A stretch of DNA of 64,000 nt from Sphingobium sp. (GTDB lineage Bacteria; Pseudomonadota; Alphaproteobacteria; Sphingomonadales; Sphingomonadaceae). Positions within the stretch are counted from its first letter, which is position 1. Each line of letters begins with the position of its first letter. Both the position numbers and the translations under genes were made by a program. The DNA lies in assembly GCA_017744605.1 (NCBI GenBank), contig JAGIAZ010000007.1:1-64000 (forward strand), read 5' to 3'. A model generated the notes under the pieces. That model saw nothing but the letters and a program-made list of their open reading frames with translations. It was not told the origin of the DNA and did no database searches. This document shows, piece by piece, positions 1 through 64,000 of the stretch.

Positions 1-195
1 GCCGAGAAGGTCGTCAAGAAGGGAGATCCGGTCGAGCTGATCGCGGGAAGCGACGTTTTCAGCGTGTCTCGCCTGATGATCGCGGACCAGGACGGCGCTG
101 TCGGCGACCTGATCAGCGTGCGTCTGGACCCCAAATCGCCCCCGGTCAGCGCCCGTGTGGAAAGAGCCGGACGCGTTCGCGCTCCGACAATTTAA
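1..195 (+). CDS. flgA: Flagellar basal-body P-ring assembly protein FlgA, C-terminal part
   Basis: The window opens inside this gene; the last 64 codons and a TAA stop at 193-195 are present. The visible segment has the pattern of the FlgA SAF-like domain end: VKKGDPVELI, then a run ending GAVGDLISVRL and a short strand with APTI. FlgA is a periplasmic chaperone for assembly of the P ring around the flagellar rod. It lies directly upstream of flgM and flgN, a common order in polar-flagellate proteobacteria. The 5' part and start lie outside the window, so the identification rests on this domain pattern and on context. Confidence 0.8.
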   Translation, partial: AEKVVKKGDPVELIAGSDVFSVSRLMIADQDGAVGDLISVRLDPKSPPVSARVERAGRVRAPTI

Positions 196-218
196 GTTTT
201 CTTGAACCGGTCCGTATA
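192..218 (+). promoter_or_regulatory. Candidate sigma-28 (FliA) promoter of flgM
   Basis: TTAAGTTT at 192-199, an 11-base spacer and TCCGTATA at 211-218 resemble the FliA consensus TAAAGTTT-N11-GCCGATAA (about 7 of 8 and 5 of 8 matches). It lies about 30 bases upstream of the flgM ATG and overlaps the flgA stop. FliA is encoded in the same locus, which fits the usual FliA/FlgM feedback. The -10 match is only moderate. Confidence 0.45.
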
Positions 219-248
219 TAGACGGGTCGGACAAGAAGGGATTTCGCA

Positions 249-548
249 ATGATCAAGTCTGTTGGCCAGCCGGTGAGCGCCGCAGTGGATGCAGCAAAGC
301 TGCGTGAAGCCGCGCAAACGCGTGCTTCTGCACCTGCTCCGCAGGCAACGCAGGCCAGTGCTTCGGTCGCTGCGGAAACCGTCGCCACCCCCGCTTCTCG
401 CATGGCCGCCCAGGGCGCGCCGGTCGATTCGGCCCGCATCGAGCGGGTGAAGCAGGCGATCGCGTCGGGCAAATATCCCGTCGATCCCGACAAGATCGCG
501 GAAAAAATGCTCGATCTCGATCTGCCGGTACCGCCAACCCGACATTGA
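249..548 (+). CDS. flgM: Anti-sigma-28 factor FlgM
   Basis: This 99-residue protein has a disordered Ala/Gln-rich N-terminal half and the conserved FlgM C-terminal half from about residue 58, including RIERVKQAIASGKYPVD and DKIAEKML. FlgM binds FliA and holds it inactive until the hook-basal body is complete; it is then exported through the flagellar type III gate. An AAGGGA ribosome-binding site precedes ATG 249. It sits between flgA and flgN, and its target fliA is 3.7 kb downstream, so both partners of the checkpoint are in the window. Confidence 0.92.
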   Translation: MIKSVGQPVSAAVDAAKLREAAQTRASAPAPQATQASASVAAETVATPASRMAAQGAPVDSARIERVKQAIASGKYPVDPDKIAEKMLDLDLPVPPTRH

Positions 549-562
549 GGGCAGCAGATCCC

Positions 563-886
563 ATGAGCCTGACCAAACTCATCGACGATCTACAGGAAAA
601 TTCAGCCAATCTCCGCCATGCGATGCAGGGCGCCGATGTTGCTTACATCGAGGATGCGGTCGACGCCTTTTGCGCCTCGCTCGAAGCCGTGCGCGCCGTC
701 GACAGTTGGCCAGCGAACCCGGAATTGCGCGCGAAATTCGAGGCTTTGAAGCCCGAACTCGAGCAATCGCGCGCCTTGGCGCTGCTTCTGGCCGATATGA
801 GCGGGCAAATGCATGAATTGGCGGCCGCACGCGCCCCACAGGCTCGCCAACCACTTTATGGCCGGAGCGGCGAACGCTTCGCTTGA
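563..886 (+). CDS. flgN: FlgN-like flagellar export chaperone
   Basis: The product is a 107-residue, mostly helical acidic protein beginning MSLTKLIDDLQENSANLRHA. Its size, helical content and position immediately after flgM fit FlgN, the chaperone that delivers hook-filament junction proteins FlgK and FlgL to the export apparatus. I chose ATG 563 because GAGGGCAG lies just upstream. A TTG at 545 in the same frame overlaps the flgM stop and is a less likely start. FlgN sequences are poorly conserved, so the name depends partly on context. Confidence 0.7.
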   Translation: MSLTKLIDDLQENSANLRHAMQGADVAYIEDAVDAFCASLEAVRAVDSWPANPELRAKFEALKPELEQSRALALLLADMSGQMHELAAARAPQARQPLYGRSGERFA

Positions 887-914
887 CAATTTTTTCGCTG
901 ATTGGAGCGAGATG

Positions 915-945
915 AAGGCCGGGCTCACGCTCGGCCTTTGCTTTT
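915..945 (+). terminator. Putative rho-independent terminator after flgN
   Basis: AAGGCCG (915-921) pairs with CGGCCTT (932-938), with extra GGC/GCT pairing inside the loop, followed by TGCTTTTC. It separates flgMN from the sigma-54-driven genes that follow. Confidence 0.6.
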
Positions 946-980
946 CGGGGCGTTAAGGCTCGCGGAATATTAGTTAATTT

Positions 981-996
981 TGGCACGCTTCTTGCT
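981..996 (+). promoter_or_regulatory. Sigma-54 (RpoN) promoter, exact consensus
   Basis: TGGCACG at 981-987, four bases, then TTGCT at 992-996 is an exact match to TGGCACG-N4-TTGCW. The invariant GG (982-983) and GC (994-995) have the required spacing. A transcript would start near 1006, just before the RBS and ATG 1036 of the muramidase gene, and could read on into flhA. This supports RpoN control of class II flagellar genes. Confidence 0.85.
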
Positions 997-1035
997 GCTT
1001 GACCGGTGGTACCAACACTGAGGTTAAGCCGGCAC

Positions 1036-2001
1036 ATGTCCGCGTTCGATGGACTTAAATTCGATAATAGCCGTTCCGCGCCTGGGCGTGTGACCAATGC
1101 GATCGCCAATGCGAGCCGCAGGACCGGCGTCGACTTCAATTATCTGATGAGCCAGGCGCGCGTCGAAAGCTCGCTGAATCCCAATGCCCGCGCAGCGACC
1201 TCCAGCGCGAGCGGCCTCTACCAGTTCATCGACCAGAGCTGGCTCAAGATCATCAACGACCATGGCTCCGAATACGGCATGGATTGGGCCGCCAACGCGA
1301 TCCAGAAGACCTCGACCGGCAGCTATTATGTAGCCGATCCGCAGGTGAAGCAGCAGATTCTCGACTTGCGCAATCATCCCGAGACCGCCTCGGCGATGGC
1401 CGCCGAGCTCGCATCGGACAATCGCAACTATCTCGTCCAGCAGACCGGCCGCCAACCGGAGCCTGTCGATCTCTACTTGGCCCATTTCCTGGGTGCCGGC
1501 GGAGCCGCAAAGTTCATCAACACCATGAACAGCGCGCCGGGCATGCCGGCTGCGGGCCTGTTCCCGGCCGCGGCACGAGCCAATGCGTCGATCTTCTACG
1601 ACAAGGACGGCAGCCCGCGCAGCCTGGCCGACATTCGCGCATCCTTCGCGCAGAAGCTCAATGGCTCCTCCTCCGGCGGCTGGGAATTGCCCAGCACCGG
1701 CGGCAGCAGCTGGAGCCTGCCGGACGGCACGCGCATGGTGCAGCCCGCCGACTATATGCGGATCGCGCAGGAACGCCTCGCCATGGGCGACGGCGGCGCG
1801 ACGAATAATTCCATGGGCAATCCGCTTTCGATGCCGATGGGCGATGCCGATTACGGCAATGGCGACACCGTCAATGACGGCGACGCCGCTCTGCTCAACG
1901 ACATCCAGTCCATGACGCTGGGCCGCGCGGTCAATGCCGCGAAGCCGAACGCCGAGACTGCCCGCCTCGCCTACCTCATGCTTGCCACCCTCGGAAGGTA
2001 A
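1036..2001 (+). CDS. Lytic transglycosylase (SLT domain), flagellar muramidase
   Basis: The 321-residue product has an SLT lysozyme-like domain in roughly residues 15-200. The catalytic glutamate is probably E44 in QARVESSLNP, followed by ASGLYQFIDQSWL, which is typical of the family. The C-terminal part is low-complexity and rich in Ser, Gly and Asn. Proteins of this kind open the peptidoglycan for the flagellar rod, like SltF of Rhodobacter, in bacteria whose FlgJ lacks a muramidase domain. ATG 1036 is preferred because the sigma-54 transcript would begin at about 1006, and AGG at 1021 precedes it; a GTG at 1006 is unlikely. It is 9 bases upstream of flhA. Confidence 0.85.
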   Translation: MSAFDGLKFDNSRSAPGRVTNAIANASRRTGVDFNYLMSQARVESSLNPNARAATSSASGLYQFIDQSWLKIINDHGSEYGMDWAANAIQKTSTGSYYVADPQVKQQILDLRNHPETASAMAAELASDNRNYLVQQTGRQPEPVDLYLAHFLGAGGAAKFINTMNSAPGMPAAGLFPAAARANASIFYDKDGSPRSLADIRASFAQKLNGSSSGGWELPSTGGSSWSLPDGTRMVQPADYMRIAQERLAMGDGGATNNSMGNPLSMPMGDADYGNGDTVNDGDAALLNDIQSMTLGRAVNAAKPNAETARLAYLMLATLGR

Positions 2002-2010
2002 TCAGTCGAA

Positions 2011-4119
2011 ATGACCCGCAGCGAAGTGAACAGCAAGATCTGGACCCGTACGGCCCGCAGCGCGATCCTTCCGATCGGCATCCTGCTGCTCGTCATGTTC
2101 ATGGTCGTGCCGGTCCCGGCCATCATGCTGGACATCGGTTTCATCACCAACATCATGATCAGCCTCGCGGTCGTCATGGTCGCGCTGAATGCCGCCAAGC
2201 CGCTCGACTTCTCGGCCTTCCCGACCGTCCTGCTGTTCACGACCCTGTTGCGCCTGTCGCTCAACGTCGCCTCAACGCGCGTCGTGCTGGTCAATGGTCA
2301 CACCGGTGAAGCAGCGGCCGGCCACGTCATTGAATCCTTCGGCAGCTTCCTGATCGGCGGCGACTATGTCGTCGGCCTGTTCGTCTTCGCGATCCTGATG
2401 ATCATCAACATGGTCGTGATCACGAAGGGCGCGGGCCGCGTGTCGGAAGTCAGCGCACGCTTCACCCTGGACGCCCTGCCCGGCAAGCAGATGTCGATCG
2501 ACGCCGACCTGAACGCCGGTCTCATCACCGTCGAGGAAGCCCGCGAACGCCGCCAGGAAATCACGCGCGAGGCCGACTTCTACGGCTCGATGGACGGTGC
2601 GTCCAAGTTCGTGAAGGGCGACGCCGTCGCCGGCGTTCTCATTCTCGCCATCAACATCATCGGCGGCATTCTGCTGGGCGTGATCAGCCACGGCCTCGAC
2701 ATCTCGACCGCCGCGCGCACCTATGTGCTGCTCGCCATTGGCGACGCGCTGGTTGCGCAGGTCCCTGCCCTGCTGCTCTCGATCGCGGCCGCCGCCATCG
2801 TCACCCGCGTCACGTCCGATCATGACCTCTCCGGCCAGATCAGCTCGGAATTCGGGGTCGAAAAGGCGTGGATCCCGGTTGCCGGCATCCTGATCTTCCT
2901 CGGCGTCATGCCGGGCATGCCGCACATCATCATCTTGCCCGCCGCAGCCGTCGCCAGCTTCATTGCCTGGAAGCTCCGCAAGGCAAGGCAAAACAGGGCC
3001 GCGGACGAACCGGTTCCGGCAGCGCCAGTCGAAAACCCGGCTCATATCGAATGGTCCGATGTGTCGGACGGCGCAGTGCTGGGCCTCGAGATCGGCTACG
3101 GCCTCATCGGCCTGGTCGACGAGCGCAAGGATGCGCCGCTCATGGGCCGCATCACCGGCATTCGCCGCCAGCTGTCGCGCGAACTGGGCTTCGTCGTTCC
3201 GATGATCCGCGTGCGCGACAATCTTGCGCTCGGCCCCAATCAATATCGTATTACCGTCGCGGGCGTCACGATGGGCGAGGACGAAATCTGGCCCGAAGAC
3301 CTGCTCGCACTCGACAGCGGCGACCTGCAGAGCACGGTCAGCGGCCGTGCTGCGCGCGATCCGACGTTCGGCCTCGACGCGGTCTGGATCGAACCGGCCC
3401 GCCGCAGCGAAGCCGTGGTCGCAGGCTATACAGTGGTGGATGCCTCGACCGTCGTCGCGACTCACCTCAATCATCTCATCTTGCAGAATGCCTCGGAAAT
3501 GTTCGGCATGGACGAAGCGCGCAAACTGCTCGACACGCTGAAGGAAGTTGCGCCGCAGCTTGCCGACGGTCTGACTCCGGCGTCGCTCAGCCTCGCCCAG
3601 ATCGCGGCCGCCTGCCGCGCGCTGCTGGCCGAAGGCGTGCCGCTCAAGGATTTCCGGCGTATTGCCGAAGCGATGGTCGACGCTGCACGGCCCGACATGA
3701 GCCCCGACATGCTCGTCGAAGCCATTCGCCAGCGCATCGGCTCGCTGATCATCCAGACCATCGTGCCTGTGAAGATGCCGCTGCCGGTCATCACGCTCGA
3801 CGGCGAACTTGAAGGCCTGCTCGCCCAGGCCATGCGTGTCGCGGGCGATGCCAAACATCCGATCGAGCCGGCGCTCAGCCAGCGTCTCATCGACCAGGTC
3901 ACCGATGCCGCGAGGCCGCTGGTTCAGCAGGCGCGCAATTTCGCGATCGTGACCTCGCCCATGGCGCGCCGCGCATTGTCACGCCTGTTCAGGCCGCACC
4001 TGCCCGAGACGCCGGTGCTGTCGTTCCTTGAAATTCCCGATGGCAAGCCTGTCGAGGTGGTCGCGGTGGTTGGTCATGAGAACCGCATCCACCAAGAGCG
4101 GCTGCCCTCGGCAGCGTGA
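2011..4119 (+). CDS. flhA: Flagellar type III export gate protein FlhA
   Basis: The 702-residue product has the full FlhA architecture: about eight membrane segments in the first 320 residues, containing the family signature around FPTVLLFTTLLRLSLNVAST and the cytoplasmic-loop motif FVKGDAVAG, then a linker and a large cytoplasmic domain (about 350-702) that docks export substrates with chaperones. FlhA forms the export gate ring at the base of the flagellum. It follows the muramidase gene closely and is probably cotranscribed from the sigma-54 promoter. Length is normal, and no disruption is seen. Confidence 0.97.
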   Translation: MTRSEVNSKIWTRTARSAILPIGILLLVMFMVVPVPAIMLDIGFITNIMISLAVVMVALNAAKPLDFSAFPTVLLFTTLLRLSLNVASTRVVLVNGHTGEAAAGHVIESFGSFLIGGDYVVGLFVFAILMIINMVVITKGAGRVSEVSARFTLDALPGKQMSIDADLNAGLITVEEARERRQEITREADFYGSMDGASKFVKGDAVAGVLILAINIIGGILLGVISHGLDISTAARTYVLLAIGDALVAQVPALLLSIAAAAIVTRVTSDHDLSGQISSEFGVEKAWIPVAGILIFLGVMPGMPHIIILPAAAVASFIAWKLRKARQNRAADEPVPAAPVENPAHIEWSDVSDGAVLGLEIGYGLIGLVDERKDAPLMGRITGIRRQLSRELGFVVPMIRVRDNLALGPNQYRITVAGVTMGEDEIWPEDLLALDSGDLQSTVSGRAARDPTFGLDAVWIEPARRSEAVVAGYTVVDASTVVATHLNHLILQNASEMFGMDEARKLLDTLKEVAPQLADGLTPASLSLAQIAAACRALLAEGVPLKDFRRIAEAMVDAARPDMSPDMLVEAIRQRIGSLIIQTIVPVKMPLPVITLDGELEGLLAQAMRVAGDAKHPIEPALSQRLIDQVTDAARPLVQQARNFAIVTSPMARRALSRLFRPHLPETPVLSFLEIPDGKPVEVVAVVGHENRIHQERLPSAA

Positions 4120-4213
4120 CCGCAAAACCACAGTGCGAGTGAGAGAAATGCCGTTAACGAACGACATACGCTCCAGAAAAACTTGCTTAAGCCTTTTGAG
4201 TTAGAGCGCCCAA

Positions 4214-4942
4214 ATGCAAAGCGCAAAGCTTGAGGTCGCCAATCTGACATATGGGCGCAGGGCCGGGCCAAACCCCGAAAGCCTTGCGCAGCAATATATG
4301 CCGCTGGTGCGAAAAATCGCATGGCATGTGCATGGGCGCGTCTCCAGCGCGATCGAGATCGAGGACCTGCTACAGATCGGCATGGTTGCTCTCGTCGAGT
4401 CCGCCAACAGCTTCGAAGATCGGGGCCATGGCTTCGCGGCCTATGCGCAGATGCGCGTGCGCGGCGCCATGATCGACCATCTGCGGCGTCACGCCACCAT
4501 CTGCCGTTCGGCCATGGCACGCCGCAAGGTCGTGATGGCGGCGCGCAAGGAACTGGAGCAGAAAACCGGCCGCGCGCCGAGCGAAGCCGAGGTTGCAGCG
4601 CATCTCGACCTCGATGCTGTCGCTTATCGCGAACTCGTCGACGGCACGGAAGCGGCGCAGCATCAGAGCATGGACGAGGTCTATTCCGACCAGTCGATGT
4701 GGTTCGCCGACGTCTCCGAGCGCGCCGACGACATGCTGGAACGCGAGTCGCTCAAGAAGGCGATCGCCAGTTGCATCGCAGACCTGCCGCAGCGCGAGGC
4801 AATGGTCCTCCAGCTCTATTTCGTCGAGGAAATGAACCTCGAGGAAATCGGCCTGACGCTCGAAATCGGCGCCGCTCGCGTCTGCCAGATCAAGAAGGCC
4901 GCGCTCGACAAGCTGCGCGCCCGTCTCTCCGACTGGAATTAA
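4214..4942 (+). CDS. fliA: RNA polymerase sigma-28 factor FliA
   Basis: The 242-residue product has sigma region 2 (about residues 30-95, with EIEDLLQIGMVALVESA and RVRGAMIDHLRR), region 3 (about 100-145) and region 4 near the C-terminus (LPQREAMVLQLYFVEEM followed by a helix-turn-helix). This is the FliA/WhiG class that transcribes late flagellar and chemotaxis genes. FlgM, encoded at 249-548, is its antagonist. In many polar flagellates flhF and flhG lie between flhA and fliA; here only 94 bases separate the two genes. Confidence 0.95.
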   Translation: MQSAKLEVANLTYGRRAGPNPESLAQQYMPLVRKIAWHVHGRVSSAIEIEDLLQIGMVALVESANSFEDRGHGFAAYAQMRVRGAMIDHLRRHATICRSAMARRKVVMAARKELEQKTGRAPSEAEVAAHLDLDAVAYRELVDGTEAAQHQSMDEVYSDQSMWFADVSERADDMLERESLKKAIASCIADLPQREAMVLQLYFVEEMNLEEIGLTLEIGAARVCQIKKAALDKLRARLSDWN

Positions 4943-5007
4943 TCCGGAAACCGAAGGCAGGGCTCGCCAGTTATGGCACCAGGTCAAACAGCCTGGAGAG
5001 AGTAACC

Positions 5008-5226
5008 ATGGCCACCGATTCCAAGGAAGTGATCGTCGAACGCGGCGGCGGCAGTGGTCTGACCGCCATTATCGCGATCCTCATTGTCGCGCTGATCGCG
5101 GCAGGCGCGTTCGTGCTCATCAACAACAAGAGCGACAAGGACAGCGCCATCACGACGGCGGCACACCAGGTCGGCGACGCGGCGGAAAAGGCCGGCGACG
5201 CGGCCCAGGATGCCGCCAAGAAGTAA
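5008..5226 (+). CDS. Small single-pass membrane protein of unknown function
   Basis: This 72-residue product has a short charged N-terminus (MATDSKEVIVERGGG), one hydrophobic helix (about residues 18-40, LTAIIAILIVALIAAGAFVL) and an Ala/Lys/Asp-rich tail ending AAEKAGDAAQDAAKK. A GGAGAG ribosome-binding site sits 6-7 bases before ATG 5008. The topology suggests an inner-membrane anchor with a helical tail. It follows fliA by 65 bases but shows no flagellar signature. It converges with the next gene, with only 4 bases between them. I do not recognise a named family. Confidence 0.7.
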   Translation: MATDSKEVIVERGGGSGLTAIIAILIVALIAAGAFVLINNKSDKDSAITTAAHQVGDAAEKAGDAAQDAAKK

Positions 5227-5230
5227 CCGT

Positions 5231-6100
5231 CTAGCGGTTCGGTGACGGCACGGGTGCGGGCGCGGCCGCGCCCGGGCTGAACCGGTCGAACGTCCCCGGC
5301 GGCCAGGTTTTCAACGAGGCCTTGAGCTGCCGCATCGGCTCTTGCGAGACATTGATGCCGCCGCCGACCGGATAATCCACATCGATGACGAGGACGAGCG
5401 AGAGTCCGAAAAGAAGCAGCAGGAGGGTTCCTGTGCGCTGGCCGCCGCGACCTATAAGGACATAGCCGATCACCCCTGCCGCAATGAACTGGTAGAGGCA
5501 CAGGACCAGCAGGATTTCCGAGGGCACGCGCGCACGCCGCGCTTGCTGGCGAGCCGCATTCAGGTCGATGACCTCATTCATCGACTCCAGATAGGCGCTG
5601 GAAAAGTCATAGCCCTTCATCGACGGGAATGCAGCGACAGTGGCTGACCAGAGATCGGTAATGAGCGCCTCGTTCTTGGCCAACAGGGCCTGCTGTTCCG
5701 GTCCTGGCGTGACCTGCGAGAGAGCGAGGCTGAGATCGGCATAGCGCACGAGGAGGCCGCTGATCCGGCTGCGGTGCGGCTCCTCGAGCAATTGCGTGCG
5801 CAAATAGGTCGTCCCGACCGCATTCGCCTCCATGAGGACACGCTCTCGCCTTGTATCGAAGCGGTCGATCGCCAGCGAAAATGTGAAACCGATGAGAAGC
5901 GCCAGCAGTCCCATGACCGAGGAAACGACGAGGCCTTCCTTGCTGTCCTCGTCCTTGTCCTTCTTGCGCACCCCGCCATCGCGGCGCTTGCGGAGAGCAT
6001 GGCCAGCCCATGCCGACAGCGCCATGCCAACGAAAATCGTGACCGCAATCAGCCAGAAGGGCGCCACATAAAGCAGGCGATCGACAAAGGTTTCCGACAT
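5231..6100 (-). CDS. DUF4239 (bestrophin-like) membrane protein
   Basis: The 289-residue product has two N-terminal membrane helices (about residues 12-35 and 60-82, the second with VMGLLALLIGFTFSLAIDRF followed by the DTRRERVLMEANAVGTTYLR run typical of DUF4239), a helical middle region, and two or three more helices at 195-245. A Pro/Ala-rich tail ends the protein. Members are called bestrophin-like but have no established transport role. It is a single gene on the minus strand between the flagellar block and panB, without a clear functional partner. Confidence 0.75.
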   Translation of the reverse strand: MSETFVDRLLYVAPFWLIAVTIFVGMALSAWAGHALRKRRDGGVRKKDKDEDSKEGLVVSSVMGLLALLIGFTFSLAIDRFDTRRERVLMEANAVGTTYLRTQLLEEPHRSRISGLLVRYADLSLALSQVTPGPEQQALLAKNEALITDLWSATVAAFPSMKGYDFSSAYLESMNEVIDLNAARQQARRARVPSEILLVLCLYQFIAAGVIGYVLIGRGGQRTGTLLLLLFGLSLVLVIDVDYPVGGGINVSQEPMRQLKASLKTWPPGTFDRFSPGAAAPAPVPSPNR

Positions 6101-6197
6101 GCGAGGCGCCCCCCGGCCGTGATCTTTCGACGAGGACGATATCGCCGCGACGCGCCCGAGCCTAGCCCCCTCGCCCGGCTTGGGCTAAAGCGCTCTC

Positions 6198-7070
6198 ATG
6201 TCTGCAACCTACACGCTCGATACGTCGACCAGCCGCGCCAATCCGACGCCGGCGCCGATGCGCCGCCTCACCATCCCGTCGATCCGGGCACGCAAGGTGG
6301 ATGGCGTCACCGCCGAGCCGATCGTCATGCTCACCGCCTATACGGCCCGGCAGGCGCAGCTGCTCGATCCGCATTGCGACATGCTGCTCATCGGGGATTC
6401 GCTGGGCCAGGTCATCTACGGCCTGCCGTCGAGCGTGCCGGTGACGCTCGACATGATGATCGCCCATGGCGCCGCGGTGGTGCGCGGCAGCTATCACAGC
6501 GCCGTCATCGTCGACATGCCGTTCGGCAGCTATGAGGAATCGCCGGCCCAGGCCTTTGCCAGCGCCTCGCGCCTTCTCAAGGAAACCGGCGCCGCGGGCG
6601 TGAAGCTGGAGGGCGGCGCGGCAATGGCCGAGACGATCGCCTTCCTGGGCGCGCGCGGCATTCCGGTCTGCGGTCATGTCGGATTGACGCCGCAGGCCAT
6701 CAACATGCTGGGGGGCTATGGCCCGCGCGGCAAGAGCGAGGCAGAAGCCGCCAAGATCCTCGCCGACGCAAGGGCGGTGGCCGACGCCGGCTGTTTCGCG
6801 ATGGTGGTCGAAGGCGTGCTGCCGGAGCTGGCTGACACGGTCACGGCCGCGGTCGCCTGCCCGACCATCGGCATCGGCGCTTCGGCAACATGCGATGGCC
6901 AGGTGCTGGTGACCGAAGATCTGCTCGGCATGTTCGAGCGCACGCCGCGCTTCGTGAAGCGCTATGCGGACCTTGCCGGCATCATCGGCAAGGCGGCCGC
7001 CGAATATGCCTCGGAGGTGCGCACGCGCGCCTTCCCGGGAGAAGATCAGCTATATGGCAAGCGGACTTGA
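6198..7070 (+). CDS. panB: 3-methyl-2-oxobutanoate hydroxymethyltransferase
   Basis: The 290-residue product is PanB, which transfers a hydroxymethyl group from 5,10-methylene-THF to alpha-ketoisovalerate to make ketopantoate for pantothenate and CoA. Visible family motifs are [20 protein letters not shown] with the metal-binding Asp, the [16 protein letters not shown] strand, [14 protein letters not shown] and the catalytic-glutamate segment [11 protein letters not shown]. Length is usual for PanB with a slightly extended N-terminus. It stands alone; panC is not adjacent. It draws on the same methylene-THF pool that MetF feeds. Confidence 0.97.
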
Positions 7071-7214
7071 TCCGCTCAGGCGGATGGGCGGCACCGGCCC
7101 GTTCTGTTTCGGTTACCCGAAACAGACAAAAAGTGATTTGCACCCGGTTCAGCCGCCGCTAAGGTCCGCGCCCGCACAGCCTCAGCACCCCTTTCCCACG
7201 CCTGGAGACCGAAT

Positions 7215-7913
7215 TTGGCCCTGACGCCAGAGAGTAGCGACGCACTTCTCCGCGAAGTCGACGATGCCGTCCGCCGCGATGAAGTCCTGTCTTTCTGGAG
7301 CCGCTATGGCCGCCTCGTCGCGGGCGGTGTCGGCCTGGCGCTGGCCGCCTATGGCGCATGGCTGCTTTGGACCGCGCAGCAACATAAAGCCGCCGAGCGC
7401 AACAGCGAGGAATTCGCCGTCATGCTCAAGTCCGCCACCAGTGGCGCGCTTGACAAGGACAATTACGGCAAGCTGACCAAGGACGGCACCAGCGGCTACA
7501 AGAGCGAGGCCGAACTTGTGAAGGCGGCGCTGGCCGCCGGCAAGGCCGACGTCAAGGGCGCCATCGCGACCTATGACGCCCTGCGTGCCGACGGCACGAC
7601 GCCTCAGCCGGTCAAGGACCTGGCGCTCATCCGCCGGACTGCGCTCGACTTCGACAGCATGAAGCCGCAGCAAGTCATCGACGCGCTGAAGGATCTCGCC
7701 GTTCCGGGCAATCCCTGGTTCGGCAGCGCAGGCGAAATGACGGCCCTGTCCTATCTCAAGCTCAACAAGAAACGGGAAGCGGGCGAGATGTTCGCAAGCA
7801 TGAACCGCGACGCCGCCGTGACCGAATCGATCAGGCAGCGCGCCGGTCAGATGGCGGGCATGCTCGGCGTGGCGCCCGAGACCATCAAGACGATCGAAAC
7901 CGGAGAGGAATGA
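7215..7913 (+). CDS. YfgM/TPR_21-type membrane-anchored periplasmic protein
   Basis: The 232-residue product has the arrangement of YfgM-like proteins: a cytoplasmic N-terminus (DDAVRRDEVLSFWSRYG), one membrane helix (about residues 33-53) and a periplasmic TPR-like helical domain. In other bacteria such proteins associate with the Sec translocon and periplasmic chaperones. The start is probably TTG 7215, preceded by CTGGAGA; no in-frame ATG precedes the anchor. It lies directly before bamB with no gap, the usual yfgM-bamB-der order. Confidence 0.85.
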   Translation: MALTPESSDALLREVDDAVRRDEVLSFWSRYGRLVAGGVGLALAAYGAWLLWTAQQHKAAERNSEEFAVMLKSATSGALDKDNYGKLTKDGTSGYKSEAELVKAALAAGKADVKGAIATYDALRADGTTPQPVKDLALIRRTALDFDSMKPQQVIDALKDLAVPGNPWFGSAGEMTALSYLKLNKKREAGEMFASMNRDAAVTESIRQRAGQMAGMLGVAPETIKTIETGEE

Positions 7914-9272
7914 GTGGCGATGCCCATTAAGACGGCCTGTCGGCCCCTGCGGCACAGCGCCATTCTCGCTGCCTTGGCTGTGGCGGGGCTCGCGCTCTCG
8001 GGCTGCTCGCACGGCGGCAAGAAGGCCGCACCCAAGACGCCCGTCTTCGGCGAACGCACCTCCATCCTGGGCGGATCGGACGTGGGCAAAGCCGATGAAA
8101 CGCTGGCCCAGACGCCTGTCCTCCTGCCCGATCCCGTTGAGAATGCGGATTGGCCGCAACCGGGTGGCGCCGCCTCCAAGGCGGTCGGTGGCGTTGCACT
8201 CGGCGCAGGTACGACGCGAGTCTGGGAAGCCGCCATCTCCGGCGGCAGCACCCGCGCGAAACTGGCCTCCGCGCCCGTCGTCGCCGGCGGCAAGCTCTAT
8301 GTCATCGACACCGATGCCGTGATCCACGCCTTCGACGCGAAGACGGGCAAGCCCTTCTGGACCAAGAGCGTCCGCGCGCCCAACGATACGGGCCATATCG
8401 AATTTGGCGGCGGCGTGAGCGTCGAGGGCGAGCGTCTCTATGCCTCGACCGGCACGGGCGACGTGCTGGCGCTGCAGGCATCCGACGGCAAGATTCTCTG
8501 GAGCGTGCGGCCCGGCGGCCCGTTGCGCGGATCGCCGACCATTTCGCTCGGCAATGTCTATGTGATGAGCCAGGACAACCAGCTTTACGCGCTGAACGAA
8601 GCGGACGGCGCCGTGATCTGGCAGGATTCAGGCACGATCCAGTCGACAGGCGTGTTCGGCGTTGCGGCGCCCGCCGCAGCGCAGGGATCGGTGGTGGCGG
8701 GCTACAGCTCCGGCGAACTCAGCGCTTATCGCTATGAAAATGGCCGCGCGCTCTGGGGCGACGCCCTGAGCCGCACCAACATCAGCACCTCGGTCTCGAC
8801 GCTGACCGACATCGATGCCGATCCCGTGATCGACCGCGGCCGCGTGTTCGCGATCGGCGAAGGCGGGCGCATGGCCTCCTACGAGATGGTCAGCGGCCAG
8901 CGGCTCTGGGAGCTCAACATCGGCGGCATCGCGACGCCTCTCGTCGCAGGCGAATGGGTGTTCGTGGCCACGGACAAGGGACGCCTCTATTGCATCGCGC
9001 GGACTGCCGGCAAGGTACGCTGGATCGCCGAACTGGGCGGCTTCAAGGATCTCAAGGGCAAGAAGGACCCGATCCGCTGGTATGGACCGATCCTCGCCGG
9101 CGGCAAGCTGATCCTCGTCAGCACCGACGGCCACATGGCTTTCGTGAACCCGGCCGACGGAAAGATCCTCTCGAAGCGCCCGATCGGCGACGGCGTCTCG
9201 CTGCCGCCCGTCGTCGCGGACAAGATGCTCTACGTGCTGACCCAAAACGGACGCGTCATCGCGTACCGTTGA
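7914..9272 (+). CDS. bamB: Outer-membrane assembly lipoprotein BamB
   Basis: The 452-residue product has a lipoprotein signal with lipobox LSGC (Cys31) and a C-terminal region of PQQ-like beta-propeller repeats, such as [20 protein letters not shown] and [11 protein letters not shown]. BamB is the propeller subunit of the BAM complex that inserts beta-barrel proteins in the outer membrane. GTG 7914 abuts the TGA of the previous gene and has GGAGAGG about five bases upstream; ATG 7920 is an alternative. It is followed by der, a conserved neighbourhood. Confidence 0.93.
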
Positions 9273-9297
9273 TGAGTCGGTCCGCGCCCTTTCCATC

Positions 9298-10686
9298 ATG
9301 AGCGCGCGTTCGCTTCCGGTCGTCGCCATCATCGGGCGCCCCAATGTCGGCAAGTCCACGCTGTTCAATCGGCTCGTGGGCAAAAGGCTCGCGCTTGTCG
9401 ACGACATGCCCGGCGTCACCCGCGACCGGCGCGAAGGCGATGCCGAGCTGCTCGGTCTCAAATTCAAGATCGTCGACACGGCCGGCTTCGAAGAGGACGA
9501 CCCCCTCTCCCTGCCCGGCCGCATGCGGGCTCAGACCGAAGCAGCCGTGCGCGGTGCGGATGTTGCGCTGTTCATGATCGACGCGCGTGCGGGCCTGACG
9601 CCGCTCGACGAGCATATCGGGCGCTGGCTGCGCGCAGGCGACACGCCGGTCGTGCTGCTCGGCAACAAGGCCGAAGGTGCCGCGGCCGAGTCGGGTCTCA
9701 TGGAGTCCTTTGCCCTCGGCTTTGGCGAGCCCGTGGCGTTCTCGGCCGAGCATGGCCAGGGCCTGGCCGACCTGTTCCAGGCGATCCGCCCGCATATCGA
9801 GCGTGATGACGACGATGCCGAGAGCGAGAAGGCCGATGAGGAAGAGGCGGACGACAACGCGCCGCTCAAGCTCGCCATCGTGGGCCGGCCCAACGCCGGC
9901 AAATCGACGCTGATCAACAAGATCCTGGGCGAAGACCGCCTGATCACCGGCCCCGAAGCCGGCATCACCCGCGATAGTATTTCCGTCGACTGGGTCTGGA
10001 CCGCGCCGGATGGCCGCGAGCGCGACGTACGGCTGATCGACACGGCGGGCATGCGCAAGCGCGCAAAGGTGCAGGACAAGCTCGAAAAGCTCAGCGTTGC
10101 CGATGCCCTTCACGCGGTCGATTTCGCCGAGGTGGTCGTGCTCCTGCTCGATGCGACCAAGGGCCTTGAATCGCAGGACCTGAAGATCGCCGACAAGGTG
10201 CTCCAGGAGGGCCGCGCACTCGTCATCGCGCTCAACAAATGGGACGTCGCCGACAACGGCTCCGCGCTCTACCAGGGCGTGCGCAAGGCGCTCGACGAAG
10301 GCCTGGCCCAGGTCCGTGGCGTTCCGCTGCTCACCATCTCCGGCGCAACCGGGAAGAATATCGACCAGCTGCTCCAGGCGGCATTCGATACTCGCGCGGC
10401 ATGGTCGCAGCGCGTGCCGACGAGCCATTTGAACCGCTGGTTCGACAGCGCGCTCGAAGCCAATCCGCCGCCGGCGCCCGGCGGAAAGCGCATCAAGCTG
10501 CGCTACATCACCCAGGCCCGTACCCGTCCTCCGACGTTCGTCCTGTTCGGCACGCGGCTCGACGAGTTGCCCGAAAGCTATAGGCGCTATCTCGTCAACG
10601 GCATCCGCAAGGAGCTGGGTTTCGGTGCCGTACCGGTGCGCCTGAACCTGCGGTCGGCGCACAATCCCTATGACACAAGGAAGTGA
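9298..10686 (+). CDS. der: Ribosome biogenesis GTPase Der
   Basis: The 462-residue product carries two tandem GTPase domains, the hallmark of Der/EngA. The first has GRPNVGKS at about residues 13-20, followed by DTAGF; the second has GRPNAGKS near residue 200, followed by DTAGM and NKWD. A KH-like C-terminal domain follows. Der acts in maturation of the 50S subunit. An acidic, Glu/Asp-rich linker joins the two G domains. It ends 17 bases inside the downstream TusA-like gene. Confidence 0.98.
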
Positions 10687-10906
10687 GGGCGAGCCGCGCC
10701 TGGTCGACGCGCGCGGCCTCAAATGCCCGTGGCCGGTGCTCCGTGCCGCCCGTGCCATGCGGGAATGCGATGACATCCTCCTGCTGGCCGACGATCCCGT
10801 CGCGCTGATCGACGTGCCGGCGCTCGCAAAGGCCAACGGCTGGGCGCTGGTCCTTTTGGACGAAGGCGACCATCACAGTTTTCAACTGTCGAAAACAGGG
10901 CATTAA
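10670..10906 (+). CDS. TusA-family sulfur-carrier protein
   Basis: This 78-residue protein contains the family motif [18 protein letters not shown], with the sulfur-binding cysteine at position 19 (CPxP). TusA-like proteins relay persulfide sulfur to tRNA thiolation, molybdenum-cofactor or other sulfur pathways. The gene overlaps the 3' end of der by 17 bases, suggesting translational coupling. A role in supplying sulfur to the nearby molybdenum formate dehydrogenase is possible, but only by proximity; FdhD, encoded downstream, is the known sulfuration factor. Confidence 0.85.
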
Positions 10907-10978
10907 GCCTACTTTTACTACAAGTGGCGATAATTGGATCGGATAAATCCCAGAGCTTTACGGTCCAGGTGTAAGCCG

Positions 10979-11437
10979 ATGTCGTATTATTACTCGATCA
11001 CGCTGGTAGCAGAAGCCGAACTCGCCGAAGCGCGCAAGATGCTCGGAACCGACCTTGCCCGGATTCTGGGCTATTATGAAGAGGACGGCGCCAAGTCGAT
11101 CTCCGCGATCGAGCAGGCTCTCGCGGACGAGAATGCGGCGGCGATGGTGATTCCCGCGCACACGCTGAAGGGCGAGTCGCGGCAGTTCGGCGCCAACCGG
11201 CTGGCCGAACTTTCCGAAGTCATCGAGAACGCGGCGCGCCGCTGCCTCGAAGAGCATAAGGTGCCTGCCGAAGTGGCGAGCGAAGTCGCCATGTTGCGCG
11301 GCTGCTTCGCGGAAACGCTCGATCTGCTCAGGGCATCCACGCCGCAACCCCATCCGTCCTTGCTCGCAACGCCACATATGGCGCGCGCGACCCCTTTCGG
11401 ACCGGGCGCGCGCACGTTCGGCCGCCGCAACGGCTGA
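10979..11437 (+). CDS. Hpt-domain phosphotransfer protein
   Basis: The 152-residue product is a single histidine phosphotransfer domain. The phosphoacceptor is His61 in the motif AHTLKGESRQFG, within a helical bundle spanning residues 8-115. A Pro-rich tail follows. Such proteins shuttle phosphate between a hybrid kinase and a response regulator. ATG 10979 is chosen because it gives the natural start of the domain; an in-frame upstream start at 10934 adds an atypical stretch. No kinase or regulator is adjacent, so the partner is unknown. Confidence 0.8.
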   Translation: MSYYYSITLVAEAELAEARKMLGTDLARILGYYEEDGAKSISAIEQALADENAAAMVIPAHTLKGESRQFGANRLAELSEVIENAARRCLEEHKVPAEVASEVAMLRGCFAETLDLLRASTPQPHPSLLATPHMARATPFGPGARTFGRRNG

Positions 11438-11528
11438 GCGCCCCCACCCTGCATAACCAGCTCCTTATTTTGAGCTTTTACGCCGTATCTCCCGGCTGTA
11501 GCAAAAGCACGGTTTTGCCTTGCCATAG

Positions 11529-11545
11529 CTGCAAAAAATATGCAG
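11529..11545. promoter_or_regulatory. Inverted repeat upstream of the fds operon
   Basis: CTGCA (11529-11533) and TGCAG (11541-11545) flank an AT-rich core about 50 bases before fdsG. It could be an operator for formate dehydrogenase expression. The arms are short, and this is a weak call. Confidence 0.25.
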
Positions 11546-11593
11546 TAAGACATACGAATTTACAGGGCCATCGAGCTTGGGAGACAGGTGCGC

Positions 11594-12028
11594 ATGAACG
11601 ACGCGAAGGCCAGTAGGCTGGATGAGATCGTTGCGTCTCATAGCGGACGCGAAGGCCCGCTTCTGCCGATTTTGCACGACGTTCAGGCCGAATTCGGCTG
11701 TGTCGACGACGATGCCAAGCGCACGATCGCCAAGGCGCTCAATCTCTCGCGCGCCGAAGTGCACGGTGTGGTCAGCTTCTATCACGACTTCAAGGCCGAG
11801 CCGGCGCACCATCCCGTGCTGAAGCTCTGCCGCGCCGAGGCCTGCAAGGCACGCGGCGTCGAGGCGCTGGTGGCGGGAGCGGAAGCCGCCGCCAAGGGCC
11901 GTGTCGAAATCGAGACCATCTATTGCCTTGGCCTGTGCAGCGTCGGGCCTAACGCGATGGTCGGCAAGCAGGTTCATGCGCGTCTCGACGCTCCCAAGCT
12001 TGCCGCACTGATCGAGGAGATGGCGTGA
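11594..12028 (+). CDS. fdsG: NAD-dependent formate dehydrogenase gamma subunit
   Basis: The 144-residue product resembles NuoE, the thioredoxin-like [2Fe-2S] subunit. The four ligands are visible as CRAEAC (Cx4C) and CLGLC (Cx3C). In the cytoplasmic FdsABGD complex this subunit helps pass electrons from formate to NAD. ATG 11594 is preferred over the in-frame GTG at 11588 because GGAGACAGG lies at the right distance. Its stop overlaps the start of fdsB by one base. Confidence 0.93.
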   Translation: MNDAKASRLDEIVASHSGREGPLLPILHDVQAEFGCVDDDAKRTIAKALNLSRAEVHGVVSFYHDFKAEPAHHPVLKLCRAEACKARGVEALVAGAEAAAKGRVEIETIYCLGLCSVGPNAMVGKQVHARLDAPKLAALIEEMA

Positions 12029-13575
12029 TGGCGACGGTGCGTATTTCCGACGACTCGCTGGCGATCGCCTGCGGCGCCGATGCCGTTGCGGCGGCTTTCG
12101 AAAAGGCTGGTCATACCGTTGAGCGCGTTTCGAGTTGGGGCATGCAGTGGCTGGAGCCGCTCGTCGAAATCGAGGGCAAGGGTTATGGCCCGGCCTCCCC
12201 GGCCGACGTGGCCGCGATCGTCGACGGCAGTTCGCCGCTCGCCATCGGCACGATTGCCGAGCATCCGTGGATCGCGAGCCAGCAGCGCCTGACCTTTGCG
12301 CGCGCCGGCAAGACGCGCCCGACCAGCCTGGAAGACTATGAGGCGACCGGCGGCTGGAAGGGCCTGAAGCGCGCCCAGGAAATCGGCCCCGAAGCGACGG
12401 TACAGGAGGTACTGGACTCCGGCCTGCGAGGCCGTGGCGGCGCCGGCTTCCCCACCGGCATCAAGTGGAAGACCGTCGCCGGCGCCAAGGCCGACCAGAA
12501 GTATATCGTCTGCAATGCCGACGAGGGCGACAGCGCGACCTTTGCCGACCGAATGGTCATGGAGGGCGATCCCTTCATGCTCATCGAAGGCATGGCCATT
12601 GCCGGCTTCGCGGCCGGCGCGACGCGCGGCTACATCTATTGCCGTTCGGAATATCCGCATTCGATCGCCAAGCTGCAGGACGCGATCCGCAAGAGCGCGC
12701 ACATCGTCGCACCGTTCGTGCTCGAAGTGCGTGAAGGCGCCGGCGCCTATGTCTGCGGCGAAGAGACCTCGCTGCTGAACAGCCTCGAAGGCAAGCGCGG
12801 CGAAGTGCGCGCCAAGCCCCCGATCCCGGCCTTGGTCGGCCTGTTCGGCAAGCCGACAATCGTCAACAATGTCCTGAGCCTGGCAGCCGTTCCTTACATC
12901 CTGTCCGAGGGTGCCAAGAGCTATGCCGACTTCGGCATGGGCCGTTCGCGCGGGACGATGCCGGTGCAGATCGCCGGCAATGTAAAGCAGGGCGGCCTCT
13001 ACGAGACGGCGTTCGGCATCTCGCTCGGCGAACTCGTCAACGAGATCGGCGGCGGTTCGGCGAGCGGCCGTCCGGTCAAGGGCGTGCAGGTCGGCGGCCC
13101 GCTGGGCGCCTATCTCCACCCCGACCAGTTCGACATTCCGTTCGATTATGAGGCCTATGCCGCGATCGACGCGCTGATCGGCCATGGCGGCATCACCGTC
13201 TGTGACGACACGGTCGACATGGCCGACATGGCCCGCTTCGCCATGGAGTTCTGCGCGGCCGAAAGCTGCGGCAAGTGCACGCCCTGCCGCATCGGCTCGA
13301 CGCGCGGCACGGAACTGATCGACCGCATCCTCGCCCGCTCGCCACGTCACCGCGACACGGTCGAGACCCTGCCCCAGATTCACAACGCGCCGACCGGCGA
13401 GCGCAGCCTCAAGGATGAGATCACGCTGCTCGAGGATCTTTGCGAGACGATGAAGTTCGGTTCGCTCTGCGCGCTCGGCGGCTTCACGCCTTATCCGGTG
13501 ATGAGCGCGCTCAAGCACTGGCCAGAAGACTTTGGGGCGGCTTTCGGCGCGCACGTGCCCGAGGCGGCCGAATAA
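12028..13575 (+). CDS. fdsB: NAD-dependent formate dehydrogenase beta subunit
   Basis: The 515-residue product is NuoF-like. An N-terminal thioredoxin-like part is followed by the NADH/FMN-binding domain (RGRGGAGFPTGIKWK and YIVCNADEGDS) and a C-terminal [4Fe-4S] site, CGKCTPCRIGS with a fourth Cys in SLCALGG. It receives electrons from the Mo-containing alpha subunit and reduces NAD. Start and stop overlap fdsG and mobA, so the subunits are translationally coupled. Confidence 0.95.
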   Translation: MATVRISDDSLAIACGADAVAAAFEKAGHTVERVSSWGMQWLEPLVEIEGKGYGPASPADVAAIVDGSSPLAIGTIAEHPWIASQQRLTFARAGKTRPTSLEDYEATGGWKGLKRAQEIGPEATVQEVLDSGLRGRGGAGFPTGIKWKTVAGAKADQKYIVCNADEGDSATFADRMVMEGDPFMLIEGMAIAGFAAGATRGYIYCRSEYPHSIAKLQDAIRKSAHIVAPFVLEVREGAGAYVCGEETSLLNSLEGKRGEVRAKPPIPALVGLFGKPTIVNNVLSLAAVPYILSEGAKSYADFGMGRSRGTMPVQIAGNVKQGGLYETAFGISLGELVNEIGGGSASGRPVKGVQVGGPLGAYLHPDQFDIPFDYEAYAAIDALIGHGGITVCDDTVDMADMARFAMEFCAAESCGKCTPCRIGSTRGTELIDRILARSPRHRDTVETLPQIHNAPTGERSLKDEITLLEDLCETMKFGSLCALGGFTPYPVMSALKHWPEDFGAAFGAHVPEAAE

Positions 13576-14141
13576 TGAGCTGCTGCGTCGGCCTGCTCGG
13601 CATCGATCGGAGCGCCGTGCTCGGCGCCGTGATCGCTGGCGGCAAGTCGACCCGCTTCGGCAGCGACAAGGCGCTCGCGCGGCTGCGCGGACGAATGTTG
13701 ATCGACCAGGTCGCGGAAACACTCGCCGGGCAGACCGCCGAGGTCATCGTCGTCGGCCGCGAGCATGACGGCATGCAAAGCGTGGCCGACAAGCCCGCGC
13801 CTGACATGGGCCCGCTCGGCGGCATTGCGGCTGCGCTCAACGAGGCGCAGGCGCGCGGCTATTCGGCCGTCCTGACCGCCCCCTGCGACGCATTCGACCT
13901 GCCGGAGGACCTGCGCGAGCGGCTCTTCCCCTATCCCGCATATGTCGCGACCCTGCCGGTCGTCGGGCTCTGGCCCGCCTTTGCCGCCGACGACGCGCTC
14001 GCCATTCTTGAAAGTGACGAAAAGCACTCCATCAAGGGCTTTGCGGCGCGGATTTCCGCGCGCGCCGTGCAATTGCTGCACGATCCTGCTAATATCAACA
14101 CCGCTGCTGACCTCGAGAGAGCACAACGCCATGGGCTATGA
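13575..14141 (+). CDS. mobA: Molybdenum cofactor guanylyltransferase MobA
   Basis: The 188-residue product has the MobA nucleotide-binding loop AVIAGGKSTRFGSDKAL, followed by DMGPLGGIAAAL and the TAPCDAFDLP metal-site segment. MobA attaches GMP to molybdopterin to make the bis-MGD cofactor required by FdsA. The start overlaps the fdsB stop by one base and the end overlaps fdsA by 11. The gene lies inside the fds operon, between the beta and alpha subunits, so cofactor synthesis is produced together with the enzyme. Confidence 0.93.
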   Translation: MSCCVGLLGIDRSAVLGAVIAGGKSTRFGSDKALARLRGRMLIDQVAETLAGQTAEVIVVGREHDGMQSVADKPAPDMGPLGGIAAALNEAQARGYSAVLTAPCDAFDLPEDLRERLFPYPAYVATLPVVGLWPAFAADDALAILESDEKHSIKGFAARISARAVQLLHDPANINTAADLERAQRHGL

Positions 14142-16986
14142 ATCACAGACCGATTTCGGCACCCCCGCCGCCAATTCGGAAAAGATGGTCACGCTGACCA
14201 TCGACGGGCGCTCCGTCACCGTGCCCGAGGGCACCAGCGTGATGCGCGCGGCGGCGGAATCCGGCGGCTCCATCCCCAAGCTCTGCGCGACGGACAATAT
14301 GAAGAGCTTCGGCTCCTGCCGTCTCTGCCTCGTCGAGATCGACGGCGCGCGCGGCACCCCGGCCAGCTGCACGACGCCGGTCGGCGAAGGCATGAATGTG
14401 CACACCCAGACCCCGCGCCTGCAGAAGCTGCGCAAGGGCGTCATGGAGCTGTACATCTCCGATCACCCGCTCGACTGCCTAACCTGCTCGGACAATGGCG
14501 ATTGCGAGCTGCAGGACAATGCCGCCGCGGTCGGCCTGCGCGATGTGCGCTACGGCTATTCAGGCGAAAACCACATGGGTCTCGCGGCCGACATCTCGAA
14601 CCCTTATTTCGACTTCGACCCCAGCAAGTGCATCGTCTGTTCGCGCTGTGTGCGCGCCTGCGACGAAGTGCAGGGTACACTGGCGCTGACCATCGACGGA
14701 CGCGGCTTCGGCTCGAAGGTCTCGGCCGGCACCAGCCTCGACGATTTCCTCTCGTCCGAATGCGTCAGCTGCGGCGCCTGCGTGCAGGCCTGCCCGACCG
14801 CGACGCTGCAGGAAAAGTCGATGAAGGAGATCGGCAAGCCCGAGCGCGCCGTCGTCACGACCTGCGCCTATTGCGGCGTCGGCTGCACTTTCCGCGCGGA
14901 GATGCGCGGCGAGCAGCTGGTGCGCATGGTCCCCTGGAAGGACGGCAAGGCCAATCGCGGCCATAGCTGCGTCAAGGGCCGCTTCGCGTGGGGCTATGCC
15001 AATCATCAGGACCGCATCACTCAGCCGATGATCCGCAAGTCGGTGGAGGAGCCCTGGCAGGTGGTGAGCTGGGACGAGGCGATTTCCTACACCGCGTCCG
15101 AGATCAAGCGTCTCAAGGACAAGCACGGCGCCCGCGCGCTGGGCGGCATCACCTCGTCGCGCTGCACCAACGAGGAGTCGTTCCTCGTTCAGAAACTGAT
15201 CCGCGCCGGCTTCGGCTCGAACAACACCGACACCTGCGCGCGCGTGTGCCACTCGCCGACCGGCTACGGCCTCTCGACCGCGTTCGGCACGTCGGCGGGC
15301 ACGCAGGATTTCGACAGCGTCATGGACAGCGACGTGATCCTCGTGATCGGCGCCAATCCGACCGACGCGCATCCCGTGTTCGCGAGCCGCATGAAGCGCC
15401 GCATTCGTGAAGGCGCCAAGCTGATCGTGATCGATCCGCGCCGCATCGACCTGGTGCGCTCGGCCCATATCGAGGCGGATTTCCACCTTCCGCTCCAGCC
15501 GGGCACCAACGTCGCCGTGCTGACGGCCCTCGCCCACGTCATCGTGACCGAGGGTCTCGCCGCAGAAGCCTTCATCAAGGAACGCTGCGACTGGGACGAG
15601 TATCAGGACTGGGCCGCGTTCGTTTCGGACGAGAAGAATTCGCCCGAGTTCCTCGAGCCGGTTACGCGCGTGAAGGCTGAAGACATTCGCGGCGCCGCGC
15701 GCCTGTTCGCCACCGGCGGCAATGGCGCGATCTACTACGGCCTCGGCGTCACCGAGCATAGCCAGGGCAGCTCGACCGTGCTCGCCATCGCGAACCTCGC
15801 CATGGTGACCGGCAATATCGGCCGTCGCGGCGTCGGCGTGAATCCGCTGCGCGGTCAGAACAACGTGCAAGGGTCCTGCGACATGGGCAGCTTCCCGCAC
15901 GAGCTCTCCGGCTATCGCCACGTTGCGGACAACGCGGTGCGCAAGCAGTTCGAGGACGATTGGGGCGTTACGCTCGATCCGGAGCCCGGCCTGCGCATTC
16001 CGAACATGCTGGACGCCGCCGTCGATGGCTCGTTCAAGGTGCTCTATGTGCAGGGCGAGGACATTCTCCAGTCCGACCCGAATACCCATCATGTCGCGGC
16101 TGGCCTGAAGGCCATGGAATGCGTCATCGTGCAGGATCTCTTCCTGAACGAGACCGCCAACTATGCGCACATCTTCCTGCCCGGCTCGACCTTCCTCGAG
16201 AAGAACGGCACCTTCACCAATGCCGAGCGGCGCATCCAGCTCGTCCGCAAGGTCATGGAGCCGGCCAATGGCTATGAGGACTGGGAAGTCACGATGCTGC
16301 TCGCCAACGCGCTGGGCTGCGGCTGGACCTACGAGCATCCGAAGGAGATTCTCGACGAGATCGCCCGCCTGACCCCCACCTTTGCGGGCGTCAGCTGGGA
16401 TCGCCTCGACAATGAGGGCTCGTTGCAGTGGCCGGTCAACGAAAAATTCCCCAATGGTTCGCCGATCATGCACGTCGACGGTTTCGTGCGCGGCAAGGGC
16501 AAGTTCGTCGTCACGGAATATGTGCCGACCGACGAGAAGACGGGCCCGCGCTTCCCGCTGCTGCTCACCACCGGCCGCATTCTCAGCCAGTACAATGTCG
16601 GCGCGCAGACCCGCCGCACCGAGAACACGGCCTGGCATCCTGAAGACGTGCTGGAAATCCACCCGATCGACGCGGAGGACCGCGGCGTGAAGGACGGCGA
16701 CTGGGTGAAGCTCGCCAGCCGGACGGGCGAAACGACGTTGCGTGCGCTCATCACCGACCGCGTGGCGCCAGGCGTCGTCTACACGACCTTCCACCACCCG
16801 GCGGCACAGGTGAACGTCGTCACCACCGAATATTCGGACTGGGCGACCAATTGCCCCGAGTACAAGGTGACCGCCGTGCAGATCACCCCGTCCAACGGGC
16901 CGACCGACTGGCAGGAAGATTATGCCAGCTGGTCCGAGCGCTCGCGCCGGATCAAGGCCAGCATCACGGCCGAGGCGGCGGAGTAA
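14131..16986 (+). CDS. fdsA: NAD-dependent formate dehydrogenase alpha subunit (Mo-bisMGD)
   Basis: The 951-residue catalytic subunit oxidises formate to CO2. Domains in order are an N-terminal [2Fe-2S] ferredoxin domain, a NuoG-like Cys/His segment, two [4Fe-4S] clusters (CIVCSRCVRACD and CVSCGACVQACP), a further cluster (CAYCGVGC) and the large molybdopterin domains. The active-site pair is Cys373-His374 in RVCHSPTGYG, where Cys coordinates Mo. Cysteine rather than selenocysteine is used. ATG 14131 starts the ferredoxin domain and overlaps mobA by 11 bases. Confidence 0.96.
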   Translation: MGYESQTDFGTPAANSEKMVTLTIDGRSVTVPEGTSVMRAAAESGGSIPKLCATDNMKSFGSCRLCLVEIDGARGTPASCTTPVGEGMNVHTQTPRLQKLRKGVMELYISDHPLDCLTCSDNGDCELQDNAAAVGLRDVRYGYSGENHMGLAADISNPYFDFDPSKCIVCSRCVRACDEVQGTLALTIDGRGFGSKVSAGTSLDDFLSSECVSCGACVQACPTATLQEKSMKEIGKPERAVVTTCAYCGVGCTFRAEMRGEQLVRMVPWKDGKANRGHSCVKGRFAWGYANHQDRITQPMIRKSVEEPWQVVSWDEAISYTASEIKRLKDKHGARALGGITSSRCTNEESFLVQKLIRAGFGSNNTDTCARVCHSPTGYGLSTAFGTSAGTQDFDSVMDSDVILVIGANPTDAHPVFASRMKRRIREGAKLIVIDPRRIDLVRSAHIEADFHLPLQPGTNVAVLTALAHVIVTEGLAAEAFIKERCDWDEYQDWAAFVSDEKNSPEFLEPVTRVKAEDIRGAARLFATGGNGAIYYGLGVTEHSQGSSTVLAIANLAMVTGNIGRRGVGVNPLRGQNNVQGSCDMGSFPHELSGYRHVADNAVRKQFEDDWGVTLDPEPGLRIPNMLDAAVDGSFKVLYVQGEDILQSDPNTHHVAAGLKAMECVIVQDLFLNETANYAHIFLPGSTFLEKNGTFTNAERRIQLVRKVMEPANGYEDWEVTMLLANALGCGWTYEHPKEILDEIARLTPTFAGVSWDRLDNEGSLQWPVNEKFPNGSPIMHVDGFVRGKGKFVVTEYVPTDEKTGPRFPLLLTTGRILSQYNVGAQTRRTENTAWHPEDVLEIHPIDAEDRGVKDGDWVKLASRTGETTLRALITDRVAPGVVYTTFHHPAAQVNVVTTEYSDWATNCPEYKVTAVQITPSNGPTDWQEDYASWSERSRRIKASITAEAAE

Positions 16987-16992
16987 GCCGGC

Positions 16993-17220
16993 ATGGATAT
17001 CAAGCACCTCACCTACATGGCCAACCAAATCGCGCGCAATGTCGAAGCGCGTGGGCATGACGTGGCCGTGGCGGATACCGCGATTCACATCATCAAGTTC
17101 TGGGATCCGCGCATGAAAGCGACCGTGCTGGACGGCGACCGCTCCGGCCTGTCGCCAATCGCGACCGAAGCGATGCTCAAGGTCGAAGCGGACGTGAAGG
17201 CGAAAGCCCAAGCTGCCTGA
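16993..17220 (+). CDS. fdsD: NAD-dependent formate dehydrogenase delta subunit
   Basis: This 75-residue protein matches the small FdsD subunit: an N-terminal helix (IKHLTYMANQIARNVEARG), a middle HIIKFWDPRMK motif and a short helical tail. FdsD is needed for assembly or stability of the active complex. It lies 6 bases after fdsA, and its TGA overlaps the ATG of fdhD. Confidence 0.9.
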   Translation: MDIKHLTYMANQIARNVEARGHDVAVADTAIHIIKFWDPRMKATVLDGDRSGLSPIATEAMLKVEADVKAKAQAA

Positions 17221-17990
17221 TGATCGGCGGACGGTTGACCGCGATCCGCCCGGACGGCTCCACCCGTCCGGCAGAGCGCCCGTTTGCCCCGGAAACCCCC
17301 GTTGCGCTCGAATATAATGGCCTCTCCTATGCGGTCATGATGGCGAGCCCCACGGATCTCGAGGACTTCGTCACCGGCTTCGCATTGACCGAGGGACTGG
17401 CAGCCACCGTCGGGGACGTCACGGGCATCGACATCGCGGAAACCGACGAGGGCTGGATCGCCCGCGCGACCATCACGTCGCTGGCCGTCGAGCAGCTACA
17501 GGAGCGCGTCCGCGCGCGTGTCGCGGAATCCTCCTGCGGCCTGTGCGGCATCGACAATCTCGAAGTGATCGCCAAGCCCCTGCCTCTCGTCGCGGCCCAT
17601 GAACCGATCGCGCCTGCAGCAATTTTCAAGGCGCTGGAGGATATTCGCGCGCTCCAGCCCGGTAATCGCGCGACCGGCGGCATGCATGCTGCGGCGTTCG
17701 TGCGTGCTGACGGCAATATCGTCGCCGTGCGCGAAGATGTCGGACGGCACAATGCGCTCGACAAGCTGATCGGCGCCATGGCCCGCGCGGGGACATCGCT
17801 CACCAACGGCTTCATCCTCTCGACCGCGCGATGCAGCTACGAGATCGTCGAGAAAGCCGTGAAGGCCGGCGCGACGACATTGGTCACCATCTCGGTGCCG
17901 ACCAGCATGGCGGCAGCGCGAGCACGCTCAGCCGGCCTCAGCCTCTTCGCACTCGCCCGGCCCGACGAGATTCTGCAAGTGGTGCCTTGA
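17220..17990 (+). CDS. fdhD: Formate dehydrogenase accessory sulfurtransferase FdhD
   Basis: The 256-residue product has the FdhD features: SSCGLCGIDNL with the CxxC loop that carries persulfide, and the conserved EDVGRHNALDKLIG segment. FdhD passes sulfur from the cysteine desulfurase to the bis-MGD cofactor, which formate dehydrogenases need for activity. It is the last gene of the fds operon and is coupled to fdsD by a one-base overlap. A possible 39-codon reading frame (17987-18106, TTG start) follows but is unsupported. Confidence 0.95.
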   Translation: MIGGRLTAIRPDGSTRPAERPFAPETPVALEYNGLSYAVMMASPTDLEDFVTGFALTEGLAATVGDVTGIDIAETDEGWIARATITSLAVEQLQERVRARVAESSCGLCGIDNLEVIAKPLPLVAAHEPIAPAAIFKALEDIRALQPGNRATGGMHAAAFVRADGNIVAVREDVGRHNALDKLIGAMARAGTSLTNGFILSTARCSYEIVEKAVKAGATTLVTISVPTSMAAARARSAGLSLFALARPDEILQVVP

Positions 17991-18107
17991 TAGCGATCAT
18001 TTCCGATGACATTGCGGACGCCGCGACGCCTGCCCTGTCCCGGCTCAGCCTGGAAATCGACAACGACTTCAACCGGCTCCTCGATCGGGATCTGGCGGCA
18101 GCCTGAA

Positions 18108-18145
18108 AAACGAAAGGCGGCCCGCCGCCGGACCGCCTCGCCGTT
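18108..18145. terminator. Bidirectional terminator between fdhD and the MFS gene
   Basis: AGGCGG (18115-18120) pairs with CCGCCT (18133-18138), with flanking AAACG and CGTTT that can extend the stem. Read on the minus strand the hairpin is followed by TTTCGTTTTTC, a good terminator for the convergent MFS gene; on the plus strand the tail is weaker. Confidence 0.65.
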
Positions 18146-18164
18146 TCTCGAGTTTCGAAGCGGC

Positions 18165-19511
18165 TCAGGCCTTGCCTTCGGCCACCGCATCGGCGTCACG
18201 CAGCGGCACGATCCAGACCAGCACCGCGCCGAGGATGGCGCCGGCGCACATGATCAGCGATACGGACAGCAGTTGGTCCTTGCCCAGGGCGTCGAACAGG
18301 AAACCGGCGATGATCGGCGAGCCGGCGGCGCCGGCACGGCCGACACCAAGCACGAACCCGGTGCCGGTGGCGCGGGCATAGGCGGGGAAGCCGCGGGCGA
18401 AGGCGGCATAATAGCCGACGATCGCTGCGTTGAGGAAGAACATGGTCAGGAACCCCGCCAGGCGCCATTGGCCGAGCGTGTCATGACCCATGCCGAACCA
18501 GGCGACCGCAACGATACCGAGCGCGCACATCGCGATGGTCGGGCCCTTGATGTCCCACTTCTTGAGCAGGAATCCGAACAGCGCGCCGCCGACCGCGCCA
18601 CCGATATTGGCATAGGTCAGCACGCTCGCGGCCAGTGGCTGACTGAAGCCGGTATCGGCGACGATCTGCACGGCAAATTTGAGGATGTAGTAGAAGGTCA
18701 GCGTGTGGAACATGTAGCCGAAAGCCAGCAGCAACGTGGTCGGCCGCAACTGGGGGTTCGACAGGATATCGGTGACCTTGGGCTTGGCGGCCTGCACCGG
18801 AATCGGCGGCAGCTCCGTGATCTCGGCCTTGCCGAATGCACGCAGCGACTTGTTGATCTTGCCGACGGCGCCTTCGGGCCTGCGCGCCGCGAAGAAAGCC
18901 GGCGTTTCCGGCACGAGCAAGACAACGAGCGGGATCATGATCGCCGTCACGACGGCGCCGAACAGGAACACGGCGCGCCAGTCATAATCGACCAGCAGCC
19001 AGCCCTGGGCCGCAAACCCGCCGATCACGCCGCCGACCGGATAGCCGATCACATAGAGCGCCATGGCGAGGCTGCGCGAGGCTTTGCTCGAGCTTTCGGC
19101 CGTCACGGCGTTGGTCGCTGCGAGCATGCCACCGATGCCGAGACCCGTGATCAACCGCCAGATCGTCAGCTCGGTCACGCCATGAGCGGCATGCGCCATG
19201 TACATGCCGATGGCCATGATCACGAGGCAGATCAGGATGTCGAGCTTGCGGCCGATCTTGTCAGCCAGGCTGCCGAGAATGACCGATCCGAAACCCATGC
19301 CGACGAGTTCAGCCGACAGCACGATGCCCAACTGCGAACGGGGAATGCCCCACTCCTTGGAAATACCGGGGGCCGCGAAGGCGCTGGACAGAACGTCGAA
19401 ACCGTCCAGGGCATTGAGAAGGATCATCAGGATGATGACGACCCATTGCCTGCCGGACATGGGCGATTCATTGATGATCGTCCGTGGATCGGTTCCAGCC
19501 ATGTCGTTCAT
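18165..19511 (-). CDS. MFS transporter, aromatic acid:H+ symporter (AAHS) family
   Basis: The 448-residue product has twelve predicted membrane segments. Family marks are the TM1 motif ALDGFDVLSSAFAAPGI, where the DGFD acid is required in PcaK-type carriers, and GSLADKIGRK after TM2. AAHS proteins import benzoate-type acids such as protocatechuate and vanillate. ATG 19511 is chosen because GGAGGGG precedes it; a longer frame adds a 39-residue non-membrane stretch. It lies downstream of marR on the same strand, 44 bases apart, so regulator and uptake are probably cotranscribed. The exact substrate is unknown. Confidence 0.85.
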   Translation of the reverse strand: MNDMAGTDPRTIINESPMSGRQWVVIILMILLNALDGFDVLSSAFAAPGISKEWGIPRSQLGIVLSAELVGMGFGSVILGSLADKIGRKLDILICLVIMAIGMYMAHAAHGVTELTIWRLITGLGIGGMLAATNAVTAESSSKASRSLAMALYVIGYPVGGVIGGFAAQGWLLVDYDWRAVFLFGAVVTAIMIPLVVLLVPETPAFFAARRPEGAVGKINKSLRAFGKAEITELPPIPVQAAKPKVTDILSNPQLRPTTLLLAFGYMFHTLTFYYILKFAVQIVADTGFSQPLAASVLTYANIGGAVGGALFGFLLKKWDIKGPTIAMCALGIVAVAWFGMGHDTLGQWRLAGFLTMFFLNAAIVGYYAAFARGFPAYARATGTGFVLGVGRAGAAGSPIIAGFLFDALGKDQLLSVSLIMCAGAILGAVLVWIVPLRDADAVAEGKA

Positions 19512-19555
19512 CCCCTCCAGAAATTTGTCGTTATGCGGTGCCCGCAGTGCCGAAT

Positions 19556-20056
19556 CTACTCGTGAATACGGCGCAAAAGCTCGATGAGCAATGCCGCCTC
19601 GCGCTTGGTGAAGCGTGAGCGAACCCATTGTTCATGCTCGTCGATACAGCGCCGCGCCTCAAGCAGTGCTTCGTGGCCCGGCGCGGTCAGCGTCAATGTC
19701 TGACGGCGACGGTCGCGCTGGGATTCTCCGCGCACGAGCAGGCCACGGGCCTCCAGCCGGTTGATGATCGCCATCGTGGTCGCGCGGTCCATCTGCAGAC
19801 CGCGGCCGATATCGGCCTGGGCGATATGCGGATGATCGTCGATCAGCCAGAGGACCGAGACCATCTTCTGCGTGAGACCCAGCTCGGCGAATGTTTCGGA
19901 AAAGTGCCGATGGGTCGCGCCATGGGCGAGACGGATGTGAAAGCCGATAACGTCATCGAGCGCGCCGATGTCGCCATCGCTAGCGGGCACGGCCCGACTG
20001 CTCGCGGGCCCGGCATTTGCGGCCAGCGCCGAACCCTGCCTTTCTTCTGCGTCCAA
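19556..20056 (-). CDS. MarR-family transcriptional regulator
   Basis: The 166-residue product carries a winged helix-turn-helix (about residues 65-125, with LTQKMVSVLWLIDDHPHIAQ, QMDRATTMAIINRLEARGLL and the wing RDRRRQTLTLT). MarR proteins usually repress nearby genes until a phenolic ligand binds. The start is probably TTG 20056, with GGGAG eight bases upstream; no suitable ATG precedes the domain. It is divergent from the lignostilbene dioxygenase at 20160 and upstream of the AAHS carrier, so it likely controls both through the shared intergenic region. The start choice is uncertain. Confidence 0.8.
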   Translation of the reverse strand: MDAEERQGSALAANAGPASSRAVPASDGDIGALDDVIGFHIRLAHGATHRHFSETFAELGLTQKMVSVLWLIDDHPHIAQADIGRGLQMDRATTMAIINRLEARGLLVRGESQRDRRRQTLTLTAPGHEALLEARRCIDEHEQWVRSRFTKREAALLIELLRRIHE

Positions 20057-20109
20057 CTCTTGCTCTCCCGAGGACCCCGTGCGACCCTCATTGATCGGGC
20101 GCAAAGACT

Positions 20110-20138
20110 TTGCCCATTTCGTAAGCGTAGCATACAAT
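20110..20138 (+). promoter_or_regulatory. Candidate promoter and MarR operator of the dioxygenase gene
   Basis: TTGCCC (20110-20115), a 17-base spacer and TACAAT (20133-20138) form a plausible -35/-10 pair, 22 bases before the dioxygenase ATG. An imperfect 15-base palindrome, GTAAGCGTAGCATAC (20121-20135), fills the spacer and would be a natural repressor site for the divergent MarR protein. Confidence 0.45.
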
Positions 20139-20159
20139 TCTGAGCGATAGGAGCAAGCC

Positions 20160-21638
20160 ATGGCACATTTCCCGGACATACCGGCTTTCACGGGCTTCAA
20201 CGCGCCGTCCAGAATCGAATGCGACATTGCGAATCTGGTGCATGAAGGCACGATTCCCCCCGAGCTCAATGGGGCCTTTTTCCGCGTCCAACCGGACCCG
20301 CAATTCCCGCCGCGGCTGGGCCACGACATCAGCTTCAATGGCGATGGCATGATCACGCGCTTCCACATCCATGACGGACAGTGCGACGTGCGCCAACGCT
20401 GGGCGCAGACCGACAAGTGGAAGCTGGAGAACGCCGCCAATAAGGGGCTGTTCGGCGCCTACCGCAATCCGCTGACCGACGACGAGAGCGTCAAGGGCGA
20501 AATCCGCGGCACGGCCAACACCAATGCCTTCCTCTATGCCGGCAAACTCTGGGCGATGAAGGAAGACAGCCCTTCCCTCACCATGGACCCCGCGACCATG
20601 GAAACGTTCGGCTATGAGAAGTTCGGCGGCAAGATGACGGGCCAGACCTTCACCGCTCACCCCAAGGTCGATCCCACGACCGGCAACATGATCGCCATCG
20701 GCTACGCGGCCTCCGGCCTCTGCACCGACGACGTGTGCCTCTACGAGATCGGCCCCGATGGCGAGTTGATCTACGAAGCGTGGTTCAAGGCGCCCTATTA
20801 TTGCATGATGCACGACTTCGGCGTGACGCCGGACTATCTGGTGCTGCACATCGTGCCGAGCATCGGCAGCTGGGAGCGGCTGGAAAAGGGCATGCCGCAT
20901 TTCGGCTTCGACACGACCCTGCCGGTCTATCTCGGCATCATCCCGCGCAGGGCCGATCTCAAGCAGGACGATATCCGCTGGTTCAAGCGCGACAATTGCT
21001 TTGCCAGCCATGTCCTGAATGCCTGGCAGGAAGGCAGCAAGATCCACTTCGTGACGCCGGAAGCGCAGAACAACATGTTCCCCTTCTTCCCGGACGTGCA
21101 CGGCGCACCATTCAATCCGCAGCAGGCGATGAGCAAGCTGACCGACTGGGTAGTCGATCTGGCCTCCAACTCGGACGAATTCACCGAGATCAAACGCCTC
21201 ACCGAGACCGCGTCCGAATTCCCGCGCATCGACGACCGCTTCACCGGCCTCAAGAACCGCTACGGCTGGGGCCTGGAGATGGACATGAAGCGTCCGGTCG
21301 CGCTCAAGGGCGGCAGTGCCGGCGGCTTCCTGATGAACTGCCTGTTCCTCAAGGACCTGGAGACCGGCGCCGAGCAGCATTGGTGGTGCGGCGACATCTC
21401 CTCGCTGCAGGAGCCCTGCTTCATCCCGCGCAGCAAGACCGCGCCCGAGGGCGACGGCTGGATCGTCATGGTCTGCAACCGGCTCGAGGAGCATAAGAGC
21501 GACCTGCTCATCTTCGAGGCGCTCGACATCAAGAAGGGTCCGGTCGCGACGATCCACATTCCCTTCCAGCTGCGCTTCGGCCTGCATGGCAATTGGGCCA
21601 ATGCCGAGGATATCGGCCTCGCAAAGGTAGCCGCCTGA
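20160..21638 (+). CDS. Carotenoid-oxygenase family protein, probable lignostilbene alpha,beta-dioxygenase
   Basis: The 492-residue product has the four iron-binding histidines of the RPE65/carotenoid oxygenase family at about H167 (TAHPK), H218 (CMMHDFG), H284 (FASHVLNAW) and H476 (GLHGNWA). Members from sphingomonads (LSD isozymes, NOV1) cleave the central double bond of 4-hydroxystilbenes with O2 to give two benzaldehydes. Such stilbenes arise from beta-1 and beta-5 lignin dimers. It is divergent from a MarR regulator and followed by a serine hydrolase and a DUF3237 protein, which favours a lignin-dimer role over carotenoid cleavage. A second, dissimilar paralogue is at 62338-63813. Confidence 0.88.
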   Translation: MAHFPDIPAFTGFNAPSRIECDIANLVHEGTIPPELNGAFFRVQPDPQFPPRLGHDISFNGDGMITRFHIHDGQCDVRQRWAQTDKWKLENAANKGLFGAYRNPLTDDESVKGEIRGTANTNAFLYAGKLWAMKEDSPSLTMDPATMETFGYEKFGGKMTGQTFTAHPKVDPTTGNMIAIGYAASGLCTDDVCLYEIGPDGELIYEAWFKAPYYCMMHDFGVTPDYLVLHIVPSIGSWERLEKGMPHFGFDTTLPVYLGIIPRRADLKQDDIRWFKRDNCFASHVLNAWQEGSKIHFVTPEAQNNMFPFFPDVHGAPFNPQQAMSKLTDWVVDLASNSDEFTEIKRLTETASEFPRIDDRFTGLKNRYGWGLEMDMKRPVALKGGSAGGFLMNCLFLKDLETGAEQHWWCGDISSLQEPCFIPRSKTAPEGDGWIVMVCNRLEEHKSDLLIFEALDIKKGPVATIHIPFQLRFGLHGNWANAEDIGLAKVAA

Positions 21639-21690
21639 GCAAAAAGCTTTAGGCTTCAGCTCGAATCACGATGTTGGGGGAGCTGGAGCC

Positions 21691-22884
21691 ATGAAGCCAT
21701 TTCGTACGGCCGCGACGACGCTATTTCTGTCCCTGGCCTTTGCCGGGGCAATTCAGGCAGGCGCACAGGATGTCGGCAAACAGGCCAACCCTTCGCCCGC
21801 CGTCATCAAGATGCGCCAGCAATGGCTGAATGGCGACATCAACAGCTTCACCTTCCGCGACAACGACCGGCTGTTCGATACCCGCACCGTGAAGCATGCC
21901 GGCGCAGTGTGGGCACTCCCGCGCGCTGTCGGTTTCAATATGCCTGCGGGCTATCAGGACTTCGCCGAGAAGACCTACACCAATGCCTTCCTGGTGATCC
22001 GCGATGGCAAGATCCTGTTCGAGGATTATCGCGATCGTTCGAACCCGGGCACGAAGTTCATCGCCTTCTCGATGTCGAAGTCGATCATCTCGATGCTGAC
22101 CGGCATCGCGCTCCAGAAGGGCCTTATCGCCTCGATCGACGATCCCGTCACGAAGTACGTCCCCGAGCTCAAGGGCGGTGGCTATGACGGCGTATCGATC
22201 CGCCACATCCTCCAGATGCGGTCGGGCGTCGACTATGAGGAGCGCTATGATTTCGGCGAGCACCCCAGCCCCGCCGCCGTTAATCACGAGACAGCGATCG
22301 TCGAGAACAAGCGCAGGTTCGCCGAATCCGCCCGGACGATCGGCAAGAAATGGGAGCCGGGCAGCCACTTCAACTATGCGACGATCGATACCGCCGTACT
22401 GGGATGGATGCTCGAGCGCGCCACCAGGCAGCCGATCGCCCAGTTCATGCAGGCCAATATCTGGGCGCCGCTCGGCGCCGAGGCGGACGGCTACTGGCTC
22501 GCGGACGGTCCGCCGGGCGTAGGGCGCGAACTGGCCGGCATGGGCTTCAACGCAACGCTGCGCGACTTCGGCCGGCTCGGCATGCTGATGCTCAATCAAG
22601 GCAAGCGCGGAAACCAGCAGATCGTGCCGGCCGGCTGGTTGAAGCAGGCGACCACTATGATGCCGACCGGCGCGCCGGGTGGGCGCGGCTATGGCCTGCA
22701 GTTCTGGCAGCTCGATGATGAGCCCGGCGCCTTCGCCGCGCTCGGCCTCGCGGGCCAGTTCATATATGTCCACCCCGCCACGCGCACCGTGATCGTCAAG
22801 CTCAGCTACTTCCCGCCTGTGGAGCCGCCTGAGGTGATGCCGGAGACACTGCGCTATTTCAAAGCGATCACCAGCCAGCGCTGA
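21691..22884 (+). CDS. Secreted serine hydrolase, class C beta-lactamase-like
   Basis: The 397-residue product starts with a cleavable signal peptide (about residues 1-25, ending AIQAGAQ) and has a beta-lactamase/esterase fold. The nucleophile motif SxxK is S127-M-S-K130 in IAFSMSKSII. The second motif appears as NYATID. Enzymes of this type include esterases such as EstB as well as penicillin-binding proteins. The gene lies 52 bases after the dioxygenase and 14 before a DUF3237 gene, so a hydrolytic step on an aromatic ester is more likely than antibiotic resistance, but no substrate can be read from the sequence. Confidence 0.8.
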   Translation: MKPFRTAATTLFLSLAFAGAIQAGAQDVGKQANPSPAVIKMRQQWLNGDINSFTFRDNDRLFDTRTVKHAGAVWALPRAVGFNMPAGYQDFAEKTYTNAFLVIRDGKILFEDYRDRSNPGTKFIAFSMSKSIISMLTGIALQKGLIASIDDPVTKYVPELKGGGYDGVSIRHILQMRSGVDYEERYDFGEHPSPAAVNHETAIVENKRRFAESARTIGKKWEPGSHFNYATIDTAVLGWMLERATRQPIAQFMQANIWAPLGAEADGYWLADGPPGVGRELAGMGFNATLRDFGRLGMLMLNQGKRGNQQIVPAGWLKQATTMMPTGAPGGRGYGLQFWQLDDEPGAFAALGLAGQFIYVHPATRTVIVKLSYFPPVEPPEVMPETLRYFKAITSQR

Positions 22885-22898
22885 GAGGAGACACGGCC

Positions 22899-23375
22899 AT
22901 GATACCGCAAGGAGCGATCCAGCCCGGCCTGGAATTCGTCTATGAAGCCGAGGGCAATCTCGGCGCGCCGGTCCCGATCGGCGATACGGTCGACGGCACC
23001 CGGCGCATCATCCCCATATTCGCGGGCGGGCGCGTCGAGGGACCGCTGATCAAGGGGCAATTGCTCGGCAATGCCGCCGACTTCCAGCTGACCCGCCCTG
23101 ACGGCGTCACCATCGCCGATGCGCTCTACGCGCTGGAGACCGACGACGGTGTCGTGATCCAGATCCGCAACCGCGGCCTGCGACATGGGCCGCCCGACGT
23201 GATGGCGCGGTTGGCGGCGGGCGACGATGTCGACCCGGCGGACTATTATTTCCGCACCGTGCCCGAGTTCATTGCGCCCAAGGGCCGCTATGACTGGATG
23301 AACAACTCGATCTTCATCTGCTCCGGCGCGCGCTACAAGGCCGGGATCAAGCTCTGGGTCTGGCGGGTGACGTGA
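22899..23375 (+). CDS. DUF3237 protein, candidate phenylcoumaran-acid decarboxylase
   Basis: The 158-residue product shows the compact beta-barrel pattern of DUF3237: a start GLEFVYEAEGNLG, GGRVEGPLIKGQLLG, an aromatic-rich middle (ADYYFRTVPEF) and a closing IKLWVWRV strand. In Sphingobium SYK-6 the DUF3237 proteins PhcF and PhcG decarboxylate the diacid of dehydrodiconiferyl alcohol to a stilbene, which a lignostilbene dioxygenase then splits. Here such a dioxygenase lies two genes upstream. That function is inferred from family and neighbours; other DUF3237 proteins have no known role. Confidence 0.75.
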   Translation: MIPQGAIQPGLEFVYEAEGNLGAPVPIGDTVDGTRRIIPIFAGGRVEGPLIKGQLLGNAADFQLTRPDGVTIADALYALETDDGVVIQIRNRGLRHGPPDVMARLAAGDDVDPADYYFRTVPEFIAPKGRYDWMNNSIFICSGARYKAGIKLWVWRVT

Positions 23376-23425
23376 GCCGGCGGCTCAGACGGCCGGCAAC
23401 AGGTCCGTAACCCCACGCCAGAGCG

Positions 23426-23449
23426 GCGCGCCACCAACAGGTGGCGCGC
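23426..23449 (+). terminator. Perfect GC-rich hairpin after the DUF3237 gene
   Basis: GCGCGCCACC (23426-23435) and GGTGGCGCGC (23440-23449) form a perfect 10-bp stem with an AACA loop, 50 bases past the DUF3237 stop. There is no T run, so it may be a pause or RNA-protecting stem instead of a full terminator. Confidence 0.45.
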
Positions 23450-23552
23450 GTGGCGAGGACGAGCAGCAGCAACGTATCGTCGAAGCGATGGAGCAGCATC
23501 GGCAGTCATGATCGAGGTTGCGCTCCCAAGCGATGCGGCCCATCTTCGCGCC

Positions 23553-24551
23553 ATGACGAAACTCAGCTTCCTCGATCTCGTGAACGTCCGCCAGGGCGAA
23601 GAAGCCGCCGATGCGATCGCGCGCGTGGGACCGGTGGCTGCGCAGGCCGAAGCACAGGGCTATCGTCGCTATTGGGTCGCCGAGCATCACGGCATGGCGG
23701 GCGTCGCGGCGGCGGCGACGGCGCTGATCATCGCCGAGGCCGGACGCGCCACGAAAACGATCCGCATCGGCGCGGGCGGCATCATGCTGCCCAATCATTC
23801 GCCGATGGTGATCGCCGAACAGTTCGGCACGCTCGACGCCCTCTTCCCCGGCCGCATCGATCTCGGTCTCGGCCGGGCCCCCGGTGCGGACGCCCGCGTG
23901 CTCCAGGCCCTGCGCCGGGACTATGAGCGCGAGGCCGATGAATTTCCGCGCAATGTCGTCGAGCTGCGCGCCCATCTCACCGGCGATCCCGACCTTGGCG
24001 TCGTGGCCGTGCCGGGCCGAGGCGCAAAGATCGAGATGTGGATCCTGGGCTCCAGCCTGTTCGGCGCGCAACTCGCGGCCGCCCTTGGCATGCCCTACGC
24101 CTTCGCCAGCCATTTTGCGCCCGACCTCCTCGACGAAGCGCTGGCGATCTATCGGCGCGACTTCCGGCCCTCGCAGCATCTGCGCGAGCCTTATGCCGCA
24201 GCTGCCTTCAACGCGATCGCCGGCGAGACGCGCGAGGAAGGCCGCTATCTGGCGAGTTCCATGGTGCAGAATTTCGTGGCGCTGCGCACCGGCAACCCCG
24301 GCAAGCTACCGCCGCCGATCGAGGGCTATCGCGAGAACCTCGATCCCTCGCTCCGCGCGATGCTCAATAATGTGCTGCGCTGTGGCGCCTTTGGCGATGT
24401 CGTGGATGTGGCCGAGGGCATGGGGACATTCCTGCGGCGCACGCAAGTCGACGAGATCATCGTCCATGGCGCCGTGTTCGATCCGGAAGCGCGGCTCAAA
24501 TCAATGGCGCTTGTGGCGCAGGCCTTCGAAACCATCCGCGAAACGGCGTGA
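23553..24551 (+). CDS. LLM-class flavin-dependent oxidoreductase
   Basis: The 332-residue product is a bacterial luciferase-like monooxygenase. Recognisable parts are the opening LSFLDLVNVRQG, RRYWVAEHHGMAGVAAAA, RIGAGGIMLPNHSP and FPGRIDLGLGRAPGAD, all typical of the MsnO8-like group. These proteins use FMNH2 or F420 with a TIM-barrel fold; many are uncharacterised. ATG 23553 gives the canonical N-terminus; ATG 23508 in the same frame adds 15 unusual residues, and neither has a strong RBS. It converges with copD. Its link to the aromatic pathway is unproven. Confidence 0.8.
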   Translation: MTKLSFLDLVNVRQGEEAADAIARVGPVAAQAEAQGYRRYWVAEHHGMAGVAAAATALIIAEAGRATKTIRIGAGGIMLPNHSPMVIAEQFGTLDALFPGRIDLGLGRAPGADARVLQALRRDYEREADEFPRNVVELRAHLTGDPDLGVVAVPGRGAKIEMWILGSSLFGAQLAAALGMPYAFASHFAPDLLDEALAIYRRDFRPSQHLREPYAAAAFNAIAGETREEGRYLASSMVQNFVALRTGNPGKLPPPIEGYRENLDPSLRAMLNNVLRCGAFGDVVDVAEGMGTFLRRTQVDEIIVHGAVFDPEARLKSMALVAQAFETIRETA

Positions 24552-24593
24552 GCATTCGGCTGGCGTGGGTCGACGCCGACGCAGAAAGGGCGG

Positions 24594-25511
24594 TCACCCT
24601 CCGCCCGGTTCCAGCATCCCAAGCCAACCGACCAACGCCAGAACCGCGAATGCAAGGGTCGCTTCAACGGCAATGCTGCGGCGCAAGTCCCTGAGGCTGG
24701 GACGCAACTCTCCACGCTCGATCGAAGCGCTCAACGCTGGCGTCAGCCTGTACCGGTTGAGCGCGGCGCAGCCCAACATCGCCGCGAAGAAAACCAGCTT
24801 CACGAACAGCAGCCGGCCATAAGTCGAGGTGCCGAGCGTCGGCAGAGCGGCCGCATCCACGATAAAAGCGGCATTTGCGATGCCTGTCAGGACGATCAGG
24901 ACGACGACGATAGTGCCCGTCCGCCCGAAGTCGGCCAATGCCGCATGCGCCACTTCGATTCGCTCATGCGTGACCTTTCCGCCGGGCAACACCAGCGCCA
25001 GCAACATGGCCAAGGCGCCCAGCCAGGTGGAAGCCGCCAGCAAGTGCACGACGTCGGAGACGAGATGCACGGAGCCCGCCATCCCCTCGCCGCCCGCGCC
25101 ATGGCCGCTCCATGCAAGTGTAGCGATGGCGACCGCTCCGCAAAGGGCCAGCAACGCGGGTTTTGCACGTCCAAGTGGCAGAAGCAGTGCAAGGACCAGC
25201 CCCAATAGGAGGGCAGCGGTCCGCGTCACGAAAGCCCAGCCGATCGCGGACTCGGCCAGCAATGTTTGCACCAGCCCCATGTCGAGCGTGCCAAAGGGCG
25301 TGGCGCTCATCCGCGCCACAAGCAGCAGGAAACCAAGCAGGCTGAGCACGATGCTCAATCCCGCAAGCAGGATGAGGACACGGCCGAGACGAAACATGCG
25401 CCAAAGCCCCTCCCCACCCCGATGGACCAAGGTGAAGAAAGGGAGGCCGAAGAACAGGCCGAGGCCACCGTACAATCCGAAGCGGACTGCCGCGAGCGGC
25501 CAATCCGACAT
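24594..25511 (-). CDS. copD: Copper resistance/homeostasis membrane protein CopD
   Basis: The 305-residue product is an integral membrane protein with about eight helices, matching CopD: the HLVSDVVHLLAASTWLGALAM-type region carries paired histidines that can bind copper, and the C-terminal half has LLFVKLVFFAAMLGCAALNRYRL. CopD works with periplasmic CopC in copper uptake or handling. It follows copC immediately, with a 1-base gap, on the minus strand. Copper supply may serve copper enzymes of the cell; nothing ties it directly to the neighbouring catabolic genes. Confidence 0.85.
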   Translation of the reverse strand: MSDWPLAAVRFGLYGGLGLFFGLPFFTLVHRGGEGLWRMFRLGRVLILLAGLSIVLSLLGFLLLVARMSATPFGTLDMGLVQTLLAESAIGWAFVTRTAALLLGLVLALLLPLGRAKPALLALCGAVAIATLAWSGHGAGGEGMAGSVHLVSDVVHLLAASTWLGALAMLLALVLPGGKVTHERIEVAHAALADFGRTGTIVVVLIVLTGIANAAFIVDAAALPTLGTSTYGRLLFVKLVFFAAMLGCAALNRYRLTPALSASIERGELRPSLRDLRRSIAVEATLAFAVLALVGWLGMLEPGGG

Positions 25512-25512
25512 C

Positions 25513-25887
25513 TTACTTCACAGTGAAGGCGAGCTTGCCCGCAACGCGGTGTGTGTCGGTCGAGACGACATGCCAATTGAGACTATAGTGCCCCGCCGGC
25601 AAGGGCTTGTCGAGTGTCGCCACGAGGGTCTTGCCGTCCTTGCCGACCGACGTCTTGAGGCCCGTCATCTTCATGGGCTCCATGCCCTTCATGTCCATCA
25701 TGAGGTCGGCCCCGGATACCGGCCCCATCAACGCCTCGCTGAACTTGAGCGAGATTTCCTTGACGTTGCCGGCGGTCGCATCGGCCGCGGGCGTGGACGA
25801 CAGCAATTTGGGATGCGCCAGCACCGGCGCTGCCATGGCCGCAACAGCCACAGCAAGCACCAGACCGGCATTGCGAACGACGTTCAT
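25513..25887 (-). CDS. copC: Periplasmic copper-binding protein CopC
   Basis: The 124-residue product has a signal peptide ending PVLA|HPKLLSSTPA, so the mature protein starts with the histidine that binds Cu(II) in CopC. The rest fits the CopC beta-barrel: LKFSEALMGPVSG, a Met-rich DLMMDMKGMEPMKM stretch for Cu(I), and the HVVSTDTHRVAGKLAFTV end. ATG 25887 with GGAGAG upstream is preferred to a longer frame. copC-copD form a two-gene operon. Confidence 0.88.
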   Translation of the reverse strand: MNVVRNAGLVLAVAVAAMAAPVLAHPKLLSSTPAADATAGNVKEISLKFSEALMGPVSGADLMMDMKGMEPMKMTGLKTSVGKDGKTLVATLDKPLPAGHYSLNWHVVSTDTHRVAGKLAFTVK

Positions 25888-25957
25888 AACGACTCTCCTG
25901 AACTGATCACCATTCGAGCATAGCCGGTGTCCACTGAACACCCGGCAACGAATATGC

Positions 25958-27616
25958 TCAGGCCGGTGCCAGTTCCTTGGCGTCTTCCAGGATCATCTGC
26001 GAGCCCTTCTCGCCGATCATGATCGTCGCGGCGTTGGTGTTGCCCGAGACGATCTTGGGCATGACCGAGGCATCGACGACGCGAAGGCCCTGGATACCGT
26101 TCACGCGCAGACGGGAATCGACCACCGCCTTGGGATCGGAGCCCATGCGGCACGTGCCGACGGCATGATACAGCGTACCGCCGGCGACCTGCGCATAGAA
26201 GAACATCTGGTCGTCGGTCTCGCCGAACGGATCGGGACCGGCGATATACTTGGCGATCGCGGGCTGCTGCCAGATCTTGCGGATGAGCTTGAGCTGCGTG
26301 ACCGCCATCTGCTGGTCGATCTTGTCGTCGAGATAATTGGGTACGATCTTCGGCGGCTCCAGCCCATCCGGCGACCGGGCGTGGATGTGGCCACGCGATT
26401 CTGGGCGCACCTGACAGGGATTGGAGGCCATGCCCGGCTCCTTCTCCAGCGCCAACTGCTGCCTGGCATTGAGCACTTCGAGATCCATCGAGGCCGCCAT
26501 GGTGTGGATCTGGATATCCGGCGTTTCCAGGCCTTCGCGCGAGCGCACGAAGCAGCAGCCATGGGCCACGGCATAGCTGAGCAGGCCCTTGCGGGTGAGC
26601 CCATATTTCACGATCTGGCCGAGCAGCGGGAAACCGCTCGCCATGGAGTTGACAGACGGGACGCCGTCCTTGAGGCGCGCCTGGCAGCCGATCATGTAGT
26701 GATCCTGCATATTCTCGCCGACGCCGGCGGACTCGTGCAGCACGTCGACGCCGATGCCCTTCAGCACCTTGCCCTGACCGATGCCGGAGATTTCGAGCAG
26801 CTTGGGGCTTTCCACCGCACCCGCCGCGAGGATCACTTCCTTGCGGACCTTGACGGTGCGCTTCACGCCCTTCTGGATGAACTCCACGCCGACCGCGCGC
26901 TTGCCCTCGAAGAGGATGCGGGTCGTCATGGCGCGCGTCTCGACCACGAGGTTGTCGCGATGCATGACCGGATGGAGGAATGCGACAGCCGCTGAGCAGC
27001 GCATGCCGTTGCGCGCGGTCATCTGGAACCAGCTGGTGCCTTCCTGGTCGCCGTCGTTGAGGTCGTCCTTATAGGCGATGCCGGCTTCGACGCAGGCGTC
27101 GATCAGCGCCTTGCTGATCGGATGATGCTCGGGGAAATCGGAAACGCCCAGCTCGCCGCCGGTGCCATGGGTCGGGATCGGCCCGCGTTGCTGGTCTTCG
27201 CTCTTCTTGAAATAAGGCAGCACGTCGTCCCAGGCCCAGCCTTCGCAGCCCATCTGACGCCAGCCGTCATAATCCGCCGACTGACCGCGCACATAGAGCA
27301 GGCCGTTGAGCGAAGAGGAGCCGCCGAGGACCTTGCCCTTTGGCCATTTGTGGGGTCGCCCGCCGGAGCCGGCGTCGACCTCCGTCTCGTAGAGCCAGTT
27401 CACCTTGGGGTCGTTCAGCGTCTTGCCGAAGCCGATCGGGATGTGGATCATCAGGTTGGACTTGAACTGGCTGAGCTCGCGTGTCGGCCGGTCGTCACCG
27501 CCGGCCTCCAGGAGCACGACCTTGGTGTTCCGGTCCGCCGACAGCCGATTGGCAAGCACGCAGCCGGCGCTGCCGGCACCCACGATCACATAGTCGGCGA
27601 TCGTCTCATCTGACAT
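25958..27616 (-). CDS. GMC-family FAD alcohol oxidoreductase
   Basis: The 552-residue product is a glucose-methanol-choline oxidoreductase: the FAD dinucleotide motif [14 protein letters not shown] lies near residue 12, the second signature [18 protein letters not shown] near 85, and the catalytic region HAVGTCRMG plus [19 protein letters not shown] at the C-terminus, giving the active-site His and Asn. GMC enzymes PhcC and PhcD of Sphingobium SYK-6 oxidise the A-ring side-chain alcohol in dehydrodiconiferyl alcohol breakdown. The surrounding stilbene dioxygenase, DUF3237 and LigW genes make that type of substrate plausible, though choline or simple alcohols cannot be excluded. ATG 27616 has a GAGAGAGGG site. 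Confidence 0.85.
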
Positions 27617-27812
27617 GATATTCCCTCTCTCTTCGCATGCGGCGCTCAGGCCGCACGGACTCAATTCACCCCACGATTAGTGGTCCGGATTTGCCCAAAG
27701 TCAACAATCTCCGCCGCTTCCTTCATCGCCAGCCTGACCTTGCTTCGGGGTCGAGATGGCTGCGCGATTGCGCTGCGTGGATGCTGGAAAAGTCAGCATC
27801 GCGTCGCCCGGC

Positions 27813-29453
27813 TCAGACCGCTTCGCCGCCCTTTCGCGCGCGCGATATCACCGTGCTTTCGTCACGGTTGATCCGGAGCAGCAGCACCAGCAGCACGATC
27901 ACGATCACCGGCGAGACGATGTTGACCGACATGATCGCCTGGCCAAGATCGCCGCCGTTATGATCGCTGACGATACCGACGAAATAGGGGCCCATACCGA
28001 GGCCGAGCAGCGTCGAGACGATGATGTAGGTCGAGGAGGCAATGCCCCGCATGCGCGGCAGCACCAGATCGTAGATCAGCGAATAGACGGGCGGCATCCA
28101 GGCCGTCAGAATGATGCTGTAGAGCGTGAAGCGCAGATAGAAGGCCCCGGCGCTGTCCGCGCTATAGGTCCAGATGCCGAAGAGCGGCGAAACACCGAGC
28201 GAGAAGAGCGTGAGCCAGATGCGGCCCTTGCCCCCCATGCGTGCCGTCAGCCAGTCCGAGAGCGGCCCGGCGATGATCGGCCCGACGATGCCGATGGCGG
28301 CCGACAGCAGGCCGAATTGCAGCGCGGTCGCGGCCAGCGACAGGTGAAACTCGCGAACCAGGAACGAGGGCGTGAAACCCATCACGCCGTAGTTGATCGA
28401 GGTCTGCAGGCCGCCGACGACCATGAGCAGCAGGATCGAAGGCGAGACGATGACATGATAGGCCGGCTTGTCGGTCAGCTTGAACGACTGGAACAGGTTC
28501 ACGATCACGAACAGGCCGAAGCCGACCACGAACCATTGCATGACGTGCGCGTCGATCTCGAGGCCGAGCGCCTTGACCGGCGGACGCGGGCTATAGCTCT
28601 GGGTGAACCTGGTCATGCCGTAACAGACCGCGAAAATGACCAGCAGGCTCGCAATGTTGAACAGCCACTGCGATGCACTTGCGCGGCGGCTCCAGAGCGA
28701 GAACCAGTTGGCGCCCGGCGTGACGGCGGCCAGCACCGCGCCGCTCGCCTTGAACGGCGCGGGATCGGCCGGCGTCGGGATGCCGTCGACGCCGCCGCGC
28801 ACCGGCTCCTTGAGGCGAAGGATGAGCAGCGAGAGAATGAAGCCCGGGATCGCCGCGACAAGAAAGGCGAACTGCCAGCCCGAAAAGCCGCCCGGCGCGC
28901 TACCGGCCGGATAGCGATGATCCCACCAGCTCGCGACGACGCCGCCCAGGGTCATGGACAGGCCGAGACCCAGCGCGGTGGCGATGCCCATGGCGGCCAT
29001 GGCGGTGCCGCGCTTCGAGCGCGGGAAAGTGTCGAAGATGATCGAATTGGCGGCAGGCTGTGCGGCGGCCTCGCCCACGCCGACGCCGAGGCGCGAAATG
29101 GCGAGCAGGCCGAAGCCGCCGGCAAAGGCGGCAAGCCCGGCACAGGCCGACCAGGCCGCAAGGCAGATGCCGAGCAGCCTAGTGCGCACCCAGCCATCGA
29201 CGAGGCGGCCGAGCGGCAGCGAGAAGAGCGCGTAGAAGAGCGCGAAGACCGTGCCGTAAAGCAGACCGAGCTCAGCATCGCCGATCTTGAGGTCGGCGCG
29301 GATGCTGGGCGCGAGGATCGAGAGAATCTGACGGTCGAGCAGGCTGATCGCCTGCGACGATGACACCAGGACCAAAGCGTACCAGGACGCCTTGGTAAGC
29401 CGCGCCCCCTGCCCCGCTTCGGCCCCGGCGCCGCCGCTCACAGTTTGAACCAC
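27813..29453 (-). CDS. MFS transporter, spinster-like
   Basis: The 546-residue product has twelve membrane helices with an MFS signature at QAISLLDRQILSILAPSIRADL and GRLVDGWVRTRLLG. It is longer than a basic MFS protein because of an extended central loop and extra helix around residues 230-330. Spinster-type carriers are frequent beside aromatic catabolic genes in sphingomonads, and aromatic substrates are likely but not shown. The start is GTG 29453, overlapping the 3' end of ligW by 16 bases, so it is probably translated together with LigW. Confidence 0.8.
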   Translation of the reverse strand: MVQTVSGGAGAEAGQGARLTKASWYALVLVSSSQAISLLDRQILSILAPSIRADLKIGDAELGLLYGTVFALFYALFSLPLGRLVDGWVRTRLLGICLAAWSACAGLAAFAGGFGLLAISRLGVGVGEAAAQPAANSIIFDTFPRSKRGTAMAAMGIATALGLGLSMTLGGVVASWWDHRYPAGSAPGGFSGWQFAFLVAAIPGFILSLLILRLKEPVRGGVDGIPTPADPAPFKASGAVLAAVTPGANWFSLWSRRASASQWLFNIASLLVIFAVCYGMTRFTQSYSPRPPVKALGLEIDAHVMQWFVVGFGLFVIVNLFQSFKLTDKPAYHVIVSPSILLLMVVGGLQTSINYGVMGFTPSFLVREFHLSLAATALQFGLLSAAIGIVGPIIAGPLSDWLTARMGGKGRIWLTLFSLGVSPLFGIWTYSADSAGAFYLRFTLYSIILTAWMPPVYSLIYDLVLPRMRGIASSTYIIVSTLLGLGMGPYFVGIVSDHNGGDLGQAIMSVNIVSPVIVIVLLVLLLRINRDESTVISRARKGGEAV

Positions 29454-30493
29454 CGTTCGGCGTTGGTCTGGAAGAACTTCTTCTTCTGCGCCGCCGTGAT
29501 GTCGAGATCGTCCATCAAGCGCACCTCGTCGGGCACATATTGATACGGATAGTCCATGGCGTACATCACGCGATCCTCTCCCATCACCTCGATCATTGTC
29601 TTGATCGCAGGGCCAAACGGCAAGCCGCTGTTGGTGGCTAGCACATTGTTCCGCATGTAGTGAAACAGGTCGTGCTGGAGGGGTTTGAGGCGCGGATAAC
29701 GGCCCGAGCGCAGGCCGGCCTTGTGCATATAGTCGAGCCGGTAGAGCATGTACGGCAGGCCCTCGCAGCCATGGCCGAGCATGAGCTGCAGATTGGGATA
29801 GCGATCGAACACGCCCGTCGTGAGCAGCCGCATGGCATGGTAGCTGGTCTCGACCGCGAAGCCGAAGATAGCGCCATCGAGACCGGCGCCGACCATGTCG
29901 CCGATCATAGCGTCGGGCAAGCCCTGCGGATGGATGTACAGCGGCAGGTCGAGATCGGCGCAGGCGCGCAATATGGGCTCGAACTGCGGCTCATCGAGAT
30001 AATGGCCATGTGTGTGACTGTTGATCTGGACGCCGTGGAAGCCGAGCTCTTCCTTGCCGCGGTGCAGTTCCCCGACCGACCACTCCGCATCCTGCGGCGC
30101 GACGGCGATCATGCCGTAGAACCGGTCGGGATAGCGCTCGCAGGCGGCCTTGAGCTTGTCGTTGGAGTTGCGCGCGATCCGCCTCGCTTCCTCCACGTCG
30201 AATATCGACTGCACGCCGGGGCTGGTGAGCGCGAGCACCGCTTTGTCGATGCCGCTCTCGTCCATGGCCTGGATACGCAGTTCGCCGATATCGAGCAGCC
30301 GCTCGCGGATGAAGGTCGTGCGCTCTGACGGGCTGCTCCCATAAAAGCCCCACAGGCTTACAGTGCCTTCGTCGGCCCGGCCTTCCTTGACCAGCCGCAT
30401 GATGGCGTCGAACTGTTCCTGGGTGGCCCAGGCCTCTTCGGTTGCGATCCGCAAATAGCCCCGGTCTCCGCCGGTCTTGAGCGCGTGTGTCAC
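29438..30493 (-). CDS. ligW: Probable 5-carboxyvanillate decarboxylase (LigW family)
   Basis: The 351-residue product is an amidohydrolase-superfamily decarboxylase. It keeps, at the same numbers, the residues I recall for LigW: metal ligands E19 (RIATEEA), H188 (LYIHPQG) and D314 (AMDYPYQY), and active-site R58, H241, R252 and Y317. The N-terminus (LKTGG then GYLRIATEEA) and C-terminus (KKKFFQTNAERWFKL) also match LigW. LigW removes the ring carboxylate of 5-carboxyvanillate to give vanillate, without oxygen, in biphenyl and phenylcoumaran pathways. A related decarboxylase with another ortho-carboxyphenol substrate is the main alternative. It is followed by an overlapping MFS gene. Confidence 0.85.
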   Translation of the reverse strand: MTHALKTGGDRGYLRIATEEAWATQEQFDAIMRLVKEGRADEGTVSLWGFYGSSPSERTTFIRERLLDIGELRIQAMDESGIDKAVLALTSPGVQSIFDVEEARRIARNSNDKLKAACERYPDRFYGMIAVAPQDAEWSVGELHRGKEELGFHGVQINSHTHGHYLDEPQFEPILRACADLDLPLYIHPQGLPDAMIGDMVGAGLDGAIFGFAVETSYHAMRLLTTGVFDRYPNLQLMLGHGCEGLPYMLYRLDYMHKAGLRSGRYPRLKPLQHDLFHYMRNNVLATNSGLPFGPAIKTMIEVMGEDRVMYAMDYPYQYVPDEVRLMDDLDITAAQKKKFFQTNAERWFKL

Positions 30494-30524
30494 GGCAATC
30501 CCTCTCCAAATCTCACTGAGTTCC

Positions 30525-30601
30525 GTTCGCGCTGAGCTTGTCGAAGCACTCTTCTTCCTCCTTCAAGAAAAGGAGGGCCCTTCGACAGGCTCTGGGCGAA
30601 C
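30525..30601. repeat. Paired REP-like inverted repeat, copy 1
   Basis: Two 22-base arms, 30525-30546 (starts GTTCGCGCTGAGC) and 30580-30601 (ends GGGCGAAC), are inverted relative to each other (19 of 22 match). An inner CCTCCTT/AGGAGG pairing lengthens the hairpin. It lies between the minus-strand aldehyde dehydrogenase and ligW. Copies 2 and 3 are at 42487-42570 and 48217-48304. Confidence 0.75.
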
Positions 30602-30622
30602 GGCTTTTCCTTCAATCCTCGT

Positions 30623-32053
30623 TCAGCCTTCGTGCACCGCCTTCAATACGAGGCAGGCCATCAGGCCCTCGGGGCCATCCTCATGGCCGTGGCCGGACCA
30701 TTTGACGCCGCCGAAAGGCGCGTCCGCACCGCCGATCATCGTGCTGTTGATGCCGAGCATGCCGGTCTCGACATCATGGGCGACGCGGCGCTGCATCTTG
30801 ACGTCGTCGGTCCAGGCATAGGCCGCCAGACCGTAAGGCAGGCGATTGGCCTCCGCGATCATGTCGTCGGCATTGCGATAGGGATTGATGAGCGCGACGG
30901 GGCCGAAGGGCTCTTCGTTCATGATGTCGGCGTCGAGCGGGATCTCGCTCAGCACCGTGGGCGCATAGAAATAGCCCTGGTTGCCGAGGCGCTCCCCGCC
31001 GGTATGCAGCCTGGCGCCCGCCTTGACTGCGCCGCCGATGAGACGCTCCATCGCGTCCGGGCGCCGCGCATTGGCCATGGGGCCCATCTGCACGCTTGCG
31101 TCGAGGCCATTGCCCACCTTCAGCGCCTTGGCGCGCTCGGCAAAGCCCATGCGGAACTTCTCGTAGATATCTTCCTGCACGATGAAGCGCGTGGGCGAGA
31201 CGCAGACCTGGCCGCTATTGCGATATTTCGCGCCGACCATCGTGTTCAGCACATGATCGACATCGACATCGTCGAACACCAGCACAGCGCCATGACCGCC
31301 AAGCTCCATGGTCGTGCGCTTCATGTCGTCGGCGGCGAGCTTGGCGAGATGCTTGCCGATGACAGTCGAGCCCGTGAAGCTGAGCTTGCGGATGATCGGC
31401 GACGTCAGCAGGTGGCGCGACACTTCGTCAGGCACACCGAACACGGCCTGTGCGACATTCTTTGGCAAGCCGGCGTCATAGAGGGACTGGAGGATGCCGA
31501 GTGCCGAAGCCGGCGTCTCTTCGGCCGATTTCATGATCACGGAACAGCCTGCTGCGATCGGGGCGCCGAGCTTGCGGCCCGGATTACCGAGCGGGAAGTT
31601 CCAGGGTGAGAAAGCGGCAACGGGGCCGACCGGCTCGTAGCGCACGGTCGAGCGCTGACCCGCCGGACGGACGAGTTCGCGGCCATAGGTACGGAACACC
31701 TCGCCCGCGTAGAAATTGAACAGGCCGGCGACCATCATCACTTCGATCCTGGCCTCGGGCAGCGTCTTGCCCTCTTCCATCGTGGCGATGCGAGCGAGCT
31801 CGTCCGCCCGCTCCGTGAGCAGCCGCGCCGCGCCGGAGAGCACCGTCGCGCGCTCCTGCGCCGTCGAGTTCCGCCACGTCCTGAAGCCACGCTGTGCAGC
31901 CTCGAGCGCCCGGTCGAGATCGGCGGCGTCGGCGAGCGGCAACTCGCCCAGCGTCTCGCCTGTCGCGGGATTGAAAATGGCCTGGGTCCGGCGGCTGCCA
32001 CCGCTCACGACCTCGCCGTCGATGTACATGTGGAGCGGAGGATAGCTGGTCAT
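30623..32053 (-). CDS. NAD(P)-dependent aldehyde dehydrogenase
   Basis: The 476-residue product is a standard aldehyde dehydrogenase. The catalytic Cys is in RNSGQVCVSPTRF and the general-base Glu in TTMELGGHG; the cofactor region has PWNFPLGNPGRKL and FTGSTVIGKHLAK. It closely resembles the succinate-semialdehyde and benzaldehyde branch. ATG 32053 opens the usual N-terminal domain. It precedes ligW in the same direction, separated by a REP-like hairpin, so it may oxidise an aromatic aldehyde such as 5-formylferulate or a dimer aldehyde before decarboxylation. The substrate is inferred from context only. Confidence 0.85.
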   Translation of the reverse strand: MTSYPPLHMYIDGEVVSGGSRRTQAIFNPATGETLGELPLADAADLDRALEAAQRGFRTWRNSTAQERATVLSGAARLLTERADELARIATMEEGKTLPEARIEVMMVAGLFNFYAGEVFRTYGRELVRPAGQRSTVRYEPVGPVAAFSPWNFPLGNPGRKLGAPIAAGCSVIMKSAEETPASALGILQSLYDAGLPKNVAQAVFGVPDEVSRHLLTSPIIRKLSFTGSTVIGKHLAKLAADDMKRTTMELGGHGAVLVFDDVDVDHVLNTMVGAKYRNSGQVCVSPTRFIVQEDIYEKFRMGFAERAKALKVGNGLDASVQMGPMANARRPDAMERLIGGAVKAGARLHTGGERLGNQGYFYAPTVLSEIPLDADIMNEEPFGPVALINPYRNADDMIAEANRLPYGLAAYAWTDDVKMQRRVAHDVETGMLGINSTMIGGADAPFGGVKWSGHGHEDGPEGLMACLVLKAVHEG

Positions 32054-32307
32054 ATCGGGTCCTTCGATTCCCTGGAAACAGCAGGCGCGAAATTCATGCC
32101 GCTTCGCCCCGCTATTCGGTTCTGCCGCGCCCGGCAATGCTTTATGGGCACATCGGCGCTTCCGTGAAATCAGGCCGCGGCCGCCTCGATCTCGCCGATC
32201 CATTCTCTCCGGCGACGGGTCCAGTGCGGCTTCGCCACCCCTTTCCACCGCCAATTTATGGGCTTAGGAACCACGCGGACGGGAACGAACGATTTTGGGG
32301 AGGGCAT

Positions 32308-32793
32308 ATGGGGAGCTACGCCGAAGACCGGGCCGCGATCGAGCAACTCGAAGCGGAATATCTCTTCGCGATGGACTGGGGTGACGCCGAATCCTACGCC
32401 AATTGCTTCGCGCCGGACGGCGTTCTGGAGTGGGCGCGCGGCCGGGCGGTCGGCCCCGCCGAAATCCGTGAAGAAGTCGGCCGATTCAAGGCGCTGATCG
32501 CACAGGTCTATGGCACGGACGGCCAGGGCCGGCCGGTCCGCCTGCGGCATTTCATCACCAATCAGGTGCTCCACATCCATGGCGACACGGCCAAGGGCCG
32601 CGCCTATTGGTTCGAGTTCGCCAACAACAGCCCGGACGGCACGCCTGTCGCGGGCAGCTACGGTCATTATGAGGACGACCTGCGCAAGGTCGACGGCCAG
32701 TGGAAATTCATGCGGCGGCACATCTTCAACGAGCAGCTCGAGGATCGCCGCGCAGGAGAAGAGAACCCGGTGAGGTCGGCAAAGGTGCCCTGA
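32308..32793 (+). CDS. SnoaL/NTF2-fold protein
   Basis: The 161-residue product has the SnoaL-like (NTF2) fold: an N-terminal helix IEQLEAEYLFAMDWGDAESYANCFAPDGVLEW and later strands LRHFITNQVLHIHGDTAKGRAYW. Such folds bind small hydrophobic molecules and include dehydratases, isomerases and lyases in aromatic breakdown. ATG 32308 follows an AGGG site. It is divergent from the aldehyde dehydrogenase across about 250 bases that likely hold both promoters. Its reaction is unknown; it is shorter than the 238-residue NTF2 protein at 57392-58108. Confidence 0.7.
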   Translation: MGSYAEDRAAIEQLEAEYLFAMDWGDAESYANCFAPDGVLEWARGRAVGPAEIREEVGRFKALIAQVYGTDGQGRPVRLRHFITNQVLHIHGDTAKGRAYWFEFANNSPDGTPVAGSYGHYEDDLRKVDGQWKFMRRHIFNEQLEDRRAGEENPVRSAKVP

Positions 32794-32871
32794 ACGGCCC
32801 GCGCTTGCCCTGCCCCAACGCGTGGCATGGCCTGCCTCCTTTCGGGCGGGGTACGAACGAGGGGAAGCGGC

Positions 32872-33250
32872 ATGAATCTGGTGCTGAGCGAGAACAGGCT
32901 GCTGCGCATCGGCAGCATGACGATCTTCTACATCGCCCAGGGCCTGCCGATCAGCCTCTTCCTTTACGCGATCAATGCCTGGCTGGCGGATAACGGCCAA
33001 TCAGCGGGCGCCGTCGCCGCGATCATCGCCACCGTCTACATGCCGTGGAGCTTCAAGTGCTTCGCGGCCGCGCCGCGCTGATGGACCGCTATACCTATCT
33101 GCTCATGGGCCGGCGGTGGCCGGCTATGGCAGCATCATGTCGATGATCCTCATCATCGCCCTGACCGTCCTTGCCTGCCTCGGCTACGCGATGATGCGCA
33201 TTGGCGGGCGCGACGAGCATCTCGGCGAGGTCGAACCCCGTATCGACTGA
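32872..33250 (+). pseudogene. Decayed MFS (AmpG/PAT-like) transporter
   Basis: The first about 65 codons encode an intact transporter N-terminus (MTIFYIAQGLPISLFLYAI, then MPWSFK), then the frame is lost near 33067-33075. The next stretch, in a different frame, reads LMDRYTYLLMGRRWP, the expected continuation, and near 33110 it jumps to the final membrane segment, SMILIIALTVLACLGYAMMR, and a hydrophilic tail ending at 33250. A frameshift plus loss of several hundred codons therefore removed the middle of the gene. An intact member has about 420-450 residues. It lies beside a SnoaL gene and may be an unused carrier of the aromatic locus. Confidence 0.8.
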
Positions 33251-33270
33251 CGGACAGGCGTTTCGGACAC

Positions 33271-33300
33271 AAAGAAAGGGCCCGGGTCGCCCCGAGCCCT
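33271..33300 (-). terminator. Rho-independent terminator of the ligM-metF-ligH operon
   Basis: AGGGC-C-CGGG (33277-33286) pairs with CCCG-A-GCCCT (33291-33300). On the minus strand the stem is followed by TTTCTTTG, as expected for a terminator about 40 bases past the ligH stop. Confidence 0.7.
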
Positions 33301-33340
33301 TCCCTTCGATCCTGAAAGCCGAAGCCCTGAAAGCCGAAGC

Positions 33341-35017
33341 TTAAAACAGACCCTGGATCTGGCCTTTATCGTCGAGCTTGATGAAATCGGCCGACGGCAC
33401 TTTGGGCAAGCCAGGCATGCGCATGATATCGCCGCAAACCGCGACGATGAACTCGGCGCCCGCCGAGAGGATCACGTCGCGGATCGGAACGATATGGTCG
33501 ACCGGTGCGCCGAGCTTGGTGGGGTCCGTCGCGAAGCTATACTGCGTCTTGGCCATGCAGATCGGCAGATGGCCGAACCCGTCCGCTTCCCAGCCCTTCA
33601 GCTTGGTGACCACCGCGCTGTCGGGCGCAATGCCGGAGGCGCGATAGATAGTCTTGGCGATGGTCTCGATCTTCTCGAGCAGCGGCATGTCGTCCGGATA
33701 GATCGGCGCGAAGTTCGACGTGCCGCCCTCGGCGAGCGCGACGACCTTGTGCGCCAATTCCTCGGTGCCGGCCGAACCATTCGCCCAGTGCGTGCAGAGC
33801 ACGGCCTCGGAGCCCGCAGCCGCGGCGATCTCCTTGATCACCTCGACTTCTTCCGGGGTGTCGGTGTAGAAATTGTTGATCGCGACAATAGCCGGGACGC
33901 CGAACTTCGCGATGTTCTCGAGGTGACGGGCGAGGTTGGCGCCGCCCTTGCGAACCGCCTCGGCATTGGGCGTGCCGAGATCGGCCTTCGCGACGCCGCC
34001 ATGCATCTTGAGCGCACGGACGGTGGCGACGATCACGACCGCCGCCGGGTCGAGGCCGGCCTTGCGGCACTTGATGTCGAAGAACTTCTCGGCGCCGAGG
34101 TCGGCACCGAAACCGGCTTCGGTGACCACATAATCGGCGATCTTGAGCGCGGTCTTGGTGGCGAGCACCGAGTTGCAGCCATGCGCGATGTTCGCGAACG
34201 GGCCACCGTGGATGAGCACGGGGTTGTTCTCGAGCGTCTGCACGATGTTGGGCTGCAGCGCGTCCTTGAGCAACACGGTCATGGCGCCCGACGCGTTGAG
34301 ATCGGCAGCTGTGACGGCCTTCTTGTCGCGGGTGTAGCCGGCATGGACATTGCCCAGGCGCCGCTCGAGATCCTTGAGATCCGACGCGAGGCAGAGGATC
34401 GCCATGACTTCCGATGCCACGGTGATGTCGAAGCCGTCCTCGCGGGGATAGCCGTTCGAGACGCCGCCCAGCGAATTGACGATCGAGCGCAGCGCGCGGT
34501 CGTTCATGTCGAGGACGCGGCGCCAGGCGATGCGGCGCGGATCGAGGCCGGTCTTGTTGCCCCAGTAGATATGGTTGTCGATCAGCGCGGAGAGCAGGTT
34601 GTTCGCCGAGGTGATGGCATGGAAGTCGCCGGTGAAGTGGAGGTTGATGTCCTCCATCGGCACGACCTGGGCATAACCGCCGCCGGCCGCGCCGCCCTTG
34701 ACGCCGAAGCAGGGACCGAGGCTCGGTTCACGCAGCGCCGCGACGGTCTTCTTGCCGATGCGGTTGAGGCCGTCCGAGAGACCCACGGTGGTCGTCGTCT
34801 TGCCTTCGCCCGCAGGCGTCGGGTTGATGGCGGTCACCAGGATGAGTTTGCCGTCCTTGTTGCCCTGGACGCTGTTGATGAAGTCCCACGACAGCTTCGC
34901 CTTGTGCGGGCCGTAGTTCAGCATTGCGTCGGCGGGAATGCCGACCTTGCCGCCAACCTCGACGATCGGGTTCATCTTCGCTTCGCGTGCGATCTCGATA
35001 TCGGAGCCTTGTGCCAT
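33341..35017 (-). CDS. fhs: Formate-tetrahydrofolate ligase (LigH-type)
   Basis: The 558-residue product is an FTHFS: ATP-binding [20 protein letters not shown] near residue 70, [18 protein letters not shown], and the family segments [13 protein letters not shown] and [19 protein letters not shown]. The enzyme interconverts formate plus THF plus ATP and 10-formyl-THF. In Sphingobium SYK-6 the homologue is LigH, cotranscribed with ligM and used to return one-carbon units released in aryl demethylation. Here it is the third gene of a ligM-metF-fhs operon; net direction toward formate would give ATP and feed the Fds enzyme at 11594-17990. The ATG has GAGGGGAG upstream. Confidence 0.96.
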
Positions 35018-35050
35018 GTTTCTCCCCTCGGGAATGAGTTTGATACTGTC

Positions 35051-35090
35051 CTAAAACCGAAAGGGCGCCGGCCCTGGGGACCGGCGCCCT
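35051..35090 (-). terminator. Intercistronic hairpin between metF and ligH
   Basis: AGGGCGCCGG (35062-35071) and CCGGCGCCCT (35081-35090) form a perfect 10-bp stem. On the minus strand it is followed by TTTCGGTTTT. It probably acts as a partial terminator or RNA stabiliser that sets ligH expression below that of ligM and metF. Confidence 0.55.
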
Positions 35091-35096
35091 GTCGGC

Positions 35097-37807
<2,711 letters not shown>

Positions 37808-38371
37808 TCAGCCGAACGGCCGGATCGGGTCCTTGCCGTCCCAGTCGCGGGTCTGCTGCCAGAAGGCCGTGAAGCCGGCGTCCATACCTGCGGTCGCCGG
37901 GATGAGCTCGACGAAGCCGGGCGAGACGGTGCCGTTCCGCATCGCGCCGCCCTCGAAATAGGCGACGCTGCCGCCCGTCGGCACGGGGGCACGATGCGCA
38001 AGCACCTCGCCTTTGGCGACGCGGCGTTTCACTTCGTCCTCGATCTCGTCGCCATCGATGGCCAGGCCGAAATGATGGAACCCATAGCCCACCCTGTCGA
38101 CGGTCTCCTTGTAGACCGAAGGCTCATCGTCGAGACACTGGAGCAGTTCGATGTTCATCGAGCCCGCGAAACTCATCGCGATCTTGACATAGCTGGTGCA
38201 GGGCTTTCCGCGAAACACATGGCCCTCGCCGCCGAAGCTGTCGAGGACGAACCATGGGCCGACGCCCATTTTCTCGATCCACCAGGCAATCGCCTCGTCG
38301 ATATCCTTGACGACATAGGCCATCTGGCAAATCTCGCCGCTGCGCCCGCCGAAACCCATTGTTCGTGCCAT
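37808..38371 (-). CDS. VOC/glyoxalase-like dioxygenase superfamily protein
   Basis: The 187-residue product has the beta-alpha-beta-beta-beta VOC pattern twice: GEICQMAYVVKDIDEAIAWWIEKMG at the N-terminus and GFHHFGLAIDGDEIEDEVKRRV after residue 118, where the paired histidines are likely metal ligands. The fold covers glyoxalases, epimerases, ring-cleavage dioxygenases and lyases. It closes the upstream run of minus-strand genes and follows the esterase by 3 bases, so it is probably cotranscribed. Substrate unknown. Confidence 0.75.
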   Translation of the reverse strand: MARTMGFGGRSGEICQMAYVVKDIDEAIAWWIEKMGVGPWFVLDSFGGEGHVFRGKPCTSYVKIAMSFAGSMNIELLQCLDDEPSVYKETVDRVGYGFHHFGLAIDGDEIEDEVKRRVAKGEVLAHRAPVPTGGSVAYFEGGAMRNGTVSPGFVELIPATAGMDAGFTAFWQQTRDWDGKDPIRPFG

Positions 38372-38374
38372 CGT

Positions 38375-39106
38375 TCAAATCCTCTCCACTATACTGTGAA
38401 GCATGTCGGCCAATCGCTCCGGCATGCTCAGAAATGGGGAATGCGCGCTCTCGAGCGTCGTCGCGCTCGCACAGGGCTGGGCCTGCTGCATGGCACGCTG
38501 CTGGGCGATCGGGATCGCACGATCGAGCGTACATTCGATATAATGGCGCGGGACCGATCCATAGCGGCCCTCGGTGAGAGCCAGCGGCACCACCATCGGG
38601 CCGATCGGTTCGGGAACGAGGTGACTCGCGGCCCAGTCCTGATCGGACGGCGCGCAGTCGCCATAGAAAGTCGCGATGGCCGCATCGCGCGAAATCGCGA
38701 GCGCCGCGCCGCGCGCCGCCTCGGACAAACCACTCTCGAATGTCGGATCGCGCGGAAAGCTCTCGCGCACGTCGAACATGGATTGGCCCGGCGGCACCAG
38801 GAACGCCGTGAGGTAGACAAGTGCGGCAAAAGCGTCTGGGTCGCGCTCCGCCGCCATGCTGATCGCGATGCCCGCCCGGCTATGGCCCACAAGAATGACA
38901 GGTCCCGGCAGGGCGCGGGCCTGTTCGACAATGAACGCACCCCATCGATCGAGCGACGTGCCGGCCAGCTCCAGCTCGGTGCCCCCGATCCCCGGCAGCG
39001 TCGGCGCGGCAACGGCATGCCCGAGCGCTTCGAGCCGCGGCACCAATCGGTCGAAGCACCAGCCGCCGTGCCATGCGCCATGGATGAGGAGGAAGCTTGC
39101 CACCAT
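38375..39106 (-). CDS. Alpha/beta hydrolase, esterase-like
   Basis: The 243-residue product is a compact alpha/beta hydrolase of the methyl-esterase or hydroxynitrile-lyase type. Motifs are LLIHGAWHGGWCFDRLVPRLEALGH (oxyanion), VGHSRAG with the nucleophile Ser near residue 101, DAAIATFYGDCAPSD, and a C-terminal LESAHSPFLSMPERLADML carrying the catalytic His. Relatives hydrolyse methyl salicylate and other aromatic methyl esters. It lies 5 bases after an MDR dehydrogenase and 3 bases before the VOC gene. Confidence 0.82.
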   Translation of the reverse strand: MVASFLLIHGAWHGGWCFDRLVPRLEALGHAVAAPTLPGIGGTELELAGTSLDRWGAFIVEQARALPGPVILVGHSRAGIAISMAAERDPDAFAALVYLTAFLVPPGQSMFDVRESFPRDPTFESGLSEAARGAALAISRDAAIATFYGDCAPSDQDWAASHLVPEPIGPMVVPLALTEGRYGSVPRHYIECTLDRAIPIAQQRAMQQAQPCASATTLESAHSPFLSMPERLADMLHSIVERI

Positions 39107-39111
39107 CGCGC

Positions 39112-40125
39112 TCAGTCGAGCGTGATCACGGCCTTGCCGAACAAGGCCGGCGACGCGACATAGTCGAATGCCTCGCGGCCTTGCGCCATCCCGAAGGTCG
39201 CGCCGATCACGGGCTTGAGAGTGTTGGCGTCGAAGGCATCGGCCAACTTTTCGGCCATGCGGCGCGAACCCACGAAGATGCCGCGCATGATGCCGCCGGT
39301 CATCATCAGACCACGCGGATTGGGCCCGCCGACCGGTGACAGCACGCCGATCATCGACACCTCGCCATTGTGGCGCAGCGCCATCATCGACTGCTCGGCC
39401 GTGCCAGCGCCGCCGACCTCGACCACCTTATCGACGCCGCCGAAGGCGCGAGCGATGTGGAGGCCCCAATCCTCATGCTGCTTGTAGTTGAGACCATGGT
39501 CGGCACCGAGCGCCTTGGCGCGTTCCAGCTTGGCGTTATCGGACGAGGTGATGATCACCTCGCAGCCGGCGGCCTTGGCGAGCAACAGCGCCGTCATCGA
39601 AACGCCGCCGGTGCCGAGCAACAGCACGCGCTCTCCCGGCTTCATCGGGCGCGGCCCTTCGAACAGCGCGTTCCACGCGGTCACGCCTGCGCACGGCAAT
39701 GTCGCGGCCTCGGCATAGCTCAGCGTCCTGGCGATGCGCACGACGCCCTCTTCGGGCAGCACGACGATCTCGGCCAGCATGCCGGGTGCGCCCGCCATGC
39801 CCAGCGCGACACCCGGCGTCGGATTGGGCGGACCGTCGACCCAGCCCTGGAAGAAGGTGCCGGCGACACGATCGCCGACCTTGAAACGCGTGACGCCCGC
39901 GCCGACTGCGATTACCTCGCCGGCGCCATCGGACAGCGGGATCGTCGGCGTCGCCACGGGGCCGCCCATGTAGACGCCCTTCACGATCGCCTGGTCGCGA
40001 TAGTTCAGCGAGCAGGCATGGACGCGGATCGCCACCTGGCCGGGCCCGGCTTCGGGCGTGGGCAGATCGACGAGCGAGAGGCCGTCCAGCGAGGTGGTGC
40101 CGGCGGCGATCTGCCATGCGCGCAT
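39112..40125 (-). CDS. Medium-chain dehydrogenase/reductase, quinone-oxidoreductase-like
   Basis: The 337-residue product is an MDR-superfamily enzyme. It has the GroES-like N-terminal domain (SLNYRDQAIVKGVYMGG, then GAGEVIAVGAGVTRFKVGDRV) and a Rossmann domain with LGTGGVSMTALLLAKAAG. It lacks the four-Cys structural zinc loop of classical alcohol dehydrogenases, which points to a zinc-free quinone oxidoreductase or enoyl reductase. It lies between an IclR regulator and an esterase. A reduction or alcohol oxidation in aromatic side-chain catabolism is plausible but unproven. Confidence 0.82.
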   Translation of the reverse strand: MRAWQIAAGTTSLDGLSLVDLPTPEAGPGQVAIRVHACSLNYRDQAIVKGVYMGGPVATPTIPLSDGAGEVIAVGAGVTRFKVGDRVAGTFFQGWVDGPPNPTPGVALGMAGAPGMLAEIVVLPEEGVVRIARTLSYAEAATLPCAGVTAWNALFEGPRPMKPGERVLLLGTGGVSMTALLLAKAAGCEVIITSSDNAKLERAKALGADHGLNYKQHEDWGLHIARAFGGVDKVVEVGGAGTAEQSMMALRHNGEVSMIGVLSPVGGPNPRGLMMTGGIMRGIFVGSRRMAEKLADAFDANTLKPVIGATFGMAQGREAFDYVASPALFGKAVITLD

Positions 40126-40275
40126 AGGGCAATCCTTTCCCGTCTGAGCATTTTCAGAAAAGTGAGCACCGGTTTCCCGGCCCGAAAATGCGTCACTGCA
40201 TCAAGAGTCGGCACTCTCCATGCCGCCGCTCCGCGTCGGCGGCAAGGCGCGCCATTTCATCGGCTGAAAAAGCAG

Positions 40276-41082
40276 TCAGGCGACGGCATATTCGGCGGTC
40301 AGCTCCGCCGATACCGTCTCGGCGGTGCGCTTGAGCACATTGAGATACCGCCCCACGACCGTGTCGGTATCCGTACGACGAACGAGCCAGGTGACGTTGA
40401 GCGCCGCGACCGGCTTGCCGCGCAGCATCACGGGCACGGCGATGGAGCGGCGGCCATCCTGGCGCACGGCCTGCCAGTCGCGGTCCGGCCAGGGATGGAA
40501 CGGTTCGCGCAGCGCATAGCCTCGCGCCCGCGTCTCGGCCAGCGCCTCATCGAGCAGCATCCGGCCCGAACCGTCGTCATCCGCGGGACATAGCCGCTCG
40601 ATGATCGCCTCCCGCTCGCCGACATCGCAGAACGCAAGATAAGCGCGGCCCGTCGACGTGTGGATATAGGAGAGCCGGCTACCGACAGGCCCGAGCGTGA
40701 TGGCGTCGAGACGCAGCAAGGCGCTGTTCGTTTCGACGATCTCGACATGATCGAGGCGCGGCACGGCAATGACCGATGGCCAGGCGACTTGCTCGGAGAG
40801 TCGCACGAGATGGCGCGAGGCGACTTCGGCGATGCGCTGATGGAGGGCATCGGGGCGATAGGGTGCACGGACATAGCTCGGCAGGAAAGCGCCGTCTGCG
40901 AGGCGCTGCCAGATATGGCCATGCTTGCCGAGCGTCACGACCATGCGGAGCAATGTCGCCTTGGGGAGGCCAAGCGCGAGGTGCAGCTCATGGAGATTGG
41001 CGCCCTGGCGGCGCTCGATTTCCGCAAGCACCTGCAGGCCACGTTCGAGCGCGCGCACCATCTTGACTTTGCGTTCGATCAA
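40276..41082 (-). CDS. IclR-family transcriptional regulator
   Basis: The 268-residue product has an N-terminal winged helix (VRALERGLQVLAEIER, NLHELHLALGLPKATLLRMVVTL) and an IclR effector domain (about residues 95-260, with the LSYIHTSTGRAYLAFCDVGER loop). IclR proteins often govern aromatic catabolism, binding acids or phenolics. TTG 41082 is the likely start because GGGAGGGG precedes it; ATG 41061 has no RBS. It reads toward the MDR-esterase-VOC run and 160 bases after the SDR end, so it may regulate itself and the neighbouring operons, possibly including ligM. Confidence 0.85.
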   Translation of the reverse strand: MIERKVKMVRALERGLQVLAEIERRQGANLHELHLALGLPKATLLRMVVTLGKHGHIWQRLADGAFLPSYVRAPYRPDALHQRIAEVASRHLVRLSEQVAWPSVIAVPRLDHVEIVETNSALLRLDAITLGPVGSRLSYIHTSTGRAYLAFCDVGEREAIIERLCPADDDGSGRMLLDEALAETRARGYALREPFHPWPDRDWQAVRQDGRRSIAVPVMLRGKPVAALNVTWLVRRTDTDTVVGRYLNVLKRTAETVSAELTAEYAVA

Positions 41083-41242
41083 CGCCGCCCCTCCCTTTCA
41101 CACAGCGAAATATCAAAAGGGCTCGGGACTGCAAGTCGGTTGCCATGAAAGACGGATTTTTCGTGCCGGACGCGTAAAATCGTGACCTTTTCGCCACCGT
41201 CCCCGGCAACATATGTGCGCGGGCGGGCGAGCCCAGGATATC

Positions 41243-41995
41243 TTAGACTTCCAAAGTCTCCAAAGTGCCGCCATCGACCGCCCAGTCCTGCGCGGTGACA
41301 TGGCTCGCGGCGGGCGACAGCATGAACACGGCGACCTCGGCCAGTTCGTCGGCAGAGCCCATGCGACGTTGCGGCACCCTGCCCTCGATCTTGCCTTTCT
41401 GTTCCTCCGGGATGAGATCGAAGGCCGGCGTCTCGATGAAGCCCGGGATGATGCAATTGCAGCGGACGTTGTGCGGCGCCATCTCGACGGCGATGGCGCG
41501 CGACAGGCCGAGCACGCCATGCTTGGAGGCGACATAGGCGGGGTTCATCGCCATGCCCCGCTTGCTCGCCATGGAGCCGGTGATGAGGATCGAACCGGAC
41601 TTCGCCTCGATCATCGCCGGCAGCACGGCCTGCATCGCCCAGAACACGCTGGTGAGATTGACCTTCAGGATCTTCTCGAAGAGGTCCGAGGGATAGTCCG
41701 TGGCAGGCGCGAAATTGCCGGCGAGGCCGGCATTGGCAAACAGGCCGTAGACCGGGCCGAACTTGTGCACGGCGGCCGCGATGGCGTCCTCGAGCTTCGC
41801 CCGATCGCCGACATCGGCCGCGAAAGCGGCGGCATTGCGCGCGCCCATCTCGTCGACACGTTCCGCCAGCACCTCGGCACGGCGCGCGATCATGGAGACC
41901 TTCGCCCCGCGCGCGACCAGCAGCCGTGCGGTCGCGAGACCGATGCCGCTGGAAGCTCCGGTCACGATGACATGGCGCCCTGCGAAATCGGTCAT
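41243..41995 (-). CDS. Short-chain dehydrogenase/reductase
   Basis: The 250-residue product is a classical SDR: TGASSGIGLATARLL (cofactor loop), NAGLAGNF, a catalytic Ser in LITGSMAS and the Tyr/Lys pair in AYVASKHG. It resembles 3-oxoacyl-ACP reductase/beta-hydroxyacyl-CoA dehydrogenase types. ATG 41995 overlaps the stop of the upstream phosphatase-like gene by 4 bases. As the last gene of the side-chain oxidation run, it may oxidise a beta-hydroxyacyl-CoA or carbinol, but the substrate is unknown. Confidence 0.85.
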   Translation of the reverse strand: MTDFAGRHVIVTGASSGIGLATARLLVARGAKVSMIARRAEVLAERVDEMGARNAAAFAADVGDRAKLEDAIAAAVHKFGPVYGLFANAGLAGNFAPATDYPSDLFEKILKVNLTSVFWAMQAVLPAMIEAKSGSILITGSMASKRGMAMNPAYVASKHGVLGLSRAIAVEMAPHNVRCNCIIPGFIETPAFDLIPEEQKGKIEGRVPQRRMGSADELAEVAVFMLSPAASHVTAQDWAVDGGTLETLEV

Positions 41996-42468
41996 GCTGG
42001 TTCTCCTTTTTGTCCTGATGCGATGAAGGCGGCCCAGGCGGCCGCGCCCGGATAATCGGATGTTTCGGGATCCCATTGCGCGGTCATGAGCAGGCGCGCT
42101 TCCGGCTCCGCCATGCCCGCAACGTCGCGATTATAGCGATAGAAGCAGGCCGAGACGCGCCAATTTGCGATGCAATGGACATGGATCGGCCCGCCGTCGC
42201 CGTCGATGACAGCGCGGAAGGCATCGAAATGCCCCTCCCGCGGCGCGTCGAACGGGATCGGAATATGCGTATAGCCAATGCCCAGCGCCGCGCAGAGATC
42301 GGCTTCGCCCGCCAACGCCTCGGGATGGGTATCGAGGGCAAGGTTGACGATACGCTTGACGCCAAGGGCGGCCAGCCGCGCGGGGTCGTCCGGCAACAGC
42401 CAGCCGGAGGTCGTGATCCGGTCGGATAGGCGCTGCCATGCGCGAATGTCGGTGGGGTCGGTCACCAT
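41992..42468 (-). CDS. Protein tyrosine phosphatase-like (DUF442-related) protein
   Basis: The 158-residue product resembles small DSP/DUF442-type proteins. The probable catalytic loop is HVHCIANWRVSACFYRY, with Cys followed by Arg at +5, one residue short of the classical CX5R loop. Upstream segments TSGWLLPDDPARLAALGVKRIVNL fit the first strand and helix of that fold. Such genes occur in aromatic clusters of sphingomonads without a known role. It overlaps the SDR and follows a REP-like hairpin. Confidence 0.65.
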   Translation of the reverse strand: MVTDPTDIRAWQRLSDRITTSGWLLPDDPARLAALGVKRIVNLALDTHPEALAGEADLCAALGIGYTHIPIPFDAPREGHFDAFRAVIDGDGGPIHVHCIANWRVSACFYRYNRDVAGMAEPEARLLMTAQWDPETSDYPGAAAWAAFIASGQKGEPA

Positions 42469-42486
42469 GTTCCCTCCAACAACTCC

Positions 42487-42570
42487 GTTCGCCCTGAGCT
42501 TGTCGAAGGGCGCTCCCTTCCTTCTTCCGTCCGAAAACAGGGAACATGCTTCGACAAGCTCGGCACGAAC
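42487..42570. repeat. Paired REP-like inverted repeat, copy 2
   Basis: Arms at 42487-42508 (GTTCGCCCTGAGCTTGTCGA followed by AG) and 42549-42570 (ending CGGCACGAAC) are inverted. It sits between the minus-strand amidohydrolase and the phosphatase-like gene, just upstream of that gene's ATG. Confidence 0.75.
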
Positions 42571-42595
42571 GATTTTCGATTGGGAGGGACGGACG

Positions 42596-43468
42596 TCACG
42601 CCAGCCCCAGCACCCGCGCGGCATTGTCCTTGAGGATGAGCGGCATGACCTCGTCCTTGAAGCCGACATCCTGCGCGGCTTCGATCCATTTCTCCGGCGT
42701 GATCAGCGGAAAGTCGCTGCCGAACATCATCTTATGCTTCAGCTGTGTGTTCGCATAGGTGATGATCTGCTTGGGGAAATACTTGGGATTCCAGCCCGAG
42801 AGGTCGATGAACACATTGTCCTTGTGCAGCGCCATCGACAGGCTCTCGTCCGTCCACGGCCAACTCGGATGGGCGAGGATGAACTTCATGTCGGGGAAGT
42901 CGGATGCGGCATCGTCGACCAGCATCGGCTGGCCATATTTGAGGCGAATGCCCCCGCCCCCGCGCATGCCGGTGCCCATGCCGCTATGGCCGGTATGGAA
43001 GATCGCCGGCAGCTTGTAGTGCGCAATGACCTCGTAGATCGGGTAACCGGTGCGGTCCGAGGGATGCATGCCCTGGATGAGGTGGTGGAACTTGAAGCCC
43101 TTCACTCCATAATTCTCGATCAGGTCGCGCGCCTCGCGCGCGCCGAACTTGCCCTTATGCGGGTCGATCGAGGCGAAGGGGATGACGATGTCGCTATGTT
43201 CGGCGGCAAGCTCGGCAATCTCGTAGTTGGAGACGCGCTTGGCGCCGACCGCGCTCTCGCAGTCGACCGTGAACAGGCAGAAAGCGATCTGCCGCTCGCG
43301 GTAGAACGCGATAATCTCGGGGATCTTCGGCCGCTCGCGCGGTGCCCGGAAATAGGCCGAGGCCGCATCGAAGAATTGCGCCATGACCGGGTCCTCGGGG
43401 TCGTGACACGACACCTCGGCATGGACGTGAACATCGATGGCCTTAACCTTGGAGAGATCGATCGTCAC
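42596..43468 (-). CDS. Amidohydrolase-superfamily protein
   Basis: The 290-residue product has the amidohydrolase metal motif DVHVHAE at residues 12-18, GFKFHHLIQGMHPSDR, the His-containing AIFHTGHSGM and AHPSWPW, and a terminal Asp motif MFGSDFPLI, i.e. an ACMSD/decarboxylase-like TIM barrel. A related group is annotated as 4-hydroxyphenyl-beta-ketoacyl-CoA hydrolase, acting with a CoA ligase on phenylpropanoids. A CoA ligase and aldehyde dehydrogenase lie upstream in the same run. It overlaps the Rieske gene by 4 bases. Decarboxylase activity is the alternative. Confidence 0.8.
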   Translation of the reverse strand: MTIDLSKVKAIDVHVHAEVSCHDPEDPVMAQFFDAASAYFRAPRERPKIPEIIAFYRERQIAFCLFTVDCESAVGAKRVSNYEIAELAAEHSDIVIPFASIDPHKGKFGAREARDLIENYGVKGFKFHHLIQGMHPSDRTGYPIYEVIAHYKLPAIFHTGHSGMGTGMRGGGGIRLKYGQPMLVDDAASDFPDMKFILAHPSWPWTDESLSMALHKDNVFIDLSGWNPKYFPKQIITYANTQLKHKMMFGSDFPLITPEKWIEAAQDVGFKDEVMPLILKDNAARVLGLA

Positions 43469-44520
43469 CCCATGCGCTCCTGCCGCGGGGCAGCCATGTC
43501 CTTGGCGGCGAGCCGTTCGACAAGCCTGTTGAAGATGGTGACGCCCTTGTCGTGCGCCGTGGGCATGATGCGGGGATCGACCGTGCCGTCGATCACTTTC
43601 TGCTGTGCTTCGATCATGACCTTGTCCTCACCAAAGGCCATGTCGGCAAGGGCCATCAGCTGATCGCGCAAAGCTTCGTCGCCATGACGGCGATGCGGCC
43701 CCCAGTTGAAGAAATAACGGGAGGTCTTGTCGGTCATGGGCGTCACCGCCTGGCTGGTGAAGGTGACGCCGGCGACCGCATCGTCGATGCGGGGCGGTGC
43801 GAAACCGAGCGCCTCGGCGGTGCCGAGCGGATAGTTGCCGCTCCACATCAGCAGTACACCGGGAATAAGGAAATCATAGGTCATGAAGCTGTCGACCGGG
43901 GTGTCCGACTTGCGCGAAGATTGCCCCTTCGTGTTCGTCATCCATCGCGTGTAGCGAATGCCCCTCTCGAGCGGCTCGATTTTCGGCAGGCTGGCGGCGA
44001 ATTGAGGCCCGGCGCCGAAGCTGTTGGCATGCACATAGGACAGGTGGCTGAAATCCAGCAGATTGTCGTTGATCAGCCGCGCCTCGGCCGCATAGTCGAG
44101 TTGCCCGTGGCCGAGGATGAAGTCGGGATTGTCATAGCCGACGGCGGGCGGAATCAGGGCCTCATCCGCCAATGCCGGATCGCCCATCCAGATCCACAGC
44201 CAGCTATGCCGCTCGACGATCGGATAGGCCCGCACACGCGCTTGCGCGGGGATGAGGTCCTGCCCCGGAATTTCAGCGACCCGGCCGTCGGTATCGTACA
44301 GCAGCCCATGATACATGCAGCGCAGGCGATCGCCCTCGCACCGCCCAAGCGAGAGCGGCGCGAGCCGATGCACGCAGCGATCCTCCAGCGCGACCCACCG
44401 GCCTCCCTCCGAGCGATAGAGGACGATCGGTTCACCCAATATGGAGACGGCAAGCGGTTTTGCCGTCTCCATGTCGCAGCTCCATGCCGCGACATACCAC
44501 GCGTCCTTCACATAGGTCAT
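43465..44520 (-). CDS. Rieske non-heme iron oxygenase, VanA-like
   Basis: The 351-residue product begins MTYVKDAWYVAAWS, the VanA-type opening. The Rieske [2Fe-2S] site is CVHRLAPLSLG...CMYHG (CxH plus CxxH), and the mononuclear iron motif is NDNLLDFSHLSYVH. VanA-type oxygenases demethylate vanillate and related methoxy acids using O2 and a separate reductase. No reductase gene (vanB-like) is adjacent. ATG 44520 overlaps the stop of the aldehyde dehydrogenase by one base, so it belongs to that operon. The substrate may be a methoxyphenyl side-chain intermediate rather than vanillate, which LigM can handle. Confidence 0.85.
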   Translation of the reverse strand: MTYVKDAWYVAAWSCDMETAKPLAVSILGEPIVLYRSEGGRWVALEDRCVHRLAPLSLGRCEGDRLRCMYHGLLYDTDGRVAEIPGQDLIPAQARVRAYPIVERHSWLWIWMGDPALADEALIPPAVGYDNPDFILGHGQLDYAAEARLINDNLLDFSHLSYVHANSFGAGPQFAASLPKIEPLERGIRYTRWMTNTKGQSSRKSDTPVDSFMTYDFLIPGVLLMWSGNYPLGTAEALGFAPPRIDDAVAGVTFTSQAVTPMTDKTSRYFFNWGPHRRHGDEALRDQLMALADMAFGEDKVMIEAQQKVIDGTVDPRIMPTAHDKGVTIFNRLVERLAAKDMAAPRQERMG

Positions 44521-46037
44521 TACAGCGCGATGATCACTGACTTGAGTTCGGTATAGGCTTCGACACCCTCGCGGCCCTGCTCGCGGCCGAGGCCGCTTTC
44601 CTTGTAACCGCCAAAGGGCAGCGCCGGGTCGATCATGGAGTGGCAATTGCCCCAGACCGTGCCGGCCTTCAGCTTGCCCGCCAGCTTGTGCATGGCCGAG
44701 AGATTGTTGGTCCAGATGCCCGCGGCGAGGCCGAAGCGGGTGTCGTTGGCCTGGCGGGCGACCTCGTCGAGATCGTCGAAGCGCTGGGCGACGACGACAG
44801 GACCGAAGATTTCCTCGCGCACCACGCTCATCTCGGGCTTCACATCGACGAGCACGGTCGGGTTCACATAATAGCCGCCTTCGCTGGCCGGCGCATCGCC
44901 GCCGACCGCAACGCTGGCGCCCGCCTTCTTGCCCTGCTCGATATAGCCCATGACGCGGTTGAACTGCTCATCCGAGACCAGCGGGCCCATATGACCGGCG
45001 GGATCGAGGCTGGCGCGCGGCTGCCAGAAGCTGGAAGCTTCCACGAAATTCTCCAGCACGCTGTCGAACACGCTCTTGTGCGCATAGAGGCGCGAGCCCG
45101 CGACGCAGACCTGGCCGGAGTTGAAGAAGATCGCCTGCGCGGTGCCGGGGCCGGCCACCTTGGGATCGACATCCGGGAGCACGATGACCGGGGACTTGCC
45201 GCCCAGCTCCAGCGTCACGCGCTTGAGGCTGTCGGTCGCGGTCTTGTTGATGATCTTGCCGACCTCGGTCGAGCCGGTGAAGGCCACCTTGTCGACATCG
45301 GGATGACGCACGAGACGGTCGCCCGCCGTGTGGCCGTTGCCGGTGATGATGTTGACGACACCGTTCGGGATGCCGGACTGCTGGATGAGATCGGCGAGGC
45401 GCAGCGCGGTCAGCGAGGTCTGCTCGGCAGGCTTCAGCACCACCGTGCAGCCGGCGGTGAGCGCGGGTGCGATCTTCAGCACGGCCATGAGCAACGGAAA
45501 GTTCCACGGCACGATCTGCGCGGCGACGCCGATCGGCTCGCGGCGGACATAGCTGTGGAACAGGCCTCGCGGCGTGGCCGAGGGCTCGATCTGCTCGGCG
45601 CCGCCGAGCTTGCTTGCCCAGCCGGCCATGTAATGGATCATGCCGATCGCGCCGGGCACGTCGATGGCGGCGGCCATGCCCTTGGGCTTGCCGTTGTCGA
45701 TGGCCTCCAGTTCGGCCAGTTCGTCGGCATGCGCGGCGAGGATATCGGCGAGCTTGTGCAGCATGCCTTCGCGGACCATCGGCGGCAGGTCGGACCAGCG
45801 GCCATCGTCGAATGCGCGGCGGGCCGCGGCGACGGCGCGGTCGACATCGTCATTGGTCGCGTCGACGAAATGGCTCACGACCTTGCCGGACGAGGGATCG
45901 ATGACCTCGAGCGTCGCGCCGCCGGTGGAATCGACCCATTCGCCGTCGATGAAGAGCTGCGGCTTGCGCGCCAGCGCTTTCTTGGCGGCCTCCGAATAAG
46001 GGAATTGCTCCAGCTTCACATTGGTCATTACAGTCAT
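44520..46037 (-). CDS. Aldehyde dehydrogenase, NAD-dependent
   Basis: The 505-residue product is a class 1/2-type aldehyde dehydrogenase: PWNFPLLMAVLKIAPAL, FTGSTEVGKIINKTA, the Glu motif TLELGGKSP and the catalytic Cys in NSGQVCVAGSRL. It resembles phenylacetaldehyde and coniferyl-aldehyde dehydrogenases. AAGGAG lies seven bases before ATG 46037. Placed between a PQQ alcohol dehydrogenase and a Rieske oxygenase, it would oxidise the aldehyde made by the PQQ enzyme to an acid. The aromatic substrate is inferred. Confidence 0.87.
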   Translation of the reverse strand: MTVMTNVKLEQFPYSEAAKKALARKPQLFIDGEWVDSTGGATLEVIDPSSGKVVSHFVDATNDDVDRAVAAARRAFDDGRWSDLPPMVREGMLHKLADILAAHADELAELEAIDNGKPKGMAAAIDVPGAIGMIHYMAGWASKLGGAEQIEPSATPRGLFHSYVRREPIGVAAQIVPWNFPLLMAVLKIAPALTAGCTVVLKPAEQTSLTALRLADLIQQSGIPNGVVNIITGNGHTAGDRLVRHPDVDKVAFTGSTEVGKIINKTATDSLKRVTLELGGKSPVIVLPDVDPKVAGPGTAQAIFFNSGQVCVAGSRLYAHKSVFDSVLENFVEASSFWQPRASLDPAGHMGPLVSDEQFNRVMGYIEQGKKAGASVAVGGDAPASEGGYYVNPTVLVDVKPEMSVVREEIFGPVVVAQRFDDLDEVARQANDTRFGLAAGIWTNNLSAMHKLAGKLKAGTVWGNCHSMIDPALPFGGYKESGLGREQGREGVEAYTELKSVIIAL

Positions 46038-46061
46038 AGCTCAACTCCTTGATTCATTGAT

Positions 46062-48194
46062 CTATTGCTTCGGCGGCACCGGCGCGAGAGGCGCAGGCCC
46101 GATCAGCTTGTCCTGGTTCGCGCGGCTTACGACATAGGCCCTGATCGAGTCGATCTCGGCCGGCTTCATGACTTTCGCCCAGCCTACCATGCCATTGGCC
46201 GCGAGTCCGCCATCATGGACGATGGCCTGCCACACCGCGGGATCGCCCAGCGCGGTCGAATGGCGAAGGTCCGGCGTCAGGCCACCGGCGATCGCCGCAT
46301 CGCCGTGGCAGGTGCCGCAATAGCGCTGATACCGCCCTTCGCCGATCGCCAGCTGTTGCGGCGTACCGAAATTGGGCGGCGGATCGAGCACGAGATCGGC
46401 TGAGCGCGGCGGCGCCGGCAGCTTCGCCGTACCGCCGAGCTTGAAGACGAGCAGGCGGGAGATGTTCTGCGTGGCGCCGCTCTTGCGTGAGAGCAGGCCC
46501 GGCGCCAGCGCCCACACGCCGCCCCAGCCCGCCATCACCGCGACATATTGCTCGCCCTTGGCGCGATAGGTCATGGCCGGCGCGATCACGCCGGTCTGCG
46601 CCGCGAACGACCAGAGCTTCTTGCCGTCCGTCGCGTTGTAGACCTGCACGAAGCCATCGGCCGAACCCTGCACGACGATGTTGCCGGCGGTGGCGAGCGT
46701 GCCGCCATTCCATGGCCCCACATAGGGCGCGCGCCATGCGGCTTTCTGCTTCACGGGATCCCAGGCGAGCAATTCGCCGCTGACGGAGGCCATCAGTCCC
46801 TTGCGGATCGCGGCATCGGCCGGCGTCGCGACCTTGCTGCCGTCCTGCGCGTTGTTCATCCCCATCGGCTCGGGCTTCCAGTCCTTGCCGGTGGCGGCAT
46901 AGGGGAATCCCGCCAGGTTGACGGGGATATAGACGAGGCCCGTCTTGGGACTGAACGACATGGCCTGCCAGCTATGCGCGCCACCCGCACCGGGCAGCCC
47001 GACGAAGAGCTTGCCGGTCTTCTCGTAATGCGCCTCGGGATTGACGATGGGCCGTCCCTTGGCGTCGAGGCCGCTCGCCCAGTTCATCGCCGTAAAGGCC
47101 TTGCCCGAGAGATACTCGCCGGTCTTGGCATCGAGCACGTAGAAGAAGCCGTTCTTGGGCGCGTGCATGACGACGCGGCGATCCTTGCCGCCGATCTTGA
47201 GGTCGGCGAGCATGATCTGCGCATCGCTGTCGAAGTCCCAGCGGTCCTGCGGCGTCTCCTGGAAGTGCCAGACATATTTGCCGGTCTCCGGATCGACCGC
47301 GACGATCGACGCGGCGAAGAGATTGTCGCCGGCATCGGGATCGCGCTCGGCGATGTTCCAGGGCTCGCCATTGCCGGTGCCGAAATAGAGCAGCCCGGTC
47401 TTGGGATCGTAAGTGATCGAATCCCAGACGGTGCCGCCGCCGCCAAGCCGCCAGTAATTGCCCGACCAGGTCTTGGCGGCCATGGCCATGGCTTCGTTCT
47501 CGAACGGCTTGGACGGATCGCCCGGCACGGTGAAGAAGCGCCACGCTTCCTTGCCGGTCTCGACATCGAAGGCGGCGACGAAGCCGCGCACGTCATATTC
47601 CGCGCCGCCGCTACCGATGATGACCTTGCCCTTCACCACGCGCGGAGCGCCGGTGATCGTCACATTGCTGTCGGCGGGCGCGACGCGCGTTTCCCAAAGC
47701 ACCTTGCCGGTCTTGCGGTCGAGCGCGACGAGTCGGGCATCGAGCGTGGCGACGAAGAGCGTGTCGCCCCAGGCGGCAAGGCCGCGATTGACGGCGTCGC
47801 AACAGGCCTTGACGACCGTCTCGCGCGCGACCTTGGGGTCATAGGCCCAAAGCGGCTTGCCGGTCGTGCCGTCATAGGCCTTGACCATGGACCAGGCCGT
47901 CGTGGTGTAGAGTATGCCGTCGATGGCAAGCGGCGTCGCCTCCTGTCCGCGCGCGCTGTCCAGGTCCGCATACCAGACCAGGCCGAGATCCTTGGCATTG
48001 GCATCGTTGATCTGGTCGAGCGGGCTGAAGCGCTGCTCGTCATAGGTACGGCCATAGCTCAGCCAGTCGCCGTCCGTACCGGCCGCGATCGTCTCGCCAT
48101 CGACCTTGACCGCACCGCCCGAACCAGGCTGATTGCAGGCCGCAAGCAGGACGAGCGCGCTCAACGCCAATGCTCTTGCCGATGTCGCCTTCAT
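46062..48194 (-). CDS. PQQ-dependent quinohemoprotein alcohol dehydrogenase
   Basis: The 710-residue product has a lipoprotein-like signal (LVLLAAC, Cys20), an eight-bladed PQQ propeller and a C-terminal cytochrome c domain (RYCGTCHGD). The adjacent-cysteine disulfide of type II alcohol dehydrogenases appears as KACCDAVNRG. It oxidises alcohols in the periplasm and passes electrons through its own heme to the respiratory chain. ATG 48194 follows GGGGAG; a TTG one codon upstream is less likely. PQQ synthesis genes are not in the window. Neighbouring flavocytochrome and aldehyde dehydrogenase suggest an aromatic alcohol such as vanillyl or dihydroconiferyl alcohol. Confidence 0.9.
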   Translation of the reverse strand: MKATSARALALSALVLLAACNQPGSGGAVKVDGETIAAGTDGDWLSYGRTYDEQRFSPLDQINDANAKDLGLVWYADLDSARGQEATPLAIDGILYTTTAWSMVKAYDGTTGKPLWAYDPKVARETVVKACCDAVNRGLAAWGDTLFVATLDARLVALDRKTGKVLWETRVAPADSNVTITGAPRVVKGKVIIGSGGAEYDVRGFVAAFDVETGKEAWRFFTVPGDPSKPFENEAMAMAAKTWSGNYWRLGGGGTVWDSITYDPKTGLLYFGTGNGEPWNIAERDPDAGDNLFAASIVAVDPETGKYVWHFQETPQDRWDFDSDAQIMLADLKIGGKDRRVVMHAPKNGFFYVLDAKTGEYLSGKAFTAMNWASGLDAKGRPIVNPEAHYEKTGKLFVGLPGAGGAHSWQAMSFSPKTGLVYIPVNLAGFPYAATGKDWKPEPMGMNNAQDGSKVATPADAAIRKGLMASVSGELLAWDPVKQKAAWRAPYVGPWNGGTLATAGNIVVQGSADGFVQVYNATDGKKLWSFAAQTGVIAPAMTYRAKGEQYVAVMAGWGGVWALAPGLLSRKSGATQNISRLLVFKLGGTAKLPAPPRSADLVLDPPPNFGTPQQLAIGEGRYQRYCGTCHGDAAIAGGLTPDLRHSTALGDPAVWQAIVHDGGLAANGMVGWAKVMKPAEIDSIRAYVVSRANQDKLIGPAPLAPVPPKQ

Positions 48195-48216
48195 CAACTC
48201 CCCTCCCCACTGATCC

Positions 48217-48304
48217 GTTCGCCCTGAGCGTGTCGAAGGGCCATTCTTTCCTTCAACTCAATGCCGAAAGGAGAAATACCACCCTCGACACGCTCAGAGC
48301 GAAC
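48217..48304. repeat. Paired REP-like inverted repeat, copy 3
   Basis: Arms at 48217-48238 (GTTCGCCCTGAGCGTGTCGA...) and 48283-48304 (ending CAGAGCGAAC) face each other across a 44-base spacer. It lies between the CoA ligase stop and the PQQ dehydrogenase start, both minus strand. Confidence 0.75.
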
Positions 48305-48327
48305 GGAGATTTTCCCCAAACACGCCG

Positions 48328-49884
48328 TCAGTTCACCATCCGCACCTGATCGCCCCAATAGGGCGCCCGCAATGCCTTCTTGTCCATCTTGCCGGCCGCC
48401 GTGCGCGGGATCGCCTCGACGAATTGCACGGTCTTGGGCGCCTGCACGCTGCCGAGCCTTGCCCTGGCGTGCGCGATGATCGTTGCTTCGTCGATGTCGC
48501 CACGCTTCACCACGACAGCGTGCACCTGCTCGCCCCATTTTTCGTGCGGCACGCCGATGATCGCAGCCTCGGCCACGGCATCGAGTTCCATGATCGCGCC
48601 CTCGACCTCGGCGGAATAGACGTTGAAGCCGCCGGAGACGACCATGTCCTTCTTGCGGTCGACGATGTAATAATAGCCATGCTCGTCGCGCCGGCCGACG
48701 TCACCGCTATGGTGCCAGCCATGGAGTGCGGCTTCGGCCGTCGCGTCCGGCATCTCGAAATAGCCGCCGCCGACGATCCCGCCCCGTGCGACGATCTCGC
48801 CGACCGCGCCGGTGGGCAGGATATTGCCGACGTCGTCCATCAGCTCGACGCGGACCGAGTAGCTCGCCTTGCCGCAGCTCGCGAGGCGCTCGGGATGCTC
48901 GCCGCGCGCCGCCGCGGCCACTTCATGCGGCGGGAGCCATGTCGCGATCATATGACATTCGGTCTGGCCATAGCTCTGGCACATGCAGGGCCCGAAAATC
49001 TCGACCGCCTGACGGAGCTTGTCCGGCGAGACCGGGGAACCCGCAAGCAGGAAGTAACGCAGGCTCGAATAATCATAGTCGCGCACATTGGGGTGAGCGA
49101 GCATGGTGTAGAGCGCGGTCGGCGGCAGGAATGTATGAGTGACGCGGTCGCGCTGGATCGCCCGCATCACGCCTTCGGCATCGAAGCCGGGCAGCACCGA
49201 GATCGTCGCGCCCATCGCCACCGCCGCCATGGCGACGGGACCGGCGGCATGGGTGAGCGGTGCACAAGCGAGGCAGACGGGGTCCTCGGCCGGCATGAGA
49301 TTGCCGATCGTCTCCATGAGCGCGCCCCAGCTGCGGTTCATGATCCGCACGCCCTTGGCGGGTCCGGTCGTGCCGCCGGTCGCGATGATGGCGGTCAATT
49401 CGTCGGGATTGCCGACAGGATCGCCAAGATCGGGCGCATCCGGAGCGCCTTCCGGCAGCATGAAGGCGTCGAGCGACGGATTGTCGCCATCGGCCGCATC
49501 GAGGCAGATGAGCCGGCGGATGCTCGGCACCTCGCGCTGGGCGCGGCGAGCATCCTTGGCGAGGCTCGAATGATAGAAGAGCCAGCCCGCGCGGACGTAG
49601 TTGAGATATGCGATATTGGCGTCGAGCGCGTTGCGCGTATTGACCGGAATCCACACCGCCCCTGCCCGCCACAGGCCCAGCAGCGCCGTCAGGATCGCGC
49701 CATGATTGGGTGACATGATCGCCACCGGCTCCTGGTGCGCCAGGCCGCCGGCATGCATGGCGCCGGCAAGGCGGTGCGACAAAGCATGCATCTCGCCATA
49801 GCTGTAGCGGGTGTCGCCGGCGATCAGGATATCGCGATGCGGCGCCAGGCGCACCATCTTGTCGAAATAGTCGATGGAACGCAT
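48328..49884 (-). CDS. AMP-forming acyl-CoA synthetase
   Basis: The 518-residue product is a class I adenylate-forming ligase: ATP loop IIATGGTTGPAKGVRI, SYGQTECHM, the hinge HHSGDVGRRDEHGYYYIVDRKKD and the C-terminal Lys motif TAAGKMDKKAL. Such enzymes activate fatty or aromatic acids as CoA thioesters. Here it is flanked by side-chain oxidation enzymes, so a phenylpropanoid or phenylacetate-like acid is likely. It is not the NDP-forming FerA type known for ferulate in sphingomonads. It follows the Tat-type protein by 18 bases. Confidence 0.87.
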   Translation of the reverse strand: MRSIDYFDKMVRLAPHRDILIAGDTRYSYGEMHALSHRLAGAMHAGGLAHQEPVAIMSPNHGAILTALLGLWRAGAVWIPVNTRNALDANIAYLNYVRAGWLFYHSSLAKDARRAQREVPSIRRLICLDAADGDNPSLDAFMLPEGAPDAPDLGDPVGNPDELTAIIATGGTTGPAKGVRIMNRSWGALMETIGNLMPAEDPVCLACAPLTHAAGPVAMAAVAMGATISVLPGFDAEGVMRAIQRDRVTHTFLPPTALYTMLAHPNVRDYDYSSLRYFLLAGSPVSPDKLRQAVEIFGPCMCQSYGQTECHMIATWLPPHEVAAAARGEHPERLASCGKASYSVRVELMDDVGNILPTGAVGEIVARGGIVGGGYFEMPDATAEAALHGWHHSGDVGRRDEHGYYYIVDRKKDMVVSGGFNVYSAEVEGAIMELDAVAEAAIIGVPHEKWGEQVHAVVVKRGDIDEATIIAHARARLGSVQAPKTVQFVEAIPRTAAGKMDKKALRAPYWGDQVRMVN

Positions 49885-49902
49885 GGGATTTGCCTCAGGC
49901 TG

Positions 49903-50265
49903 TCACGCCATCGACCAGACGACAAGCCCGGTGCGCCGATCAAGCGTCTCGGAGACGAGGCGCAGGCCCTTCTCCTCCAGCCAGCCGCGCGCGGTCACAT
50001 AGGCATTCCAGCTGGTATAGCCGGCAACCGGTGCGCCTTTGGCCAATGACCGCAGGCCGCGCCAGTTGGTGCGCGCCTCGTCGGCAAGATCGATGCGGCG
50101 CGCGGCGGCCGTGCTTTTCGCAAAGGTGCGGCTCGCGGGACGCGCCCCGTCGAAGACCACGATCCGCGCGCCATCGCCGCGCGGCAGGATGCGCCCGAGA
50201 CCGACGGCCCCCGCAGCACCGACCAGCGCCACGCCGCCCAGCATCTGCCGACGGGAAACGCTCAC
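49903..50265 (-). CDS. Small exported protein with Tat-like signal, unknown function
   Basis: The 120-residue product begins MSVSRRQMLGGVALVGAAGAVG, a twin-arginine-type signal, followed by a short mixed domain with EARTNWRGLRSLAKGAPVAGYTSWNAYVTARGWLEEKG. I recognise no cofactor motif or named family. GTG 50265 overlaps the stop of the cytochrome gene by 4 bases, so the protein is made together with the flavocytochrome. Exported by Tat, it may assist the periplasmic flavoprotein or cytochrome, but nothing in the sequence shows how. Confidence 0.65.
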   Translation of the reverse strand: MSVSRRQMLGGVALVGAAGAVGLGRILPRGDGARIVVFDGARPASRTFAKSTAAARRIDLADEARTNWRGLRSLAKGAPVAGYTSWNAYVTARGWLEEKGLRLVSETLDRRTGLVVWSMA

Positions 50266-50705
50266 TTGCCCTTCCCCAGATAGGCGGCGATCTTGTCGAG
50301 CTCCGCATCGGTCACGTCGACCTTGGTCTGACGGGGCATGGCGCCTTTGCCGTTGCGCGCGACCGCCTTCACATAATCCGCGGCCAGATCGGTGCGGTCG
50401 GCGAGCAGCGGCACCGGCTTCTGCTGCGCGGCAATCTGGCGTGCGGTGATCAGGTTGGTGCCCATACCGAAGGTCAGATGGCAGGCGCCGCAGCGATGCG
50501 AGAACAATGTCGCCCCATCCGATGTCGGCGCCAGGCGATCCTTGTCGGCAACCTCGGCACGCATCTGATAGGGCGGAGGCGGTGGCGGTCCGCCTGCCGG
50601 CGGCCCTTGCTGCGCCTTCTCGTCGCTCTTCTTGGCGATGTTGCACGCGGACAGCGAAACGGCGGTGGTCAGCGCGAGTGCGCTCAGGATGAGGGCGCGC
50701 TTCAT
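50262..50705 (-). CDS. c-type cytochrome, flavocytochrome partner
   Basis: The 147-residue product has a lipoprotein-like signal (SLSAC, Cys21), a Gly/Pro-rich linker and a cytochrome c domain with CGACH heme motif and GAMPR carrying the likely axial Met. It overlaps the stop and start of the two neighbours. In p-cresol methylhydroxylase and eugenol hydroxylase a small cytochrome of this type forms a complex with a VAO-type flavoprotein and accepts its electrons; here that flavoprotein is directly upstream. It is longer than PchC because of the proline linker. Confidence 0.87.
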   Translation of the reverse strand: MKRALILSALALTTAVSLSACNIAKKSDEKAQQGPPAGGPPPPPPYQMRAEVADKDRLAPTSDGATLFSHRCGACHLTFGMGTNLITARQIAAQQKPVPLLADRTDLAADYVKAVARNGKGAMPRQTKVDVTDAELDKIAAYLGKGK

Positions 50706-52279
50706 GCGAGGTTCTTTCCACGCTGGCTGGCATAAGCGGTCGGCCAGATGCCCTGCTTGCCAGGTGAGAGAATGCCGTTCGGGTCGAGCGCGTCCTTCAC
50801 CTTCTCGGTCATGGTGCGCAGCGCATGATTGTTGAAGTCATATGTATCCATAACCGCGTCCATCCAGCCCAGATGCGTACGATATTCGCCGTAGCCCGCG
50901 GCCTTGGCGTCGGCGATCAGGGCGTTGAAGAGCTTCTTCATCGTCTCGATCTGCGCCGGCTGATCGCGGTCGTACATGAGCATGTTGACGTTGTTGCAGA
51001 AACGGCCGCCGATGGTGAAGCTGGCATAGAAGTCGACATCGTGATCGGTGATGATCTGGCGACTGCGCTTCATCTGCGCGAGCACCGCGTCGCCCGTGGC
51101 CGGCACGACCGGCGAGAAGCCGAGATGCGCACTGCGGCCGCCGACCCAGTCGCCCATCTGCAGCGGCACCGAGGACGGCACGCCGAGTGTCGTGTCCATG
51201 ACGTTGGTCGGGTCGCCCTGATGCCACCAATGCTCCGCCGGCGGTGCGTCGAGATGCTTCTTGAACGCCGCCTTCACGACATCCGCCTGGGCCTTGACTA
51301 CGCCCTCATTACCATAGAGTCGTAAAGCGACCTGCCAATAACCGAGCTTGTGCTCCTTGAGCAGCTCCTTGACGCGCCATTCCGGGATGGCGCCCGGCTT
51401 GTCCCAGAAGTCCTTGCGCTGGCCCTTGATGACCATCTTGCCGAGCCAGCTGGGAATGAAGATCGACTGGTTGACAACGCCGGCCAGCTTGAGGGGGGTC
51501 AGCGTGTCGATCACCCAACCGATATCGTCAGCCTCGGGGATGTCAAAGACCAGCTCCAGCGACGCCTCCGGCTCCGGCATGATCCACATGCCCGCCTTGG
51601 TGACGACGCCAAGATTTGACTGCGAGAACATGAGGTCCCAGGTCGGGCCGTAGCCGAACGGGAAGAGGTTCCAGGCCTTGTTGTTCTCCATGGCGCCCAG
51701 GCCCGTGCGGACGAGGTCGCCATTGCCGAGCACCACTTCGAAACCGCAGAGGTTCTTGGCGTGGAGGCCGTAGGGCGTGTAGCCGATGCCGTGGTCGAGC
51801 GCATTGCCGAGCACCGAGCCCCAGCCATTGCCGGGCACGGACATCATCAGCGGCATCTTCTTGCGCTGGATCTCTTCGTAGAGGTCGATGAAGCCGACGC
51901 CCGGCTCAATCACGCAATATCCGAGCACGGGATCGAGCTCGAGGATCCTGTTCATGCGGCCAAGGTCGAGGACCATGCAGCCCGGCATTCGGGGCGCGGC
52001 CGTGCCGTAACCCAGATTCTTGCCGCGGGCGACGGTCCACAAGGGCAGCTTGTACTGGTTGGCGATCTTGACGATCTCCTGGACCTGCTTGACGTCCGAC
52101 GGCGCGACGGCGCCGGATGCGCCCCACAACGTCTCAGGCCCCGGCGCGTAAATATCGGCATAGGCGTCGCGATCTTCGTCGGTCGTCATGACCCAGCTGG
52201 CGCCGACGACGCCCTGCAGCGCCTTCACCGCCGCGTCGAAATTCTGCGGAGACAGGCCCGGCGGCAATGTAAGTTTCAT
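50702..52279 (-). CDS. VAO/PCMH-family FAD flavoprotein (4-alkylphenol hydroxylase type)
   Basis: The 525-residue product is a flavoprotein of the vanillyl-alcohol oxidase/p-cresol methylhydroxylase family: the PCMH-type FAD domain (LPLWTVARGKNLGYGTAAPRM, then IEPGVGFIDLYEEIQ, GNALDHGIGYTPYG) and cap domain with GFSPVVPATG and TIGGRFCNNVNMLMYDR. The SAHLGFSP segment resembles the region that carries the covalent FAD histidine in VAO. Family members oxidise 4-alkylphenols, eugenol or 4-hydroxybenzyl alcohols. A c-type cytochrome overlapping the end implies a dehydrogenase (PchF/eugenol hydroxylase style), not an O2 oxidase. No signal peptide is visible, so the complex may be formed in the periplasm by another route or act inside. 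Confidence 0.87.
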   Translation of the reverse strand: MKLTLPPGLSPQNFDAAVKALQGVVGASWVMTTDEDRDAYADIYAPGPETLWGASGAVAPSDVKQVQEIVKIANQYKLPLWTVARGKNLGYGTAAPRMPGCMVLDLGRMNRILELDPVLGYCVIEPGVGFIDLYEEIQRKKMPLMMSVPGNGWGSVLGNALDHGIGYTPYGLHAKNLCGFEVVLGNGDLVRTGLGAMENNKAWNLFPFGYGPTWDLMFSQSNLGVVTKAGMWIMPEPEASLELVFDIPEADDIGWVIDTLTPLKLAGVVNQSIFIPSWLGKMVIKGQRKDFWDKPGAIPEWRVKELLKEHKLGYWQVALRLYGNEGVVKAQADVVKAAFKKHLDAPPAEHWWHQGDPTNVMDTTLGVPSSVPLQMGDWVGGRSAHLGFSPVVPATGDAVLAQMKRSRQIITDHDVDFYASFTIGGRFCNNVNMLMYDRDQPAQIETMKKLFNALIADAKAAGYGEYRTHLGWMDAVMDTYDFNNHALRTMTEKVKDALDPNGILSPGKQGIWPTAYASQRGKNLA

Positions 52280-52420
52280 TCTACCCTCTCCGATTTCAAA
52301 CGATCGTCCGAATCTCGCTGCCCCGAACCCGACACAAAATCAACCCGGAACCGCGCTTCGCATTTCATATGGCGGATCGGCTCGCGACCTCGCCTCTGAA
52401 TCATATAGATTCCTTGCCGA

Positions 52421-52451
52421 AGAAAAAGGGCGACTGTCGAAACAGCCGCCC
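52421..52451 (-). terminator. Rho-independent terminator of the TonB receptor gene
   Basis: Plus-strand GGGCGACTGT (52428-52437) and ACAGCCGCCC (52442-52451) pair across a 4-base loop; on the minus strand the loop is TTCG and the stem is followed by TTTTTCT. It ends the TonB receptor transcript 27 bases after the stop. Confidence 0.85.
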
Positions 52452-52477
52452 CTCCGATGTCATCTTCGAGCGTTCCG

Positions 52478-54991
52478 TCAGAAGCTCTTCTTGACCGACA
52501 CCGCCCATTCGCGCGGACGGCCCGGCTGAGCCTTGTCGAGACCGGCGCCGGCGGCACGCAGGTCGAACAAGGTGACGTAGTAATATTTGTCCGTGAGGTT
52601 GGTGACCTCGAGCGAAACGGCGAGATCCTTATTGGGATTCCGCCATGTCAGCCGTGCGTTCACCAGCGTGTAAGCAGGCAGATATTGCAGCACGCCATTA
52701 TATTTCGTGCCGCTGTAGACCTGGTCCTGATAGGCCGCGTCGATACGCGGCGTGATCGAACCGAAACCGTCGATGTTCGCGACATATTGCGCACCCAGCG
52801 TCCATTTCCACTTGGGCGATCCCGCGAAGGGATCGGTCAGGAGCGTCTGGTTCGCACCCGGCGCAACGCTGGTATAGTTGAAGTGGAGATAGCTCATCGA
52901 GCCATCGATGGTCAGGCCAGCCACCGGACGCGCGGTGAACTCCGCTTCCACGCCCTTTTCATGCGCGTTGCCACCGTTGATCAGCGCGGCGCAGGGCGTC
53001 TGCTCCGCCGGATTGGCGACGGGGCAGATCGATGTGCCGATCTGGGCATTGCGCAGGATGCCGTAGAAGCCGGTCAGGTTGAACCGCAGCTTGCGACCGA
53101 ACAGGTCGGTCTTCAGGCCGGCTTCGTAGTTATAGAGAACTTCCGGCGCGAAGCCGAGCGCCTGGCTGGCAAAGAACGGCCGCGGGTTCGTGCCGCCGCC
53201 CTTGAAGCCGGTCGAGAAGCTTCCGTAGATCATCACGGCCGGCGAGAAGCGGTAGTTGACCGCCGCGCGCCAATCCCAGCGCGACCCCTCATAGGTCGCG
53301 ACGGCGCCCGTCAGCGCCCCCGGCGATCCAGCCCCGTTCGTCGCGCCGACCGGGTCCAGATAGGCGTTGACCGTCCCGTTCGGATTGAGGCGGAAATAGT
53401 GATATTGCTTGCTTTCCTTCGTGTAGCGGACGCCGCCGTCGAAGGTCAGGCCGGGCACGACCTCCCAGTTGAGGTTGGCGAACGCCGCCTTGGCGTCCGC
53501 CGGCGTCCGGTCGGGCTGGATGAACTGCAACGGGAACACGCCAAGGCCCGGCGCCGCGTAGGTGCCGGCGCTCGTGTTGATGTAGCGCAGGTCCTGGTAT
53601 GAATAATAATCGGTTTCCTGCTTGAAGTAATAGCCGCCGATCACCGCGTTGACGTTCGGGGCAAGCTTGGCGTTCAGCCGCAGTTCCTCGCTCCAGTTCC
53701 AGTGCGTCAGGTGATTATAGCCGCCCGAGAGCGCGATCGGCGACAGGTCGTCGTCGACGCCGAAACTCGACACCCAGTTCTGATAGGCAAGGATATTGTC
53801 GATCGAGAACATGTCGTTGAGCGCGAAGTGCGCGTTCGCCGCCAGATTATAGCCATCATAGATGCTCTGGTCGGAATTGCTGGTGGCGAGCAACGGCTGG
53901 CCGCCCGGCGGGACGGCGACGCCCTGGTACACGATGGCCGGCGAGGAATAGGATGAGAAGTTGCAGAACCTTCCGCAGATCATGCGGTTGTCATAGGGCA
54001 CGCCACCGATGTTGGTGTTGCCATTGTTGATCAGGTTCGTGGCCGCCAGCACTTCGCCCGCCGCCGTATGCGAGTCATGGATATACTCGGCGGACACATT
54101 GATATCGATGTCGCTCGACGGATTATAGCGCAGCGCGCCACGGATGGCCTGATAGCCGACCTCGCCGAGCTTATCGACCAGGCACGAGCCCTGGGGCCGG
54201 ATCGCGGGGATGCCGCCGGCCGGATTGACCTGCTTGGTCGTGCCGTCATTCGCCACGAACGTCGCCGGGCCGCCGGCCGGATAGAAGCAGCCGAAATCAT
54301 AGCGGTCCACATAGCCGTTCTGATGCTTGTAGACGCCGGAGATGCGGCCGGAGAGGTCGTCGGCCAGCTTGAAATCGACGCCCGCGCGCAGGCCGATGCG
54401 GTTGCGGCTGCCATAGGTGCCCTCGACGAAACCCTCGTTCGAGCCGGTCGGCTTCCGCGTGAACATCTTGATCGAGCCGCCCTCGGAGTTGCGGCCCGAC
54501 AGCGTGCCCTGCGGCCCGCGCAGAATCTCCACGCGGTCGAGGTCGAGCAGGTCGAACACCGCGCCCGTCAGCTGGGGATAATAGACATCGTCTATATAGA
54601 TGCCGACGCCTGGCTCATAGGCGGGATTGAAGTCGCCCTGGCCGATGCCGCGGATCGACACCGCGACCGACGGGCCGAACGAGGCGCCTTGCGGCTTGAG
54701 GTTCACGTTCGGCGCGGTATCGGCCAGTTGCGCCAGGTTGGTCTGGCTCTTGGCCTCCATCAGCGCGGCGTCCACCGCCGTGATGGCGAGTGGCGTGTCC
54801 TGCAGATTCTGCGCGCGGAACTGTGCCGTGACCACGATGTCGGGCGCCTGGTCGTCCTTGCTCGTGTCCGTCGCGGCGTTCGATTGAGGAGCGCTGCCCT
54901 GCGCCAATGCCGGCACAGCAAGACAAAGAGCCAAAGTGGACGCCGACGTGGCCAGTCCAAACGAGCGAATGAGATTGCGTTTTACGATCAT
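52478..54991 (-). CDS. TonB-dependent outer-membrane receptor
   Basis: The 837-residue product has a signal peptide ending PALAQGS, an N-terminal plug (IVVTAQFRAQNLQDTPLAITAV, and VEILRGPQGTLSGRNSEGG) and a C-terminal beta-barrel ending in Phe. Such receptors move large or scarce substrates across the outer membrane using the TonB-ExbBD system; in sphingomonads several import aromatics. The gene is followed by its own terminator, so it is a separate unit beside the catabolic operons. ATG 54991 has GGGGAGG upstream. The substrate may be a lignin dimer, but siderophores are also possible. Confidence 0.88.
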   Translation of the reverse strand: MIVKRNLIRSFGLATSASTLALCLAVPALAQGSAPQSNAATDTSKDDQAPDIVVTAQFRAQNLQDTPLAITAVDAALMEAKSQTNLAQLADTAPNVNLKPQGASFGPSVAVSIRGIGQGDFNPAYEPGVGIYIDDVYYPQLTGAVFDLLDLDRVEILRGPQGTLSGRNSEGGSIKMFTRKPTGSNEGFVEGTYGSRNRIGLRAGVDFKLADDLSGRISGVYKHQNGYVDRYDFGCFYPAGGPATFVANDGTTKQVNPAGGIPAIRPQGSCLVDKLGEVGYQAIRGALRYNPSSDIDINVSAEYIHDSHTAAGEVLAATNLINNGNTNIGGVPYDNRMICGRFCNFSSYSSPAIVYQGVAVPPGGQPLLATSNSDQSIYDGYNLAANAHFALNDMFSIDNILAYQNWVSSFGVDDDLSPIALSGGYNHLTHWNWSEELRLNAKLAPNVNAVIGGYYFKQETDYYSYQDLRYINTSAGTYAAPGLGVFPLQFIQPDRTPADAKAAFANLNWEVVPGLTFDGGVRYTKESKQYHYFRLNPNGTVNAYLDPVGATNGAGSPGALTGAVATYEGSRWDWRAAVNYRFSPAVMIYGSFSTGFKGGGTNPRPFFASQALGFAPEVLYNYEAGLKTDLFGRKLRFNLTGFYGILRNAQIGTSICPVANPAEQTPCAALINGGNAHEKGVEAEFTARPVAGLTIDGSMSYLHFNYTSVAPGANQTLLTDPFAGSPKWKWTLGAQYVANIDGFGSITPRIDAAYQDQVYSGTKYNGVLQYLPAYTLVNARLTWRNPNKDLAVSLEVTNLTDKYYYVTLFDLRAAGAGLDKAQPGRPREWAVSVKKSF

Positions 54992-55340
54992 GTGCGAACT
55001 TCCCCTCCCCGCAGTTGCACAGGACTCCTCGGCCAAGATTGAGCACCGATGCCGTGCTTCTGCGCAAGTTTCCCTGTCCAACGCTGAGTAGGCCTCCGCC
55101 GAGCGCCAAACAATGATTGGCCGCGCACCGCCACGGACAAAAATTTTCCTGTGGCGCGCCCGCCACAACCCTTAGGAGAGTAACGATTATGCAGGGAAGC
55201 GAGGTCCATCCGGTCGCAGGCGGCAACCGCGTCGCGGGGCCGCCGACAGGGACGGTCCACCGCATGGAAACCGGACATGCGCGCACCGGGAAAGCGCGGT
55301 TGGCCCGGCGCGGCGATCATGCCGCGCCGGACGATCCGGA
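54992..55340. other. Gap between TonB receptor and heme peroxidase
   Basis: The first part is the 5' leader of the TonB gene. Around 55150-55167 there is an inverted repeat TGTGGC/GCCACA, followed on the plus strand by TTAGGAGAG and ATG 55189, a textbook initiation site opening an 87-codon frame to 55452 that runs antisense into the peroxidase. I recognise no protein there. A GC hairpin near 55305-55330 terminates the peroxidase. Confidence 0.5.
55305..55330 (-). terminator. Hairpin after the heme peroxidase gene
   Basis: CCGGCGCGGC (55305-55314) and GCCGCGCCGG (55321-55330) form a perfect 10-bp stem 11 bases past the peroxidase stop. No T run follows on the minus strand. Confidence 0.5.
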
Positions 55341-56828
55341 TCAGGCCACGCCCGCAAACCGCAACAGGTCGATCATCAGGAAGTCATCGCCCTGGCGCGC
55401 GCTGTCGATGGTCGGCAAGCTCGGCTGCCATTCCGGATCCTGGCTGAGATAGGAGCCGCCATCGCCCTCCAGCAGGCCCAGGAACACTTCGGCGATGATC
55501 CGCCCACCGACGGGCCCCATATGTTCGCCGCCCGCCATGACCGAAGCTTCACGCAGGATGTAGAACCAGAGCGGCGTGCGGTCATCGAGGCCATAGGGCT
55601 TGAGGTCCGCCAGATCGCCCTTGGAGAGGACCGGCAGGTCCATCGCCTTCGCCACACGTTGCCCGGACGGTAGGCTGAACGTCAAATGTCGCAGCAGGTT
55701 GCGCTGTGCGAGCGAGGATGGGTTGGTCTTAGCATTGGGATTGGACACGACCGATCCCGGCAGTTTGAAGAGCGCGGTCGAAAGCGTGGTGTCGATCGCC
55801 TTGTTCGGCCGGACATTGCCGTCGCCAAAATCGAAGAAGGTCGGCCAGTCGATAAAGCGTCGCGGTGCGCGATGGCCGCCCGAAAGATCGTCCGGATCAT
55901 CCGGATTGGATGGCGTCGGCGTGAATATCATCGCGAAGAAGGGCTGGTTGCCCGGATTTCCGGTGAAGTTCGCGCGGTAGGAGGGCCGCACCTGACTGTG
56001 CCCGAACCGATAGGCCGCCACCGAAAATTCCACCGGAATATAGGGCTCATTGTGCCATTTATAATGTTTGCGGCCATTGGCGAGGATATCGTCCACCACC
56101 GCGGCGCCGCACGTCTTCTTCAGGAACTCGTGGACGACGATCCACTGATAATGCCAGCGGACGATACGCTGCGCCTCGGCAAAGATCTGACCGGGATCGG
56201 TCAGTTTGATCTTGGCCTTCACATGATCGACCACGGCATTGTGGAACTTCAGGAAGGCGAGCTGCAACTGCGAGACGATGAGATTCTCATCGTTGCGCGG
56301 ATCGCCGATGAGGGCAACCTTCTGGCTGTTGCGGGGCACGTCATGTTTGCCGGGCGTGCCGCACTCCTCGACAAGGAACTTGATGCCCTGACCGGCAGCC
56401 TGATCGTAGAGATGCGGGCTCGCGCCGGGCCCCGAGCCATAGACATTGTCCAGCCCCAGTGAAGGCGTGCGGAAATTGGAGATATGCTCGGGGTCCGCCT
56501 GCCGTTCCAGGCTGGAGGTGGGGTCGAAGGTCATGTCATGATCGAGAAATTGCCCCAGGAATGTGAAACCGGCGGTGAGTTGCGGGTTGTTGGGATTCTT
56601 CGCTGACAGGGCAGGATCCGTGATGAGTTTGACGGGTCCTTCCGACAGCTTGTCCTTGGCGTCCATGATACCGCCGGGCTTACCGATCTCGAGCAGCGCC
56701 TCGCGGATTTCCGGCGTGTCGGATGAGAAAGCGGGCAACTGCCCGAACATGCGGCCGAAACGGCCTGAATCGAAGTATTTGGACTTCGGGGGAACAATGT
56801 CGTGGGGATAAACGCCGTGACGAGCCAT
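55341..56828 (-). CDS. Animal-type heme peroxidase (bacterial)
   Basis: The 495-residue product belongs to the animal heme peroxidase/cyclooxygenase superfamily: distal-His segment FLGQFLDHDMTFDPT, an Asn/Arg-rich GDPRNDENLIVSQLQLAFLKFHN region and the proximal His motif SVAAYRFGHSQVRPSY. Bacterial members oxidise halides or phenols with H2O2; some are secreted. No signal peptide is visible. AGGAGAT precedes ATG 56828. The upstream region is AT-rich and unlike the rest of the window, which suggests recent acquisition. Possible use: oxidation or detoxification of phenolics, unproven. Confidence 0.85.
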   Translation of the reverse strand: MARHGVYPHDIVPPKSKYFDSGRFGRMFGQLPAFSSDTPEIREALLEIGKPGGIMDAKDKLSEGPVKLITDPALSAKNPNNPQLTAGFTFLGQFLDHDMTFDPTSSLERQADPEHISNFRTPSLGLDNVYGSGPGASPHLYDQAAGQGIKFLVEECGTPGKHDVPRNSQKVALIGDPRNDENLIVSQLQLAFLKFHNAVVDHVKAKIKLTDPGQIFAEAQRIVRWHYQWIVVHEFLKKTCGAAVVDDILANGRKHYKWHNEPYIPVEFSVAAYRFGHSQVRPSYRANFTGNPGNQPFFAMIFTPTPSNPDDPDDLSGGHRAPRRFIDWPTFFDFGDGNVRPNKAIDTTLSTALFKLPGSVVSNPNAKTNPSSLAQRNLLRHLTFSLPSGQRVAKAMDLPVLSKGDLADLKPYGLDDRTPLWFYILREASVMAGGEHMGPVGGRIIAEVFLGLLEGDGGSYLSQDPEWQPSLPTIDSARQGDDFLMIDLLRFAGVA

Positions 56829-57391
56829 TTTTCATCTCCTGGTGAACGAACATATTTTCTATGTTTTTCAAGGGATGCGATCCGCGCGCCGTTATTGCGA
56901 TGGCTGGAAAGAAAAATTGTATTTTTCCGACGCGTTTTACCATCGATTGTCAAATAGCGACGAACGGTTACTTTATCACGCCAAGATCATATGGTAATTG
57001 AAATATAAACTTTAAATATCGGATGGCCGTTGAAGGACTCTTCCGGGATGCATTGCCGGACATCTTCATGAGCCAGCCCGATGCTCGGCCGGCGCTGCGG
57101 CCAGTGAAGACCATCTCATAAGGCCACTGGTGGGGCGTCAGCCTGACCGCCTAGCGCATGTCGCACGGCTTCTCGAAAATCGGCCGGATGGCATCGACGC
57201 AGCTCGCCGGCCTCGGACGCCGTGAGATCATGCCGGATCAATCCTCGCGCACCCGGACGCCGAGGGCAGCACGAGCATCGCGCTGCCCGTAGAAGAGCGG
57301 CATGAACCGCTCGATCACCTCATGGGGTGAGAGGCGGACGCGCTCCTCGTCGGATACGTCACGGCCGCCTCCCCTGCTCTTCTTGCCAGGT
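56829..57391. other. AT-rich promoter region and gene debris
   Basis: Bases 56829-57030 are clearly lower in GC than their surroundings (for example TGAAATATAAACTTTAAAT near 57000) and contain the peroxidase promoter. From about 57030 to 57391 GC returns to the local norm and I see no intact gene, only the frameshifted remnant described at 57116-57360 and the end of the NTF2-fold gene. Confidence 0.6.
57116..57360 (-). pseudogene. Frameshifted remnant of a small protein gene
   Basis: On the minus strand one frame reads LSPHEVIERFMPLFYGQRD and on to VRVRED before a stop; the neighbouring frame continues with RHDLTASEAGELRRCHPADF and ends at 57116. Joined, they read as one helical protein with a single-base shift near 57240. 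I do not recognise the family. Both halves look protein-like and neither has a convincing start, so a decayed gene is the simplest reading. Confidence 0.4.
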
Positions 57392-58108
57392 CTAGCCCTT
57401 GGTCATGAGCTTGGTGAACTCCTCGACCACGAACTTCTGGCCGAGCACGGGATGCGCGAAGCTCATCGCGATCTCCTGGCGATGCGGCCAGGTCGGGCGG
57501 TAATTCTCTTCGGACAGGATACGGTCGGGACCGATCGGGTTTTCCGGATAGCATGCCATGGCGGGCTGGAGATGCGCGGTCGTATGCGCCCAGCCGGCCT
57601 CATAATCGGCCTGCCACTGCATCAGATAGTTGAGGCGCTGGATCTTCCAGACGCCGTCTTCCTTCACATAATCATTCTCGTAGATGCCGCTTTCCCAGAA
57701 CTGCTGCGGCACGGCATCGGGCTTGTTCGCGAGCGCCTCGTCATGCCAGCCGCCGGCGAGAATGCCGCGGAAGCGCCCCTTTGCGGTCAGCCCGTCCGGC
57801 GCGACGGTGACGACGTCCTGAAGCTGGAAATGGTCGAGCAGGAAGCCATGGATCGGCCCGCGCTGCCCCTTGGTGAAGAGATTCTGGAACCAGGTGCCGT
57901 AGAGGCGCATCACGCCCTCATAACCGACATATTCGCCGGAAAGGAACACGACGCAGCCGTCCTTGGCGAACAGGGCGGCGGTCTCTTCCGGGCGGTTATA
58001 GTCGATATAATAGCCATAGGCCATCTGGAGCCGGCGAATGGCGTTGATGTCCTCGAGCTCCGTAACCTTCTTTTCCAGGGCGACCAGGCGCGATTCAACG
58101 TCAGACAT
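57392..58108 (-). CDS. NTF2/SnoaL-fold protein, candidate diarylpropane lyase (LdpA/LsdE-like)
   Basis: The 238-residue product has an N-terminal coiled coil (SRLVALEKKVTELEDINAIRR) then an NTF2 fold: MAYGYYIDYNRPEETAALFA, GYEGVMRLYGTWFQNLF, HGFLLDHFQLQDVVTVAP and RFRGILAGGWHD. Cofactor-free gamma-formaldehyde lyases LdpA and LsdE, which turn beta-1 diarylpropanes into lignostilbenes, are NTF2-fold proteins of about this size from sphingomonads. Here a LigD-like SDR is divergent next to it, and a lignostilbene dioxygenase lies 4 kb away, which supports this role. I could not align to them; other SnoaL-like functions remain possible. Confidence 0.7.
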   Translation of the reverse strand: MSDVESRLVALEKKVTELEDINAIRRLQMAYGYYIDYNRPEETAALFAKDGCVVFLSGEYVGYEGVMRLYGTWFQNLFTKGQRGPIHGFLLDHFQLQDVVTVAPDGLTAKGRFRGILAGGWHDEALANKPDAVPQQFWESGIYENDYVKEDGVWKIQRLNYLMQWQADYEAGWAHTTAHLQPAMACYPENPIGPDRILSEENYRPTWPHRQEIAMSFAHPVLGQKFVVEEFTKLMTKG

Positions 58109-58285
58109 TCTCGACTCCTCTCTCCAAGACTGGCCGGTGGCTAACAAAGCGGCGGCGACAGCGCGAGCGGAAATTCCACCCGGTCGAACAGTTTTCATTC
58201 GGACGTATGACCGAGGGCGTCCGTGCGATTGTCTGCATGCAGGCAAGGCGTTAGCGTTCCGGCATATTTGGGAGAGAGAATCATC

Positions 58286-59197
58286 ATGGATTGGAACGAC
58301 AAGGTCGCCTTCATCACCGGCGGCGGAACCGGCATCGGCTTCGGCATCGCGCGCGCCTTCAGCAACCACGGCATGCGCCTCGCCCTCTCCTACCGCAACG
58401 AGGAACAGCGCGCCCGCTGCACGCAATGGTTCACCGAACATGGCCGCGAGCAGCCGCTCTGGATCAAGCTCGACGTGACCGACCGTGACGCCTTCGCCAA
58501 GGCCGCCGACGAGGTCGTCGCGCATTTCGGCAAGGTGCATGTGCTGGTCAACAATGCCGGCGTCAGCGTCTTCGGCCCGACCGACGAAGCCAGCTATGCC
58601 GACTATGACTGGATCATGGGCGTCAATTTCGGCGGCGTGGTCAACGGCATCGTGTCCTTCGTGCCCAAGATCAAGGAGAGCGGCGAAGGCGGCGCGGTCG
58701 TCAATGTCGCGTCCATGGCAGCCTATCTGTCAGGACCGCAGGCCGGCATCTACACGGCCTCCAAGTTCGCCGTGCGCGGCCTCACGGAATCGCTGCGCTA
58801 CAATCTCGTGCCCTATGGCATCGGCGTATCGCTGGTCTGCCCGGCGCTGGTCGCGACGGATGCGGGCCTGAGCGCGCTCAAGCGCCCGTCCGCCTTCGAG
58901 GGCAGCGGATTCGCGCCGGTCAACGAGGAGGAACTGCGCCGGTTCGCGGGCATCTTCCAGGGCGGCATGGACCCGCTCGAGGCCGGCGAGAAGATCTTCC
59001 GCGGCATGGATCGCAATGATGGGCTCATCTTCACCCACCCCGAGTTCGCCGACGACTTCAAGGACATTTACGAAACCTCGCTCGCCGCCCTCCCCGACGA
59101 GGTCGCGCCGCCGGAGCGGCTCGAGGTCGAGCGCATGCGCCGCGCCGCCAACAAGGCCGCGCTGGAGGGCGCAAAGATCAGCATCAACGATCTGTAG
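58286..59197 (+). CDS. Short-chain dehydrogenase, LigD-like C-alpha-dehydrogenase family
   Basis: The 303-residue product is an SDR with FITGGGTGIGFGIARAF, NNAGVSVFGPTDEASYADYDWIMG, SFVPKIKESGEG and the catalytic YTASKFAVRG. The YDWIMGVNFGGVVNGIVSFVP run resembles LigD/LigL/LigN, which oxidise the C-alpha hydroxyl of lignin dimers to a ketone. ATG 58286 has GGAGAGAG before it. It is divergent from the NTF2-fold protein, sharing a 177-base control region, and reads toward the tannase. A dimer carbinol is a reasonable but unproven substrate. Confidence 0.8.
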   Translation: MDWNDKVAFITGGGTGIGFGIARAFSNHGMRLALSYRNEEQRARCTQWFTEHGREQPLWIKLDVTDRDAFAKAADEVVAHFGKVHVLVNNAGVSVFGPTDEASYADYDWIMGVNFGGVVNGIVSFVPKIKESGEGGAVVNVASMAAYLSGPQAGIYTASKFAVRGLTESLRYNLVPYGIGVSLVCPALVATDAGLSALKRPSAFEGSGFAPVNEEELRRFAGIFQGGMDPLEAGEKIFRGMDRNDGLIFTHPEFADDFKDIYETSLAALPDEVAPPERLEVERMRRAANKAALEGAKISINDL

Positions 59198-59315
59198 GAG
59201 CGAGGTGCGCAGGATTGCGACATGGCGTCACCCGGCATTTGACGCCCCCGAGATTGACGAGACAATGTCGACAAGAGCAAGAGCGGACGCGCGAATATAT
59301 AGGAGGGAGAGGGTC

Positions 59316-60884
59316 ATGCGGGGCAAGAGCGTCAAAATCGGGGTCGTGATTCTGGCGGGCGCGAGCGCCTGCGCGCTGGCCAGTCCCGCCGCTGCCCAGT
59401 CCGGCGACAATTGCGCGGCCATGGCGAGCAAGGCGTTCGGCGACGGCATCCGCATCACCGCCGCCAAGCATGTCGATGCAGGCCTCGCTGTGGCCCGGCC
59501 CAGCGCGCCGACATCGACCACGCCCCTTCCCGCTCATTGCCGCATCGATGGCATCATCAACGAGCGCAAGGGCGCCGGCGGCAAGAGCTATGGCATCGGC
59601 TTCGCGATCGCCCTTCCCGACAATTGGAACGGCCGCTTCCTTCTGCAGGGCGGCGGCGGCCTCAACGGCAGCGTCGGCTTGCCCGTCGGCCCGACCGCGT
59701 CGGGCGACAGGACGGCGCTTGCGCGCGGCTTTGCGGTCATCTCCCACGATAGCGGCCACAAGGGCGCCGGCTTCGACGACAGCTTCATGGCCGATCAGCG
59801 CGCGGCACTCGACTTTGCCGAGGCCTCGGTCCTCACCGTCACCACGCTCGGCAAGAAGATCACGGCCGCCTATTACGGCAAGCCGATCAGCCACAGCTAC
59901 ATGACCGGCTGCTCTACCGGCGGGCGTGAGGGCATGCTGGCGACCCAGCGCTATCCCGAGCTGTTCGACGGCGTGATCATCGGCGCGCCGGCCATGCGCA
60001 CCGGCGATTCGAACCTTGGCGTCGAATATACCCAGGTGTTGTTCAACCAGGCCGCCCCCAAGGGCCCCGACGGCAAACCGATCATGAGCCAGGTGCTGAC
60101 CGCTGCCGACCGCAAGACGATCCTCGACGGTATTCTCGGCCAGTGCGACGCGCTCGACGGTCTCAAGGACGGCATGATCGAGAATGTGGCCCAGTGCAAA
60201 TTCCAGCCGGCCAAGCTGCTCTGCAAGGGCGGCAAGAAGACCGACAGTTGCCTGAGCGCGGGACAGGTCAAGGCACTGGAACTCGGCCTCGCCGGTCCCA
60301 AGGACAAGGCCGGCTATCCCATCTACGCTCCGATGACCGCCGACACCGGCATCATGTCGACCCCGATGGGCTATCTCCCGACAGGCGGCCCCGGCCCCTT
60401 CGGCCCGCCGAGCGCCGCGACCAGCATCGATCTCGACGCGCGCATCCACGAGATCCGCAACACCGCCACGCAGCGGCTGACCGACACCAACTACTGGACC
60501 AATCTCAACACCTATCTCGACCGCGGCGGCAAGATCATCTTCTTCCATGGCGTCTCGGACTTCTGGTTCTCGCCACTGGCGACCTGGGACTATTATCAGC
60601 GCGCCGCCAAGACCAACGGCAAGGCCTTCACCGACGCCAGCCGCTTCTACATGGTGCCGGGCATGCTCCACTGCGCCGGCGGCAACAGCTTCGAGCAGTT
60701 CGACATGCTCTCGAAGATCATCGACTGGGTCGAGAAGGGCGAAGCGCCGCAGGAGATCATCGCCCAGCGCCGCGCGCCGTCGACCGAAAAGCGACCGCTC
60801 TGCCCCTTCCCGGCCCATGCCGAATATATGGGCGGCGATGCCACGATCGCCGAGAGCTTCAGCTGCAAGCCGCCCAAGGAGTAA
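59316..60884 (+). CDS. Tannase/feruloyl esterase family protein
   Basis: The 522-residue product has a signal peptide (cut near PAAAQSG), then the family motifs: nucleophile region TGCSTGGREGML (Cys next to the catalytic Ser), the acid region DFWFSPLATW, and MLHCAGG with the catalytic His beside a Cys. This CS-D-HC arrangement, with the two Cys bonded, marks tannases and fungal-type feruloyl esterases. It hydrolyses aromatic esters in the periplasm or outside. AGGAGGGAGAGGG precedes ATG 59316. It lies 118 bases past the SDR and may release ferulate or gallate for the downstream pathway. Confidence 0.88.
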   Translation: MRGKSVKIGVVILAGASACALASPAAAQSGDNCAAMASKAFGDGIRITAAKHVDAGLAVARPSAPTSTTPLPAHCRIDGIINERKGAGGKSYGIGFAIALPDNWNGRFLLQGGGGLNGSVGLPVGPTASGDRTALARGFAVISHDSGHKGAGFDDSFMADQRAALDFAEASVLTVTTLGKKITAAYYGKPISHSYMTGCSTGGREGMLATQRYPELFDGVIIGAPAMRTGDSNLGVEYTQVLFNQAAPKGPDGKPIMSQVLTAADRKTILDGILGQCDALDGLKDGMIENVAQCKFQPAKLLCKGGKKTDSCLSAGQVKALELGLAGPKDKAGYPIYAPMTADTGIMSTPMGYLPTGGPGPFGPPSAATSIDLDARIHEIRNTATQRLTDTNYWTNLNTYLDRGGKIIFFHGVSDFWFSPLATWDYYQRAAKTNGKAFTDASRFYMVPGMLHCAGGNSFEQFDMLSKIIDWVEKGEAPQEIIAQRRAPSTEKRPLCPFPAHAEYMGGDATIAESFSCKPPKE

Positions 60885-61019
60885 TCGCGCGAGCATCGCA
60901 ACGCTCGCCTTGCTGACTGCGCCCGCCATGCGGATCCGCGTCTTCAAGGCAAGGTAGCGTTTGACGCGAGGCGACTGGGACGGCAGGGGAGCGGCTCCCC
61001 CCCAATCAAGGACAAGATC

Positions 61020-61220
61020 ATGGCCGCCAAGCTCAAGCTCGAACTGACCTCCGACGAAGCCGAGATCCTGGTCGATGCGCTGGAGGCCGATCTGGAAGGC
61101 TATCTGGAATCCGCCAAGGAAGCGCGCGGCAACAACCGGCGCGCCGAGGTCCAGACCTTCACCGAAGCCGCCGAACGCATCCAGGCCCTGCTGACGCGGG
61201 TGCAGGCGCTGGTGGAGTAA
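61020..61220 (+). CDS. Small acidic helical protein, unknown
   Basis: The 66-residue product is mostly helix, KLKLELTSDEAEILVDALEADLEG followed by YLESAKEARGNNRRAEVQTF and a heptad-like tail AERIQALLTRVQALVE. It resembles small uncharacterised sphingomonad proteins. No signal, membrane helix or catalytic motif is visible. It follows the tannase by 135 bases and abuts the convergent aquaporin gene. The RBS is weak. Confidence 0.6.
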   Translation: MAAKLKLELTSDEAEILVDALEADLEGYLESAKEARGNNRRAEVQTFTEAAERIQALLTRVQALVE

Positions 61221-61222
61221 CC

Positions 61223-61939
61223 TCAGTCTCCCGCCACCGGCACCTGCGCGGGAACGTTGGGGCTGAGCCAGCGATACGTCAGGCCGCCGAGGGCGCCCCC
61301 CACCAACGGCGCGAGCCAGAAAAGCCAAAGCTGCTGCAGTGCCCAGCCGCCCACCAGGATCGCCGGCCCGGTGCTGCGCGCCGGGTTGACGGAGGTGTTG
61401 GTCACCGGAATCGAGATCAGGTGAATGAGCGTGAGGCAGAGGCCGATGGCGAGCGGCGCGAAGCCGCGCGGCGCATTGCCGTGGGTCGCTCCCATGATGA
61501 CAAAGAGGAAGGCGAAGGTCATCACCACTTCACAGATGAAGGCAGCCGCGAGCGAATAGCCGCCAGGTGAATGCTCGGCATAGCCATTGCTGGCGAAGCC
61601 ACCGCCAAGATCGAAGCCGACATGACCGCTCGCGATCGCATAGAGGATCCCGGCGCCTGTAATGCCGCCCAGCACCTGCGCGATGATGTAGCCGGGCAGG
61701 TCCCCGATCGGAAAGCGCCCGCCAGCCCAGAGACCGACCGACACGGCCGGATTGAGATGGCAGCCTGAGACATGACCGATGGCATATGCCATGGTGACGA
61801 CCGTCAGGCCGAAAGCGAGGGCCACGCCGACAAAACCGATCCCCAATTGGGGAAATGCCGCGGCCAGCACAGCCGATCCGCATCCGCCCAGGACCAGCCA
61901 GGCCGTCCCGATGAATTCCGCCCCCAATTTCTGAAGCAT
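61223..61939 (-). CDS. aqpZ: Aquaporin Z-type water channel
   Basis: The 238-residue product is a MIP-family channel with six helices and the two NPA motifs: HLNPAVSVG (about residue 67) and [10 protein letters not shown] (about 190). The selectivity filter region matches AqpZ rather than a glycerol facilitator, with His before the second loop ([23 protein letters not shown]). It opens a water path in the inner membrane. ATG 61939 has GGAGGG upstream. It is a single minus-strand gene with no link to the catabolic genes. Confidence 0.93.
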
Positions 61940-61993
61940 GACACCCTCCTCCACTATGTTGTAAACGCAAGGGAACCAATCCAAGCCAACAGA

Positions 61994-62176
61994 GTGTACG
62001 CCCGCGCGGCCGCGGTGTCGACCAGCGCGCTCGACGACGATGGGCGGGAGGTCATGGACCTTTACCAGCAGGTGCCGACGCCACGGGAGGTCCTCGTCAA
62101 GAACGTGCTTTTGCTGCGCAACGCGGAGCGCGAGGGCCGGTTCGACGAAGCGGTGAAAGCGATCGGGACGCTGTGA
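61994..62176 (+). CDS. Short hypothetical frame, perhaps a gene fragment
   Basis: A 60-codon frame from GTG 61994 encodes a hydrophilic, mostly helical peptide ([20 protein letters not shown] then [20 protein letters not shown]). It looks protein-like, but has no good RBS. It could be the 3' end of a lost gene. No family recognised. Confidence 0.35.
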
Positions 62177-62182
62177 TCCTTA

Positions 62183-62334
62183 TCCTCTCTCCTTCAGAGG
62201 AGAGGATAGTGGAGCTTGCTGCCGCAAGGCGGCTCGCGGAACTTGGAGAGGGGCAGCGCGGCATCCCCTCTCCCACTGCGCCAGGTCGCCAATCGGCGAT
62301 CAGGCTGCGTATCATCCCCTTGAAGGAGAGAGGA
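62183..62334. repeat. Nested inverted-repeat element
   Basis: TCCTCTCTCCTTCA (62183-62196) has a perfect inverted copy at 62321-62334. Inside lies a second pair, GGAGAGGGG (62245-62253) and CCCCTCTCC (62265-62273), and a short 9-bp hairpin at 62181-62208. The about 150-base unit has no gene and resembles a MITE or palindromic repeat located between the short frame and the second dioxygenase. Confidence 0.6.
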
Positions 62335-62337
62335 AAA

Positions 62338-63813
62338 TCAAACGTCCTTTGCCGCCAGATAATCCTTCATCGGCACCCACCAGCCGTGGACCTGCGGCCG
62401 CATGCGGGTCGGCACCGGCACCTTGGCGACGGGGCCCTTGAAGATTTCGCCCGCGTTCCAGATCCAGACCGCATGCTCATAGGTGTCGGGCGCCGTCTCA
62501 TGGTCGACGATCGCGACGAGCCAGCCTTCATGGCCCGGTTCGCTGGCGTCGACATGGACGGTCTCGCTCATGCCGTGCGCGGGCGGAAGGTTGTAGCCGA
62601 CCAGCGCACCGGTCCGGAAATCGACGCGCAGCAGCGCCGAGAACATCGCGCCGACGACGCCGCCCATCACCGGCGGTCCCATGGGTTCCGGGTTCATCGA
62701 GCAATAATAGCCCTGGCTATAGGCGCGGCCCTGATCGGCATTGGCGATGCGCGGCATATCGCCCGGAGGGCCGAGCGGGGTCACCGCAATGCCGTCGTCC
62801 GCACCGTTCATGTCCATCGTCCAGCGCTGGAAGCCGCCGCCCAGTTCCCACGGCGGCACGTTGATGCCGCTATCGGCCTGGATATGCGGAAAGGCGATCG
62901 TGTTGGTCACGTGATGATCCATGTGGATCTTGCCGTCCGGCGTCTCGAAGGCATTCATCATGTGGAAGCTGGAGGCGCCCTTGGGGCCCTTGAACCAGCG
63001 GATTTCCGAGACATCACCATAGCGCGGCATCACGCCGACATAATATTCGAGATCCTGCTGATGCACCCAATGGGCACCCCCCGCCTTGACCCGGTCGAGG
63101 TCCGCAGTGGTCGGCTGGAGCGGGAAGATCGCGTAATGCTCGGTGATGACGAAGTCGTGGACGAGGCTGCAGAACGGTGCGTCGAACCATTGTTCCCTGA
63201 CCAGCTTGCCGTTCCTGTCCGTCCACCAATAAGCCATCTTGGCCGAGCAGAGCCCGTCCGCCTCATAGCCATAGACGAACATTTCCTGCGTTTCGGGGTC
63301 GACGCGGACATGCGCGGTCATCGTCTTGGACTTGAGCGCACCGCCGAAATCATAGGCGCCGATCGTCTCGAGCGTGAACGGATCGATCTGGTGGCCGGGA
63401 CCGTCCTCCTTGGTCATGATCAGCTTGCCGGCATGCCAGATGGGCGTCGTATTGGAGACCGTGCCCTCGACGCCTTCGACCGACGGGTCGTTGGTGTAGG
63501 GATTGCGATAGCGGCCGAACAGGCGCTTGCCGGCGGCATGCTCGGCCTTCCAGCGCGGTGTCTGGACGAACTTGATGTCGTAATCGACCGTGCCGTCCTC
63601 GTGAAAGAGGATGCGGCTGACCATGCCATCGTCCGAAAGCGCTGTATCCGGCACAAAGAAGGGCTCGAACTGCGGATCGGGCACGGCGCGGAAGAAGGCG
63701 CCGACGACGTCGGATGGGATCGTGCCCTCGCTGGCCTTGAGGCCCTTGATCGAGACTTCCTTGCCGACCGGCGTGTTGAGGCCGGTATAATCGAGCGTCT
63801 GCGGAAACGACAT
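62338..63813 (-). CDS. Carotenoid-oxygenase family protein, second lignostilbene dioxygenase paralogue
   Basis: The 491-residue product has the four iron histidines in MTAHVRV, SLVHDFV, SSFHMMNAF and RPQVHGWW, and the family regions GAFFRAVPDPQFEP and EGTVSNTTPIWHAG. It is closer to the NOV1/LSD group than to carotenoid cleavers by context. GGAGAAC lies before two adjacent ATGs; ATG 63813 (spacing 6) is chosen over 63816. It is clearly different from the paralogue at 20160-21638. It lies 68 bases from the LigI gene and near the NTF2-fold lyase, which suggests cleavage of stilbenes from beta-1 dimers. Confidence 0.85.
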   Translation of the reverse strand: MSFPQTLDYTGLNTPVGKEVSIKGLKASEGTIPSDVVGAFFRAVPDPQFEPFFVPDTALSDDGMVSRILFHEDGTVDYDIKFVQTPRWKAEHAAGKRLFGRYRNPYTNDPSVEGVEGTVSNTTPIWHAGKLIMTKEDGPGHQIDPFTLETIGAYDFGGALKSKTMTAHVRVDPETQEMFVYGYEADGLCSAKMAYWWTDRNGKLVREQWFDAPFCSLVHDFVITEHYAIFPLQPTTADLDRVKAGGAHWVHQQDLEYYVGVMPRYGDVSEIRWFKGPKGASSFHMMNAFETPDGKIHMDHHVTNTIAFPHIQADSGINVPPWELGGGFQRWTMDMNGADDGIAVTPLGPPGDMPRIANADQGRAYSQGYYCSMNPEPMGPPVMGGVVGAMFSALLRVDFRTGALVGYNLPPAHGMSETVHVDASEPGHEGWLVAIVDHETAPDTYEHAVWIWNAGEIFKGPVAKVPVPTRMRPQVHGWWVPMKDYLAAKDV

Positions 63814-63881
63814 CATGTTCTCCAGTCTGTGATTTGCCGTCACTCTTTTGAGCCTGTCAGCAGATCAGGATATGATCGGGA

Positions 63882-64000
<119 letters not shown>

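What the first reader, a model, noticed from the sequence alone, without database searches (positions are those of the whole stretch)
18165..33250. Candidate beta-5 (phenylcoumaran) lignin-dimer locus in one region
Within 15 kb lie, by family, the known steps of the dehydrodiconiferyl alcohol route of SYK-6: GMC alcohol oxidoreductase (PhcC/PhcD type), aldehyde dehydrogenase, DUF3237 protein (PhcF/PhcG type), lignostilbene dioxygenase and LigW, plus two transporters and a MarR regulator. Having all of these grouped is unusual; the genes known in SYK-6 are dispersed. The three genes without a place in the known route (serine hydrolase, LLM oxidoreductase, SnoaL) are candidates for missing steps.
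Basis: partly seen in the sequence, partly recalled or inferred. Interest (0 to 1): 0.8.

Follow-up and report, generated by a model that had tools for sequence, protein, structure and literature searches.

The report
Known SYK-6-type lignin-dimer cleavage locus
This stretch is the close counterpart of a lignin-dimer and vanillate breakdown locus already studied gene by gene in the bacterium Sphingobium SYK-6, but one small conserved gene in it, of the DUF3237 family, has no shown job and may let these bacteria eat a cross-link of grass cell walls.

Summary
The genes are there, but the locus is not unusual: it is syntenic with one SYK-6 region (1.385-1.41 Mb), 14 genes at 58-91% identity. Two DesR operators known from SYK-6 are present letter for letter. 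LsdD, FerD and LigW2 support the lower beta-5 route (stilbene to vanillin plus ferulate). The SnoaL protein is not PcfL. The open point is the DUF3237 clade: on the same strand within 6 kb downstream of lsdD in 61 of 80 named loci, and a divergent neighbour of an HpvZ-clade GMC gene in 10 of the 16 genomes holding both. I infer a decarboxylase feeding LsdD. Boldest reading: its substrate is 8-5-dehydrodiferulate, by structure the pathway acid DCA-CC; that would explain why PcfL-bearing Novosphingobium, which should not need it for lignin alcohol dimers, often keep it. No activity is shown, and the phyletic support does not survive a tree control.

The parts
13942..16986 (+). formate dehydrogenase-type molybdopterin oxidoreductase (fdhF), flank; 86% to the SYK-6 gene in the same place
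17220..17990 (+). fdhD, formate dehydrogenase accessory protein; 82% to SYK-6
18165..19628 (-). MFS transporter, nearest NCBIfam subfamily aromatic acid/H+ symporter (below its cut-off); 75% to SYK-6
19556..20056 (-). DesR ortholog (MarR family, 166 aa from the TTG at 20056, start inferred); 74% to the SYK-6 protein
   Evidence: PMC6888825 for DesR
20121..20135 (-). DesR operator IR-R, identical to SYK-6 in all 15 bases, 25-39 bp before the lsdD start
20160..21638 (+). LsdD, lignostilbene dioxygenase; 88% to SYK-6 LsdD; passes the NCBIfam equivalog cut-off
21691..22884 (+). serine hydrolase of the class C beta-lactamase-related family (SMSK at residue 127; signal-peptide-like start, by eye), absent from the SYK-6 cluster; 29 of 80 lsdD loci
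22899..23375 (+). DUF3237 protein of the lsdD-linked clade; function not shown; predicted decarboxylase feeding LsdD
23508..24551 (+). LLM-class flavin oxidoreductase (MsnO8 family); 76% to SYK-6; 5 of 80 lsdD loci
24594..25941 (-). CopD (24594-25511) and CopC (25513-25941), an insertion seen in 0 of 80 other lsdD loci (40% or more, within the fetched stretches)
25958..27616 (-). HpvZ ortholog (GMC oxidoreductase); 86% to SYK-6
27813..29453 (-). MFS transporter; 58% to SYK-6
29438..30493 (-). LigW2 ortholog (5-carboxyvanillate/5-carboxyferulate decarboxylase family); 70% to SYK-6
30623..32254 (-). FerD ortholog (aldehyde dehydrogenase; homology to SYK-6 begins at residue 68 of this frame); 84% to SYK-6
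32137..32793 (+). SnoaL_4/NTF2 protein (homology to SYK-6 begins at residue 60 of this frame); 68% to the SYK-6 gene in the same place; not PcfL or LdpA
33341..35017 (-). LigH, formate-tetrahydrofolate ligase; 87% to SYK-6
35097..36026 (-). MetF; 83% to SYK-6
36036..37490 (-). LigM, vanillate/3-O-methylgallate O-demethylase; 91% to SYK-6; passes the NCBIfam equivalog cut-off
37542..37556 (-). DesR operator IR-M, identical to SYK-6 in all 15 bases, upstream of ligM

Best explanation
The stretch 18165-37490 is the ortholog of the SYK-6 ligM-metF-ligH ... ferD-ligW2-hpvZ-LLM-DUF3237-lsdD-desR locus: a DesR-controlled unit in which LsdD splits the beta-5 stilbene DCA-S into vanillin and 5-formylferulate, FerD oxidises the latter, LigW2 decarboxylates it to ferulate, and LigM with MetF and LigH removes and recycles the methyl group of vanillate. 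HpvZ takes in the beta-O-4 product HPV. These assignments rest on orthology to proteins studied in SYK-6. Inferred from family only: the flanking formate dehydrogenase oxidises C1 units. Inferred, not shown: the lsdD-linked DUF3237 protein decarboxylates a phenylcoumaran 3-carboxylate (DCA-CC type) with opening of the dihydrobenzofuran ring, giving LsdD its stilbene. My confidence is about 0.95 for the orthology and the known steps, and about 0.4 for the DUF3237 step. The single figure below is for the statement as a whole.
Against: [quoted passage not shown] N. aromaticivorans lacking pcfL piles up DC-C one to one; its relative N. subterraneum carries the DUF3237 gene, so if N. aromaticivorans has it too, the gene alone cannot replace PcfL on DC-C. 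HpvZ-clade GMC and the DUF3237 clade do not co-occur beyond chance: 16 of 18 genomes with the GMC against 26 of 31 without it, p 1.0. The link between loss of the DUF3237 clade and possession of PcfL (Fisher p 0.04) does not survive the tree: 4-5 independent pairs, median p 1. 14 of the 19 lsdD loci without the DUF3237 gene have 8 kb or more of downstream sequence, so the pair is not obligatory.
Confidence: 0.7

Rival explanations
1. One reading: a complete self-contained DCA pathway, with the GMC protein doing the work of PhcC/D, the DUF3237 protein that of PhcF/G, and the serine hydrolase, LLM and SnoaL proteins as missing steps.
For: Same families and the same order of chemistry; GMC and DUF3237 genes recur together at lsdD; three of the 49 genomes searched (G008, G015, G030) show no PcfL, PhcF or PhcG at the identities used, yet hold lsdD with this GMC-DUF3237 pair (G015 and G030 are draft metagenome bins, so absence is weak).
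Against: GMC protein 86% to HpvZ against 39-40% to PhcC/PhcD; in SYK-6 PhcC and PhcD are the named DCA-C oxidases although HpvZ is present; own genome holds a PhcG ortholog (69%) on another contig; LLM in only 5 of 80 loci.
Confidence: 0.2
2. The DUF3237 protein works on a beta-O-4 side product together with HpvZ, for instance the beta-keto acid made from HPV, and sits by lsdD only because the genes share DesR control.
Against: 26 of the 42 genomes with the DUF3237 clade have no HpvZ-clade GMC gene, and in 14 of 62 loci its nearest start overlaps the lsdD stop by 4 bp.
Confidence: 0.2
3. The DUF3237 protein is not a decarboxylase here but binds, or sets the stereochemistry of, a labile quinone-methide or stilbene intermediate, in the way of dirigent and allene-oxide-cyclase barrels.
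Confidence: 0.15

Closest known systems
Sphingobium sp. SYK-6 locus around SLG_12740-SLG_12870 (ligM, metF, ligH, ferD, ligW2, hpvZ, lsdD, desR)
   Same: Gene content, order and relative strand; 58-91% protein identity; both DesR operators letter for letter
   Different: The window has the serine hydrolase and CopD-CopC, and lacks the extra MFS gene between SnoaL and ferD
Novosphingobium aromaticivorans Saro_0796-0802 (pcfL, ferD, ligW, lsdD); not read itself, read here in its relative N. subterraneum, locus L033
   Same: desR-lsdD-DUF3237-MFS-ligW-ferD in the same order
   Different: Next to ferD a SnoaL_4 gene taken for pcfL by place and family, which is not an ortholog of the window's SnoaL gene; no hpvZ, LLM or serine hydrolase within the fetched stretch
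PhcF/PhcG (SYK-6) and PinX (N. rhizosphaerae LY), DUF3237 decarboxylases
   Same: Same Pfam family PF11578 (PhcF, PhcG; PinX per PMC12607616); partners of a GMC oxidase and a lignostilbene dioxygenase
   Different: 32-38% identity (for PinX measured on its SYK-6 homolog); separate branch of the tree, SH-aLRT 93

Membership tests
HpvZ (HPV oxidase) | orthology to the SYK-6 protein | tested here: met
   86% over 550 residues and the same place between MFS and LLM; that this gene is SLG_12830 follows from tag order
HpvZ (HPV oxidase) | oxidises HPV to VAL | not testable with these tools
   needs an enzyme assay
PhcC/PhcD (DCA-C oxidases) | closest to PhcC or PhcD among SYK-6 GMC proteins | tested here: not met
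   39% and 40%, the same level (39-41%) as to five other GMC proteins of SYK-6 and this genome
PhcF/PhcG (DCA-CC decarboxylases) | orthology to PhcF or PhcG | tested here: not met
   32% and 36%; own genome has a different PhcG ortholog at 69%
PhcF/PhcG (DCA-CC decarboxylases) | DUF3237 domain and fold | tested here: met
PhcF/PhcG (DCA-CC decarboxylases) | decarboxylating ring opening | not testable with these tools
   needs an enzyme assay
LsdD | Phe59, Tyr101, Lys134, Ser283 and the metal-site His/Glu residues | tested here: met
   all 11 positions looked at carry the expected residue; nine are named in PMC8191317 passages, His167 and His218 are recalled
LsdD | equivalog cut-off of NCBIfam NF053778 (lignostilbene-alpha,beta-dioxygenase) | tested here: met
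   848 bits against 800
LigW2 | orthology to the SYK-6 gene between ferD and the MFS gene | tested here: met
   70% over 351 residues, same place
FerD | orthology to the SYK-6 gene next to ligW2 | tested here: met
   84%
DesR | MarR protein divergent from lsdD, with its operators | tested here: met
   74% to SYK-6; IR-R and IR-M identical
LigM | equivalog cut-off of NCBIfam NF047885 | tested here: met
   883.6 bits against 580
PcfL/LdpA (for the SnoaL gene 32137-32793) | close relation over the full length | tested here: not met
   32% over 131 residues to PcfL and 38% over 127 to LdpA, while PcfL and LdpA share 44% over 228; both references are assigned by place and family, not by annotation

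The most novel reading that the evidence does not exclude
desR-lsdD-DUF3237 is a bacterial route for 8-5-dehydrodiferulate, the ferulate cross-link of grass cell walls. Its benzofuran form is, by structure, the pathway acid DCA-CC. The DUF3237 protein would decarboxylate it with ring opening to DCA-S, which is the stilbenoid poacic acid, and LsdD, FerD and LigW would turn that into vanillin and ferulate. The lignin alcohol dimers (through GMC oxidases or PcfL) would then be further entries into a route built on a plant-wall acid. This would explain why many Novosphingobium with PcfL and without HpvZ-clade GMC genes keep the DUF3237 gene, in some overlapping lsdD.
Probability: 0.28. Interest if true: 0.75.

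Novelty: new member of a known kind. Interest (0 to 1): 0.42.

Why it matters
The locus shows in another genome that the SYK-6 lower beta-5 steps, vanillate demethylation and the DesR regulator form one conserved unit; it corrects a plausible but wrong reading by family names (GMC is HpvZ, not PhcC/D). The useful new lead is a DUF3237 clade tied to lsdD across Sphingomonadales, for which the passages and searches made here turned up no function. If it handles 8-5-diferulate, it gives a defined enzyme for a grass-wall cross-link and a way from grass hydrolysates to vanillin and ferulate.

Tried and rejected
GMC as PhcC/PhcD: rejected by identity and synteny. DUF3237 as PhcF/PhcG: rejected as orthology. 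SnoaL as PcfL or LdpA: rejected. Phyletic argument that the DUF3237 clade and PcfL replace one another: raw counts suggest it (7 of 7 genomes without the clade have PcfL; 18 of 18 without PcfL have the clade; p 0.04), and HpvZ-clade GMC and PcfL avoid each other (p 0.00015), but with the LsdD tree as control no test reaches significance. Co-occurrence of HpvZ-clade GMC with the DUF3237 clade: none beyond chance (p 1.0); only their closeness where both occur speaks for a link. A first count of MarR in 80 of 80 loci was false, because that query ran antisense into lsdD; repeated with the trimmed protein: 77 of 80. Notebook entry 3 misstates the operator control as 2 of 80; one search shows 1 of 80. 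PadC was not among the fold matches shown, so a structural link of DUF3237 to PadC is untested here. Papers on diferulate catabolism: searches (660 papers matched, 20 listed; 14 listed): no listed title and no passage that I opened describes a bacterial 8-5-diferulate pathway; that is an absence in those two listings only. SLG_12840, 12850, 12770, 12780, 12790 and 12880 are in no held main text; supplements were not searched.
Full report
1. Observation. The cluster continues on both sides: fdhF-fdhD to the left and ligH-metF-ligM to the right. CopD and CopC lie inside it and were not mentioned. The window is contig C77 of a 3.37 Mb draft genome, 81% complete.

2. What the locus is. A scan of named genomes with the LsdD protein kept the best 80 of 217 confirmed relatives; the best is SYK-6 (88%). 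The SYK-6 chromosome around it has the same genes in the same order: ligM 91%, metF 83, ligH 87, SnoaL 68, ferD 84, ligW2 70, MFS 58, hpvZ 85, LLM 76, DUF3237 83, lsdD 88, MFS 75, fdhD 82, fdhF 86, and DesR 74. SYK-6 names come from a table in the review PMC12997858 (passages): ligM SLG_12740, metF 12750, ligH 12760, ferD 12800, ligW2 12810, hpvZ 12830, lsdD 12860; desR is SLG_12870 in PMC6888825 (passages). I placed the tags on the genes by order and family; that the LLM and DUF3237 genes are SLG_12840 and SLG_12850 is inferred from this order. An extra SYK-6 MFS gene lies between SnoaL and ferD; the serine hydrolase and CopD-CopC have no match there.

3. Two wrong assignments. The GMC protein is 86% identical to the SYK-6 gene at the hpvZ place and 39-40% to PhcC and PhcD, a level it also shows to five other GMC proteins of SYK-6 and this genome; even the functional twins HpvZ and HpvY share only 39% (passage in PMC11837543). 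PhcC/D (SLG_09480/09500) and PhcF/G (SLG_09360/09370) lie near 1.0 Mb in SYK-6 (placed by tag order, family and closeness to lsdB). The DUF3237 protein is 32% to PhcF, 36% to PhcG and 38% to the PinX homolog, but 82% to its SYK-6 counterpart. This genome has 10 DUF3237 matches, among them a PhcG ortholog (69%, contig C6) and a PinX-homolog ortholog (93%, contig C21). The SnoaL protein is neither PcfL nor LdpA; the LdpA-type gene of the window is 57416-58120(-), 80% to the SYK-6 gene that I take for ldpA by place and kinship.

4. Regulation. DesR represses ligM, desB and itself, and vanillate is the likely releasing ligand in SYK-6 (PMC6888825, passages). The operators IR-R and IR-M occur in the window with no mismatch, at 20121-20135 between lsdD and desR and at 37542-37556 before ligM; with up to three mismatches allowed, each search found only that one match in 64 kb, against 0.39 and 0.44 expected by chance. 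In the 80 named loci the best match to IR-R within 260 bp before lsdD has four mismatches or fewer in 67, against 1 of 80 equal stretches inside lsdD. desR is divergent next to lsdD in 77 of 80. That lsdD and what follows it answer to DesR is inferred from the place of the box; the passages read concern desR, ligM and desB.

5. The DUF3237 clade. Of the 80 loci, 61 have a DUF3237 gene of one tight clade (70-85% to the window's) on the same strand within 6 kb downstream of lsdD; of the other 19, five have 3.1 kb or less of downstream sequence and 14 have 8 kb or more. With the start codon nearest to the lsdD stop taken, distances range from overlap (37 bp in one, 4 bp in 14 of 62 loci, window included) to 5.6 kb. 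In a tree of 37 rows (about every third linked row; of the paralogs four divergent or second-half rows were dropped beforehand) the linked rows form one side of a branch, SH-aLRT 93, below the tool's star of 95. Genome-wide profiles cover 49 genomes: the window's own and 48 behind 50 (later 48) loci that I chose from the 80, mostly isolates or long stretches; L052 was not held and L063 and L072 are one genome. DUF3237 clade in 42 of 49, one copy each; PcfL at 67% or more in 31 (next best level 55%); PhcG clade at 60% or more in 25 (next 48%); PhcF at 60% or more in 14 (a 46% match dropped); HpvZ-clade GMC at 69% or more in 18 (a 55% match dropped). All seven genomes without the DUF3237 clade have PcfL, and all 18 without PcfL have the clade (p 0.04), but the tree-controlled test has too few independent pairs to tell. 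HpvZ-clade GMC and the DUF3237 clade do not co-occur beyond chance (p 1.0). Four genomes (G008, G015, G030, G041) lack PcfL, PhcG and PhcF at these levels; all four have the DUF3237 clade and three the HpvZ-clade GMC; G015 and G030 are metagenome bins, so their absences are weak.

6. A GMC-DUF3237 pair. Of the 16 genomes with both, 10 have them as divergent neighbours 95-293 bp apart (coordinates): G008, G009, G010, G015, G016, G021, G026, G027, G030, G032; G035 has 1.25 kb, and the five of the SYK-6 group, window included, have them farther apart in one locus. In G016 the pair is on a contig other than that of the lsdD locus (its coordinates exceed the length of the lsdD contig). The two GMC genomes without the DUF3237 gene, G011 and G028, have a PcfL gene on the same contig, 250 bp and 8.9 kb away. 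The trio of functions GMC oxidase, DUF3237 decarboxylase and lignostilbene dioxygenase is known from PhcC/D, PhcF/G with lsdB near by, and from PinY, PinX, PinU.

8. The diferulate idea. PMC8191317 names DCA-CC as 5-(2-carboxyvinyl)-2-(4-hydroxy-3-methoxyphenyl)-7-methoxy-2,3-dihydrobenzofuran-3-carboxylate (passage). That is the benzofuran form of 8-5-dehydrodiferulic acid (my reading of the structure). PMC11323797 made DC-A by reducing 8-5-coupled diferulate and made DC-S-C from the same diferulate by alkali, citing a paper on poacic acid production (Chemicals section and reference list), and its name for DC-S-C is that of DCA-S in PMC8191317; that DCA-S is poacic acid follows from this. So a decarboxylase before LsdD would open grass-wall diferulate to these bacteria without any alcohol oxidase or PcfL. 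The 8-5 benzofuran dimer is reported from maize tissue (PMC2852861, passages), and radical coupling is held to give the cyclic form (PMC6008569, passage). Against it: SYK-6 is reported to use PhcF and PhcG for DCA-CC, and nothing here shows activity.

9. What I saw of the papers. PMC12997858: sections 4, 5, 6 and 10 whole, other passages. PMC11323797: abstract, first part of Results, first part of Discussion, sections 17 and 19, passages. PMC12607616: abstract and parts 1 and 2 of Results. PMC8191317, PMC6888825, PMC11837543, PMC8704240, PMC2852861, PMC6008569, PMC5241289: passages. PMC12710314: searched for six locus and gene names, no match. PMC11737130: listing only. PMC4651077: not held.

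10. Verdict. A known locus in a new genome, correctly spotted as lignin-dimer genes, wrongly read as PhcC/D and PhcF/G and as an unusual grouping. The lsdD-linked DUF3237 clade is the part worth a bench test.

Noticed in passing
window 57416-58120 (-): LdpA-type SnoaL/NTF2 gene, 80% to the SYK-6 gene taken for ldpA (beta-1 dimers) and 46% to PcfL.
   Followed up: partly
window 43465-56828 (-): A second aromatic-type cluster: VanA-type Rieske oxygenase, ALDH, PQQ alcohol dehydrogenase with cytochrome c, CoA ligase, FAD_binding_4 flavoprotein, TonB receptor, animal-type haem peroxidase.
   Followed up: no
window 24594-25941 (-): CopC-CopD pair between LLM and hpvZ; in 0 of 80 other lsdD loci at 40% identity or more, within the fetched stretches.
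   Followed up: partly
window 20121-20135 and upstream of lsdD in L007-L086: DesR-like operator before lsdD across Sphingomonadales; in the 30 loci with three mismatches or fewer its near edge lies 22-52 bp before lsdD, often in a drifted form GTATGCTCCACTAAC in Croceibacterium and relatives.
   Followed up: partly
G000 contig C77, 73760-74452 (outside the window): Another PcfL/LdpA-family gene, 54% to PcfL; G043 (55%) and G041 (53%) have matches at the same level, perhaps a third subgroup; not compared with each other.
   Followed up: no
window 37772-39163 (+): Open frame of 463 aa without Pfam match that still finds 58% identity over about 190 residues beside ligM in SYK-6; the opposite-strand frames were not scanned, so the real gene is not assigned.
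   Followed up: no
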